A stretch of 64,000 bases of DNA from Medicago truncatula. Taxonomy: Eukaryota > Streptophyta > Magnoliopsida > Fabales > Fabaceae. A model generated the notes under the pieces. The model was not told the origin of the DNA. It ran no database searches and saw only the letters and a list, made by a program, of their open reading frames with translations. The position numbers and the translations under genes were made by a program. The DNA lies in assembly GCF_003473485.1 (NCBI RefSeq), contig NC_053044.1, positions 54,042,091-54,106,090 on the forward strand. Direction: 5' to 3'. This document shows, one piece after another, positions 1 through 64,000 of this stretch (its first letter is position 1; every line of letters starts with the position of its first letter).

Positions 1-1733
1 TAATGTACTGGAAATAAGAAATTTGATTTAAAAAATACTATTAAAATATATTTATTTTTTTTCCTTCAAGTGAATATAGAATATAAATAGTATATAAAAA
101 TATTAATTACACTATTCATCTTAATCCTTGCATAAATAATTTGTATTAAAATTTAATTTGATTATATGTTGTTCCAATATTTAATCTTCTAATATATATA
201 AATGGTGTATATCATTTTTAGCAAGTTTAGTGCTAACTTTAAAATAACTTTCTTATGTAGTTTCACTTCTCAGGGAAGATATTTTTTGGAATGTAACAGG
301 TATATGAAATTCAGAATCTCGAACTGCACTTTATGTTTGTTTTCGGAATCATAGGCCGGAGATTTTGTTTGTTGCTGAACCAATTCATGGGCATGTTCAG
401 GATTTTTTTAGAGATTGGGTTGGGCTCCATAGGTCTTCGTTTTGTTTCTGTTTTTCTGTTTTATTTTGCGGGTTCTGATTTGGTTGCCCCGGTTGTACAA
501 TTTTCTCTTTTTTAATAAAATTTTATGATCATGGTGGCAGAGGATGGAGCTGGTCTTGGAGTGAAAACTTAGTTGGGATGTTTTGACGCCTCCTAATGTC
601 TTCCATTGGTTTTTATTAAGCAAAAATAAAATAACTTATTAAAATAAAAATGTTGTATTTAAGAAGCATATGAAATATGTTTTGAGCACAAATAAAACTT
701 TCTTATGAACATGGTGTGCTAGAGTTAAACGGATAAATTATGCACCACAATATCCTCCTCAGTTGACTCCAGAGAAGAAAAAAAAGGCACAATAAGATAA
801 CATAATTTTTTAAGAATTCTTCTTCTACAATACTCTTACATACCCTCTCAAATTGAAATTTCATATACTCATGTACTAAAGAGTTGTTCATAAGACATAT
901 TTATAATCAATTTATGCGGTAGTCATTAGTTTGTGTGAACTTGAAAGGCTAAGAATACATTTAAAAGGTTGAACTCAAAATAAACCCACAATAAAACATT
1001 AAAGAGGGTGCATCCTTTCACCTTTCTTTACATTAAAAGTTGGGCACATTTAAGTCTAGAAGAAGAATGCACATCTAATATTTAAACCTTATATAATTAA
1101 CACATTAAACTAATTTATATTGTACACAATGATTTCAATTTATTTTGGTTGAATCTATTTTCTTATTGAATTGTCTTAACCTTTATTTGCAAACAAGTAA
1201 TAGACATGTATGATGTTGACGGAAATATGCATATATACAAATGTCGTAATCAAATTGTTCCTAAGATTCTTATAAGAAAACAATAATTCTTCATAATTAC
1301 TTGAATTCCAACTATATGCATTGTTTTTGTTAAAGAGTGGGTTCACCAAGGTTATTATCAACTGTAATGTGGCCTATGTTATTTGTTTTTTCTCCTAGTT
1401 ATGTATCATACTTGCTATATTTCATTTTACTTCACGTTATCATAAGTGTTTTGATGTAAATGTCATGAACAAAGATGATGCAACGAGTTTGGAGAAGCGT
1501 CACCGGTATCTTCTTTCACTGCAAGATCTTGATTAGTAAATAGTAACCACCCTTTTAAGATGTTTATGATACATTGCTTTTAAAAATGTATTTAAAACTC
1601 ACATACATGTCTCAATTTTTTATTAGAAACTAAAACACAACATAAAATCATAGTTTTCTCTAAAATGGTTGTACTCATAAAAAATAGCAAGTCTGGTAAA
1701 CAAAATAAAAGTAAGGTTCATTTCAAATATGGT
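1..1733. other. AT-rich intergenic DNA, no gene seen
   Basis: No open frame here is long or family-like, and no splice-linked exons were found. A stretch near 330-620 is slightly less AT-rich and has short frames on both strands, but nothing recognisable. Confidence 0.5.
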
Positions 1734-1743
1734 GGAAAGTAAC

Positions 1744-2532
1744 GGGTTGCATTTGTGTAACATAATGGATTTCAATGTTATATAACATCAACCAATAAGG
1801 GTGTGTCATGCGGCACACCTTTTAAAAAAAAAAAAAAAAAAGACAAAATGAAACTCCCAACACGTGAGAAGGAAAAAACACTCAAAGCTTCACAAATTCT
1901 TCCTTGATCCCCTTCAAACCAAAACCCACCCACCGCCGCCGCCTCCGCCGCCGTCGAGGATATAAAACTTAACTCGGTGAGTTTAATATTCCAAAATCAA
2001 AGGTCACAAGAAAATGAACTTGCCAACAAGATAGATATATGGAAGGGAATAAATACATACCAACACGAAAGTCCCATGAATCGGCTTCACCTTCAACATT
2101 CAAACCTTCTGTATGTATGTTTGTTGAATTAGAAAGAGAGAGAGAGAGAGAGATAGGGTTTGTTGTGCGCAAAATCGACGGCGGCGGAGGCGGTATAATT
2201 TGGTGAAGTACTAATGTATGAAATAATGGAATTTATGTGTTTGCGGTATAATTTTACTTTTGATTTGAAGAGGAAGGAAGAAGAAGAACAGGGTGTGGCA
2301 GATCGACGGCGGTAGCGGCCGGCGGTGGGTGGGTTTTGGTTTGAAGGGGATCAAGGAAGAAGAAGAAGAAGAAAGTGTGAAGCTTCTGAGTTTTTTTCCT
2401 TCTCACGTGTTGGGAGTTTCATTTTGTCTTTTTTTTTTTTTTAAAGAAAAAGGTGTGCCACATGGCACACCCTTATCATAAGGGTTGATGTTATATAACA
2501 TTGAAACCCGCTATGTTACACAAGTGCAACCC
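1744..2532. mobile_element. Non-autonomous Mutator-like (MULE) element with long terminal inverted repeats
   Basis: The two ends are long inverted copies of each other: about 1744-1965 pairs with about 2295-2532, both starting GGGTTGCA from the outside. Each arm contains the same GC-rich CCGCCGCC-type block. The element is flanked by a 10-bp near-perfect direct repeat, GGAAAGTAAC at 1734-1743 and GAAAAGTAAC at 2533-2542. A 9-10-bp target duplication with long inverted repeats is the hallmark of MULEs. The 330-bp core holds a (GA)n tract near 2135-2153 and no transposase. The GC-rich arms could be captured gene sequence (Pack-MULE), which is only a guess. Confidence 0.85.
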
Positions 2533-2960
2533 GAAAAGTAACATAGAAAGAAAATAAACAACCTTTTGAACGGCTAATTTTCTCGAATGTGGGGATCACC
2601 TTTAGCAACCACAATTAACAAAGGAAGGAGAAGATGGATACATGCAGAAAATGGTAAAAAAATAAAAAAATAAATCATAATTATTATTATTTTGACATGA
2701 TAAAAAATCTTATAATATTAAGGGAAATAGAAGAAAACAAACTATAAACAAAACTCTCAAATTTCTTTTTCCTTCTCTCTCGGTCCCCAGTCGCTTCCTC
2801 GAAGTGGCTTGTCAACCACACTTTCGCTCCCTCAAAACAATGCTCCTCACCAACCTTAACGGCTTTGGGTTGGGGAAAGACTGCAATGAGTAGTTCGCTC
2901 TATAGAACACTCATGTCGATAAAATGACTTGAATTCTCTTTACGATGAAAAATAGGAAAA

Positions 2961-2994
2961 TATATAATATAATATAATATAATATAATATATAA
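2961..2994. repeat. TATAA pentanucleotide microsatellite
   Basis: Five to six consecutive copies of a TATAA/ATAAT unit in an AT-rich spacer. Confidence 0.85.
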
Positions 2995-4291
2995 GATAAT
3001 TAAATTAATTTTATCAGGGTAATGCCCCTGGAATAGGTTTTTGGGTCACAATAAATCTAGGGTCCTGATCGAGCAACTAGCAGTCTTATCTATCCTCCCC
3101 AACTACCTCATATTCCATCGTTAAACCTGGGCTAAATTGGAAGAACAAAATGAAGTAAAAAAATACTGAAGAAAAACTCAAGAAAATCAATGAAAAATCA
3201 TTGAGAAAAACGTGATGTAGATTCGTTAGGAGAAAAAAGTAGGTGCAGATTCCTAACATCAAAATAAATATAAAAAAATCAGTGACATGGATCATATTGT
3301 AAATTAGAGAATGGGAGAAACAACAATTTTTTTCGTCTTTCAAAGTAAACACATGCATATCATATACACAAAAGAGAGAAGATGATCAAGAATAGAGGAA
3401 CCTAAAAATATGCAATAGGGTTCTTTCACATCAACTAAGTCGGTATAACAGCATAACTATGAAAGCAATAGTGGTATACAACTTGACTTCTTTCTCCCAC
3501 ACATGCTAGCTTCATTGCTTTCATGCCTTGTGGCGGCTTAGAGCATCCTCAATTCTAATAGTAATATTTTATGGCACTTCATTGGGGGTTCTAACGCCCT
3601 TCCTTTTGATTGATGCACAATTGAGTAGGCCGGTCACGAAGACTACAAGTTTGGGATCAGAAACGATAAAAATAGATCTTCCTACTCAAACAAGAAGTCC
3701 TAGGGGGTTGCCCCTTGCACCTATGGGATAAAACTCATGAGAGGCTGTGTGTGGACAAGTCTGAGCAACCTCGATTGATTGAGCTATAAGGCTTTTCTTG
3801 TATGAACAAACAAACATTGTACAACCAACTTACGTGGAAAAGATTCGATATTTGCCGATTTCTCCGTCAAAGTGAGTGCCTATGGTACAAGTTCATATTT
3901 GGTTACTAGAAGCTCATGTAAATGCACCTACGACAAGATCCATCATTTTTGCACGATTTACAACGGCTTCAATCCGATTTTACTCAGGTATTGCATAACC
4001 GCCATCGGATAAAAGTTTAATTTTTTATCCACGACAAGAAATGGTTCCGCATAATGCGGAACCTGATGTTGCTGATATGATACAAGAGTGAGAACCAGAG
4101 AATATGGTCGTCAACGGTGAAAACCTCCACCCCTCGTCTCTTATTGGATAGGGATGCACGCAACCCGAATCAACATATAATAAGCCTTGATCTCTAACAC
4201 ATCGACTCCTTTCTCTTGGTGGCTGACTGATTTAAGAGGTGATTGGATGAAACTATAATTAAATGTAGAAACCGAGTTCAAGGAAAACAAC

Positions 4292-4337
4292 AATTATCAA
4301 TGAACCCATTCAAAAAAAAAAAAATTATCAATGAACC
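4292..4337 (+). mobile_element. Tail-only retro-insertion
   Basis: A 15-bp direct repeat, AATTATCAATGAACC (4292-4306 and 4323-4337), flanks only CATTC plus 11 A. The exact flanking repeat and the poly(A) fit target-primed reverse transcription that stopped almost at once. Confidence 0.7.
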
Positions 4338-4369
4338 AGGTAGTGATATATGTTCATGTATTGTGAATT

Positions 4370-4441
4370 GGAATAAGAATGAATCATTGGAGATCAACAT
4401 CATAAGGAATAAGAATGATTCATTGGAGAGCAGCATCATAA
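4370..4441. repeat. Tandem duplication, 36-bp unit, two copies
   Basis: Two adjacent units beginning GGAATAAGAATGA (4370-4405 and 4406-4441) differ at a few positions only. Confidence 0.8.
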
Positions 4442-4551
4442 TCATCAATGAATGATTCTACCAAAGACGTTAATTATCAACGAACGAGACTAAGAGTGTG
4501 TTAAAAAAAGCACATGAATATTATTAATAGAAAAACGCATGAGAATTAATT

Positions 4552-4560
4552 AATAAATGT

Positions 4561-4591
<31 letters not shown>

Positions 4592-4612
4592 TGAGAGAGA
4601 ATAAATGTGTTC
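4552..4612 (-). mobile_element. Tail-only retro-insertion, poly(T) orientation
   Basis: The 13-bp repeat AATAAATGTGTTC (4552-4564, 4600-4612) flanks 28 T followed by GAGAGAG. Read on the minus strand the insert is CTCTCTC then poly(A). Confidence 0.75.
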
Positions 4613-4675
4613 CTAAAAGACAAAATTGGAATGACCCGACAAAAAATAGGACAAATTAAAATGACATGACAAAAG

Positions 4676-4709
4676 TTGTGTAATTTTTTTTTTTTGGGTG
4701 ATTGTGTAA
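4676..4709 (-). mobile_element. Possible tail-only retro-insertion
   Basis: TTGTGTAA (4676-4683 and 4702-4709) flanks 12 T plus GGGTGA. Read on the minus strand, TCACCC then poly(A) resembles the end of the tRNA-like element at 5036. The repeat is only 8 bp. Confidence 0.5.
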
Positions 4710-5035
4710 GTATTAAGTAATATATTAATTAAATGATATAACTAATATCATATGAAAAATTAAAATTAATAATTATTTAAAAATAAAGTGAACTACACTA
4801 ATGTTATGCAATTAATTAGACGTGCCTACAAAATAATTATCGTATTTTAATTTTAACTTTAATAAAACCCAACATAAAGGCATAATACTTACGCGGTCAC
4901 GGCCATAGATTGATGAGAAATGATATTTGAACATTTTTTTTTGCAACAATTATTTCGACAATTCTATGTATATAGTGGTATTTTCGCAGAAGTGAATTTT
5001 TTTTTTCTTTCTAAAACACCATGTTAATTACTCAA

Positions 5036-5110
5036 TTTTTTTTGGGTGGTGGTCCAACCTTGCATATATTATGCATTGTCTATACCAACTGAGCTAAGCT
5101 CATCAATTTA
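5036..5110 (-). mobile_element. Short tRNA-like poly(A) element (SINE-like)
   Basis: On the minus strand this reads GAGCTTAGCTCAGTTGG (a pol III A-box-like block), then a 30-bp spacer, a decayed B-box region and a CCACCACCC-poly(A) tail. Elements of this shape are very common in Medicago DNA. A 5'-truncated relative lies at 16713-16765. Confidence 0.6.
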
Positions 5111-5262
5111 TCATAAAGGTAAGGGTGTGTATTTTTAAGTTGTCACAAAATTGACGTCAATTTATCACAACTCTAAATTTATATAGTTTAAACACATTTA
5201 CAAATGGAAAAATGTAGAAATAAAAGAATCAAAATTTTGATATTATTATTATTGAACATATT

Positions 5263-5305
5263 AATTAATATATACTGATTTTTTTAATAAGAATTAATAT
5301 ATACT
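5263..5305 (-). mobile_element. Tail-only retro-insertion
   Basis: AATTAATATATACT (5263-5276, 5292-5305) flanks a 15-nt insert, read on the minus strand as CTTATTAAAAAAATC. The repeat itself is AT-rich, which lowers its weight. Confidence 0.5.
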
Positions 5306-6332
5306 TATGTGAGTGCGTTAATCTACTTGAGTTGATATGATAGTAATTACCTGAAAATACTGAAAGCACACTCCTCTTTATAATGTCAGATCAATTATCC
5401 GCAATATTAATTTGGGTGAACTAATTTAGTTTATTTAAAAAACTTTTGCGAGTGTGTTCAAGTGAGTTGATTTGTAATTACGACCTAAAAAAATTGGGCA
5501 ATGCCAACATCAAGAGGGCTAACAAAGGATATCCATGTGAACATCCCACAATCCACCGTCTTGTCTTGATAGAGTACAATGTAGATTATCAATATTATTC
5601 AACTCAACTACTTTTTTGGTCCTTGCCGATGCATTTTCAAACCTTCCTCGACGGCAGTGATGGGCTATTACCACCTACCTACCTACCCAACCCAACCACG
5701 TCTCTCATTATTACCGATAACAAAAAACTCACCATATTTTAAAAGTCAAATAATTATTTTATAATATTAGAATTAGAAAGAATATTTTCACATCTAGCTT
5801 TTTGACTCGGAATATTTCACAAGTTTGAAAAATATTTCTAGAGTACGTTAGTTATTTTTGGTGAGTACAAGTTGTTGAATATTGAATATTGACGGTGAAC
5901 AAAACTATCTTTCATCATCAATATCATCACCAACAAGTTAACTAGTAGATTTTGATGGACCTCGCTTGCCACATGTTTAGATCTCACTTTATTTTTTTAG
6001 ATTATTCTATATTATACTTTATGATTTTGATTTTATTATCAGATTAGATTAGATACTCTCTCCCACAGCCACGACACTCTTTTTACAAAATTGAATCAAC
6101 CAACATCCACCACCTTTATGTTATGATTCAATTAATAAATAATTGTCACACATCTTTTTCATCGAAATTTTTGTCACACTAAAACTTAAAAAATATTGAT
6201 CATATAAATTCATTCAAAACATCTAAAAAGAAGAAAAAAAAAAAAAAAAAAGTGAAAATCTTGATACCAAACCCTTTGGTTTTTGAGCAGTGTAATGGTG
6301 TAATAAATATCAGAATAACAGTTAACTTGTTT

Positions 6333-6356
6333 TCTTCTTCTTCTTCTTCTTCTTCT
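6333..6356 (+). repeat. (CTT)n tract in the 5' leader
   Basis: Seven to eight CTT units lie about 30 bp upstream of the ATG at 6389. CT-rich leaders are common in plant genes, so this is the likely 5' UTR. Confidence 0.7.
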
Positions 6357-6388
6357 GTTTTCCGAACGAAGCTTTGTTGGCGGTTTTG

Positions 6389-9300
6389 ATGGCGCCTCCG
6401 AAGCTTTTCGTCTTCGCTATTTCCGTTGCCCTAATTTTCTCCTTCGTTACTTCCGAAGCCGATGTTTCTATTGAAGATTCTGATTCCTCTGCTCTTAAGA
6501 TCCAATTAGATCAACTCAATTCTAAGATCCAATCTCTCGGTATCAATCCAAAATCTCAATTATCATAATTTTTCTTTCATTTCGATTCATCCATTTTCAA
6601 TTTTTGTAGTTAATTACACTGTGTAGTCGATTGAACCAAGTTTTTTTTTTTTTTTTTATGAACTTCTTTTTCCTAAATCGATGTTACTGTGGTGTTAGCG
6701 TTTTCAATTAGTTGAAATTACTGAGGAAATTTTTGTGGCTATTAATTTACAAATTTAGGAACTTTTATATTTGTGAATCGTGATTTTTGTGGCTAATACA
6801 TGTTATTGTACTTAATTTTGTTTTGAAGAGTCTCAAATCAGTGAGAAAACACAAGAATTGAAGAAAAAGGATCAAGTAATTGCAGAAAAAGAAAAACTTT
6901 TCCAAGATAAGTTGAGTAGCATTCAATCCTTGCAGAATGAGGTTGCTTCTCTTCAGGTGAGATCACTTTTCACTAGACCCTCTTTAGGGATTTTTCATTC
7001 ATTTGGAATTGTAAACCTGTATTTATCAATGAGATCATATACTCACCACTTGTTATTTGCTTAAACCCTTCAAAATTATTATTTTTTCCTCAGAAAAAAG
7101 GGTCATTGGATGCTGAGGAGCAGGTTGGAAAGGCTTATGCACGTGCCGGTGAACTACAGAAGCAGGTCATGTATGAAGGAGATAATTGATATATTATGCA
7201 ATGATTGTTATTCTTTGTGCATAGTCTGAAATTCTTAATGCAGGTTGACAAGCTTAAAAGCGAACTCGAAGCACAAAACAGTGAGAAAGTGAACTGGGAA
7301 TCTCGGGTAGCCAAGTTAGAGAAAAAGATTCATGATTTGAACTCAAAACTAGAGGATGTAAGTTGTACACTTGGCTAGATTGTTTAATTTTGTTTAGAAG
7401 TAAATCTGAGTTTTATGACTAGTTCCTATTCTTGTTTGTGTGTGTGTGTATTATTGCAAAAGAAGTTTTTGCAGTCATGGAACTTAATTTACTCTTTTGA
7501 AAAATACTTATACTTAGTTTATTTATATTTTACTTTTTATTTCTTGTCTTTTTGCAAAATGAGATGCTTATTAAGTAAACAAACACATTCTGATTGTGAT
7601 CAGCATGCTCAGAAGTTACCTCTGCTAACTTCTTTTATCTGTATAATTCAGTCCACCTTTACTACACTCCCACAACTACCACTTCCTAAGGTTATTCACA
7701 TTGCCTATTTTGGGTCATTGCTGTTGTTCTCAAAATCATCGTCACTAGCCAATTGTGCAGTTGTCATGATTCATGGCCGCTATGGGCCTAACTACTTAAT
7801 GAAAAAAAAATTAAGATATTATTCTTTATATTTCTAAAATATTCATCTATAACCATCTAATGATGTCAGTTTGTTATCAAAACATAATCTTTTTGATGAT
7901 GATTTGACTTGAGCAGTGTATTCTCCACAGGTTCAAAAGATAAATGAGGAACAAAAGAAACAAATCCGCAAAACTGAACGTGCACTTAAAGTTGCCGAGG
8001 TATGTGAGACTGTGAGTGCATACATTTTCTTGCCAATGTTGTGTAGGATGGTGGTGATTTTGATGAAAGTTTTTGTTTTTCTATTGATATTCTTATTTAG
8101 GAAGAAATGTTAAAGGCAAAGCTAGAGGCAACTACCAAAGCAAAAGAGCTGAGCGAGGTAATAGTTTATTAGTTGAGCCCCTAAACCATGTAATCTTTTT
8201 AAATGTTGTTAGCCACCAGAAAACCTTAAAAGTAATCCATGATTATTAGCAACATGTGACTTCAATCTAAAACTGAAAAGAAATGTTTAATTCATGCCAT
8301 TTTCTTGTATATAGATGAATGAAGGAAAGCTCGCACAAATATAAATAGCTCTCCTAGTAAAAAAAATCCTTATATTATGTGATATTGGTAATTGGTTCTA
8401 TTCCTGATAGTTTACTATAAAAATAAACTATCAGACAAGGTATATTGTGGATTTTAAATTTTATTAATTGATGCTTACTGGTGTTAATGATCAGACTCAT
8501 GGTGCTTGGCTTCCTCCTTGGCTGGCTGTACATTATATTCGTAGTAAGGTGAGTTTATGTTGTATGCTCTGTGACGTTGGTTAGAACAGCCTTATTCACA
8601 TTATCTAATAATTTTCTTTTCTTTTTTGTTAGTCCGTGGCTGAGAGTCATTGGAATGAACATGGGAAGCCTCTGTTGGAAGTGATATCTCAAAAGGTACT
8701 ATATGATATTTATTTTGGCTATCAGTCTTATGTTTTCTTCTGCTACTTCAATAAATTATAGATCCAGGTTTAATTCTTCTTCTTCAGCACACACAAGTCC
8801 TATTGATTTCTGTATTTTAACGCTTTTCCTATGCATTCTAGGCCCTAGAGAAAAAGGCACAAGCTGGAAAATGGGCTGAACCTCACGTGGAAACAATTAA
8901 AACCGTAAGTCTATCATTTATATCTTTCATACTTTTGATCTTTAGGTTACTGCAATTACTGTGCCCTGTGGTTAGATGTTGGATTTGCTTCATCCACAAT
9001 TTGTTTGTTTTACCCGTGGTCCTGATAGCTTGTTGACCATTTAGGAGTTTCAACATTGGCAGAAAGCTCCTAGTGTGTTAAATACTTGGGCAAATTAAGT
9101 TATTATTTCTCACTCTTCCCTGTTTTCAACTGAAGAAATGGGTTCCAGCCGTGAAAGAACAGTGGTCTGTGGTGAAAACAAAGGCCGAACCTCATGTGCA
9201 GGCACTGACTTCAAAGACTGTTGAGGTTTACAAGTCCTCAAAGGATGCACTTGCTCCCCACTTGAACAAGGCAAAAGAATGTGTAGATCCTTATTATCAG

Positions 9301-10669
9301 GTATAAGTTTTTTCATTGAACTGTATGGTTTGTTTGTTTATGTTTTTCTTGAGGTATTCTCAACTGGTTGACAGGAAGCTCGAAAGTTTAGCAAGCCATA
9401 CATTGATCAGGTCGCTACTGCGGCTAAGCCTCATGTTGAGAATGTACAAGTGGTTCTGAAGCCCTACACAAAGAAGGTTGTTCTCGCTTATGGGAATTTC
9501 TTGGAATCAGCCACTGCATATCATCGCCAGGTTCAGACTTTACTTTCCTACTATTTATATATTTATGCTAATCCTCTTGTATTATTTTTTTGAATGGCAA
9601 ATGTTAGTAATTAGTTGTTAGATTAGTTTTTTTTCTCCTTCATTCGGGTTTCAACCCAGGACCTCCAACTCCTTATCCCTTAGCTCAAACCAGCTGTGCC
9701 CAACCCCTCCTGATCCTCTTGTATTTTTGTTGTTGCTGCTGCTGCTGCTGTTGTTAGCAAGGCCGGCAATGTGTGATTTTATTTAATGCTGTATATCTCC
9801 TGCTCCATACTGTATATGCACACCAGATAATTGAAAATAGAATCTTCAGTTGGCTGTCTCTGTCTTTTGAAAGTTACAGCTGCTTTATTCCCACAATCTG
9901 AAATCTAGTCAAAGGCAACTTGATATTATGACATCACCATACTAATGTTTCCTCATCGTAGGGAGCTGTGTGTCTTCTTTTCATGATATGCTTTTTGGAG
10001 ATTGCAACATGATATAGACATGGCAGTTACCCTTTCTGCTTATCATTTTGTGACGGGAATGTGAAACTACAATTTTGATTTTATTTCCCTCACTGCTTAT
10101 TCTTTGAAATTCTTATTAGTTCCAGATCTTGAACGGTTTGTTTTTTAATAGTTCACTATATAATAGTTTTCTTAGCTCCTTTTTGAGTGTTGAATTGTCT
10201 TTCGTTATTCAAGGTCCAAGCTACTGTTCAAGAGACGTTGAAAAAGCACGAGCTTACTAGACCTCTTGCTACCAAAGAATTGGAATGGTTTGCGGTATGT
10301 ATCGGAGTATTTTCTATATCCTAAATATTATTACTAAAATATAAATATGGTTAGGTGGTTTGACAAACATATCAAATTGAAACTATGCAGGCCTCTGCCC
10401 TTCTGGCCTTGCCTATTATCTTAATAGCTAGAGTTTTTTCTGCCATTTTCTGGTTAGTCTTAGATGTTTGTTTTTTCTTTTTAAACCCATACTGATTTGT
10501 TTTATTTTCCTTTCCATATATGCACTTCCTCGTATTTGTATTGAAAAAAAGAGCACATAGTTACAAATGTTTTATCATCTGCAGTAGCAAAAAGGCAAGT
10601 AAACCCGCTCGAAGTGGAAACACCCACCATGCTCGTCGTAAAGCTAAGCGAGGTCATCCAGACAAGTAG
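6389..10669 (+). CDS. ER-type coiled-coil membrane protein, At4g31340/At2g24420-like, 14 exons
   Basis: Exons join in frame into a 439-residue protein: 6389-6539, 6829-6956, 7094-7165, 7244-7357, 7931-7999, 8101-8157, 8495-8548, 8633-8695, 8842-8904, 9136-9300, 9375-9530, 10214-10294, 10391-10452 and 10585-10669. All junctions are GT-AG. The start is the ATG at 6389, after a (CTT)n leader. Residues 1-25 form a signal peptide. A heptad-rich coiled coil of about 160 residues follows, then a conserved Trp/Pro block ([10 protein letters not shown]) and two KAEPHV-like repeats. Near the C terminus is one membrane helix ([14 protein letters not shown]) followed by a basic tail. I match it to the Arabidopsis family loosely called 'myosin heavy chain-related' or 'DNA repair ATPase-related'. 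Those names reflect coiled-coil similarity and not activity. A signal peptide plus a C-terminal anchor suggests the endomembrane system. The biochemical role is unknown. Confidence 0.88.
9594..9720. repeat. Dispersed repeat in intron 11, copy 1
   Basis: It shares the start GGCAAATGTTAGTAATTA with a second copy at 16452-16545. Both contain a B-box-like block (TTTCAACCC here, ATCGAACCC there) followed by a decayed tRNA-like segment. This suggests an old SINE-type family, but no target duplication was found. Confidence 0.5.
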
Positions 10670-10789
10670 ATAGCATGAAGTTGGCTGCTGGTTTATTTTT
10701 TTCGGAGAGAAGTTTAGGTATGTTGTTCTGTTATTGTAGCATACATGATCCCTAGCATGCTTTGATATTTTTTTTACCATAAGCTATGT

Positions 10790-11420
10790 TATTGACATGC
10801 GTGTCTGGTATGGGTTGCTTTGTAAATAATACAATTAACTCATTTGTCACCTTGAATTTTTGATTTAGCAAGTTAAATAGTATTTACATCATTCATCATA
10901 TATCATGTAGATCTAATTTTTTATTTGGGGAAAACTGTTTTGGGTGTTCAATTCAACACCTTTGGATGCCTTGTGTGATCTTAAATGTGCATATCCGACT
11001 TTTACGAAACATGTCCCAAAGTAAAACAGAGAGTAATGCATAAGCTTATGTTACACACATGCTTGGCATGTATGTCTGGTATGGGTTGCTTTGTAAATAA
11101 CACAATAAACTCATTTGTCAACATTAATTTTTTATTCAGCGATTTAGATAGTATCTACATCATTATGCATCATGCACACCCTTGGATGCCTTGTGTGATC
11201 TTAAATATGCATATTTGACCGGTGCATTGGCATTGTCTGAGTGAGCATCTTATTGGCAGAGGGAAGGGTAGCTAAAGTGGAGGAAATTCAGGAATCGTTA
11301 ACTGTCTCAGCAGTGGGACTTGGCGTGATCTTAAAAACTTGTGAAAATCAGGAATCACCAACTGTCTCCACAGTGGGACTCAGGATGCCTTGTGTGATCT
11401 TAAATGTTCATATCCGACTA
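10790..11420. repeat. 3' flank built of repeated modules
   Basis: Module A (GTCTGGTATGGGTTGCTTTG onward, about 110 bp) occurs at about 10800 and 11072. Module B (GGATGCCTTGTGTGATCTTA) occurs at about 10964, 11183 and 11383. Module C (CAGTGGGACT, preceded by AACTGTCTC) occurs at about 11298 and 11358. The copies have diverged, so the duplications are not recent. They lie just after the stop codon of the coiled-coil gene and may be in its 3' UTR. Confidence 0.75.
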
Positions 11421-11716
11421 GATGCTTTGAATTTTTTTCCTTTTCAAAAACATAGATTTCAGAGGACACACCGTATACTTCTCCATTTGATTAGAAGAGT
11501 ATATTTAGGTCCAAAACGTTTGAGAAAATATAATGTTTTAATTTTTCTTTCCTTTTAACTATAAAAGCACCATTTATTCTTCTCTGTTTAAATAGGTTTA
11601 TGAAAATCCTTGAAAAAGGAAACAAAATTAAAATACAATATTTTGTCAAACCGAGCAGTCTCTTAGTTGATTGCTGACTTTGAAATGTGAGAACTGAGAG
11701 TATTGGAGTTTGGACA

Positions 11717-12069
11717 TTGAATTTTGGCTTCTGACATTGATTATCATACAGAAATATGAAGGAATGAAACTATGAATTAACTTCGACAATGTAGCATTTC
11801 ATTAATAAGTTTATAGTTTTTAGCTTTCTATGTTTATGTTTTTGTTTTTCACAAATCATAGTTCAATATAGCACTGAAAAACACTTTCTGTATCTTGAAT
11901 TTTGGCTTCTGACATTGATTATCATACAGAAATATGAAGGAATGAAACTATGAATTAACTTCGACAATGTAGCATTTCATTAATAAGTTTATAGTTTTTA
12001 GCTTTCTATGTTTATGTTTTTCACAAATCATAGTTCAATATAGCACTGAAAAACACTTTCTGTATCTTG
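11717..12069. repeat. Tandem duplication, about 178-bp unit, two copies
   Basis: Two nearly identical units begin TTGAATTTTGGCTTCTGAC at 11717 and 11895. The second lacks 6 bp within a T-rich run. The near identity shows a recent event. Confidence 0.9.
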
Positions 12070-13024
12070 CAGATGGCTGGCACATGTGGGGCTACATATT
12101 TATTTGAACGTGGGGCTTGAATGTTGCACTTCTTTTTGGGTTAGGTAAATTTAGGACGTTTCACTGTAGAGTTGGGCGCACAATATTGTTTGGGTGTTCA
12201 TGTATTATGGCTGTTATATTTGTTATTAAACCTGGTACTCACTCTTTTATGTTGATTTTTTATTTAAATTTATAGACACTAGCAAAAGCATTTCCACTTT
12301 CAAGTATGTTTATTAGATTTAGAGCGCCTATTCCGGTTGTCTGTACTATAAGTTTATCACACAAAGAAACTGATTCATGGTTTATTCTTTGTTGGAACTT
12401 CATGTTTTCCCTTTTTCATTTGGTTTATTCTTTGTTGTTAATCAAGTCTGTTGAAATGTCTTCTGAAAATTATGTAATGATACGTTTAGCGAACTAATTT
12501 GGTGATTTGTGGCTCAGTGGACAAAAGTACCATTTTCAATTTCACGATGTTAAGACGCACTGAATTTTAAGTGCACTTGTTCACTTCATCTAAGAGTTTT
12601 AAGTATTACATTTTTTTTTGCTAACAAATAACATTTTTCTTCTGTGTCTTTGGATTTATTTATACATGCTGCTATGCAGTTTATGCACTGAGCCTCTGTT
12701 GTAAATACATCCTTTGCTTGGATTGGGTGTGGGCAACGGGAGCAAAATTTTCGTTTGGATATACTTGTCACCTGTATTTACGACAATTTTTTCTGGAAGT
12801 TATTTGTCAAAGAAATTTTTATTTGCCATTGGTCGTATTTTGAATACAACTACAAGAGGCTGCTTAGCAATTTTATCATATTTTGCAACTATAACAGATC
12901 GTACTGTTTAATTAATTACTTTGTTCATCGGTTTATGTAAATTTTACAAGGGTGATGGATATGTTTGCGCTAGTAGACGTCTTGTTTACTGACCTAAATA
13001 TTGGTTTAGGCAATTAACCAAATG

Positions 13025-13096
13025 ATGAGTTGTGCAATCACGTCTCAATTTCGTATACATATGAGTTGTGCAATCACGTCTCAATTTCCTATACAT
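13025..13096. repeat. Tandem duplication, 36-bp unit, two copies
   Basis: The unit ATGAGTTGTGCAATCACGTC and its continuation occur at 13025-13060 and 13061-13096, with one or two mismatches. Confidence 0.85.
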
Positions 13097-13289
13097 ATTT
13101 CTGTCAACAGAGATGGGATTAAGAGGACGTTGCTTAAAAAAAAGACGAGGTGTCTTATTCGAACAACTATTTTGAGACAACCAAATATATACAAGACAAT
13201 GTGGGTATTGATACAAATCAAAGCAAGCAAAAAATGATTAAAAAAAATCACCTAGCTTTGTACGGAGTACCGTTCTTCTCACCAAGGGT

Positions 13290-13930
13290 GTTTAAAACAG
13301 AATCAATCCAATAGAAAAATCGCAAACTGAACCAATCCAAACCGAAACTGCAAAAACCGCATTTGGTTTGGATGTAATCGGATCATTTTCTTGCTCAACC
13401 GTATGATTTGGTTTGGTTTGCGGTTTTCATTTTACCAATTGAACCGAACCAAACCAAACCGCAACATAAGAAAAATGTTAGTTAAATATATCTCACCTAA
13501 GACCAATACTCATAGAAACTCAATGGAAGTTTTTATAAAATGACATATTTTTTTATCTTGTTAGATTCTTTCTTTACTTTTTATTTAAAAACGTGCTTAT
13601 GTGCCACTTGAAATTTTAGAGAATGATAAAATCTTAGTCTTTTGCATTTCTTACAAAATAGGATTACGTTTTGTCCATGTTTTTTATGCAGTCTATATTG
13701 TCGAAAACATTGTAAAATGAAAACGAAATTGTAATATTTGATGAAATTTAAAACATTGCTGAAAATAAGTTGTGTTTAATCTTTTTTACTTGATTTTAAT
13801 GTTGGAAACTAAAAATTGAATCGTCTCGAAAAAGCTCGCACCAACCAATCCAACCCAAACCACATTGGTTTGGTTTGTTCGGATTTTATTTTTAAAGTCA
13901 ACCGAAGCAAACCAAATCGCGTGCTTTTTT
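13290..13930. repeat. CCAAACC/GGTTTGG-rich block, possible decayed transposon
   Basis: Two clusters of AACCAAACC-type words in both orientations (about 13315-13465 and 13835-13925) bracket some 370 bp of AT-rich DNA. Such clusters often mark terminal regions of plant DNA transposons, but I could not define ends or a target duplication. Confidence 0.4.
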
Positions 13931-14149
13931 ATCTTGCGGTATATAATTGGAAAATAGGTAAGGTAAACAATAACATTCAAAAAGTTATTTGGTGCAAAGG
14001 GCACAGGCATCACAGGGCTACTGCTTTTTTAGTAACCCGTCCCGCACGAAACTTTGAAGGACATTTAAAACCAATTATAGATAACTACTATTTAATTATT
14101 TATTCATATTCAAGTCTAACCAATCACCGGTCTCCTAACGATAATTAAT

Positions 14150-15912
14150 TTAGTAGGAATTAGGCCAGTAAGTATCTAGACCATTAATGCAGTTCTCCAT
14201 TCCCATGTACCTATTACCATTTGAGTCATTATTGCTGTTGCTCATGGTTTCTAGTACTCCAATATTATTAATAATATTCTGATCTGCATCAACATAACTA
14301 TTCATTGTTGCATGAGCAAAATGTGGGGAATGTTGCATTGGCCGCAAAGTGGTTTGTGTTGTTGTGGTAGCTCCTCCTCCTCCGCCCGATCCAAGGTTCA
14401 AATTAAGCCCTGAAATGCTGAATCCTTCTCCTACTGTTGCTGAAGATGCAGGGTAGTTCAACTGGGAATATTGCATCATTGGTGCGGTAGTACTACAGTT
14501 GATGTAATTATTATTATGCTGATTCCGTCCGTAAAGGAAATTACGAGGAGCAGAAGGAAAATCTTCATGCAGATACTGCATCATTGGTGGTGGTGGCATC
14601 GATATCAGATTTATGTTATTAGGACCTATTTCATGCATGCTATAAGGATTCAATCCTGCTCTTGTATTGTTGTTGGAACTAGAATTACAAGGGTACTTTT
14701 TTCCACTGCCACTCTTCTTGAAAATCCGACAAATCACCCATTCATCCTGCTGCGCAGCGCATATCACAATTAGTTAGTTTGCTCACTTTCTTTGCACAAT
14801 AATAAGGGCATGTAATTATTAAATGCACTAGTAAAGTGCAAGATTGTAGGCATCTTATTCAAATTTTGGTTAAGTCTATCACAATTTTACAAAATCAACT
14901 TAAAATGTGAACGATGATTTATCAACACATGTTCGGATTATATCTCATCTAATCTAACATGCTAAAATTGAACATCTACTAAGTGTGACTCGAGTGGTTT
15001 GAGACCATGTGATCCAATCAATTAGTGGAGGAGTAACTTTCTTACCATTAATATGACTATAAGGATGACGTGCAAGCTTTTATAGATGTAGAGAAAAAGA
15101 TAAAGAAAACACAGATGTAAAATTCAAACACATTATCAGTAAGCTAACGACTTAATTATTGTCATAAATCTATGCCTGTATATTATACTACATACCTTGT
15201 TTGTTCTAAAGGTGGATTTAGAGTGAATACGGTATTCATGCATGACCCAATTACTTTTCTCTCCTCGAGGAGCTCTGCCTTTGTAAAAGACCAATGTCTT
15301 CTTCATTCCAACCAACTCCGATGTAACACTGTCGAAGATTTCTCTGTCTTTCCCTGTGGTCTTCCAGTATCCGGTGTTTGTTGCTCGATTCGTTCTCACA
15401 CCGGTTGGATATTTACGATCTCTCATATTGAAAAAGTACCATTCCTTTTCTCCCATCTTTGCCTTCCCTAAAATATTCATGCACGATAAAGACAAACTTC
15501 ATTTTTTTTTTGTACGCAATTTTTTCTTTCTTAATTGTTTAATGAGAATATCAACATCATTTTATAATGTTTACAACTATATATAGTATGTATGCACATA
15601 AATCGCATAAGGTTTATTTGGGACTAAAATAATCATACAAGGTGTCCTTCAAAAAAAATAAAATCATATAAGGTTATACACACTAGTGCGCGCGTGTGTA
15701 TACATACCTGGTAGCTCCCATGGTTCAGATTTGTTGAGATCTATATCAGTTATTGCTTTGCCTGTAAAACTAGAATCTGATATCTTGTTTATGAGATAGC
15801 AAGTGATGAGTTCTTCATCTGTAGGATGAAATCGAAATCCCGGTGGTAGGGTTTCCTCTTTTCCACCACTTTCTTCCATTAATTCTATATCCTTGGTCCT
15901 CTCCTTCTCCAT
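14150..15912 (-). CDS. NAC-domain transcription factor (NAM/CUC/ORE1-type clade)
   Basis: Three exons on the minus strand (15912-15708, 15467-15196, 14749-14150) join in frame to 358 residues. The N-terminal half is a complete NAC domain: [15 protein letters not shown], then [49 protein letters not shown] and DEWVICRIF. This domain binds DNA and dimerises. The C-terminal half is low-complexity (Asn, Met-Gln-Tyr, Gly) and is the likely regulatory region. It holds LNLNL at about residues 274-278 (genomic 14393-14407), an exact match to the LxLxL EAR pattern. ATG 15912 was chosen because it directly follows an AG acceptor. A leader intron with a donor (GTAAGC) near 16110 is likely, and it would remove the in-frame ATG at 15927. 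The encoded protein shows no segment typical of a miR164 site. Confidence 0.9.
15631..15674 (+). mobile_element. Tail-only retro-insertion in NAC intron 1
   Basis: AATCATACAAGGT (15631-15643) and AATCATATAAGGT (15662-15674) flank GTCCTTC plus a run of A. One mismatch in 13 bp. Confidence 0.6.
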
Positions 15913-16157
15913 CTGTGTATACCGCACAAAAAGTTACATAATCATAGATTTCTTAATTAGTTTAAACCATGCAAGCACAAAAATTAAGTTCAATTAAGCA
16001 TGTTCTAAGTTCACTTGCTAGCACATTCTTGGGATAAAATTAATAAGACATGTCCTTGAAAAGTAGGAATTGTGAGAGAGATGAATGTGAATAAAGAAGT
16101 TGCTTACTTGCGCATGGATTGAGAGAGACAAATTCTTCTTAATGTTAGGTATTGATG

Positions 16158-16173
16158 CTTTATATATATTGAG
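16158..16173 (-). promoter_or_regulatory. TATA box of the NAC gene
   Basis: The minus strand reads AATATATATAAAGC here, about 250 bp upstream of the ATG. That spacing fits a leader containing one intron. Confidence 0.5.
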
Positions 16174-16451
16174 TGGTAGTCATATATGTCATTCAGTAGG
16201 AAACGAAATTAACAGTAACTTGAAGGATACTGCAAAGTTGTAGAGAGCTTTCTAGTTACTACTAATCATGCATATATATGAAGTTAAATGAGGAATTTAA
16301 GTATTAAGGCAAAGAAGAAAACAGTGGAGGAGTGTGTTTTTTAAGCTTCCACCAAATGTGGGTCTTCACCTTCAAGTTTTTTTATATATAGACCAGCTTG
16401 CTAGCTGTAAAATTTAAATCATTAAGGGTTTTATTTTTTTTTATTTTTTTA

Positions 16452-16545
16452 GGCAAATGTTAGTAATTAAATGTTATGTTAATTTTCAGAATCGAACCCA
16501 AGTTGTCTCCTTAAAATTTAGTGCATGACTACCCAAACGAATTAC
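16452..16545. repeat. Dispersed repeat, copy 2 (relative of 9594-9720)
   Basis: It opens with GGCAAATGTTAGTAATTA and contains GAATCGAACCCAAG, a B-box-like block. See 9594-9720. Confidence 0.5.
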
Positions 16546-16712
16546 ATACGTGAACACAGGAGACTTAGAGAGTGAAAATCTTATCAAAAGAAATTTCAAA
16601 AATATTTTTTTATCACAAAATTAACTAATTATAATTAATCAAATATTTAGTTAATGTGATGTTGTCATGCGTAAATAGCTCATCATATCCTGAGTTCAAT
16701 CCACATAATATT

Positions 16713-16765
16713 TTTTTTTTTTTTTTTTGTGATGACCGAGAAACCCGGACCTTGCATATATATTA
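16713..16765 (-). mobile_element. 5'-truncated tRNA-like poly(A) element
   Basis: The minus strand reads ATGCATAATATATATGCAAGG, CCGGGTTTCTCGG, then TCATCAC and about 18 A. The middle matches the element at 5036-5110, and the A-box end is missing. Confidence 0.55.
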
Positions 16766-17454
16766 TGCATTTCCATATATTTGTCAAAAAAAAAACTAAC
16801 GCCTATAAAAAATAAAAAATAAAAACTAAATGTGAAGTTAAACGTTTACTTCTAATTATTAAGACTATAAGAGGAGTTTTTTACTCTTCCCTTAATCAAT
16901 CAATCACATCCACATGCATATACCAGGCTGTTTGTTCTTGTTTTTGTTTAAGCAAACAATTATTTATTTTAAAAAAATAATTACTTTTAAGAGTTTTATC
17001 CAAACAAACTAAATTTGTTAGGACTCTTTTATATAGTTGTATTCAAACAAATTAGATTAACTTTTTTTAAAATAATTTATATTGTGATAGACAAACATAA
17101 AATAGATTGATACCAGGAGACAAACATAAAACAAATTTTAGTTTTTATAGAGTCTCTAAATTATTAAATATCAATTTTTTTTTTAATTCGTAACAAATGA
17201 GTTTTGTACTCCATCCACTTTAGTTTAATATTTGCTTTAGCAAATTAAATGTCGCTTCGTCATTTCATTACATTATTTTTTTTTTGAGGGGCCATTATTA
17301 ATTTTATGTTTCCAATTTTTCTCTCATTTATTAAATATGAAACATTAGTTTTTATCTTAAATTTTCATTAAGCAAATATGAGGCTTGCATTTATTAATAA
17401 TCATGCTTGATTTTCCTTTTTGACAAGCAAAAACAAAGGTAGTCAAACCCTTAC

Positions 17455-17502
17455 AAAACAAGAGGATCTTTCCCTAAAAAAAAGAAAAAACAAGAGGATC
17501 TT
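17455..17502 (+). mobile_element. Tail-only retro-insertion
   Basis: A perfect 16-bp repeat, AAAACAAGAGGATCTT (17455-17470, 17487-17502), flanks TCCCT plus an A-rich run with one G. Confidence 0.75.
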
Positions 17503-17835
17503 ATTTATAGTCATTTTATGAACAAAGTCATTTATTAGTTCACTTAGACAAAACCAATTTTTAAGCCACATTATCTATGTACGTAGTTATAGAGTTTGAT
17601 CTCTTGAGTTTGGTAAAACTCTTATAAATGACGAAACTCTCTTTTAAGAGATTTAATATTGTTGTCCTTTAGGGTTGGATTTGAATCGAAAACCTTATAA
17701 AAGATCCCTTATTATCTAATCATAATGCTTGAAGGAAGTACTCTGTCAATGATCGATCATTGTGGAATTGGAGTGTGTAATGTATTACACAATAGTATTT
17801 TTTGAATTCTTAATAATAATAATAATAATAGGCAC

Positions 17836-18050
17836 AACCCATTTGGGGTTGGCCTAGTGGTTGGTTTGGGATCTTGGAGTTTGCTCCTCTTAAGGTTTCA
17901 GGTTCGATTTCCTCTGTTGCCAATTTCGTTGGGTAAGTCCATACAAAACTTTGATTTGACTTTAAATGGAGCCCCGTAAGTGAGCGGTGGGATTGGTCCT
18001 CTCGAATTAGTCGGTTGATAGACTGGATACCAAGTTTTCAAAAATTAAAA
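17836..18050 (+). mobile_element. SINE with pol III boxes and target duplication
   Basis: About 215 bp with a tRNA-like head: GGCCTAGTGGTTGG (A box) and GGTTCGATTTC (B box) about 45 bp apart. It ends in an A-rich tail. The flanks repeat (TAA)n followed by AGGCAC (ending at 17835 and 18072), a target duplication of about 22 bp. It is therefore a full SINE insertion on the plus strand. Its target was the left target duplication of the older insertion at 18078. Confidence 0.85.
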
Positions 18051-18077
18051 TAATAATAATAATAATAGGCACGTAAA

Positions 18078-18422
18078 CCTGCAAACCTAACAATCTAGTT
18101 GCCTCCTCCTTCAATGTTGTTTTTGTTTGTCATCTTGTTGCAACGTTGTTTGATTTCTCATATTTGTGTCGTGTTTGTTTAGCTTAGATTGATAAAAAAA
18201 AAATCCTTTTGGTGTCTATTACAAATTCAAACAATAACTTTGGTATTTTCAACATTATAATGGATACTTCAAACATCTTTATTTTGTCACATTTGTATGT
18301 ATTTTGATATTATGTGAATTTCTTCACAAATTCATCATTTATAGTTCAACGACTTTGATATTTATATTGTCATGGATCGAAGTTTTTATTGATTTAAATT
18401 AATTGTTCGTTAAAAAAAAAAA
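18078..18422 (+). mobile_element. LINE-like 3' end with poly(A), 5'-truncated
   Basis: About 345 bp of T-rich DNA ends in poly(A) and is flanked by AATAGGCACGTAAA at 18064-18077 and 18423-18436. There is no coding sequence. A processed transcript of unknown origin is the alternative. Confidence 0.7.
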
Positions 18423-19269
18423 AATAGGCACGTAAAAGATATTAGCTAGAAAGTAGAAATACACGTGTGGATTTCAGAGAAAATTTGAGTTAGTAGGTCC
18501 TTCTTTTTTAAGCATGAATGAATCTACAATAACGAATAACAATCAGCCACGTTACTAGTGTATATTTATAGTGGAGCCCATGTGTACAAAGAAGTCAAAA
18601 TGCACGAGGAATAAGAATATTTATGACGATGAAGAACCAAAACCACATGAATGAATATGGGTTCCCTAAGAAACCAACCATTTTTGTCAATAAAAGGAAC
18701 CAACCACCAAAACATAAAAATGTATTAATTATTTCAAGGAAGACCGTTTCTTTTCTTCCTGGCCAGTTTCCAGGAATCCTGTTGTCTTTTTTCAACTTGT
18801 TAGCTTCAGATAATTACCTTCCACACTCAATTAATTGTTTTTGCTAGCTCTATAATATATTCTATTTTTATTATCACTTACACTACATTTCAGTTAGATC
18901 AATATTCTTTCTTTTTTGTTGAGGCAAGATAAGAGTAAATACTGGCCATGCTTTAATTATAAGGTGATCAGTATAAGAACACATATAGGGCATTTAAATT
19001 TACTTAATAATTGGTGAAAAAGTGTTATAACTCAATTAATTAATGTATATACTATATGGCTTTATAGTCATGAGATTTGCTTGTGCTACAAGGTAGAGAG
19101 AAAGCGGAAGCGAAAAGCATTGTAGCCCCTATGTACTCTATATACATGTAAAAAAACATTGTTTATCTTATTTTATTTAGGAACCTAAAAAGAAAAAAGA
19201 ACAACAACATATGCATTCATTTTTTTTTTTTTAACTTGTGTCTGTATCATTTTGCAAATGCTAGGCAAC

Positions 19270-19315
19270 AAATGCATATTAAAGTCCCTTCAAAAACAAT
19301 AAATGCATATTAAAG
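19270..19315 (+). mobile_element. Tail-only retro-insertion
   Basis: A perfect 15-bp repeat, AAATGCATATTAAAG (19270-19284, 19301-19315), flanks TCCCTTC then AAAAACAAT. Confidence 0.75.
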
Positions 19316-20036
19316 CAACATATGATATTCTCTCATTGTTGACTAAGGCCTCCCCCTCCTTCATAATACACCGAAACTAATGCGCTATTTATGTTTATTT
19401 TAAACAAAGTTTAATTATGTTGATAATATATACAGGATTAATTTATAGTCATTTTTATTTTATTTTCCTCTTCTAGATGATCAAATTGGGGTGAATAGTA
19501 AGACTTGGGAATTTTTTGCTTAGTCAAGAGAAAAAAATTGGATGCCGTTAAATATTTGGATGACCTATAGATCATGAACTGAAGTTCCAATTCCCAGCTT
19601 GCTCTTAAGTTAATGAAATCCATTTTCATAAAAAAAAAAAAAAAAAAATCTATGTGCTTCGTTCTCCTTAAGAACTTACCGAGTAAATGTAACTTTTTTA
19701 TTTAAGCAAGTAGATGTTAAATTTTGAAGATACGTACGTGTTTTGACCGTTTACCGTGGTGACATTTAACATAAGAAAGGGGAATCCTTTTCCCCTGATG
19801 CACAACTTGCCTTTTTCCTCACACCTGGCTGTTGCAACTTGTTGGCAAGAAAATGGGTTTTTTTGTCATCAAATGACATAACAATATTTTAATGGTCGTC
19901 AATTATTTCTAATACACCTCCTCATTAGCTTAGCAGTAAGAGGAAATCTGCACCGCTATTATCATATCAAACTAGTTCGCCATCGACCACCTCTCTTTGC
20001 CTCACCAGCGCAGTCACACTAATTTCAAACACTAAG

Positions 20037-20083
20037 TAGGTTCAATTTTTTTTGTTAAAAAATAAAAAGATAGGTTCAATTTT
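20037..20083 (+). mobile_element. Short A-rich insertion with flanking repeat
   Basis: TAGGTTCAATTTT (20037-20049, 20071-20083) flanks 21 nt, TTTTGTT followed by an A-rich run. Confidence 0.6.
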
Positions 20084-20378
20084 CTCTTCAAAACCGAATA
20101 TACATGTCATTCAATGACCAAATATGTGTCACTCAAGCTTGGTACTACTATTTTAGAGTGGAATTAATACCGAATAGGCATCTGAATGAGTTTACACTTT
20201 TCACACTATGGCTATCGGTAATATTGATACGAATCATCATTATTTATCAAACATAAATAAAAAATTAGTTTTTTTTTTTTTTTTTGACAAAAGATAATAT
20301 ATTTACTATCAAATTTCTGAAGGTATATCCCAATGATATGAGCAGATAAATCAAAGAAATATTAAGAACGAGGTTCAG

Positions 20379-20425
20379 ATTTTGAAATATGTTTTTTTTT
20401 TTTAAGGAAAATTTTGAAATATGTT
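20379..20425 (-). mobile_element. Tail-only retro-insertion
   Basis: A perfect 15-bp repeat, ATTTTGAAATATGTT (20379-20393, 20411-20425), flanks poly(T) plus AAGGAAA. On the minus strand this is TTTCCTT then poly(A). Confidence 0.75.
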
Positions 20426-20708
20426 GTTGGTACTTTTTTTTCTCCTAACAAAATAACTATTAATTTCTATAAAAAAAAATAAAAATATATCGGTATACAA
20501 ATTAGCATCTATATTTGATATCTATACTATAGAGAGAACACATGATCTATCTAGGGTTGCTTTTTCACTTCCAATTATACTTTTAACTAAATTTGACAAT
20601 AAGAATATTATTTTGTTGGTGTTATTCAAAAAGATAAAAATTTATATTATATTTGTTATATTGTTGATATCCTTGAAAAAGATAAGTATAATTTTGTACA
20701 ATATGAAA

Positions 20709-20714
<6 letters not shown>

Positions 20715-20772
<58 letters not shown>
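20715..20772. repeat. (TA)n microsatellite
   Basis: About 28 TA dinucleotides without interruption. Confidence 0.95.
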
Positions 20773-20774
<2 letters not shown>

Positions 20775-22137
20775 CCTATAAATATAATTTTAATCAAAAT
20801 CAAACTAATTATAATAAAAAATTCATAAAAGGATATTGTTCATAATTTAATTTATACGTATTTTCGCAATAAAAAGAGCGGATACATCTCTAAACGCTAG
20901 TGGTATAATGAAACTAATGGTGGTAATTTCACATTTTACAAAAAAATTACGAAGATAAGTCAAACAAAAAATTACGAAGTTTGTATTCGAGTCGTTTTAT
21001 AAGCAAAGCAAATCCACAATTTTTTTTCTTTCACAGTTCTATAAAATAGAAAATTTTCATGTTTCATTTCAGCTCCCAAAGCCAACATTATTCACAGTTC
21101 TAGTAATACTATATTTTTTCATTAGTATCTTATTGAATTATATATTTTTTTTAAAGTCCAAAAACAGCTTTGGAAAGAGCTCCTAAAGAAAGCTCAAAAT
21201 CCAAATATCCTACGAAAACACAATTGAATTCAATAATCGAATAGTCATTCCTAAGTACTCCCTCTAGAAACCAGTCTGCATTTTCGTTCCGCTTCAGTAA
21301 ATTGGAGGCTCAAATCTAAGTTTTCTTTATCTCAACGCTTCTAGATTTAGTTAATCGGCTTCATGTAAATTTTTCATTTTTTAGTCTGCCAGATGGACAC
21401 AGCAGGGATTTTTGCAAAAACTCATAAGATATTATATATTTCATTAAACAATAACATGGTAATGTTTTTTGATTTATAACTAATCTTGTCTTTGAATGTA
21501 AAAGCTGCATTACTTGTTTCATACGTTATTTGAATTGTCGGGATGATGGTGAATTATTTGCAGTATATCCTTTGATTGTTGCTGTTTTTTCAAAGTTAGG
21601 TAGTTATGATATTGGAAAGATTCATAGCTTTACCATTTAATTATAAGACTCTTATAACTGTGTTTCAGAGCTTAAACAAATGTTCCAATATCCATAATCT
21701 TTTATATCACAATCACTAGTTACTTAACATTCACTTCAAATAATCTAATTTATAACAGTCTCTATCATGTTTACCTGTTCTGGAAATATCAGCCAATCTT
21801 TACAATGAAGCTGCAAATTTAGAAAGTAATTGAAATTCGTCGGCGCTTACATGCATTGAAGTTTAAATTTGAGCTATTATAATCTTTTATTGAGACGTTT
21901 CTACTATATAAAAGTTTTCATCGTATAGTTGTCTGAATTAATTACTCAAATTTGTTTCACCGTGACTTGATATGTTCTGTTTGCTTTTATGACATTGCAA
22001 GTCATGAATTTACCTGAAAAAATGTGCGTATTCATAATGCACACCTTTTTATACCCAAATATCACAGATATTGGAAAATTGGACAATTTCAATATAATTG
22101 ATCTGGTTAAAATGGTTTAAATTGTGATTGTGGCACT

Positions 22138-22229
22138 GAGATCCATTATAGTTTCTAATTATAAGCAAATTAATTGAATGAACATAAAAATGTCAAATTT
22201 GCTTATAATTAGTAACGGAGGAAGTACTT
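22138..22229. mobile_element. Decayed Stowaway-like MITE
   Basis: CTAATTATAAGCAAATT pairs with AATTTGCTTATAATTAG across a short loop, and the right end carries CGGAGGAAGTA, a worn form of the CTCCCTCCG terminus seen at 57881. The left terminus has decayed. Confidence 0.6.
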
Positions 22230-23858
22230 CAACAGAAAGTGGTAAAATGAGGTCAACGGCAAGTCAAAAATACCGGTGTGAAGCCATTAGGGGGACTTTA
22301 AAATCCTTTATATTGCGGGCACAATTGCGTTTGCAGAACGCAATTTAAAACCATGAGTGCTCACTGTAAAATCAGTGGCAACATGGTATATAACTAAGAT
22401 GGATTAAAGAATGTAAATCATAATAAACTGCAAACTGTTCTATTTATTGTTCAATTTGTGCAGATTGCTAAACCTTCAATTTTATAATCAGTCAAAATAA
22501 TTTTTCCTGCACGTAATATATATAGATGTTAAAGAATTGAAAAAAATACAATATTCTGTATGCAAAGATATACCATCATTCACCCTTTGTTCCTGCAGAC
22601 TCTATGATTACAAAAGTCCAACCAGAAGTAAAGGTGGGAAAGGGGTTTAATATTTTCTAACCTAACATATCTGATAATATGGTGCAAGAAAACTTACAAA
22701 AGGAACACCAGCATATGAAAAGACATTATTTTATAGCTTGAAATTTCTATCATGATCTACACAAAATAGGAAACTTGGACATTACACCAAAAGAATGAAT
22801 TCAAAGACTAGATTAATTTCATAACGTAGTTCTGTATAGTTTTGCTGTTTTTCTGAGGCATTCCTCTTGGGTGCAACAACTGAAATCTAAAAAATATTCC
22901 AAATAATGACATATGCTACAATTTCACACCTCTATTTTTGTCCTAACTACATTTTTTTCTCCTATATGTTCCTCCTCTAGAGGTAATTTTATTAGAATCG
23001 AATAGGACCTTAAATTTGGATAACCATATCAATCGAGAATCGAACTTAGTTTAGGTTGTAAAAGTCTAACCCTTCCATTAGACCTGACTCATGTTATTAT
23101 TAACTCTATTTTCTCCTATAAAAAACAAAGTAAAGTCAAACAATGAAGATTGGGTTATTAAATACACCTGCTTACTTGGAGGTGGGGTTATTTTTTGAAA
23201 CATATTTAGTGGATACTCATATAAATATGTATACGCTTCGAAAGAAAGAGATAAAGAATGATGTGATAGATGTAATAAAATAAAAAGAGATAAAGGGAAA
23301 ATGAGATGTTGAATGAGTGTTAAAGTTGTTGAAATATTATTATTGTTTTTATTTTTATCTTATACTCCCATGTTTTTACATTTGACACATCTGCACAATC
23401 ATTTTTAAGCACTCCTTTGTGGTACATATTCTTTTGGTTATACAAAGTTTAGGAAAGTTGAATCTCAAAGACCTCAAGTGCTCTCACAAAAGTATTTTTA
23501 GATTAATCAACAACAAGGTTTTTATATTGACAACGAGAGTCGAACCAATATTTTTGGAAAGGACACGACAATCTTTTATCAATTGAACTAATAATCTAGT
23601 TTCTTTGCGGTCTTTTGTGAAAAATTAATATTTTAAAGGCAAAATCATTCAAAAGGGTCTCTTATATACATTAAAAGTATTGAAGTTGTTTTTTATTTTA
23701 ATTTATGAAATTGATTGTTTAAGTGTTAAAATATTAATATTGTTGTTAAACTTTTATATGAAGCTTCATAGTCGTCTCTTAAGTATTAAAAGTTTAAATA
23801 ATCTGAGGGGGTTTATATAGCAATTACCAAATGTCACTTGACACAAAGTTAGATTGGA

Positions 23859-23883
23859 GGCCCAATACAACAAGATTAGCCCA
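23859..23883 (+). promoter_or_regulatory. Two site II-type (GCCCA) elements
   Basis: GGCCCA at 23859 and GCCCA at 23879 are reverse complements of the TGGGCY motif. This motif is common in TATA-less plant promoters of translation and RNA-processing genes. They lie just upstream of the likely first exon of the tRNA methyltransferase gene, where no TATA box is visible. Confidence 0.5.
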
Positions 23884-24695
23884 AACATATTTATTACTCT
23901 GTTCGCGTTCCTTTCCCTCCCTCCCTTCTGCGTCGCCGTTAGAACTGCTAGTCTGCTACCCCTTCGTTCAATATAAGTTTTTGAAGAATTCCGAATCCTT
24001 CTGTTGCTACTATTGCCAGGTAACTTTTTTTTTTTTATCTCGATCTATTATTATTCTTTCTAGCCATTTGCTTAAGATTTTTATTGCTTCGAATTAGGAT
24101 GAATTTAAAGGTTTGTTTTGCTAATTATATATATACATATATATCGCATTAGTTGTCCAATTTTATTGTATTTCATATTTTGATTTGTTATCAATAACTA
24201 TAACCGAATAGAAAAAGCATTCGAACCAATTTGGTTTCTTTGTAATTGTAATTTCTGTTGTTGATAAATCCTAATGTATTAGAATTAGTTATGGCTTGAC
24301 CTTCTAATGAATTTTAGTTAGGTTCTTAAGTATTCAATCCTTCTTTGCTTCGTCTGTTAATGTTATGCTTAAACCTGCATTTCTTTTTTTGATTATCTCT
24401 TTGTACAAGTTTAACAGCTCGTTTGATTAGATGAAAGTAGGTTCATAGTTTCAATTTTTGATCTACTTGATATTAAGATATTCGCCATTTGATTGTCGCC
24501 CTGAAAAGTGTAGAGTTAGTAAACTGATTGAAGTTAATGACCCATGATGGAGCCTGGTTATTTACACACAAGCCTTTCACTTGATATTTATATTTATGTA
24601 CTTTTTATAATTGAAATATGTTACTTTATCAATCGTGTATCCCCTTTATTCTGAAGATTCTCGCTTTGACTATGTTGCAGTCTGAATAAACAGAC

Positions 24696-25463
24696 ATGCC
24701 TGAGACTGGTGGAAATTCAACATTCAGCAAGTCTACAGGATTGCCTCGAAAGCGCTTCTATCGAGCACGAGCACACAGCAACCCTCTCAGTGACTCTCAT
24801 TTCCCTGTGCCATTATCACCCAGTCATGTTGACTATTCCCTCCATTATCCTCAATTCTTTCCCTCGTCTGACAAAGCTGATAGTTGCAAAAAGATTAAGT
24901 TTGCCGATATTGGTTGTGGTTTTGGAGGGCTGCTCATCAGTCTTTCCACTCTGTTCCCAGAAACATTGATGATCGGAATGGAACTTAGAGATAAAGTGTC
25001 CGAGTATGTTAAGGAACGAATTTTATCTTTAAGGGTAGCAAATCCAGGTCAATACCAAAATGTTTCTGTGGTGCGGACTAACTCCATGAAGTACATTCCC
25101 AATCACTTTGAGAAAGCACAACTCTCAAAGATGTTTTTCCTGTTTCCTGATCCTCATTTTAAAGAGAAGAACCATCGCCGTCGGGTTATCAGCCCATTCT
25201 TACTAGATGAGTATGCTTTTGTTCTCGAGGTTGGTGGAATTATATACACAATAACAGATGTGGAAGAACTTGGGGACTGGATGAAATCTTGTTTGGAGAA
25301 TCACCCATTGTTTGAACCTTTGACTGAGAAAGAACTTGAAGCAGATCCGGCTGTTAAGCTTTTAAGCTCTGCTACTGAAGAAGGCCAAAAGGTTGCTAGA
25401 AATGAGGGACAAACTTTCCAAGCTGTATACAGACGCATTGCAGCATCTGATCAAATATCCTAG
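24696..25463 (+). CDS. tRNA (guanine-N7-)-methyltransferase (TrmB/Trm8/METTL1 family)
   Basis: A single uninterrupted 255-residue frame. It transfers a methyl group from S-adenosylmethionine to N7 of guanosine 46 in the variable loop of tRNAs. In eukaryotes this subunit works with a WD-repeat partner (Trm82/WDR4). Visible features are the SAM-binding glycine loop ADIGCGFGG (about residues 70-78), the acidic MIGMELRDKV strand, and the family signature FPDPHFKEKNHRRR with its basic tail, which contacts tRNA. The C terminus ends QAVYRR plus a short tail. A leader intron is likely: donor CCAG|GTAAC at 24020 and acceptor TTGCAG at 24680, 15 bp before the ATG. Length is normal for the eukaryotic family. 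An N-terminal organelle signal is not evident. Confidence 0.93.
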   Translation: MPETGGNSTFSKSTGLPRKRFYRARAHSNPLSDSHFPVPLSPSHVDYSLHYPQFFPSSDKADSCKKIKFADIGCGFGGLLISLSTLFPETLMIGMELRDKVSEYVKERILSLRVANPGQYQNVSVVRTNSMKYIPNHFEKAQLSKMFFLFPDPHFKEKNHRRRVISPFLLDEYAFVLEVGGIIYTITDVEELGDWMKSCLENHPLFEPLTEKELEADPAVKLLSSATEEGQKVARNEGQTFQAVYRRIAASDQIS

Positions 25464-26354
25464 ATTTTAGTTGCTTAATCTAATGTGCTGGGAATTCAAA
25501 AATATGTTGCTTTTAGAAGAATCATATGGTCTTGGCATTTTTTATTTGCTATATATGTGCTTATTTTCATGTTGAATAGAACCTATTTGATATTGAAAAC
25601 AAAATTATCATGCAGTGTAGTTGAGGATTCAACCTATTTGATTTGTTGCCGGTGACAATTTTGGTTCTTTAATATTTGCCATCAATATGATTATTTTCAC
25701 TTTTGCAATGTTAACGCCTTATGAATTTCCAATGGTTAAGGCCATTGGTTGGAATGGAAAGAAGCCTCATAGAAGCTAAAAGGAATATTTATTTACTTTC
25801 ATTCATTTGTAATTAACTACTTGTTTGTTTGCCTTCTGTTTATCACTATTTCCTACAGCATTTTAATATTTCATCCACCTGCCTGTGTCTTATGGTGAAT
25901 CTAAGCTGTGTATTAGACTATTAGGTATGTTATTGGTAATCAGCTCATTGCTATGCTAGCATGATTAAATCATCCTTATTGCTATGTTAGGTTAATTGTT
26001 TTTGAAAGCAACAACCAAAGACATTTAGTTGGCAATTTTCGTTAAGAGAATATTAGGCACCAAAACTCAATCATTTTACGGTTTACTGGTTCCATTCTGC
26101 ACAACGTTATTAGCTAATAAATGGGTATATCAATATATCATTGCAATATTACTTTGCGGAGAAGCTTTAGTACATGTTTGGTATCACAATGAGTTTATCG
26201 AAATTATGGTGAAGGTTTATCTTTAGCAAAATGACATTGTGATTTCGGTAAACCCACCATGATACCAACCACATTTAGTTTTATTGAAGTGAATATCAAG
26301 TTTCCCCAATTTGTGCTATTTTTTGCTTCACCATTAGGGAGGGGACTTCTTAGC
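25464..26354. other. 3' flank of the methyltransferase gene, no other gene seen
   Basis: AT-rich DNA between the stop codon and the pseudogene fragment. A 65-codon frame at 26029-26226 has no recognisable features. Confidence 0.45.
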
Positions 26355-26489
26355 ATAACAGACGTGGAAGAACTTGGGGACTGGATGAAATCTTGTTTGG
26401 AGAATCACCCATTATTGAACTTTTGACTGAGAAAGAACTTGAAGCAGATCCGGCTGTTAAGCATTTAAGCTCTGCTACTGAAGAAGGGA
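26355..26489 (+). pseudogene. Duplicated fragment of the tRNA methyltransferase gene
   Basis: About 135 bp is nearly identical to 25252-25386 of the gene upstream (ACAGA.GTGGAAGAACTTG onward, encoding TDVEELGDWMKSCLENH). The copy carries small changes including a net 1-base loss at the codons for PLFEP, which shifts the frame. It has no start, no SAM-binding part and no 3' end, so it cannot encode an enzyme. The sequence on either side does not match the gene. Confidence 0.9.
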
Positions 26490-27390
26490 AAGTGATGACC
26501 TGACCTGTAGTGTTGATTCTCACTCTTATTTTTTTTTAATTGAATAAAATGTAATTTGTTGATATTTTCCATTGCGTGATTGTATGTCTATGTGGTTATC
26601 TTGGTTTTTCATGTGATTGGTTTTCTAATTCTATTTGTAAGGGTATATCATGACCATGTGCCATGTGTTGTAGTGTATAATTATGCATTGAACCATTAAG
26701 TGTCAAGCGTTGTTTGATTGCTTTGGTTCTTTATGTGTATTAGTTGTAATATATTTGTGGTTTTCAATTAAAAGTTTGCTATATTATCTTAGTTGCTAAA
26801 CTCTCTTTGTTGCTACACCCTTTTTACCTTGATGCACGTCATATACACTAATCCAACCCCATCTTAATTAATCTTTGATATATATTTAATGTTAATTTGA
26901 ATTTTTAATTTTCATAGTACTATTAAGCCATCTAAATTATTGATTAGACATATATTTTGGAAAACACCCGATGAAACGGTAAAATTATCAAAAGTTTAGA
27001 TGGTGGAACATACTTAAATATTTCACTCATTGACCAACGATCATGAACAATAAAATTAACGGTAACAATAACGGTAACGCTAACAATAATGATAAATGTA
27101 ACTGACATTTTACAAAATTCGTTCTATCACTATAATATTTCACCTTCATTCATAATTTTCACATTCTTAGAATATTTATCAATACTTTTAAAATGGCTAA
27201 ATGTTTTCTTATATACATCACTCTACTTGTCATTGTTTTGTTCTTATTAGTATTATCAATATTGAAGAATTGGGAATAGGTTCCGTAGGAATAAATTATA
27301 TTTAGCGTTTTTCCATTATTAGATATCATTCGTGTGATTCACATTAAATTGTTCGAAAAAAGATATCTATATCCATGTGTCGGCATGGGT
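26490..27390. other. Intergenic DNA, nothing recognised
   Basis: AT-rich sequence with short imperfect repeats such as (AACGGTAAC) near 27060. No supported gene. Confidence 0.4.
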
Positions 27391-27780
27391 CACACACTAG
27401 TGATCTCACAAAGAGCATTGCACACCAGAGTGCCATCTCAGACCAGGTATCAAAATATCCAACGAATTTGATTATACATTCAAAAATATTAGTGCTACTC
27501 TTGGTAGTTTTTTCACTTTTAACCTTCTTCACGAGCACTTCATAATTTTTCTATCCAAATATAAAATGTAAAATTGATTAAAAATAAAACTACGCGAAGT
27601 TGAATGGAGTGCATCCAATGCAAAAACGGTTTGTTAAAAAAACAAAGAATGAGTAAAGAAACTTATATACCAAATAAACGGGGGGGAAGAATGAGCAACT
27701 ACAATAAATAACAAATACTGCAGTAGATACATATAAAGCAAAGCTGTGGCCTGTGCAACATAATAATCATTAAAATGGGA

Positions 27781-29062
27781 GTCATTCAACTACTTCACTG
27801 CATTTACGCTCTCCCTTGAGACAGCTACTTCAGGCCATCTTAGTCGCGATCCCAATTCCCAGATTAAAATATTTTTCTGTACCTCTGCTACATGTTGTCA
27901 ACCAGATACATTTAAAAGATGTTACTGAATAAATTTAGCAATACTCAATTGAAATGAATCAGCTAGTCAATGACTCATATTCAGTTACCTAAGAATAAGA
28001 TATCTCAGGCTCTATAATGCCTTGTAGAAACAATGAACTATATGGTTCTGATTATCAAATGCAGTACAAAATCAACCAGCTCAATAGCACTGGACTTGTG
28101 AAAGCACCTGAATTGCGTCAAAAAATGTTAAATACCTTGCAGATTGAAAGCTTTACATATTCAGAAAAAACAAGCATAATCTGGCTCCAGGTCAGTTTGG
28201 ATTAGGCTTAGTTCCTGCATATCTTACGATGATAAGGCACAGGAAACAAGTTAAAATAACCAGACACAACAAAGATACACTGCATCCAGGGACAAAGTAA
28301 GGAAGCTAAGGGAAAGGATTTGGTTGGTTTTAACCAAGAGATAAAAGAATAAAAGTATGAGGAATAATCCAGAGACATTCAACACTACAAATAACAAAAG
28401 CTGCTGTCCAAATTCAAAAAGGCTTGTATTTATTTCTCTTTAGAAAATCAAATAAGCTTGGTCCAAGCTTTCCAAATATATAATAACACCATTGAAAAGC
28501 GTTGAAAAGAACATTTCTGCTTCATTCCCAGATCTAAGAATAAACCCCACATGGACATATATACACATACAAATCTATTATAGCTAAACTTAGCAAGTCG
28601 ATTTACTTGCAACATAAGTGGGGATTAATCACCATTCTTCTCTGAATTAAAAGATAAAGCAGAAGAAATCAACATAAAGACAGGTACATATCAGTGTAGA
28701 AAAGGAAGAAAAAAAACTAACCATTTTTTTAAAAATTCCAATCATCATATTTGTTTTCACAATAATTCAACTTGTAATCAATTCTATTTCGGATCTGTAC
28801 ACAGCTGCATATAATAATTAAGATGGAGTAAATACTAGTTATTCCTTAATAAAAAATCTACAACCAAATTCTAGCAGGATTTCTCTATAAGTATGTACCG
28901 TGATTTTCTCACATCATTCTATGCTAGAGGTTGAAGCACGCCAACCTCCAGCGTTGCTGCTTCAGATATTCCTTCATGCTTCTAGTTACCGTCATATTCT
29001 TTGGTTTGGCAGTCCCAGCATTTCCAAACCCAACCAAAGGTGCCTATAGTGCTACCAAAGGC
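27781..29062 (-). pseudogene. Decayed partial copy of the AFC3-like kinase gene
   Basis: Segments match exons of the intact kinase at 31695-35600 in the same order and orientation: exon 4 (about 28915-29060), remains of exon 5 (28795-28810), exon 6 (28382-28490), exon 7 (28136-28226), exon 8 (27990-28120) and exon 11 (27781-27887). Exons 1-3, 9, 10 (with the EHLAMMER motif) and 12 are missing. The intron between exons 7 and 8 has almost vanished by deletion. Remaining exons carry indels and stops, so no kinase can be made. DNA downstream (about 27390-27780) also resembles the 3' flank of the intact gene (31370-31690), so this was a genomic, not an RNA-mediated, duplication. Confidence 0.9.
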
Positions 29063-29087
29063 TGAAGTACACAAGAAAAGTAACAGT

Positions 29088-30704
29088 TTACAGTGAACTT
29101 TTATCAGCATCTTCCTCTACAGGTTCCATCAAGTCATTAGTTCTAGTTTGATTTAAAGCCAGCCCTTCTAGGATCCAAAAGACCTCTTGTGAAAATGGCT
29201 TTGAGTCATCAGATGATACAAATTCTTGAACCACATTGTTGACCTCAATCGAACTACTCCCCGGGGTTTTCTTTATCCTCTTGTTTCTTATGAGTTTCCT
29301 AATATTTGATACATCTTCCCACTTGCCATGTTCTGCATACATGTTTGCAAGCAAAACATAGTTTCCAGATTCCTCTGGCTCAAGCTCCATGAGTTGTTTC
29401 ACTGCAATGACAGCAATCTGAAGATTGCGATGAATCCTACACGAGCTTAACAAAGAGTTCCATATCCTTGAATCCGGCTTTATTGGCATCTTTGAAATTG
29501 TGTCAAGAGCCTGACCAAGGCATCCCGAACGTCCAAGAAGATCAATAAGGCAACCGTAATGCTCAATTTCTGGTTCTATATGATAACTCGCACTCATAAC
29601 ATCAAAATATTTCAACCCCTCATCCCACAAGCCAGTATGAGAGCAAGCCAGCAAAACACCAAGAAAGGTTATCTCATTAGGAGCTACTCGCACCTTACAC
29701 ATTTCTTCAAAGAGTTGAATTGCCTCATAACCTTTCCCATGATTAGCCAGCCCTCCAATCATGGTACTCCAAGAAATCACATCCTTCTCAACCAACTGAT
29801 CAAACAAGTTCCAAGCTTCATCAATGCAACCACACTTGGCATACATTTCAATCAACGCATTGCATATACCAGTCTTCCGCAAAAACCCATTTTTGTCAGC
29901 ATACATATGAATCCATTTCCCAACCTCAAGAGCTCCAAGCTGTGCACATGCTGGCAAAACAGCTATAATACTAATCTCATCCGGTTCAATACCCACCATT
30001 TGCATTTCCCGAAAAACATCCAATGCATCACCATAACAACCCATTCTCCCATACCCAGTTATCATAGTCGTCCAAGACACAATTGTCCTAACAGGCATGT
30101 CATCAAACAGTTCCCTTGCACTATTCATCTGCCCCAATTTCACATACCCAAATATCAAACTATTCCAAGAAATCACATCTCTATGACTCATTTCCTCAAA
30201 TACCTTGCACGCATTGGTTAAATCCCCAAATTTTGTATACATATCAATCAACGCATTCTCGGTTATACAGTGAAAATCAGCTCCAAATTTGTAAACTAGC
30301 CCATGAACCTGCATACCAAGCCGGTGACACAGAATTCCCGTGCATGATTTAATCACAAAAGGGAACGTGAATTTGTCTGGAAAAACTGAATTTGTTGAAT
30401 GTGTGAGCATTTGAACGAAGACAGAGATTGCTGAAGAATGGTGGCGATTGTGAGCGTAGGTTCTGATGATAGCGTTGTAGGTGAAGATATTTGGGTGAAG
30501 GAGTTGCTTGAAGAGCAGGGTAGCGTAACTCACGTGACCCAAGTTGTCGCATGAATCCAACATTTTTGTGACTAAAAAGTTGCTTTGTGAAAGTGAAAGC
30601 TTTACGACGTGAGCATGAATCTTCTTTAGTTGTGTTATTTTGAAGCAGTTTTTTAATGAGGTTATGTAACGGTTTTCGAGTTCTCTTATGAAAATCGTTG
30701 CCAT
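29088..30704 (-). CDS. MEF21: PLS-class PPR protein of the E subgroup, MEF21-like mitochondrial RNA editing factor
   Basis: An intronless frame. From ATG 30704 it encodes 538 residues; an in-frame ATG at 30791 would add 29 hydrophobic residues. The start MATIFIRELENRYI was chosen as the better match to plant PPR proteins. The body is a chain of PPR motifs in P-L-S alternation (for example DVISWNSLIFGYVKLGQM, GICNALIEMYAKCGC, NEITFLGVLLACSHTG). It ends in E and E+ type motifs (SRIWNSLLSSCRIHRN, GNYVLLANMYAEHGKWEDV, PGSSSIEVNNVVQEF) with no DYW deaminase domain. It resembles Arabidopsis At2g20540 (MEF21) throughout, including IHAHVVKLSLSQSNFLVTKM. MEF21 is reported to guide C-to-U editing in mitochondrial cox3 mRNA. 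Orthology is inferred from memory of the sequence. Editing would need a deaminase supplied in trans. The gene lies between the intact kinase gene and its pseudogene copy. Confidence 0.9.
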   Translation of the reverse strand: MATIFIRELENRYITSLKNCFKITQLKKIHAHVVKLSLSQSNFLVTKMLDSCDNLGHVSYATLLFKQLLHPNIFTYNAIIRTYAHNRHHSSAISVFVQMLTHSTNSVFPDKFTFPFVIKSCTGILCHRLGMQVHGLVYKFGADFHCITENALIDMYTKFGDLTNACKVFEEMSHRDVISWNSLIFGYVKLGQMNSARELFDDMPVRTIVSWTTMITGYGRMGCYGDALDVFREMQMVGIEPDEISIIAVLPACAQLGALEVGKWIHMYADKNGFLRKTGICNALIEMYAKCGCIDEAWNLFDQLVEKDVISWSTMIGGLANHGKGYEAIQLFEEMCKVRVAPNEITFLGVLLACSHTGLWDEGLKYFDVMSASYHIEPEIEHYGCLIDLLGRSGCLGQALDTISKMPIKPDSRIWNSLLSSCRIHRNLQIAVIAVKQLMELEPEESGNYVLLANMYAEHGKWEDVSNIRKLIRNKRIKKTPGSSSIEVNNVVQEFVSSDDSKPFSQEVFWILEGLALNQTRTNDLMEPVEEDADKSSL

Positions 30705-30791
30705 TGATGAATTATGAATGATATTCGAAAGAGTGAGAAAATATGAGAAGAGCTTGGGTAGAGATAAACATAAACATAAGGAAATCAACAT

Positions 30792-31694
30792 GTTTTAGAG
30801 AAAATCCAAGGGTTTTTTAAATGTATGTTATTTGAATGATTGTAGAACTACAATACATGAATGATTCTACTCCATTATGGAGAATTTTTTTTTTAGGGTC
30901 TCTTAAGACCCGGAGTCTCGCTTAAGACCTTCAATCTTAAGTGGACCCTACACCACTTTTCAATAAAATAATCATTATTTGAGTTGCTTTTGTTATTGGT
31001 GGGATCCATTTATATCTTTTGATAGAAGATCTCTATTTGAGTGGTTGAGTACCTATTAGGTACTATTATTAAAAAATAATAAAAAAATGATGTCCCCATC
31101 GGGGATCCGTTTAAGATCTCAAATGTGAGGGTGTTCATCGTGGATGCTCAACTAAATGACCATTGGTCCATTGTAAAAAAAAAAGACCATTTTATATGAA
31201 ACTTTGATCAATAATAGAATTAGAAAGTGTAATCCCTTACTATTTTTTTACATGAGTAAAAGTCACGTAAACAAAACATCAATCCCATCCAGGCATAAAC
31301 AAGAATTAATAAATGTTGCAAAGAATCGATTGTGAATGAACCTTCAAATAATGATGTCCCAGTAGGCCTTGCTTACCAGAGTGCCATCTTAAAAAAAAAA
31401 AAATAATCAAAGTTTGGATACATTCTAATTTTTTGGCATTATGTTCTTGATACTTATTTTACTTTTCACCTTCTCGAGTACAACATAATTCCTCTATCCA
31501 ATAACTATGTTCAGTAGAGTGAAGTTCTCATACCACCCATCCATTGCAAATACAGTTTGGTTGAATAAAACGATCATGATAAATAAATATTTTCTACGCG
31601 ACTAAACCACTGCAATAAATGATAAATCCATTTAAAGCAAAATTGTAGTCTGTGCAACTGATAATCATTCAAATAACATAAGGTATTTGGCTTC
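30792..31694. other. Spacer between the PPR gene and the kinase 3' end
   Basis: No gene. The part from about 31340 to 31690 is related to 27390-27780, the 3' flank of the kinase pseudogene; both contain ACCAGAGTGCCATCT. This marks the extent of the segmental duplication. Confidence 0.55.
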
Positions 31695-34600
31695 TTAAGT
31701 TGGAATCCTAAAGAAGGGATGATCAAGAGCTTGGCGAGCAGTAATGCGTTTGGATGGTTCGTATGTTAATAAACCATACAACAAATCAGTTAATGAGGAC
31801 CTTGACGACTCAACATGACGTGATATAATATCCTGCATAAAGAATAATAATCGGTCATTACATGCTAAAATTCACACAAACTAATAGATTTATTAAGATC
31901 AAGCCCCAAAACTACTGATATAGAAGAAGAAACAAAACAAACCTTAAGATCGCCAAGCTTCTTCACTGCATTTATGCTCTCCCTTGAAACAGCTCCTTCG
32001 GGCCATCTTAGTCGTGATCCACGCTTGAAATATTTTTCCGTACCCCTGCGAGATATTGTGAAGCAAATATATTTAAAATATGTTACTAAACAAATTTACT
32101 GCACTCAATCATAACATTTAATCACCTGGTCAATGATTCATAACTTACAAGACACTAAATATATCTTAAAAACAGTTAATTTAATGGAAAGAGAAATTAG
32201 AGACCATGCCGAAAATCTATTACATACTTAGACCTTTGAACCATATGCTCTGGTAGAGGTCCCAAAACTCTCTCCATCATTGCCAGGTGCTCCAAATTTT
32301 CATGAGTCTGAAACAATGCTCCTCCCTGGCAAAAGTTCCACAGTTAGAATGCTAAAACCAGCTGTTCCAGATTCAAAACATGCCTACATCTTGATAGATG
32401 GAAAACCAACCGTGCATAACTCAATGAGAATGCATCCAACACTCCACAAATCACACGGAGATGACCACCCTAGACCTGGAATGTAATTTTAGATGCATGT
32501 GAGAATACATTAACAGCTATAAATTATATTGATAAACCCAACAGTTTTACTAATTTCACATAGTCATCAACAAAAAATAGATTTGGCATTTCTATATTAT
32601 TTTCATAACATCAACATGAGAGAAGAACAAAACAGCCACCAAAGTGTATAAGAAAAAAAAATAAAAATAATTGGCTATCCATCATGAGAGCACAATCAAA
32701 ATTGGAAATCGGAAAAATGTCGGTCATTACAGTACAAAGGCTCAGAACAACAAATATAGTGAAGATCAAAGATCTAGGATAATATAAGATAAGCTGGGAA
32801 ATGGTTGCTGGGATATTTAACCAGAGATGTGATGCAGCTACTGGAAACATTTTTAACAGGTCAAAGTATTTCTCGTTGTCATTTACTATTTTCATCGTCA
32901 AGAACGACATTTACTCTGGACAAAGAAACAGACAAACAAGTAAAGCAACCACATTGTGACCAACCAAAAACATATTTCGTTACCTAAGATAACCTCAGGG
33001 GCTCTATAATGCCTTGTAGAAACAATGGAGCTATGACTCTGATTTGCAAATGCAGTACTGCCAAAATCAATCAGCTTAATCGCACTAGACTTAGGCAAGC
33101 ACCTAAATTGCGTTTCATCTGACATAACCCTCTGTACCAATCAAGTAATTTTCATTAAATATATTATTATAATGAATCAACAAATGTAGTTATTTTTTAT
33201 CTGAAAATACCAAGTACCTTACAACTAGGAAGCTTTACATAGTCAGAAGAAACAAGAAGTATATTTTCTGGCTTCAGGTCGGTGTGGATTAGGCGTAGTT
33301 CATGCATAACTGAATATGACAACGCACGAGAGACATATTAAAGTAAGCACGCACAACAAAGATACACTGCATTATGGGACAAACTAAGCAAGCCAAGGAA
33401 AAAGATGATGTTGATTTATAACCAAGAGATATAATAATAAAACATGATGAATAAACGCTTGAGGTCAAGAATAATCCACAGACATGCTACAGATTCCAAA
33501 AGCTGTCGTCCAAATTCACGAACAAGATCCACAGGGAATGGGCAGTATTTATTTCTCTTTAGAAAATCAAATAAACTTGGTCCAAGCTTCTCAAAGACCT
33601 GATAACACCATTAAAATGCGTTGAAAGGAATGTTTCCACTCAGTTTCCAGATCTATGAATAAATCCCACATGGACATGTGTGTACATAATAATCTATTAT
33701 AGCTGAACTTATCGAGTCAACAAAATTGCAACAAAAATTGGGATAAATCACCTATACTTCCTGACCTAAAAAAACAAACAGCACAAAAGAACAAGACTGT
33801 GTGTCGGTCGAGAACAGAACTAATTTATTCAAAATAATCCCAATCATGAATCATGACACCCATTTTCAAAATAATACAAAACTATCACCTACCCCACCAC
33901 CCGGTATTATATGGGTCTTCAACTCAGGTCAGGAACAAATTTTATCAAAACAAACTAACTGGATATGGTAAATGAGGAAAACATTTTGATGAAAAAAATA
34001 TAATAAGACTACTTACAATGCATATGTGATTCCGGTAATCGAACCAATTCAGGATCTGTACACAGCTGCAAATAATAATATTTATATTAGTCATCTCTTA
34101 ATTAAAAAAATCAGTAAGCAAACTCTAGCAGGTATCCTTTCCAAAAAAAAAAAAAAAAAAACTCTAGCAGGTATTATATATATTGTTGTACCTTGAGCAT
34201 CCCACATCACTCTTCACAAGACGTTCAAGCACATCAACCTCGATCATTGCTGCATCGCGATACTTCTTGATGCTTCTAATTACCTTGATAGCTACATAAT
34301 CTCTGGTTTGACGATCCCAACATTCCAAAACTCGACCAAAGGTGCCTACAGCACTAGCAACATGCTGAATGACACAAGCAGAGTCAAATAAAAATTTAAA
34401 CTTGTATTCAGAGAGCACTTGACCGCTAACCTTCACCCATTTTGCTGAGAATTTTATCTGTCAAAAATAAATTAAGAAAAAGAAGTTCAAACCACCACAC
34501 CTTTCATAAACACCAAATTGAAGAGTGAGAAAAATAGACAACGAACAAACTAGGCTTAATTACACTAACGAAAAATAGTCCCTCTATTTTCACATTTGTT

Positions 34601-35600
34601 GCAATTTTGGTCCCACCTCGTTTTTTTGCCCTAAAAATTGTGGCTTTTGGAATCCAAAAAGGTGAGTTTAGGTATCAAAAATGATATTTTGTCTTAAGAA
34701 TCAATGTTGGGGCAGCGCTAAAAATCACCATTTTGAGGGCAAAAAACATGGGTTGGGATCAAAATTGCAACGAACAAATATTTTAGAAAAGGGGGGGCTA
34801 TTTTAAAAGTTTGATTTTAAAAAAGAAGGGACTATTTTCATGAGTTTTATAAAATAGGGGACCAAAAGTGCAATCAAGCCAACAAACTAATATTTTAACT
34901 AGCACAAAAGCAGCATCAAGTCACAAATTAATGGTCTTTTTGGATTGACTTATTTTAGCTTATCTACTTGAATAAGAACTTATTAGTTACTAGACTGTTT
35001 GGAAGAACTTATAAAAACAACTCATGACATGTCCACGAGCTGTTTTCAGCTTATTTTCATAAGTTCTCCAATATAGCTGATGAAAACAGCTTATAGCTTA
35101 TTCAAAATTGAGTTGCAAATTAAGTTGTTTATCCCAAATTAAGTTGTTTAGCCGAAATCAAGTTTGCTGAATCAATTCATTCAAAATAAATTTTGGTCGC
35201 TAGAGAACCAAACACACATTAAATTGAGAAACAGGGTTCATAACCATAATTATGATTTTTACAATAATAATAATAATTATATAAAAAGAAAAGAAGTTAG
35301 TTACATCTAGGAGTGAGATTTTCGCCGAGATTAAAGACATAATGGCCATCACGATCGTCGTCTCTTCTCGGAGGCGAAGCATACTTTCTTTCGATTCCAT
35401 CGTCACCGACCACTGCCAAATTTCTGGGCACCTAAAATTTCAAATTAAAAATAAAAAAATAATAAAAAAATCAAGAGAGTGAAATTGAAGGAGGTTAATT
35501 TACATACCTTTGGAATTGAAGGAGGTGGAGCTGCTGCTGCATCCCAAGCGAGACGAGGTCGTTTCCGAGTTCGTTCCCTTTCCATGAAATTAGATACCAT
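31695..35600 (-). CDS. AFC3: LAMMER/CLK dual-specificity protein kinase, AFC3-like, 12 exons
   Basis: Exons on the minus strand: 35600-35508, 35431-35305, 34457-34431, 34345-34192, 34065-34017, 33598-33484, 33309-33218, 33131-32984, 32475-32411, 32325-32228, 32045-31943 and 31832-31695. They join in frame to 402 residues, the usual AFC3 length. Features: basic N terminus ([13 protein letters not shown]), glycine loop MGEGTFGRV (about 80-88), VAIK lysine (103), catalytic HTDLKPEN (from 197), DFG (241-243) and the family-defining EHLAMMER (302-309). LAMMER kinases phosphorylate SR splicing factors in the nucleus. KSDVG and [16 protein letters not shown] are closer to Arabidopsis AFC3 than to AFC1 or AFC2. 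Exon 3 is only 27 nt (KILSKMGEG) and is required for the glycine loop. Intron 2 contains a MULE-type MITE and intron 4 a tail-only insertion. A uORF abuts the start codon. Confidence 0.93.
34120..34174 (+). mobile_element. Tail-only retro-insertion in kinase intron 4
   Basis: A perfect 16-bp repeat, AAACTCTAGCAGGTAT (34120-34135, 34159-34174), flanks CCTTTCC plus about 16 A. It lies within 20 bp of the exon 4 donor. Confidence 0.8.
34553..34880. mobile_element. Short MULE-type MITE in kinase intron 2
   Basis: Terminal inverted repeats GGCTTAATTACAC... and ...GTGCAATCAAGCC enclose 328 bp rich in GGTCCC/GGGACC. The 9-bp target duplication AACAAACTA is perfect (34544-34552, 34881-34889). There is no coding capacity. 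Confidence 0.85.
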
Positions 35601-35639
35601 TTACATGCAGATTAAATTAATGGATGAGTTGAAACGCAT
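35601..35639 (-). promoter_or_regulatory. 12-codon upstream ORF abutting the kinase start codon
   Basis: On the minus strand ATG at 35639 opens a frame encoding MRFNSSINLICM and stopping at TAA. The next base is the A of the kinase ATG (ATGTAAATGG). If the transcript starts upstream, such a uORF could limit or re-initiate translation of the kinase. A second in-frame ATG five codons downstream of the main start gives an alternative. Confidence 0.55.
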
Positions 35640-35829
35640 ATCTGCGACGAAATTTTCTAACAAAAATTAGATTTGGACTGTGAAATTGACAGTTGTGAGG
35701 AAGAAGATGAAGAATGTAAATCCAGAGACAAGATACGGGATTCCTGTGTCTGTGTAAGAACGGAGAACCAGAATAAGCCGTTGGGAGTTAGGGTTCGGTT
35801 TAATCGTAAATTGCAATATTCGGTATTTT

Positions 35830-37680
35830 GTAACGAATAAATTTAGGGATAAATTAATTAGTACTAGTATGTTATGTATATCTAAGCTATCTTACATGTC
35901 TATTCAATGATAATTTAACAAGTCAACTAATGAGTATGACAATCTATCTATTTTTAAATATATTAAATTAAATGACATAGTAACACATCATTAGATAAAC
36001 GTGTAAATATTTTATGAGTTTAACTCAGTTAGTATGAACAATAAATAATATATGTAAGGTGCGAAGTTTGAACCTCAGCCACCACAATAAAAGATCAACA
36101 TGTAAAATAATTTTATACTATGGTACACATTAATAAATCATATATTTACTTAAAATGTGTATGGCTATTTATTACAATTTTTGTGGAATATTAATTACTA
36201 GATTATATTTTGTGTATAAATAAATTGGTGTTAATTTTTTATATTTTAAGACAAATTGATATTGTTAAGACTTATGGTTAAAAAAGCAAATTTTATATCA
36301 TAAACGATTTTTTTTATACTTTTTAAAGGTTGACTATACAAGTTGTTAGGATTTTCTTAAAAGTTAATATGCCTCTTATCCTTTTAAATGTCTCGACTTT
36401 CACTTTTAGTCTCTCTAAAACGTTTAATTGAATAATAGTCTTCCTAAACTTTTAAGTCCCCAATTTTAGTCCCATTGTTAATTACCCTTAACGTAAGATG
36501 CATGATCTATGTTGGATAAATAGGACCTTGTCTTACTTGGTTCGAAGAATGATAACATGACTATCTATATGGTTGGAAAGGAATCGGTATCAATGGACAT
36601 TTCCAAAACTCCCTTATTCACTAACTAAAGCATGCATTGCTTAATTGCCTTTTGAGTGGCTCTTCGTAAGATAATGCAGTCGGTCTCGAATGGTTGTAAG
36701 AATTGTGTCATGGTAGCCGAATTTTATCAAGGGCAATTGCTTAATCCATTTGTCTTTGATTTCGTCAGTTAGACGAATTTTATGACCATCTAATAGCAGA
36801 ATATGCTTATTCTTAAGCAGATAGTAGAATATATGCCCAACTTTTGTTATGTCAAAGGCATATTCAGTTTGGCCTTCTCATGAATTGTTAGAATATTTGT
36901 TTGTTGAATCGACTAACATATCATCATCGAACTCCTTACCGTATGCGATCGAAATAAGGTGCAGACATCTCCCTCGGTTAGCACACATATTTTCACTTTC
37001 TTGAATGAGCGGTTCTATATATGTATGCTTCTTAGAAAGCCAATTCGTTCAAACCATGACATAATTGACCAACCAATTTCTCTTTTAGTTGTTAGAGCAT
37101 CCACTGACGCATATTCAACGTCAAGAAGTTAGACTAAAAATTTCCCAACCATTTTTTTTTAACCTTTCAACGAGGTCATCAACTGATTCATCTACTAGTT
37201 GTTTGAGATTCATTAGATCAACTGTCATAACTTCTAATAAAACTTGTCATGGAAACAAGTTTACATGTCTTCCCATGCTTGGATTGAGTTTGGTGGGAGG
37301 GAAAAGTACCACCAGAATTTTGTTCATATCAACAATAAAGGGAACAAATGTAACTGTTGGAATCATTCTAGTTCCTCTCACCGCACTGGACAATAAATCT
37401 TCTGATGTGCTCCATAGCCTATTTGCCAACTTCCCCCAAGAATGTAGCAAAGTTTGGAGTTTTATAACCTCTAAACAGAGGAACCAATCTAACAACCCCA
37501 TTTTGGATACGACTTCTTATACATAGTTTTGTCTGAGTTTCGATTGTATATAAAAATTTGGCTATGAGGTTGGGATCCAACACTTGTTGTCTTGGAGGTC
37601 TTACCCTGCCTACGACTGGCTGGTGGCACACATTTTCTGGAGGGTTTTGGACACATAATTAAGACTAGACTTGAGGCGGG
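35830..37680. other. Intergenic DNA, possible decayed transposon coding remnants on the minus strand
   Basis: No intact gene. From about 36490 to 37680 both strands show several medium frames (37089-37526 plus; 37247-37779 minus, overlapping frames) in DNA less AT-rich than its flanks. Minus-strand peptides such as RGTRMIPTVTFVPFI look protein-like but are broken by frame changes and match no family I can name. Confidence 0.35.
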
Positions 37681-37687
37681 GCAATTT

Positions 37688-38250
37688 TGTTGGGGTCCAG
37701 CCAACAGTAGTGCACAGTGGTGCACTGTGCACAAATGTGAAATGTTGAATTTTCTTATCCTACATGCACATATGATCATAGCATGTGGTGCTTAATTTCT
37801 ACTTGTGTCAGGATAAATGGAAAATGGGTGCAACAATGTTTGAAAGTGTGAACCAAGCATTTAATGCTTACGGTTCATTTCTCTCTATAAATAGAGAAGA
37901 GCTTCAGCAAAGCAAACACACCACAACATAGCACAATCCTCACTCACACAGAGTTGAGAGAAAAATAGAAAGTTCCTCATAAGAGTGAGAGAAAAATATA
38001 GTGAGCCAATTTGTATGAGAGTTGTATCTACAAATTGAGATATATAGTTAGGTCCATCTAAAGGTGAAGATTTGTATTCCCATTATTATTATAGTGGAGA
38101 TTTAAGAGGCCTACGGGTTCCGTGGTTTTTTCTTACTCACATTGAGAAGGTTTTCCACGCTAAAATTTTATTGTGTGTCATTTTACGTTTTCGCTAAAGT
38201 GTCTATTTTGAGTTCACGGAGGAGAGAAATTGTACTGGCATTTCCCAACA
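37688..38250 (+). mobile_element. Solo LTR of a Ty1-copia-type retrotransposon
   Basis: A 563-bp block starts TGTTGGGGTCC and ends TTTCCCAACA, the TGTTG...CAACA ends of a plant copia LTR. The 5-bp target duplication AATTT is perfect (37683-37687, 38251-38255). Inside are a promoter-like CTCTATAAATAGAG at about 37885 and the T-rich region typical of copia LTRs before the end (TTGTGTGTCATTTTACG). No primer-binding site, internal sequence or second LTR follows. It therefore arose by recombination between the two LTRs of a full element. Confidence 0.9.
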
Positions 38251-38379
38251 AATTTCTTATGCCTTCTAAAAGCCTGACTTATTATTGTGTTTTCCATTGA
38301 ATTGTTTGATCTAACAAATGGTTGTATTGGTGAAAGGGATTCATGATTTAGACAATAAGCAAGGGATTCTCAAAGCCTG

Positions 38380-38490
38380 ATTTATTATAAACAAAATTTT
38401 ACTTTTTAAATTCATTCAATAAATGATGTATGTGGTCCACATACATCATTTATTGAATGAACTTAAAAAATAGATTTTTGCTTATAATAG
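38380..38490. mobile_element. Stowaway-like foldback lacking its left end
   Basis: A nearly perfect hairpin of ATTCATTCAATAAATGATGTATGTGG and its complement, centred near 38436. The outer sequence on the right (GCTTATAATAGTGACCG) matches the MITE at 61522-61667. The left terminus is missing. Confidence 0.65.
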
Positions 38491-38499
38491 TGACCGAAT

Positions 38500-39960
38500 G
38501 ATGTATTTGTTAATGTCACTTTGGAAGAAGTCTCGACATTTTCAAATTTATCAAGACATTCTTGCATCGTGGAACACAATACGTGCAACTACTGTATGTC
38601 CATCACTTCACAATGCTCCAAATTCTCTCCATTTATAATCCTCTCCTTTTCTACCATTTGAGGAGATAAACACACACAAAATAAAAAGTAATTAATGATG
38701 GTGGATCCGTTTTTGTTCTAATTCTACAACAATCTCACAATATTTTGATATTTTCAAGTTGTATTTTACCTTGGGATATTTATGAATCAATCTAGCCTTC
38801 TATAGCTTTGGCACTTTTTCATTGCTCTGATATCAGAGACCTTGATTGAAGAAGTTAATTATTTATAAGGTCTTGTTAACGAGTGTCTCCAGGGCACTCT
38901 TTAACCATTCTAAATTAAGTAATTATTCTTTAAAGGTTAAAATATGATTTTGATCCCCGCAAATATGACGAATTTGGTTCTTATCCAGAAAAAATAATTC
39001 TTTATAATGATAAAATAAATCACTTGCTCCTCTAAAAAAACAAATTCACTTGGTTCTTATCCATAAAAGATAATTGACTTGCGCAGCTCAATTAAATATA
39101 TAATTTAACTTCAATAAAACTTTCTAATTGACCTTCTTAGTGTGTATAGTGCTAACTAAAAATCTTAAATCTTAATTACAATCAAATCAATGGGGGCATA
39201 ATTAAAGCAAAATGCATTAATGACTACAGAATGGAAGAAAATGCTCTACATGGGTGAAACTGAATTTCGGCAGTTAACTGCCGAGGTTTTCCTCGGTAGT
39301 TAACTGCAGCTGATTTTGGACTTCCTCAGCAATTAACTGCTGAAGGGTATTTTAGTATTTTACATGTGTTTTTCAGCCAAACAACATGTGTCAACAGCAA
39401 TACTCATGTAATTTTCTCTAAATAAAATCAGATTTTTAAAGAAGTTTTGCACAAGAAAACTTGTTTAAAATTGATTTCTTCTTCCAAACAAACACATTAA
39501 AGTTAAATTGATATACATGTCATTTTCACAAGTATCAATCTATATTGAAACACTCTGTTAGCCTTGATCCCATAGAACGGAATACTAGCAGTAGCACCAA
39601 TAGAATAGTAGAGTTCAGTTAGAGAACATTGGTTGGTAGAGACATTAATGCTTATCAGTGGAAGACATTAATAAATACGACAGAAGCAGCTTACTAGAGT
39701 GTAAGACCCCCTGTGCAGATCAACGAGATTGAAATAGGTAATGGCCAATAAGGTGTAAAAGAAAAAGCAGTAAAAAACCATGTTACCGTATCACAAAGAA
39801 AAACATGCATGAGTTTATTTTTAGAGATCAGCATTCAGCAGTGAGCGTGTTTGAGAGGAGAAGAGAAGAGAAGAGGACAGTTGGAAATATTTATTATTCA
39901 TTTACTCCTCTTTCAAATGTGGCAGTTGAGAAATATTGAAATTTGAAATCAACCTTTCAT
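38500..39960. other. Intergenic DNA upstream of the glycine-rich protein gene
   Basis: No gene. A piece near 38936-39110 (GGTTAAAATATGATTTTGATCC) is a fragment of the GGTTAAATATGTTTTT-type foldback family seen complete at 49082. A palindrome cluster lies at 39268-39350. Confidence 0.45.
39268..39350. repeat. Cluster of three related palindromes
   Basis: CGGCAGTTAACTGCCG, CGGTAGTTAACTGCAG and CAGCAATTAACTGCTG occur within 85 bp. Each is a near-perfect palindrome centred on TTAA, and two are bordered by CCTC/GAGG. Confidence 0.75.
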
Positions 39961-39965
39961 CCTTC

Positions 39966-39979
39966 ACTATATAATATAA
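39966..39979 (+). promoter_or_regulatory. TATA box of the glycine-rich protein gene
   Basis: CACTATATAATATAA lies about 60 bp upstream of the ATG at 40029, which leaves room for a leader of about 30 bp. Confidence 0.6.
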
Positions 39980-40028
39980 CCTCACTACTCCTTCCTTCAA
40001 TACTACACATTCATTAAGTTCACTAACA

Positions 40029-41207
40029 ATGAGAGTTTTTTCTAATGGCGTTGTGGTTGCTTTCATCCTGTGCAATATTCTACTTGTCACTGGCTTGTTT
40101 GAAGTGGCGGATGGTAGACAAGTTAAGGATGATAAGCATTTGATTCATCCACCATTCATTCATCCACCACATTTGTTAGGTCACGGATTCAAACATGGAA
40201 GGTTTGGTGGTGGTGGCATTGGTGCTGGTGGAGGTTTAGGACTAGGAGGTGGCATTGGTGGGGGTTTTGGAGGTGGAGTTGGTGGTGGCATTGGTGGGGG
40301 TGTCGGAGGAGGTGGAGGACTTGGTGCTGGTGGAGGGCTTGGACATGGGATTGGTGGGGGCATTGGTGGAGATGGAGGAAGTGGACTTGGTGGCGGTGGT
40401 GGGCTTGGTCATGGTGTTGGAGGCGGCATTGGTGGAGGTGCAGACGGTGGTTTAGGAGGTGGAGGCGGATTTGGTGGTGGTGCCGGTGGTGGACTTGGTC
40501 ATGGTGGTGGGATTGGCGGAGGAGTAGGTGGTGGTGGGGGTCTAGGAGGTGGAGGTGGAGGTGGACTTGGTGGTGGTGGGGGGCTTGGACATGGTGTAGG
40601 TGGTGGCATTGGCGGAGGTGGTGGGCTTGGTCATGGTGGAGGATTAGGTCATGGTGTTGGAGGTGGCATTGGCGGTGGAGGAGGATTGGGTCATGGTATC
40701 GGTGGTGGCATTGGTGGAGGAGCAGGTGTTGGCGGCGGCATTGGTGGTGGAGGAGGATTGGGTCATGGTATTGGTGGTGGCATTGGTGGAGGAGCAGGAG
40801 GTGGTGGTGGCATTGGAGGTGGAGGTGGATTAGGCCATGGCATAGGTGTTGGTGGTGGAGGTGGACTAGGCCATGGTATCGGTGGTGGCATTGGTGGAGG
40901 GACGGGAGGTGGCGGCGGCATTGGTGGGGGAGCAGGAGGTGGTGGTGGCTTTGGTGGAGGAGCAGGAGGTGGAGGCGGTGTAGGAGCGGGTGGTGGGATT
41001 GGAGGTGGAGCTGCTGGAGGAGGTGGTTTTGGCGGGGGTGGTGGTGTAGGCGGAGGTGCTGGTGGAGGGGTTGGTGTTGGTGGTGGATTTGGAAAAGGAG
41101 TAGGCCTTGGGGGAGGAGTCGGCGGTGGTGGAGGAGGCGGCTTTGGAGTCGGTGCTGGTATTGGAGTTGGCGGTGGCGCTGGAGCCGGTGGTGGCAGCAG
41201 CCCTTAG
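40029..41207 (+). CDS. Secreted glycine-rich (cell-wall type) protein
   Basis: An intronless 392-residue frame with a TATA box and a short leader. Residues 1-29 form a signal peptide ending VADG. A short charged/His-Pro segment follows (KHLIHPPFIHPPHLLGHGFKHG). Then come about 330 residues of almost pure glycine with Ile, Val, Leu, Phe and Ala spacers, in degenerate blocks such as GGLGHGIGGGIGG. Class I plant GRPs of this kind are structural proteins of the cell wall, often in vascular tissue. No cysteine-rich or RNA-binding domain is present. The repeat blocks differ mostly by codon and by small insertions, typical of slippage. Length is therefore likely to vary between accessions. The precise function is not deducible. 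Confidence 0.88.
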   Translation: MRVFSNGVVVAFILCNILLVTGLFEVADGRQVKDDKHLIHPPFIHPPHLLGHGFKHGRFGGGGIGAGGGLGLGGGIGGGFGGGVGGGIGGGVGGGGGLGAGGGLGHGIGGGIGGDGGSGLGGGGGLGHGVGGGIGGGADGGLGGGGGFGGGAGGGLGHGGGIGGGVGGGGGLGGGGGGGLGGGGGLGHGVGGGIGGGGGLGHGGGLGHGVGGGIGGGGGLGHGIGGGIGGGAGVGGGIGGGGGLGHGIGGGIGGGAGGGGGIGGGGGLGHGIGVGGGGGLGHGIGGGIGGGTGGGGGIGGGAGGGGGFGGGAGGGGGVGAGGGIGGGAAGGGGFGGGGGVGGGAGGGVGVGGGFGKGVGLGGGVGGGGGGGFGVGAGIGVGGGAGAGGGSSP

Positions 41208-42460
41208 GCGGTATTACTAGTGTTGAATGTTGATACTGAGTCATTATATATCTGTTTTAAACTATGAATGCCTAGTAATTTTTAGTCAAGCTACAATCCT
41301 CTCTTTTGTGTGATTCAAATAGTATTAATTATGCTTTATATTGGTATTCTTAATTAATGAGTATTATTTGCTTATAAACATCTGTAATGTGATCTCTGTC
41401 TTTCTCTTCAATTATTCTTTCAAACGGCTCATTTTCTTACTTGAGATCACAAAACTTGACTAGATAATAGATCCAATCCAACTAAAGTGTCAAGAATGGC
41501 TTGGCTGTTAAGCAAATTACCTGATGGTTCCATTTATTGCACAGTACGATACTGCTCCTTTTTACCTACCTAGCTAAATTTACATATAAAAGTAAAACTG
41601 AAATTTTTAGAGACCCTCTTAGTCAGCTGGTGTCACCAAAACATGATACGAGCCCCAACAAAATAAAGATGTGAGAGAGACTATGCTGGGTCTTGATTGT
41701 TGTCAGGGTGATTTGTTGGTTGCTCTTAATGCTTCTTGCTTTAGATCTTCTATATATGTATCTATGTATAGAAGATAACAAATTGGAAGATGGTAGCCCC
41801 ATTCTTTTTAACATAGGCATGCATGCAGTTAAATGAATCATGAGAGCTATGTTCAATCTACTTACAATGCATTGCAAGGACTAAAACATCAATTTAATAT
41901 GGCTAGTGAGTAAAACTATCGTATAAGGTTACCCTACAATTAAGCTTTCTCATTTATTGCATACAACTCCTCAATGCAATATACTGTCCACTCAAAAAAA
42001 TCAATATATTGTGACTTTTGCTACTCTGTTTAGCAATCTTTGATATATTAATTCTTGACTCCCCTGCCTATAGCTATGTGTAAACGCATGGAAATGATAA
42101 TTTGCTTATTAGGTGAATTGAAGGGGTATAGTAGAGTCTGCATTAATAGAGTTTTCATAAATCAGGTGGCAAAATTTGCCAAATTACTTCGCTGAACTGA
42201 AATCTTTGATTGGGACACATGATTATCAAATTGGATGACCAAGTTGAATTTTATTTGAGTTGATTGTTTGGAACCCAGATATTTATATATTGTAATGTCT
42301 TTACTAACTAAGTTATGCTCACGACTCGAATAACGATTGTAGTAAATAAAATAAATGATATATTTTTTTTTTAACAAAAAATGATTATTTAATTCATGAT
42401 GTTATGATATTTACCGTATCATTTTCACGAAGACCGTGCAATCCACGCAAACCCCACAAG
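41208..42460. other. Intergenic DNA between the GRP and hemoglobin genes
   Basis: No gene is supported. A small A-tailed insertion with an imperfect flanking repeat lies at 41977-42012. Confidence 0.45.
41977..42012 (+). mobile_element. Tail-only retro-insertion
   Basis: CAATATACTGT (41977-41987) and CAATATATTGT (42002-42012) flank CCACTC plus seven A and T. One mismatch in 11 bp. Confidence 0.5.
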
Positions 42461-42461
42461 C

Positions 42462-42471
42462 TCTATATAAT
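42462..42471 (+). promoter_or_regulatory. TATA box of the truncated hemoglobin gene
   Basis: CTATATAATA, about 70 bp upstream of the ATG at 42536. Confidence 0.55.
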
Positions 42472-42535
42472 ATGGAAGCGACAAAGCAGTTTGCTTCATC
42501 ACACACACATACATACATAGACATTAGAGAATAAG

Positions 42536-42674
42536 ATGCAGAATCTGCAAGAGAAGGCTTCTGAATGGAGTGGTGTTGAGACAAATCATGCTTTTGCCAT
42601 TGATGACACTAACTTGTTTCAAAAGCTAGGCCTTCAAACTTTCATTAACCTTTCCACCAATTTCTACAACAGGT

Positions 42675-42741
<67 letters not shown>

Positions 42742-43927
42742 CAATATTAAATAATCTTTCTTCACTATGTTCATGATAATTAATGGTTGTGCTATAAATA
42801 ATAGAGTTTATGTTGACGATGAGGAGTGGTTTCGTTCAATATTCGCCAAATCTGATAAAGACAAAGCAATTCAAAATCAGTACGAATTCTTGGTACAGAG
42901 AATGGGAGGTCCTCCTCTGTATTCTCAAAGAAGAGGTCAATATTCTTTATTTTATTTTTTATTATTCATATTTTTATTTATTAAACCTTCATACTTCACC
43001 AGCATTAGAACTATAAACAAACAGTCTTTTTTTTATAGAAACACTTTTAGTTTTTTAACTTTTCAGAAAAATAAATACTTTTAATTAGTGATTACTATTT
43101 TACTGATTTTTTTTGTACTCAAGTAAGAAAACAATATGATAGATTTTTTCAAATAAATAAATAAATACTATGATAGATATATTTAGAAAAATACTATTAA
43201 TTTAACACCTACTAACAATTTTTTTTAGTGTATGTGATTTAGTCAATGATACTCTTCTTTATTGGATGCTTAGTAAAATGACAGGTTTTGAACTTACTAC
43301 AAAATGAGTTTATAAGTGATTATTGCCTAAGCTTTGAAACTTATATTTAGGTCCTTATATATCTCTAATAAACGTGTGGCTTAGTTCATTTTGCTATTCC
43401 ATCCACTTATCTTGTTTATTTTGTCCTTATAAATTTCAAAATTGATTTTTCCCCCTATTGAAATGGAAAGTTTTAGACAACAGAATCACAGAAAATGGAA
43501 AGAATTTTATATATTGATATATCACACTGAAAATAGAGTAATAATAAAACAAAGCAACTTGAAATTCAAAATCTTTGATGCCGTACTTCACATTACAGGA
43601 CATCCTGCTCTAATTGCTAGACATCGACCATTTCCTGTGACACATGAAGCTGCCGAGAGGTGGTTACTTCATATGCAACAAGCATTGGACAACATTTCAG
43701 ATATAGATCATGATTCCAAGATAATGTTGATGAACTTTTTCAGGTTTATTATCTTCCCCAATTCAATTATATGATCACATTGTAGAAATCAAATCAATAA
43801 AAATAAATAGCAACCTTATGTTTTCAGGCACACTGCATATTTTCTTGTTGCTGGAGTTGAACAAAAGAATCAAAGCCTTCACCCTTGCAAGGATGCAGAT
43901 GGAAGGCATCCATGTAAAAACTTTTAG
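42536..43927 (+). CDS. GLB3: Class 3 (2-on-2, truncated) hemoglobin
   Basis: Four exons (42536-42672, 42805-42935, 43599-43743, 43828-43927) with GT-AG junctions join in frame to 170 residues. The order [75 protein letters not shown] and [12 protein letters not shown] follows Arabidopsis GLB3 closely. The histidine in GHPAL or RHRPF of this block is the likely proximal haem ligand. In legumes these proteins bind O2 and NO and some are expressed in nodules. Class 3 members are thought to act in NO handling. The C terminus is shorter than in Arabidopsis GLB3 and ends HPCKNF. Intron 1 contains a (TA)n tract of about 60 bp and intron 2 is 663 bp. Confidence 0.93.
42678..42739. repeat. (TA)n microsatellite in hemoglobin intron 1
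   Basis: About 30 TA units starting a few bases after the exon 1 donor. Confidence 0.95.
43135..43178. mobile_element. Possible short insertion in hemoglobin intron 2
   Basis: TATGATAGAT (43135-43144, 43169-43178) flanks 24 nt, TTTTTC followed by AAATAAATAAATAAATAC. Simple-sequence expansion is an alternative. Confidence 0.4.
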
Positions 43928-44573
43928 CATTTTTATTTCTGCAAAAGGTTGAAGGATCTATCAACTAGTATTATACAATTTATATAGTTTTTCAAATCTA
44001 TCCGGCATCAATTATTGTTGATGATCTTGTAACAAATTTTTTTTATTGATGTTCATGTCGTTGTTCATATTTCAAATCTTTCGTAGCACCCGATTTAGAC
44101 AAAACTTTGCAATCATGCTCTAAATTTGCTAAATGAATTTGAGACACTAATACAGGGACCAATTATATTTGACATAGTATAAATATACCATCATAAAATC
44201 AAATGAATCAGTCTAATCCAAATTGCTTTTGATCAGATTAGATTTTCATGAAGCAATTCAAACCGAACTGAACCGTTTGTCATTTTAATCTCTTGACCGT
44301 ATGAATCTTTACCCTAAATATGTTCTAAACCAAACCACAAACACCCCAAATTCATCCAATAACTTTGTCATTGGGGTATTTACAAGTAGAGCACACTGAC
44401 ACAGGCACAACCACCATTTTCTCAACATTTGAATCTCTTCTCTCGGTCAATATCTTCTATCACATAAATGCAATATTTAAATGCTTACCAAATACCAAAC
44501 TTCTTTCACCAAGTTAAAAAACATTTTCACACACAATAATTAATCTGTCTGATCTCAACATATAGTTTTTTTT

Positions 44574-45090
44574 TCATTCCTCTTCCCATTTTAATTGTTC
44601 AATTTTATCGTTTCAAATTACCGCAATTTCCAATTATCGTGAGAATTGTCGTTGTTTCTAGAACCGTGTCAGGTATCGTGACTTATTTTTTTTATTTAAG
44701 CAGCCAACCTAATAAAATCTGTTAACACGCATAGACCTGTCTCACTATCAGCAAAAGCCTTTTAAGTCCAAATAAAAGAACAAAAGCCTCATCACATAAC
44801 TATTTCAGCAGCAACCAAAAAAATGCTGGCAAACTCCCACAACATCACAGCGGCAACACATGCTAGCAGCCCTCAAAGTACAACGGATGATTTACTCAAT
44901 TGTTATAATTAACTACCTCACAACCAAGAAAAATCAAATCAAAAATAAAAATCAAGTCATCATACCTAATGTTGTACTAGAATAACGGCAATTCTCACGA
45001 TATTTGAAATCATGACGATTCTCACGAAAATTGAAAAATGCGGCAGTTGGGAACGACAAAATTGAACAATCAAAATGGGAGGAATAAATT
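44574..45090. mobile_element. Foldback element with terminal inverted repeats of about 85 bp
   Basis: The left arm (about 44574-44665, TTCCTCTTCCCATTTTAATTG ... CGTGAGAATTGTCG) is inverted at 44985-45090 (CAATTCTCACG ... CAATCAAAATGGGAGGAA). The core of about 320 bp has no coding capacity. No clear target duplication was found, so the class is open. Confidence 0.6.
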
Positions 45091-45693
45091 TTATGAATAT
45101 AATTGATAAATTTAAGGACATTCAGATGAAAGAAATTTGATGTGAAATTTTAATTGTTCTAAGTCAGTCATGTAGTGTAAATTAATTAAGATTGAACACC
45201 TAAATATAATTAAGGCAATATTACATTATGGGTCTTTTATCTTAATTAAAGATTAAAAGTAATCATGTCATTTAATGTTGACTTGAGGTGTAATCATTAT
45301 CTTAATTATAGGTATGATGACTTGATTTTTCTAAAAGTATTAAAAGTTACCTTATGATTGTAATTGATTCTTATTTTGGAAAAAAATTGACTCATTTATG
45401 ACATTTAATATTGTCAATGTATATTACATTTTGATTGGTTGATATCATTAGAGGATAAAATACCCTCTAAATAAAAGAGAGTAATCTAAAAAAAACCTTC
45501 CACTCGTGATCCTTTTTTCAAAAAAAATATTTTCACTCTTGATCGAACTCTAACTTACAATTGTTACATGATAGGGGAACATTTCTTGTTTGGAACAATA
45601 AAAAAAAAGTACCAGCATTTCCCTTTCATTTTTTCTAGGTCCAAAAATCCTCAATAGGTCAAAAAATAGTTTTGCCACATATAACTTTCAAAT

Positions 45694-45845
45694 CCTTTTA
45701 CGTGAATAACACTTGTAAATCCATAATTTTCACGTTCGCCTAACGTATCTTAATTCACGTTAACATATACCTTTTACGTGAATAACACTTGTAAATCCAT
45801 AATTTCCACGTTCGTCTAACGTATCTTAGTTCACGTCAACATATA
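45694..45845. repeat. Tandem duplication, 76-bp unit, two copies
   Basis: Units begin CCTTTTACGTGAATAACAC at 45694 and 45770 and differ at about five positions. Confidence 0.85.
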
Positions 45846-46022
45846 TATTTTTGTTGTAGTCCAGAAGAGCACAACAAGTTAATGATTTGGACTATTAAAA
45901 GACTTTCACAACGCATCTTTATCTAAAATCTTGATTTATTAAGTATATGAATCACTTGTTATTATTGTATATATCACTCTTGTAGCTCATTTCTAGTCAA
46001 TACGACGACACTAACCAACCCT

Positions 46023-46532
46023 TTTTTTTTTACAAAAACAAAATGATATTCATTCATTCAAATCGAGATATTACATCATTCAACACCGCTAAAAACGTAA
46101 AGGATGAATCTGCGAACAAACCCATATCATCCAAGTTAATAGCATATAACTGTATAATGCCTACAAAAACATATGATAAAATTTAAGTGACCCGAATATC
46201 CATGGCCTCCGGATCTGCAACGTTGACGCCCAAATCTTCGATTGAATAATCGATCTTTCAATATAAATCAAATGAACACCGCACGAGGACGGAAAATGAA
46301 ACACGCCGCATAAGACGACGAACAATAAACCATCACACTTAGATGATGAAATCACAAAGAAAAAAACCTAGATCTATATGAAAATCACTTATTTAGATTG
46401 AAATATAGAGAAAAAGATGAAGAGGGGTGATTTTAGGTCAATAATTGACCCAAAACCATCTCTCAATGAAGAAACAATAAGAGAAAACTTAAAGAGAAAA
46501 AACTAGAGCCGGCTTATTGGAGAGGGAGAGAT
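46023..46532 (-). mobile_element. Non-LTR retro-insertion of 510 bp with poly(A) and target duplication
   Basis: CTAACCAACCCT is repeated exactly at 46011-46022 and 46533-46544. The insert starts with poly(T) at the left, so it lies on the minus strand. On that strand it begins ATCTCTCCCTCTCC, runs through a G+C-richer centre (CGTCGTCTTATGCGGCG) and ends GAATATCATTTTGTTTTTG-poly(A). No reverse transcriptase is present. It is either a LINE with a large internal or 5' deletion, or a processed transcript. The pyrimidine-rich start resembles a true 5' end. Confidence 0.8.
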
Positions 46533-46753
46533 CTAACCAACCCTATTTAAATTCCAATAGTTTTCGGTTCACATGCGTACTCATTAACGTATATATAGAT
46601 GAACTGAATTAACGTGTATACATATGTGAATTGGGTTAACATATAAATAGGGTTTAGCAAGGTATAATAATTTACCACTACCGCAGGGAAAAAGTGGAAA
46701 GCAAAAAGAGAAAAAAATGAACTTTTTCATGATCTATGAAATTAAAAAAAAAT

Positions 46754-46797
46754 ATAACGTAACTTTTTTTTTTTTAAGGAATAACGTAACTTTTTTT
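46754..46797 (-). mobile_element. Tail-only retro-insertion
   Basis: ATAACGTAAC plus seven T (46754-46770, 46781-46797) flanks TTTTTAAGGA. On the minus strand the insert is TCCTT then poly(A), the same ending as at 20394. Confidence 0.6.
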
Positions 46798-48235
46798 CAC
46801 ATCAATCATTCGATTTTTATGAGAAGAAACTCTAGTAATATGGAATCCGACCGAAAAGTTAGTAATGTCTCATACAAAATTGTTCATGGTCGGTAAGATT
46901 TTAAAGTAATGATATGGAACATTTTCTGTTGGGAACAATAAAAAAAGTAGCAGCATTGCATTTACCTTTCATTTTTTTACTAGGTAAGACACAAAAGTCA
47001 GAAACATTCAACCTTCGTATACTTTTTTATTTTATTATGGTCTGCTGTAGTTTTCCTTCATTGCGACAATGAGGTCAATTCTGAACAGCAAATCATTATT
47101 GAGTTGCTACTTGCTAGAAAGAACAAACACAAAATCCACAACTTGATATCACAACTCGGAATGTAACGCCATTAAGTGTTAGGAAAAAAAAAGGTAAATG
47201 AAAACAAAAAAATCAAGGGTTTAGGTGCAACAATTATCACCTTTGTACAATCTTTGATATCTTGAACCGTGTTCGGGAGTTAGGGGGGACCGTCCACGTC
47301 GAGGATGGAACAACCACTCAAGCAAGAGAGACATCACACTCTTACCCAAAACCTTAAGATAATATGTTAGATTTATGAGTCCTCTTACTTATAAGGTGTT
47401 CAATCTTTACTATTTTATCCGATGTGGGACATATAACTCACACTTGCAAACCAACAAACCGGACATCTATCTTAAAAATTTTAACATTGTTGTATTCACA
47501 TTTATTCTCTTTGATTATGCTCAAAGATACTTGAATCATTCCATTCAAGCGCTCTTTTATAATCTATTGTTTAAACTTGAGATGATGCAAAGATAAAGTT
47601 TCAAGTGATAAATATATATTTGGAAAGTGTTATACATAGCAAAAAGGTTTTTAAATTTTGCTTTAAGTTCCCTATTTTCCGCAAAACACCCACCCAGGTA
47701 GTGGTGTGAAGGAAAATGTTATTTCTCTATAAAAACAGCATCAAGAATTTTTCAATACACAGCTGACAAGTTTTAATTGCATAATTTATTTGTTCACTTT
47801 ATATTTTTCAGTCACACCTCCTTGAATTGTGGCAAATAGTGCATTGTGATTGGCTGCTCTTTATTCTTGAAGAATTCTTGATGTTATTTTTCTAGAGATA
47901 TAGCATTGCTGGTGATGTGAATCAACCGATCATAGTTTGTCGCTATGCATTCGTTATGTTTTTTCTTGCAATCTATAGCATTGTTTTTTTCTATCATATA
48001 CAAAATTCACAGCTAGACATTCATGACTTTCGTGAAAAACTTATCCATACTAAATTTCTCTTAAGATTTCTATGTATATTTTATTGTTTCTCTAATAAAT
48101 TTACAATCATAGATTGCACACTCTAAGTTGATTCAAATTTTGGTAAATCTGATCAACACCTCAATAATCAGATAAAATTTTGCGATGATATAGAAAAATG
48201 GACTCTGAAATAGAGAACAGAAAAAAAAAATATAA

Positions 48236-48589
48236 TCATCGACCAACTAAATATTTAGGTGTTAAGATCCAACATGGATCAGCATACCGAGCTGAAAATG
48301 AACGAGGGAGATTATCTGGTTCCATCCAACCTGTTCCATGATCAAAATTCATTGAGTATGTATCTTGATCATATGATACACCATCTTCAACTATAGTAGA
48401 AGGAGAAGGAGAATTGAAAACTTTCTTCTTATCTCTTTTTAGCTTTTTCCAAATCTTCTGCCATACTGTTTTTTTGCTACCATCATAGTTGCTTGGTGAA
48501 ATATTGCTATGATAATTTGTCTTTGTTGTGTAGCTCCTACCTAACCTTGCTTCCCTTCTTGAACCAAACATGTACTTCTTCATGTCCAT
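48236..48589 (-). CDS. Small conserved plant protein of unknown function, 117 residues
   Basis: A single frame from ATG 48589 to the stop at 48236. The protein starts MDMKKYMFGSRREARLG, has a very basic centre (WQKIWKKLKRDKKK) and ends with a conserved-looking segment, YDQDTYSMNFDHGTGWMEPD, followed by NLPRSFSARYADP. I recall several short uncharacterised plant proteins that share this YD..TY..NFD.G..W.EPDNL.RSFSARFADP tail. No domain with known activity, signal peptide or membrane helix is visible. The basic centre might bind membrane lipid or nucleic acid; this is a guess. A TATA-like TTTAAATATATAG on the minus strand lies near 48663-48676, about 75 bp upstream. Confidence 0.75.
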   Translation of the reverse strand: MDMKKYMFGSRREARLGRSYTTKTNYHSNISPSNYDGSKKTVWQKIWKKLKRDKKKVFNSPSPSTIVEDGVSYDQDTYSMNFDHGTGWMEPDNLPRSFSARYADPCWILTPKYLVGR

Positions 48590-48679
48590 TTTCTATCACT
48601 ATATCAAGTTTTCCTTCATAAGCTTAAAGCCAAGGTGAATGGAATTTTTTGGCATATCCCTTTCTATATATTTAAAGGG

Positions 48680-49080
48680 TTTTTTTTTTTTTTTTTTTTT
48701 TACTTACAATGTCTATAACTACCAAGTATTTGAAGGTAGTTGTGTCTCTTTGTTGGTGTGAAACTGTCCTGTCCTTAATCTTTATCCATAATCCTTTATA
48801 TAATAATTGATGAGGTGAAATTAGGCTTAGATCGGCCACCATGGCAACAACCAGGTGATTTAGACACTTTGAAATTCTATAAAAGTCTCATGTAATGTAA
48901 AACAGCCATTGGATATTAAAGAGAAAAAACAATAATAAATGAAGTGTATTCATTTGAAGTGTCAAAGTTATACTACTGCAGAACGAGTCATTGTTTTACA
49001 CATGCACCGCCAAATATGAAAATTTAAGCTTTGAGTATTAAAAATAAGAATAAATAAACAGTATTCCAATCACACCCTTC
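48680..49080. other. Upstream region of the small-protein gene
   Basis: A run of about 20 T at 48680-48700, then AT-rich DNA without features. Confidence 0.4.
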
Positions 49081-49081
49081 A

Positions 49082-50506
49082 GGGTTAAATATGTTTTAAG
49101 TCTCTATAAATAGGCGCGTTTTCAACATTAGTCCCTACTTAAATTTTATTAAATTTTTGGTCCCCAACATTTTTTTCCTTTAACAAAATAGGTCATCGCT
49201 GTTAATTGTTGCTGATTGAGCAAACGGTGAAGCACACGTGGATGTCACATCTGACTTTTTTTGTTGGGTTAAATATATTTTTAGTCTCTATAAAATTGAG
49301 GCATTTTAAGTTTAGTCCTTATTTAATTTTAATAGTTGTTTTAATCCTTACAAAAATATTATACACTCAGTATTAGTCCTTGCTCAATTCAAATTTGTTT
49401 AATTTATGCTTAAACTCTTAAGTTTTTTAACAATTTTTTGTAGATGTGTTAAGCATTACTCTTTGGTTAATCTGTAGGCATCTTGTATACTGCCACTAAT
49501 TTTGCATGAAATGGAAGCATATGGGTTGGTTCGAATTAATATGGAATTATTTTTCCACGCCCATTCAATATTTTGCCCCTGGTTAGATATTAGGTTCTGC
49601 TCAAATAATCTATGCCGCTTCAACATCTTTTGGTCAATATCTTTTGTTATGATAGACTACCGTCTTCTTTATCTTGACGAAATGGGTGGAATGACTATCC
49701 CAATGCCAAAAATATTCACGATTTTCACTATCTTATCAATGACTTCTTTTGCATTGTCGGGCATGAGTGGTTTTGTTGCCGAATTGATAGTTTTTTTTGG
49801 AATAATTACTAGTCAAAAATATATTTTCTTGATGAAAATACTATCATAACTAGTTTTAGTAGGTTTTTTTAGTCCCTACAAAAAAAAAATATTACTTATA
49901 ATTTTAGTCCCTACTAAAACAAAGTTTGTTTAATTTTCCTTAAACTCTTAAATTTTTGAACGAATTTTTTGAGACAAGTTTAGAACACTATGAAAGGTTC
50001 AATTAAAAAAATTTAGAATTTTTTAACATGAAACGAATTAAATATGAATTTTTGAAAACAATAAAAGTTAAAGATAAAAGTAATAAAATATGGACATATA
50101 AATCAAATTTTGCGGCGGAACTTTTAGTAATATTCTTAACACGTCTACAAAAAATTGTTAAAAAACTTAAGAGTTTAAGAATAAATTAAACAAATTTGAA
50201 TTGAGCAGAGAATAATATTGAATGCATTGTATTTTTGTAAGGACTAAAACAACTATTAAAATTAAGTAAGGACTAAACTTAAAATGCCTCAATTTTATAG
50301 GGACTAAAAACATATTTAACCCAACAAAAAAAAAGTCAGATGTGGCATCCACGTGTGCTTCCGTTTGCTCAATCAGCAACAATTAACAGCGAGGACCTAT
50401 TTTGCTAACGGAAAAAAAATGTCATGGACCAAAAATTTAATAGAATGTAAGTAAGGACTAATGTTAGAAACGCGCCTATTTATAAGACCTAAAACATAAT
50501 TAACGC
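49082..50506. mobile_element. Large foldback element with inverted arms of about 370 bp (MULE-like)
   Basis: Left arm 49082-49455 starts GGGTTAAATATG; right arm 50135-50506 is its inverse, ending CATAATTAACGC. Arms are about 85-90% alike. Within each arm a second GGGTTAAATATATTTTTAG start occurs (49266; inverse near 50300-50323), so two nested pairs of ends are visible. The 680-bp core has a 115-codon frame (49502-49849) with no recognised motif and more TAGTCCCTAC words. No clean target duplication was found, so the superfamily is a guess from arm length. Confidence 0.7.
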
Positions 50507-50674
50507 TAAATTCTATCACCTTACCCATTTTCTAATTCTACCTTCTACAAAATATAGGATTCTTATTTCACCAACTCAGGATATAATTAACCCTAAATTC
50601 TATCACCTTACCCATTTTCTTATTCTACCTTCTACAAAATATAGGATTCTTATTTCACCAACTCAGGATGTAAT
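50501..50674. repeat. Tandem duplication, 87-bp unit, two copies
   Basis: Units TAACGCTAAATTCTATCACC... (50501) and TAACCCTAAATTCTATCACC... (50588) are almost identical. The duplicated unit includes the last bases of the foldback element, so it formed after that insertion. Confidence 0.88.
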
Positions 50675-51400
50675 TTAATTCCTGTATATTATATTTAAAT
50701 AAAATATTTTCCTTTGGTAAAAAAAAAAAAAATATATATATATATATATATATTTTCCTTTCATCAGTTTCACATGGATACTATTCTGACCATAATTGAA
50801 GATTTTAACTTATTCCACCGGTGTAAATACTGCCAAACCAGATACCGCCACTGAAGTTGAGATTCCTTTTCCATCTTCATTTTTCACAAGTCAAGGATAA
50901 TGAACACATTTCTCTGACTATATGTATGCACTTTGTTGTTTAGTGTATTTTTTATTTTGCGATCTAAAATAAAATAAGTAAAGAGGAAAAATCAATTCTC
51001 CTCTAAAGGAACCAAACATGTTAGAATCACTTTTAATTCCTTTAAAAGTGAAACGAAACATACACTTAGATCCATGTCAATAGCATAATGAGTCATAACA
51101 TATGCTATGACTAACTTAAATTTGATAGGAACTTTTGAATTTTCAACTTAAATAATTAATAATTTAATATTACCCTACACAACACTATCTTAAGGCACAT
51201 AATTGAACACTTAAGCAAATGTGCTTTCCATAATTAAGGATGGTTAGAACCTACAAAGCTATGGCAAAATTTTCACACAAGATTGATAAATCAGCATGTT
51301 CAGCTAAAACATGTATGCTGCTTTCGTGTGTGAGGATGCAGCTTAACTTAGGTTTAAAATTACACATAAACTAACTTTCTCAAAAGAGAAAGAACAGAAA
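50675..51400. other. Intergenic DNA downstream of the DUF630/DUF632 gene
   Basis: A (TA)n tract after poly(A) near 50720-50752, otherwise AT-rich sequence with no gene. Confidence 0.45.
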
Positions 51401-51406
51401 AACTTG

Positions 51407-54400
51407 TCACGCCGCACCACCACCTTGAGAGTGTGCAATTGACTTCAGTTTCTCATAAGCATCAGAACACGCCTGAGTATAATCCGATAACGCACGGAAG
51501 AGCTCAGGCAAGCGAGTTTTGAGACTCTGGAGTGATTTCTCTCTTACTTGAACACACAATTTTTTGTGAGATTCAGTTTCTTCTTCTAATCTCTTCTTCA
51601 AGCTCTCCACGACAAACTGCTTCTCCGAGACCGGATTGTTTGTATTTACATCATCTCTTTCTGGATCATCGGGCCCCCTTCGCTGTAAATGCTTCTGGTA
51701 CCATTCTTCAAAAGCTTGGTTTTTCCTCAAGAATTCCTTTCTAGTTTCCTCACATTTCTCCTTTAACTTCATCTCTTCCTCCTGCTGAAGTATGATCGTC
51801 TTTATCACTGCAGCAAATGAGGTAATAGCAGATTTCGCTAGCTCGTCAGGAAGCTTGTCGAGATAATCATGCCATGCATAAAGAAGGGCTTGGATTGGTG
51901 GATTTTGGGCTCTTGGCGGAGACGAGATTTTTTCTTTTAGGTTGCTTTCGATGGGAATGAGATTTAACTTGAGCCAGCTAAAAAGAGCTTGGATGTAATG
52001 CTTCTGTTGAGTCACAAGCTTCTCAAATTGTGACTCCCATTCTTGGATTACATTCCAAAGCTGCACGGTGCGGTCGTAATGATGCTTGGTTGTTTCCTTA
52101 TGATCTTGAGAAATATCAAGAGATTTGAGGTCTGTAACTATTTTCAGCTGGCTGTCATGATGCATGAACATATTCTCCCACATATTGGCCATCCTGAAAG
52201 AAATCAAGTAGATTCGTGAATCATGGTTAAGATAAAATCCATTTGTGATGCAAAAAATAGAAACTTGGTACTTGATTGGTGTGTTAGCAAAATTTTGGAT
52301 CATGTAGCAGCCAATACCAGAACAAATTGAAAACTAGGAAACAATACATGTAAAGTGACACGATTATTAGGACATTTATTACAACATTAAAATAAACTTC
52401 AGTATCTAGGCTCAGAATTTAAATGACAAATATAGATCGAGAATCTAAGTACTAAACTGCAAAATAAAATGCTTTTCGATTGGGATGTCCCACTTACGAT
52501 TTTCTAGAATATATTTTGCACATCGGTTACTACTAGGATGCTGGATTATCTCACATTCAAGACTAATTCAGGCCAACAAGCATGAAACTTAGGACGTTGT
52601 CATCGGTTAAAGGAAGTTTTCAAGTAAGTTCACAACGGCTCGAGTTTCTTTCACTATTCTTCATTCAAGCATAGTTATTCACTACCACTAAGATATCAAA
52701 TAAGCACAGGATAATCAATTATATCTCTTTGATTTCCCATTGGCAATACTTACCCAATAACAAGAGCAACAAGTTTTGGATACAACTGAGAATCGCGAAT
52801 ATGGTCCACTTCAGAAACTGTTGAGTCCATCGACTGCATATCAACAATATATCTTGTGTGTAAATGACTTACGGCCGCTTTAGTTTTTCCTAATGATTCA
52901 ACACTGGCACCACGCTTCTTCTGCTTGTTCAGAATTGCAACTTTTCTTTGATATTCAAACTTCATAAGCTCACCTTGCTGTCGACAATAAGTGAAATTTT
53001 AAAAAGGCAAGCCCTCATTAATAGTAATAGAAAACATAACAGTACAATGGAAAATCAAATCAAATCAAAACAATGAGAAAGCTAACTAATAAGATGAATG
53101 AAAGTATAAATGTAAAAAATGGAAGATGACATCTACCTTGACTTCTTCATAGAGTTTCTTTTCCCATGCTAACAACTTGTCCAAAACAGTGGCATGTGTT
53201 TCTTTATCTTCAGAATCAAAATCATCTTTTGCACCCTCCCCATTGGATACACCCTTGAATGACCTATTCCATGTTATCACTTGCATGACTCTAGCAGAAT
53301 GATCAATGTGACCTGCTCATGTCATTGCAAATTAGCCTCAACCTTACATGTCCATTCCAACCAACTAAAAACCTTAAACTTTACACAATTAGTGTTTTAA
53401 AAAAAGGTCTAGGACCACAATTTGGAAAATGACATCAAGGATTTTGTGGTGCCCGCGATTTACAAACATTAACTGAAATTGAATAAATAAAGGAAACAAA
53501 TCTAATAGAAAATACATTACCCCGACCATCGGCGAAATTAGAATGATAATGCAACCTAGTAGCTTCAAGCATCTTAGAAACATCTTGAGCAGTCTCAGAA
53601 GCTTTAAGAAAATGATCATCAAGAGAACTAAGAATCTGCATAAGGGTAACAGAAGGAACCACCTTAATTGCTCTTCTAAACTCAGCAGGAGCAGTTTTAG
53701 AATGTTCAATATGTGTAGCCTCTCTTATCACATCATCCTCATGTTCATGTTCATGTCCATGCTCCTTATTATACACATCAACCTCAACTTTCTCCGGTGT
53801 CTTGGGTTCAATCTCATCCTCCACATGTCCTCCATTAACATCAACATTCTCACCTTCAATTTCGCCTTCTTCATTCTCAATCTCATCTTCCTCATTCAAA
53901 GAACCTCTTCCCATATTATCCATATCCATAAAGAAATAATCCCAAGCCATGTTCTTCGAATCCGGCAAAGGCGGTGGCGGCATCACTTTACTCCCAGAAG
54001 AAGGAGAAGGTGGCGCGTGAGGCGCGTGAGGCGCGTGAACCAGTCCATCACCATCACCGCCTTTCCCTTTCTCCACCTCTTCAACAATGTCACCTCCACC
54101 ACTAATTCCACCGCCGATCTTGCGGTGCTGTAACTGCAACGACACAGGCGGCAATGTTACAGAGCGTTTGAGAGAAGCCGGTGAGAAATTAGGTGGAAGA
54201 GGTGGTGGAGGAGGGAGGGATTCTTCCAAAGGCGGTGGAGGAGGCGGATCAGAATGAAGAGGCGGTGGATGAAGCTCAATGTCGTCAAGATGAGTTTCGC
54301 CGTGAGCATAGTCGGATAGAGCGGCGCCGGTGTTTTTGAGAGCCATGGCGTAACCGGAATGACCGGCGGCGAAAGCGTTACGAGCGGCGACAGCTTCACG

Positions 54401-54472
54401 CATTAAGTTTTTACGGTCTTTGCAACGTGATACTGATTCTTCATTGTCTATGCGTGATTGAGCGCAACCCAT
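51407..54472 (-). CDS. DUF630/DUF632 protein (NRG2/REL-like family), 712 residues
   Basis: Four exons on the minus strand (54472-53521, 53312-53137, 52977-52754, 52193-51407) join in frame. The N terminus MGCAQSRIDNEESVSRCKDRK, followed by LMREAVAARNAFAAGHSGYAMALKNTGAALSDYAHGE, is the DUF630 domain, with Gly2 and Cys3 placed for myristoylation and palmitoylation. A proline- and acid-rich linker (residues about 65-290, with PPPPPLEESLPPPPPLPP) follows. DUF632 then fills the rest: ATRLHYHSNFADGRG, TWNRSFKG, LLAWEKKLYEEVK, YQRKVAILNKQKKRG, SLGKTKAAVSHLHTRYIVDM, LYPKLVALV, ANMWENM and a coiled-coil tail. Arabidopsis NRG2 (nitrate signalling) and rice REL belong to this family. Members may act at the plasma membrane or in the nucleus. 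The specific role here is unknown. Confidence 0.93.
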
Positions 54473-54699
54473 TTTGAGTTAGAAAATGGAATGTGTGTGT
54501 TGGATTTGAACTTGAAAGCAAAACAAAACGACGTCGGATTGAGAAGAAAAGGGTTTATAGATTTGAGTGAAGAAGAATGAGAATGGTGACAAAGAGAGGA
54601 CAGAAGAGAGAGAAGGATGAACTCCAAAAATGAGGTAGTGACATACAACCCAACACAGTTATTTGTTTTGTTTAGTTTGATTCGGTGATGAGATGAGAC

Positions 54700-57330
54700 T
54701 AAGGAGTTTAATTTTGTCTATACTAAACAACGGTCATATTTTCAGTGGACATTCACATTTCTTTAAATTTCCTAAAAATACCTTTTTTTTTCAAATATTT
54801 TCTTATTTAAGTATTGAATTAATTATATTTTAAATTAAGTTAATTGAAACTCGTTTGTTTTTAATGAATCAAAAACTTTACCCAAAAATAACTAATTTTT
54901 TCTAGTCAAACCCATTAAAAAAAGGTTAAATAAGTTTTTAACTTCAATAAATAAACATTCATAGACTCTCTATCAAATTTTGAGTCATAAAAAAAGTTAA
55001 TACTTCATAGAGTTTTTTCACATTTAATCTAAGTTTAAGACTCAAACATGTCATTTTTTGAGTCATTAACTCCAATCATCATAAAAAAAAATGACGGTTG
55101 GAGTCAATCAAATTTTTCACCGCAAAATTATAGTCGCCGTTAAATTTAAATATGTTTGATTATCCTTAAACTTTTAAAAAATTTAATAATTTTTAAAGAT
55201 GTATTTAAAAATAGATTTCAATCGCCAATAGTTTTCATTGTTTTTATCTTTAACTTTTTGAAAGTTTAAAAATTCACTTTTAATTTTTTAATGTAAAAAA
55301 ATTTCAACTTCTTGTTAAAGAACTTTTTATAACGTCCTAAATGAGATTGTAAAAAGTTATTCAAAAATTTACAAGTTTAAAAAGTCACGCTAAAAAAATT
55401 ATAAAGACATAAACATGCCACGTTTTTCATGTCCATAAAACCAAAATTTGATATATTTACAGAGACCAAAAACTTATTTAACTCTTTAAAAAAACTAGTT
55501 ACACCTTGAAAAGACCATAATACTCCAATTTTAGAACTACATTTTCAACACTCATTTTCTCTCACGATCTCTCCTCTTCCATTCCTCTTCCATTCCTCTT
55601 CATTCATCCTTTTCCCTCATTCTACCACATTTTCATGGTCGAATATTTTATGTGGTTGGACATATGAACTTTTAGTTTCTATAATGTAGTTTTTTGTTGC
55701 GAACTAGGCAAGGTTCAATTCATCAATAGACCGGGTAATCCAGAGTCACTAGCTCATAAGTGGTTCATTACATAGATTCGCCCTAGAAACATCGTAGAAG
55801 ACATAATCAGAACTATCAGATCAAGTGAAGGTTGTCTGATTGAAACAAATCATGATATGTGTACAACCGTGCACTAAAAAAGCAGTCTAAGATACGATTT
55901 TTAGTTCTAACACCTTAATCATCCTGATATAAAGTCCAACTTATGGTTGAGGCTCAAGCCTAATTATACATCTTTCAGACTACATAAATGATATTTTATA
56001 ATCTTTTAATGTACGCTTCATTCTTATAAATAGAATAAAAAAATTGAAAATTTTCTTATATTAAAGAATGTATATCGATCTTTCAACAAATAATAATATG
56101 AGGAGAATTTATTCTAGAATATTTGTTTTAATAAACTATTTTGTAATTAAAAGTAATTTTTTTGTCTAATCAACTATGTTTTAATATAACAGCAACAATG
56201 AAATTTTATCCCACTAAATTAGATCGATTTTATAGATCAAATTATATGATAGTGTCCTATCCGAACTATGAACTATATTTGAATCTAACTCATTAATCTT
56301 TAAATATTTACTAATAGTTTCTCTTTTACTTTTTTTTTTGTCTTCCTCTATCTTTTGTAATATGATTATCCATCATCTAATTTATTCTCCTTATTACATA
56401 ATATACGGATCTTCTCTCTACATGTTCGAACATCTAAGTTTTTTTTTTCATCATGATCTTTTATATCATAGGTGTTGCCTCGACTCTCTCTAATGTTGTC
56501 ATTTCTAATCCTATCATTCATAGTCTTACCACATATCAAATGCAACATTCTCATCTCCGCTACACTTATTTTATCCTCGTATTAGTTCTTGACTGTTGAA
56601 CACTCTGTTTCACACAATATTGTTGGCTTAACAACTATCCAATATAACGTTCCCTTTAACTTGAGTGGTACTCTCGTATCACATAAAACATCTGAGACTC
56701 TTTTCCAATTCAACCACTCAGCTTGAGTTCAATGATTTTTGTACAACTTTCTCTATCATAGTCACATTGTGTTATTATTTTCTCTATTTCTTTTTCTCTC
56801 TATTGTTTTTGATCAATAACAAGAGAGAACAACAAGGTTGTCCCAAAGGTTGTCATGAAATAGTCGTTCAAATATCATTACTCATTTATCTATTATGATA
56901 AATAATTTTTTTTCTAAAATTAATTAATTTATTTAACTATTTAAGCCTAAATCAAAACCTAAAAATTGCTTAATACAATAACCGCTCCCTCCTGTGTACA
57001 ATTTTTTAGGGATATTTTGAATATTTTTTATTTGGTTAAATACTACAATTCGTACTATTTTCTGAGTAAGTTTTTTTTAAAAAAAACTAGATCATAGTTT
57101 TATTTCAATTGTGATGTTTTTTTATTGTCTTTTCATAGTTAAAGTGTGGGTATAAACACTTAGGTGTCTATATGGTATGTAGATGGACAGTTGCCCACAA
57201 GAATACAGACATTTTTTACAAATGCAGTATGAAGATGATCACTATAATACCCCATACATAGAGTACCCATTATCATCCTTAAATATATTCTATCGATCTA
57301 CCATCCTTATGTTAGCAGTGTCCGACAATG
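54700..57330. other. Intergenic DNA
   Basis: No gene. It holds the inverted-repeat element at 54921-55490. Beyond that it is AT-rich, with short frames (56366-56554, 56665-56898, 57183-57506) that resemble nothing known. Confidence 0.45.
54921..55490. mobile_element. Foldback element of the GGTTAAATAAGTTTTT family
   Basis: GGTTAAATAAGTTTTTAAC near 54924 is inverted as CCAAAAACTTATTTAACTC near 55468-55486. A further inverted pair follows (TATCAAATTTTGAG near 54973; CCAAAATTTGATAT near 55442). No coding sequence. Ends are imprecise. Confidence 0.55.
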
Positions 57331-57337
57331 TATTTTA

Positions 57338-57618
57338 CTCCCTCCGTCCTAAATTGTACGATGTTTTGAACATTTTACACATATTAAGAAATGTAATTAA
57401 TATTATGTCGAAAAGAGATATTATGAGTTGTTTTACAAAATTGTCCTCAATAAATGATATGGGAAAGATAAATAAAGAAATTGAAAGAAGAGAGAGTAAT
57501 AAATAGTTAAGGATATAATAGGAAAAGTAACATTATTTTTTCATTGGTATCGTAAAACGACATATAATTTGGGACAAATATTTTGTCTAAAGTGACATAC
57601 AATTTGGGATGGAAGGAG
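57338..57618. mobile_element. Stowaway-type MITE, 281 bp
   Basis: Ends CTCCCTCCGTCCTAAATTGTA and its worn inverse CATACAATTTGGGATGGAAGGAG, flanked by TA on both sides (TA is the target duplication of this superfamily). Confidence 0.8.
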
Positions 57619-57880
57619 TAACAGATTTGAGCGATGTAGAGGAAACTAGTGAGACATTTTAAAATGCTTATTTTCCATCAACATGATCTTCCATTAATTT
57701 ATCTTTCTTTCCGGATTTAGGATATCTGAAAATCACTCTTGATTCTTCCTATTGAAGTCCAAACTTTGCCAATAACCATGCAGGAGTATTTTCGGTGTTA
57801 GTTTGTTATGTTTTTTTTATTTGTCGCTATACACAACTTAGTATTTACTGTTTTCTTGTTATTATCATTTTAAATAGGTA

Positions 57881-58015
57881 CTCCCTCCGTTTCAAAATAT
57901 AAACAAATTTTACTTTTTACGTTCATTCAATTAATGATGTTAAAACGGAGGGAGTACATCATTAATTGAATGAATCTAAAAAATAAAATTTGCTTATATT
58001 TTGAAACGGAGGGAG
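57881..58015. mobile_element. Stowaway-type MITE, 135 bp, with an internal copy of its own end
   Basis: Ends CTCCCTCCGTTTCAAAATATA and its inverse, flanked by TA (57879-57880, 58016-58017). The whole element folds on itself. At the centre, between CATTCAATTAATGATGT and its inverse, sits an extra TAAAACGGAGGGAGTA. Confidence 0.9.
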
Positions 58016-58208
58016 TATTTTATAAATAGCTTCAAGCCAATTTTCATATTATGGACAAGTTACAACAATATGGCAGGAAGAAAGTTGAAAAGGATTATAC
58101 TCATCATAAGAACTGAATTGAATGACAATGGAGTTTATATTGCCAAAGAAAATTAATGGGGTTTGCATCAAAGACAAGGAACTATATATAGTACAACAAC
58201 AGCAAAAT

Positions 58209-61200
58209 TTAACTGGGCAATAAAACGTTCAACAGTTTTCCAGGGAGATGCTGTATACTAAGAACCCCCAAGAATGTTATATCTACACCTGCTGAACCAA
58301 AACAATTGCCAGTCATGCCACAACCTAGGTGAACAAAGTCAGTGTCGTTCTGCAGAGAGGAAAAAGAAGCTTGTCAGATCAAAATTTCACAACCCACTAC
58401 AAACCAACCACAGCTCAGGCCTTTGATCATAGGACTCATTCTATATTCAAAAATAGAGGAAGACAAAATATAAATGTCATAGTCTCAAAACCAGATCCAT
58501 AGACATAACTTCATAGTTTCGATACTTATGGTATAACTTTGAAGAACAAAATATCACAAAACAAAACAAAAAAAAAAAGAACTTTGAAGAACAAGAAAAC
58601 TTCGATCATGTGATTTATTTTTTTTCAAAAGATCAAACAGAATCAGTTCAATAAAAATAACAACCTATCTGCTAGTATAAAACGCATGCATTGCAGCAAA
58701 AAAAACATTGAGTTGAATATATAATGCTTAGAACAGTCTAAACTCGTATTTAATACAAGCAATAGAGAAAATCCAATTAAAAAACTTCACAACCAAATTT
58801 TTTTTTAAGGGAAAACTTACCAACAAAATAGAAGGGTCAATGGAAATCGTTTAGAGTTTAGACTTCAACTTAGCTTTGAGTTTGCTCAACTCCCCACCTT
58901 GTCGCTTAAAAATGTTATAACCAAATATCAATATCGCTTAAGATTTAGCAAAACTAATTCAATGTTGCTTAAAATAAAGCAGAAATGAATAATTTCCGAC
59001 ACAATTCAACAATTCAATACCTGATATAATTTTCTCCAAGATTTGTCCGCTCTTTCTTGTAGTAAACACCACTCTACAGCCATATCATATTCAATGTTGT
59101 TGGGCTGAGAACAATGTGAAGTAGATATTGCATCTTTCTGTTCAACCAAAATCAGATTCACGAAAAAAAGAAAATGAACCAACTTGTTGCCAAATAATTT
59201 CAAAATTAGGATACGAATTCAAACAAGAATTAATCTGACCATACCATCTCACGTTGTGTTTGCAATCGAAGTTGGTCAATAACATGATGACCATAAAATG
59301 TCGGCTTCTTCTCCGGAATGCAAGGGAGTCTTCCAAAGCTTCCCACAAGTGGGCTATACCGAACAGTAAAATTAAATATTCCAAGTAAGCAATACATAAG
59401 AGCAAACAATATCAAGCAAATTTACAAACATTTAACTTGTTGTACGCTTTAGCGCACTACGATATATGATTACACGGGTTATATTTTCTCAACAAAAAAA
59501 GGTAACTAATCTTAGGAAACCAATCCAAGATAAAGGAAACTAATCTTACGAGATAAACCAAGATACTCTAACATAGTATAAAGATATTCTAAGATAATCT
59601 TATATTGTAAAAATCTCCAAGCTAATGCTTATTCAACTTTCAGCATGTTACAAATATACCTTATAAATAGAAATTCGTTTTCAGTCTTTTGCATCATTTT
59701 ATTGTCAATAATATTACATCATTCCTATAAATGCGTTATGTTAGAAAGCACTATTATGTGTATTACACTCTAAAAAAATAAAAAATAAAAAAGGGCAGCC
59801 CGGTGCACTAAAGCTCCCACTTACGCAGGGCCCAGGAAGGCGTCCCACCAAATGGTGTATTGTACGCTACCTTACCCTTTTTTATACACAAGAGGCTGTT
59901 TCTAGGACTATATATAAATATTGAATTTAATTTATATTAGCATCTAATAAATATAATAAACATACCAATAATAATTTAACTATAATTGATTCAACCGCTT
60001 TACCACAGTTGAACCATAAACTGGTGTCTTTACTAATTCAACGACCGGTCTGGTTTCAGAACATTGCTTCAGACATAAGACAATCGTACCTGACTACGCT
60101 CTTTAATAGGGTAACTGCATAGTTACTATAGTTAATCGAATAACAGATTCCAAATCTGTTATCTAGCTGTACTAAGTCATTGGTAACTAACTTAAGAGAT
60201 TCAGTTAAAAGATGTTAGATAGCTGGTGTCCATATAAATACCATTGAAGTATATTACTCATCTTTTGATTAATGAAATCATTCCAGAACTTTCCTTTACT
60301 TTCTCTGCACTTTCCTTTTCTTTGACAATGGCTTAGATTCTATTATGGTATCACAGAGCTCATTTTTTATCCAAAACCATGGCTTCCTCTGATGAATCGA
60401 CGCCAATTATCAAAGATACTGCTCAATACCAGGATTCATGACTGAATCTTACTGCAAATTCCAAAATTCATGTTTTCAAAACATTTCTGTCCCAACCACT
60501 TGAGTTACGGTAAGGCAGTAAGACAGAGTTAATGTCATCATGTTTCCCTTTCCTCTCATATAATTGTGTTTTGCATGCCAAAACTAAGCACATGAAACTT
60601 GCCATCTTTTTTTCTCCGAGCCTTGTAGTTCAACATATTCCAGCTTTAGACCATGTTGCTGATCTACTCATCAAACCCTTGTCTCCTCTAAAACTTCATA
60701 CACTCAAAAGACAAGCTCAAAGCTGTTGGCAAAAGCTCTCTAAGTTGCTATCCTGACTTTGAGGGAAAGTAATAGAGCAAATGATCAACTCTGTAGTAAC
60801 TAGAGGAGATTGCAAATATGTTATCTAGCTGTACTAACTTTCCGAGTATGTTATCTAGCCAAGGCTGAGTTGACTGCAAGCGGAATTGTTTTCTGGACAG
60901 ACACAGATGCCTCAGGAAAAACTCATGATTCTGTTGCAAGTTCAAAAAAGCTTATGGAAAAAGCCCAAAATGCAGTACTGCTTCAACGTTTCTTGAATTC
61001 TAAGGCTCTCAAATCGTCTTCACAGTTCAGGACAAACTACAAACCTAAGTGTTTCTCTTCGATATATAAGATTTGCTTGTATTTCACCGCTCTGCTCTTG
61101 TTTTCACGTGTCAGGTTTGGGGTTCCTCTTTGTTTCATTTTGTCTCATTTGCAATGCTTTGTTAAGTCAGTTGTGTTATGCGATGCTCTTGTTTTACTCT

Positions 61201-63219
61201 TTGATTTTGTGTGCTCTGTTTTCCTCTCTTGTAACCTCTTAACTGTTTTGCTATCTTATAATGTTGCTCTTTGTTTTGCTATCTAGCTTTGTTTTGCTAT
61301 TTTGCTTTGTTTTGCTATCTATTATCAAGACTAACGAGCAGCTCTGGTTTGTTCTTTTGTTGCTCTGTTTCTTGAAGCAATCTTTATTCCTTTTCTTTTA
61401 CTATAGCATGTTTTTTGACCTGTTCTGTTTTCTTTTACTAACCCCAATTTGAGGTTGAGGTTGAAATTGAAATGTGGAAATAACTTTTATGTTAGATCAG
61501 TGGTTTATTATCTAATATCTACTCCCTCTGGTTACTATAATAAGCAAAAAATCACCTTTTAGATTCACCGAAAAACTAATGTAACTGGTCTAATAATGTA
61601 GACCAGATACATTAGTTATTCAATGAACCTATAAAGTGGTTTGTTGCTTATAATAGTGACCGGAGGATATATATGTCATTTATAGGTTTTCTTGAAGTCC
61701 ATAAACTCTTATGAGTTTGCGAGTCGAGTCTAGGGACCCTGCACGGGATAGACTCAAAACATTGGTCCTAACTAACCTACAGTTAATTGAGTCAGAGTTA
61801 ACTAATTAGAGTCACTTGTAGCTAACTGAAGAAGATTCAGTTAGGCGTCAAATAGATGGTAACTAACTGAATTCATTCCAGAGCCTCCCTTTACTTTCTC
61901 TAAACTTTCCTCTACCTTTACAGTTAGCTTAGTTTCTATTACACTTTGAACTGATTATGGGTTTTCACAAGTCTCGGTCTCTCTTGTTAGCCTGAGTCCC
62001 CTCTACCTCTTCTTGTAAATGTTCTCCCACACTTTATGATATCGACTCCCCTCCCCGAATCTAAATAAAACTCTCATGAGGTATAAGAAACAATCGGTAC
62101 AAAAATATTTAGAGAGTACGCACATCATGCTTCATGAATGTTTGTGCATGATTAATATCATATAGACAGATTTAAGCCATTTGCTAGTGCAGTTATCAAG
62201 AATTTACAAAGGAGTACATACCGCCCATTTGACATCAAGAAACACCCCTCCTCCAAATTTCTAATGACAGATTCTGCTGCTTCCTTTCTTTTAAATATAG
62301 CAAAAGCTTGACCTGTATCGTAAATAATATTGAAACACAGATGAGAAGAGGAATATGAAAGTGCATGCAATCTCAGCTAGCTTGTAAGAAAAAATGAGCA
62401 AAGACTGCAGCTTCTAACCAGAATTAGGACTAGAATATGCGGTCTTCTGGATCAGCTTTGCAGTACATCGTTCTTTAAAGCCATCCAAAATAATATCCTG
62501 TGATTTAGAAAAGTATGTCAAAGATATTAGAGATAGGAAGGTTAGTAAGATAACAACAAAGCGGATGAAATTGTCATTAAGGGATAGACTAGTCATTCTA
62601 CATAAAAGAAATGAATTCATGCAACAGCTAGAATATTGCATCTCTATTACAGATGCTCACAGCCTTAAAAGTGAATCACCCCAAAAATAAATGGTACAAA
62701 TGCAAATAAAGCCTCTTCTATTCCAAATAAAACACAACTACAAAGAAAACCAAGGAGTACTGATAAACGAGGCTATTTACCCCACAAATTAACCACGTCT
62801 AGAGTCTACATAGGATTCAACACGCTGGTAATGCAGTAGTTATAGAATGTTAGTTTTGTATTTATAATAATTTTCCCCATAACCTACAAAAATATGAAAA
62901 TGCCGGTTTTGGAATGATTATTACCTGCACTTCTGATGAAGTTAAAGAAGGATCCAAATTTTCAAGCAGCACAAGTCTCCCTTGCTCATAAGCATCTTTC
63001 ATTCTTTCCTCCCAAGGCTGAAAACGTAAAGAAAGATCAATCATACATAAGTCAGCTATGTTTCACTTACTCTCATGCAACTGCATTGTCCGATTTCCGG
63101 AAAGATAAAAAAGAGAAACTTCAAGTTTACATCCTACAAGAGTCAATCAAATAAAGATGTTGAAAGAGAATAGAATTAAAAAGAAAACTTACCATTGGCT
63201 TAAACCATTTGCTTCTATC
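58209..63219 (-). CDS. C-terminal part of a BAH/RRM-type protein of the ASI1/AIPP3 family (5' end outside the window)
   Basis: Seven minus-strand exons join in frame: 63219-63193, 63017-62925, 62497-62419, 62312-62222, 59353-59245, 59137-59021 and 58349-58209. They encode the last 218 residues. The sequence runs PWEERMKDAYEQGRLVLLENLDP, FKERCTAKLIQ, SGQAFAIFKRKEAAESVI, GRPLVGSFG, QREMKDAISTSHCSQPN and IEYDMAVEWCLLQER. This is a divergent RRM fold followed by a conserved tail, as I remember from Arabidopsis BAH-domain proteins such as ASI1/IBM2 and AIPP3/BDT1. Those act in the nucleus on chromatin and transcript processing. No BAH domain is seen here; it should lie beyond 64000. The last exon's reading (NDTDFVHLG onward) is less certain. 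The intron at 59354-62221 is 2.87 kb and full of transposon debris. Confidence 0.75.
58535..58594 (+). mobile_element. Tail-only retro-insertion in the last intron of the BAH/RRM gene
   Basis: A perfect 15-bp repeat, AACTTTGAAGAACAA (58535-58549, 58580-58594), flanks 30 nt: AATATCAC followed by an A-rich run ending in G. Confidence 0.7.
59791..59913 (-). mobile_element. Au-type SINE, 5'-truncated
   Basis: The minus strand reads GAAACAGCCTCTTG, AGGGTAAGG, GTACAATACACC, GGGAGCTTTAGTGCACCGGG, then CTGCCCTTTTTT. This order matches the 3' half of the widespread plant Au SINE. The A/B-box head is missing or decayed. Confidence 0.75.
60100..61945 (+). mobile_element. Internally deleted Ty1-copia retrotransposon inside an intron
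   Basis: The 5' LTR end (about 60250-60345, CATTCCAGAACTTTCC ... TTCTATTA) is followed by TGGTATCACAGAGC, a near match to the initiator-tRNA primer site. A gag-like start, ATGGCTTCCTCTGATGAATC, follows at 60379. Only the C-terminal end of RNase H remains (about 60567-60700: HAKTKHMKL, VVQHIPALDHVADLLIKPLS). A second LTR-like block ends near 61945 (CATTCCAGAGCCTCCC ... TTCTATTACA). Part of the LTR (TGTTATCTAGCTGTACTA) recurs near 60820, so the 3' LTR appears interrupted. The element is opposite in orientation to the host gene and is dead. Ends are approximate. Confidence 0.7.
61522..61667. mobile_element. Stowaway-type MITE, 146 bp
   Basis: Ends CTCCCTCTGGTTACTATAATAAGC and GCTTATAATAGTGACCGGAGGA with TA on each side. 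The middle folds on TAATGTA..CTGGTCTA and its inverse. It lies in the copia-rich intron. Confidence 0.85.
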
Positions 63220-64000
63220 CTGTCATCAAGTGAAAGAAAAGAAGAAGAAAAACATGCATAAGAAAACTAAAAATTGATGTATAAAAGCATCATGCATCAA
63301 AACAACTGAACAATTGAAACTTGACAAAAGTACATCGATTTACTAAATACAATATGTAAAGTCAAAATTTATTAGATCTTTGTTTCTCTGGAAAATGTAT
63401 AAGAATGTATAGTGGTTGTTAGTTGTGCTTGTTGTTGCTAGTTAGAATAGTCTAGGTATAGACAGTAGACTTTCTGGTATTTTAGTTTGTTTTATAAATA
63501 GGACTAATCATACATTTAGTATAGTTAGGAAATTAATTTGTGAAAGTTGTGAGCTAGAGAATGCACTAGTTGAGGGGAGAATCACTTTTGTATCCCGAAT
63601 TTCTTTCGAATCAACAAATTCATGTGCGAATAATCTATTTCCCTAATATTTGAAGGTTAGAATTTGTAGGATCCTAACAGAGTTCTTGTTAATATATGCC
63701 ATAATCAGAAGCAATATGAAGCAATAAAATTCTTCAATTACTTCCAATCTATAGACACCAAATGTCATGAAATCTATCCTCTTGATAAGCTGGACCAATT
63801 GGAGCAATATGAAGGAAAAATAAATATTCATATGGAGATGACGTTCCCGACACAACACAGGTGCCAACTGTTCCGGTGCACAAATAAGGACCAACTTTAG
63901 CATGCCAAAAGCCCACGAGGAAAATCAATAGTGCTAATTCTTATGTTGAAAAACAATACAAAATGGAGGTTTAAACCAATGTTGTCATAAGTGGGGCGAA
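63220..64000. other. Intron or upstream part of the BAH/RRM gene; possible LTR-like segment
   Basis: No further exon of the minus-strand gene could be fixed. The stretch 63390-63640 has LTR-like traits (TTTATAAATAGGAC, T-rich, TTTGTATCCCGAATTTC), but ends and target duplication were not found. The minus strand at 63643-63903 has an 86-codon frame that resembles no known protein. Confidence 0.3.

Follow-up and report, generated by a model that had tools for sequence, protein, structure and literature searches.

The window, the whole 64,000-nt stretch of Medicago truncatula DNA analysed here, carries a series of very short A-tailed inserts between direct repeats, together with a tRNA-type SINE and a longer A-tailed insert. 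All 14 places named by an earlier sequence-only reading (12 main and two weaker) were inspected in the sequence. Every one of the 12 main sites was present, with repeats of 11–17 bp around a short insert with an A-run, which confirms and extends that reading's observation; the narrow stop 4–8 nt past the tail, described below, goes beyond what it had claimed. The repeats were exact and 13–17 bp long at 10 of the 12 and had one mismatch each at 15631 (13 bp) and 41977 (11 bp), and those of the weaker pair measured 8 bp (4676) and 10 bp (43135). The order of the elements was polar: repeat, block of 4–8 nt, A-run, repeat. The features are as follows.

4292..4337, + strand: tail-only insertion; 15-bp repeat, CATTC, A-run; block identical to the final 5 nt of the window SINE
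4552..4612, - strand: tail-only insertion; 13-bp repeat, CTCTCTC, A28; last five letters as in the end of LINE L058
4676..4709, - strand: weaker site; 8-bp repeat, TCACCC, A12
5263..5305, - strand: tail-only insertion; 14-bp repeat, CTTATT, short tail A7TC; the surrounding repeat has unfilled copies at other places (by match coordinates)
9571..9725 (body 9584-9712), - strand: tRNA-type SINE; 13-bp repeats, box A/B by eye, 3′ end TTTGCCATTC-An
15631..15674, + strand: tail-only insertion; 13-bp repeat (1 mismatch), GTCCTTC, A8TAA
16449..16520, - strand: possible older SINE copy; weak match to the SINE 3′ part (blastn; nhmmer E 0.75)
16786..16829, + strand: extra candidate; CGCCTAT and A-rich tail within an older A-run; A-rich 14-bp repeat, 1 mismatch
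17271..17299, - strand: extra candidate; 7-bp repeat, GCCCCTC, A-run
17455..17502, + strand: tail-only insertion; 16-bp repeat, TCCCT, A8GAA
18064..18436, + strand: longer A-tailed insert; 345 nt, 14-bp repeats
19270..19315, + strand: tail-only insertion; 15-bp repeat, TCCCTTC, A5CAAT
20037..20083, strand ambiguous: doubtful site; 13-bp repeat
20379..20425, - strand: tail-only insertion; 15-bp repeat, TTTCCTT, A-run
28850..28900, + strand: unfilled paralogous site; single repeat copy (AAATTCTAGCAGG)
34120..34174, + strand: tail-only insertion; 16-bp repeat, CCTTTCC, A-run; unfilled paralogue near 28866
41977..42012, + strand: tail-only insertion; 11-bp repeat (1 mismatch), CCACTC, A7T
43135..43178, strand unassigned: weaker site; 10-bp repeat around TTTTTC and AAAT repeats
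46754..46797, - strand: tail-only insertion; 17-bp repeat, TCCTT, A-run
58535..58594, + strand: tail-only insertion; 15-bp repeat, block AATATCAC not pyrimidine-rich, A-rich tail with C

Site 20037 is rated as weak because its tail can be read on either strand and its insert is common to two other copies in the genome. The window SINE had 40 scored genome matches, itself included, among 401 candidates, and three SINE copies possessed tails and repeats of 13–15 bp similar to those of the tail-only sites. Scanning the window against Rfam and for tRNAs yielded nothing, and exact SINE patterns had no match in public viral contigs and genome contigs (plant contamination).

Polarity, chance and paralogous sites

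The comparison with randomised DNA proposed in the sequence-only reading came out in its favour. Simulations (20 Markov runs for each of the orders 2, 4 and 6) gave means of 0.40–0.55 exact repeats of at least 12 bp lying 6–40 nt apart, 0–0.15 of them tailed, versus 31 and 11 in the window, tandem arrays included; the A/T tail had the polarity given above in these 11 and the reversed one in 3. With a block of 0–9 nt and a score of at least 8, the window contained 11 forward matches and no reversed ones, the 11 being 10 of the sites and 20966, whose block is not pyrimidine-rich. Repeats of at least 13 bp accompanied 11 of the 275 A-runs of the window (one site counted twice, 20966 included) versus 1 reversed.

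The same polarity was found in 354,361 nt of sampled DNA, window included, where a 4–8 nt block with exact repeats of at least 13 bp occurred 19 times forward and never reversed; a looser score gave 36 versus 4 for blocks of this length. In the whole genome, six pyrimidines followed by A10 (YYYYYY-A10) were counted 21,277 times versus 4,352 reversed, and TTTCCCT-A9 416 times versus 40. Five-purine blocks were without polarity in the 354 kb (RRRRRY-A8, 11 versus 15 reversed). Beside A-runs of at least 8, 5–6 pyrimidines in 6 nt were present upstream in 121 of 380 cases and downstream in 48 of 380. The A-tail is confined to the 3′ side, as expected of insertion by L1-clade target-primed reverse transcription (TPRT).

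Break repair or slippage was considered as a rival origin: fill-in of a staggered break would give the repeat, and the A-run would be filler or have expanded later. It is worth noting that 60 of the 88 repeats of at least 13 bp with gaps of 6–40 nt in the 354 kb lack an A/T6 run (among them site 19270 with its A5 and several tandem-like ones), which speaks for such repair and does not bear out the earlier claim that it hardly gives long repeats around filler. However, it predicts neither the one-way polarity, nor the pyrimidine block, nor the narrow block length, and the lack of strand polarity expected of filler was not seen here (19 versus 0 strict sites; 21,277 versus 4,352 for YYYYYY-A10), so we regard this origin as highly improbable.

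Unfilled counterparts of 26 sites were looked for among paralogues within the genome, not alleles. A paralogue with one repeat copy was found for six of them, clear for 34120, L005:3127 and L021:2662, partial for 5263 and L012:7208, and equivocal for L020:2642; at all sites but 34120 the unfilled state was judged by match coordinates, not letters. The alignment score of 34120 to its paralogue was 73 in the filled form and 116 after the removal of one repeat and the insert. Two unfilled copies of L005:3127 and one of L021:2662 matched over the whole or nearly the whole construct, and the one unfilled copy of L012:7208 (95%) extended only 11 nt beyond the repeat. At 5263, nine matches spanned the repeat at about the unfilled length, with a short side of 17–44 nt in three and 9–13 nt in six. 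One copy of L020:2642 was unfilled and many were filled, and the single unfilled one could reflect loss instead of a site that was never filled. Only filled copies were found for 3 of the 26 sites (20037, L003:4369 and the tandem L008:4609), and 17 had no informative match.

Length and source of the block

At 33 core sites, taken from a scan that required a score of at least 11, the target repeats were 11–19 bp long with a mode of 16, within the approximately 7–20 bp of L1-clade TPRT; nine of the 33 blocks were less than 75% pyrimidine. With regard to a nick motif of the TT/AAAA type, the first base of the repeat was A in 28, the second was A in 21, and the preceding base was T or C in 22 of the 33, which is partly forced by edge placement, since the second copy begins in or beside the A-run and the repeats were maximised in length.

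Among sites with exact repeats of at least 13 bp in the 354 kb, the block measured 4–8 nt in 19, 0–3 nt in 1 and 9–60 nt in 2, versus 0, 1 and 4 in the reversed control. The sharpness of the stop was a surprise: few inserts end within the tail, and those reaching 9–60 nt past it showed no excess over the control. Under ordinary random 5′ truncation, these sites would be the shortest members of a broad range of insert lengths, with nothing special in the stop. Such truncation is common among L1 copies according to the consulted part of PMC2912911, and longer A-tailed inserts (18064, the SINEs) are present here too. A broad distribution should, however, fill the range of 9–60 nt, where 2 sites were observed versus 19 at 4–8 nt, and we consider truncation of this kind an unlikely explanation.

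An RNA hairpin before the tail was rejected as a general stop: a strong hairpin was found in one of seven LINE ends (L055), ending 9 nt from the tail. The L053 end formed a helix built partly from tail letters, two of the seven ends had only 22–25 nt to fold, and the window SINE folded no better than shuffles (z = 0.53).

LINE frames of 1,346–1,400 aa were found at at least 14 loci with zf-RVT, which we take to be a marker of plant LINEs, among the 150 scored of 6,220 candidates. Three LINE C-terminal pieces used as queries gave no tblastn match at 1e-3 in the sampled DNA. The blocks were compared with eight ends, namely the seven LINE ends and that of the SINE. In a test set after the ends were seen, on all 19 strict 4–8 nt sites plus nine picked by hand, a 5-nt match to one of the eight ends was found for 4 of the 28 blocks, versus a mean of 1.45 in shuffles (p = 0.043), and for 24 there was none; matches of at least 4 nt were not significant (8 versus 5.3, p = 0.13). 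Visual comparison showed a 10-nt match between L015:8944 and the L052 end, of which five nucleotides lie within the repeat. The evidence supports, but does not prove, that the block represents the 3′ end of the copied RNA.

It is also conceivable that the template was pure poly(A) RNA and that untemplated purines, read as the pyrimidine block, were added to the cDNA before second-strand joining. This would account for the rarity of pure-A inserts, and the window blocks are indeed short pyrimidine strings without a significant common suffix. On the other hand, five of the eight LINE and SINE ends themselves have 5–6 pyrimidines in their last 6 nt, the 5-nt matches of four blocks to such ends are not what untemplated addition predicts, and no clear pyrimidine addition was seen by eye at a few SINE 5′ junctions. 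Untemplated addition is therefore doubtful.

The sequence-only reading had suggested one or a few sources ending in TCCYTTC-poly(A) and a search for LINE or SINE ends of the form TCCCTTC-poly(A). The tenfold genome-wide polarity of TTTCCCT-A9 favours a single such family, as does the frequency of C at position -4, given four pyrimidines before an A-run (0.49 versus 0.12 reversed; at -3, 0.47 versus 0.50). However, the blocks are diverse (CATTC, CTCTCTC, TTATTC, TTCTTT and others), the suffix similarity of 14 window blocks was not significant (p = 0.17), and the seven LINE ends examined all differ. It is very unlikely that one family made all the sites. No co-location was seen by eye between the first 100 listed TTTCCCT-A9 places and the 150 listed LINE matches, which is a weak test.

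Proposed mechanism and abundance

The polarity, the repeat length, the narrow block, the unfilled paralogues at some sites and the intact LINE frames point to TPRT and support the earlier proposal that it stopped just past the tail. We are confident that the tail-only sites are TPRT insertions made via LINE machinery and stopped 4–8 nt past the poly(A). Based on the poly(A) tails and on the consulted part of PMC3747384, this machinery probably belongs to the L1 clade. We suggest the following pathway. A nicked T-rich end would serve as primer at the poly(A) of an RNA, be it a LINE, a SINE or some other polyadenylated transcript. The enzyme would then copy the tail and 4–8 nt of the RNA body and stop. 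Finally, a cut in the second strand at a distance of about 16 nt and joining of the ends would duplicate the target. We infer the nick site and the identity of the copied RNAs and, from A-runs that vary in length (5–28) next to a block that does not, that either the template or the departure of the enzyme from the tail determines the stop.

Ten strict sites were found in 200 kb of 20 genome stretches, placed at round positions on four chromosomes, and eight in the 64-kb window, which is denser. Scaling from the 10 sites in 200 kb gives approximately 21,500 sites per genome (Poisson range roughly 10,000–40,000); the pyrimidine excess before A10 in the whole genome is about 16,900, whole LINE and SINE tails included. 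If the proposed origin is true, much plant LINE activity is missed by repeat annotation because the events leave only about 10–35 nt, and the sites would allow abortive LINE events to be counted, would supply A-runs and could help to explain why LINE copying stops. New A-runs and small changes in length may commonly arise, unnoticed, from tail-only insertions. More tentatively, the plant LINE enzyme might have a distinct abortive step 4–8 nt after the poly(A), at which most target-primed events end and are sealed; failed copies would then be the main mark of LINEs and a substantial share of the A-runs of the genome. We hold this wider reading to be possible, with the balance somewhat against it.

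Comparison with known systems

In rice, Vaughn and Bennetzen reportedly described short duplications that break repair had left together with filler. These likewise have a direct repeat around a short insert, whereas a tail and polarity are not expected there. No report of the tail-only class in plants was found in the open-access literature, which is not proof of absence.

In the part of PMC3219598 consulted, the authors consider that a poly(T) insertion in exon 25 of human NF1 may be an Alu, an L1 or a processed pseudogene that was severely truncated. The likeness lies in a poly(A)/(T) tract possibly derived from a truncated element; NF1 is one disease case, whereas Medicago truncatula has a recurrent genome-wide class with a 4–8 nt block. 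Severely 5′-truncated human Alu polymorphisms also show features of TPRT, on inserts whose shortness prevents classification, but they are few and were set aside by their authors, and the consulted text of PMC5402677 does not mention a fixed stop. The 5′-truncated mammalian L1 copies have an endonuclease-type target, possibly like the sites here, and the repeats of full-length L1 peak at 14–16 bp, versus the mode of 16 here; that study took inserts of 50–10,000 bp, which places the tail-only class outside it, and a fixed stop is not mentioned in the portion of PMC2912911 consulted. Based on the consulted part of PMC3747384, plant poly(A) SINEs include MT_SINE-1 to 3, and relaxed poly(A) recognition has been proposed for plant L1 lineages. 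These SINEs and the L1-clade LINEs likewise have tails, with similar repeats for three SINE copies here, but they are whole elements, unlike the tail-only sites. Tail-only insertions are already known in humans; their abundance and the narrow stop found here look new.

Repeat-flanked sites in the window

The sequence-only reading listed 14 places (12 main and 2 weaker) where a direct repeat flanks a short insert, and all of them were inspected by reading letters in the window (C3:54042091-54106090, 64 kb; genome total 429.9 Mb, 42 contigs). The direct repeats were confirmed at the 12 main sites, 10 of them being exact at 13-17 bp and the remaining two having one mismatch. The window contains 31 exact repeats of at least 12 bp spaced 6-40 nt (tandem arrays included), and simulated windows held a mean of 0.40-0.55 such repeats (20 simulations for each of 3 Markov orders). 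The reversed sequence is a better control than Markov simulation, because it preserves runs and composition. The tailed subset of the 31 comprised 11 repeats with the block before the A-run (forward) versus 3 in reverse. With a score of at least 8 and the block restricted to 0-9 nt, 11 forward matches and no reversed ones were found; the block of one of these, 20966, is not rich in pyrimidines, and 19270 is absent since the scan requires A6 and this site has A5.

Other duplications were also seen. Long direct repeats flank tail-less inserts of 15-26 nt at 12378, 17089, 35483, 37955, 60817 and 61391; these resemble break-repair duplications, and such repeats were common in the fetched DNA. A 13-bp repeat at 49867-49914 flanks an A10 run of opposite polarity with a TTTTAGTCCCTAC unit, to which the letters TTTTAGTCCCT in the fetched record L049 are similar. 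A Methyltransf_4 gene piece is partially duplicated (25251-25384 and 26355-26487, 96%).

Block length and polarity beyond the window

The search was extended to twenty 10-kb stretches chosen at round coordinates along C1-C4 and to SINE loci, giving 354,361 nt in 50 records, window included. For exact repeats of at least 13 bp, forward blocks of 0-3, 4-8 and 9-60 nt numbered 1, 19 and 2, compared with 1, 0 and 4 in the reversed order. The 19 cases came from the window (8), the 200 kb of stretches (10) and a SINE locus (1). Under ordinary truncation, a rival explanation, no gap at 9-60 nt would be expected. A looser score gave 36 forward versus 4 reversed sites with 4-8 nt blocks; most of its blockless reversed matches were these forward sites picked up again in backward reading.

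Of these 36 sites, 33 with enough tail formed a core set, which includes some tandem or repeat contexts (records L002 and L007) and excludes 15631, 41977, 4676 and 58535. Repeat length was 11-19 (mode 16). At the repeat start, where a nick motif would lie, the first base was A in 28/33 and the preceding base T or C in 22/33, both counts being partly forced because the repeat edge was placed beside the A-run; the last base was T in 23/33. Nine blocks were less than 75% pyrimidine. Non-A letters made up 20/336 of the tails, and mismatches 5/499 of the repeats, which were selected for identity; in 10/33 tails a non-A lay within the final three letters before the second repeat. The interruptions may be original to the insertion, or A-runs may mutate faster.

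The polarity was also evident when repeats were ignored, in genome-wide pattern counts with a built-in reversed control: TTTCCCT-A9 occurred 416 times versus 40 reversed, and YYYYYY-A10 21,277 versus 4,352. RRRRRY-A8 gave 11 versus 15 in the 354 kb sample; therefore, in this sample, polarity is a property of pyrimidine blocks. Upstream of A-runs of at least 8 preceded by four pyrimidines (73 forward, 26 reversed), the pyrimidine fraction was 0.77 at -6, 0.59 at -7 and about 0.5 from -10, which fits a short block independently of the repeats.

Unfilled paralogues and the proposed insertion

Constructs with a single repeat copy (unfilled) for 10 window sites and 16 sites in fetched loci were searched against the whole genome. 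Site 34120 sits in a tandem duplicated block, and a single repeat copy is present in its paralogue near 28866; the alignment score was 73 when filled and 116 after removing 39 bp at the repeat (best offset tried). The paralogous blocks (27415-29081 and 31366-34384) are about 70-80% identical in pieces. The other unfilled calls rest on match place and query lengths. Whole or nearly whole constructs were spanned by two unfilled copies of L005:3127 (87 and 82%) and one of L021:2662 (85%), and the one unfilled copy of L012:7208 (95%) extends 11 nt beyond the repeat. For 5263, nine matches span the repeat at about the unfilled length, with a short side of 17-44 nt in three and 9-13 nt in six. L020:2642 is equivocal, having a single unfilled copy (96%) amid many filled ones. 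Only filled copies were found for 20037, L003:4369 and L008:4609, and 17 of the 26 sites gave no informative match.

Insertion by target-primed reverse transcription (TPRT), as originally proposed, accounts for the polarity, the repeats and the unfilled copies. Synthesis would stop 4-8 nt beyond the tail edge, whatever the tail length. Because tail lengths vary widely and the stop stays at this distance, we infer a stop position set by the tail edge in the template or by the enzyme stepping off the tail, as the data suggest. It is also possible that the block represents untemplated purines added on a pure poly(A) template.

Possible source elements and known systems

One candidate source lies in the window:

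9584-9712, tRNA-type SINE with 13-bp repeats, its boxes recognised by eye

It had 40 scored genome matches, counting itself, and copies with a readable 3' end mostly terminate in CCATT(C)-An or near, which fits the block CATTC at 4292. Among the 150 scored hits of 6,220 zf-RVT candidates, 14 lie in frames of 1,346-1,400 aa. Seven LINE ends before the tail read TTTCCT, CTTTATC, GAACATC, TTGTGTTT, GGTTGCT, TCACTTC and TCCTCTC, and a strong hairpin near the tail was found in one of them. By eye, the LINE 3' UTRs in L052, L055 and L056 carry a GGAGG...CCTCC type inverted repeat upstream of the tail, with differing stems.

The last 6 nt contain 5-6 pyrimidines in five of the eight ends (seven LINE and the SINE). 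Four of 28 blocks matched one of these ends over 5 nt, compared with a mean of 1.45 for shuffles (p = 0.043); matching at 4 nt was not significant (p = 0.13). One or a few sources with a shared pyrimidine end had been envisaged, but the 14 window blocks showed no common suffix (p = 0.17).

We found no report of this insertion class in plants in the open-access literature. As excerpted, a review includes Medicago poly(A) SINEs in its listing and puts forward the idea that recognition in plant L1 lineages is relaxed and of the poly(A) type (PMC3747384), and an L1 junction survey was restricted to inserts of 50-10,000 bp (PMC2912911). Excerpts on human DNA describe two polymorphic Alu inserts with TPRT features, too short for classification (PMC5402677), and an NF1 poly(T) insert that, in its authors' view, may be an Alu, L1 or pseudogene in severely truncated form (PMC3219598).
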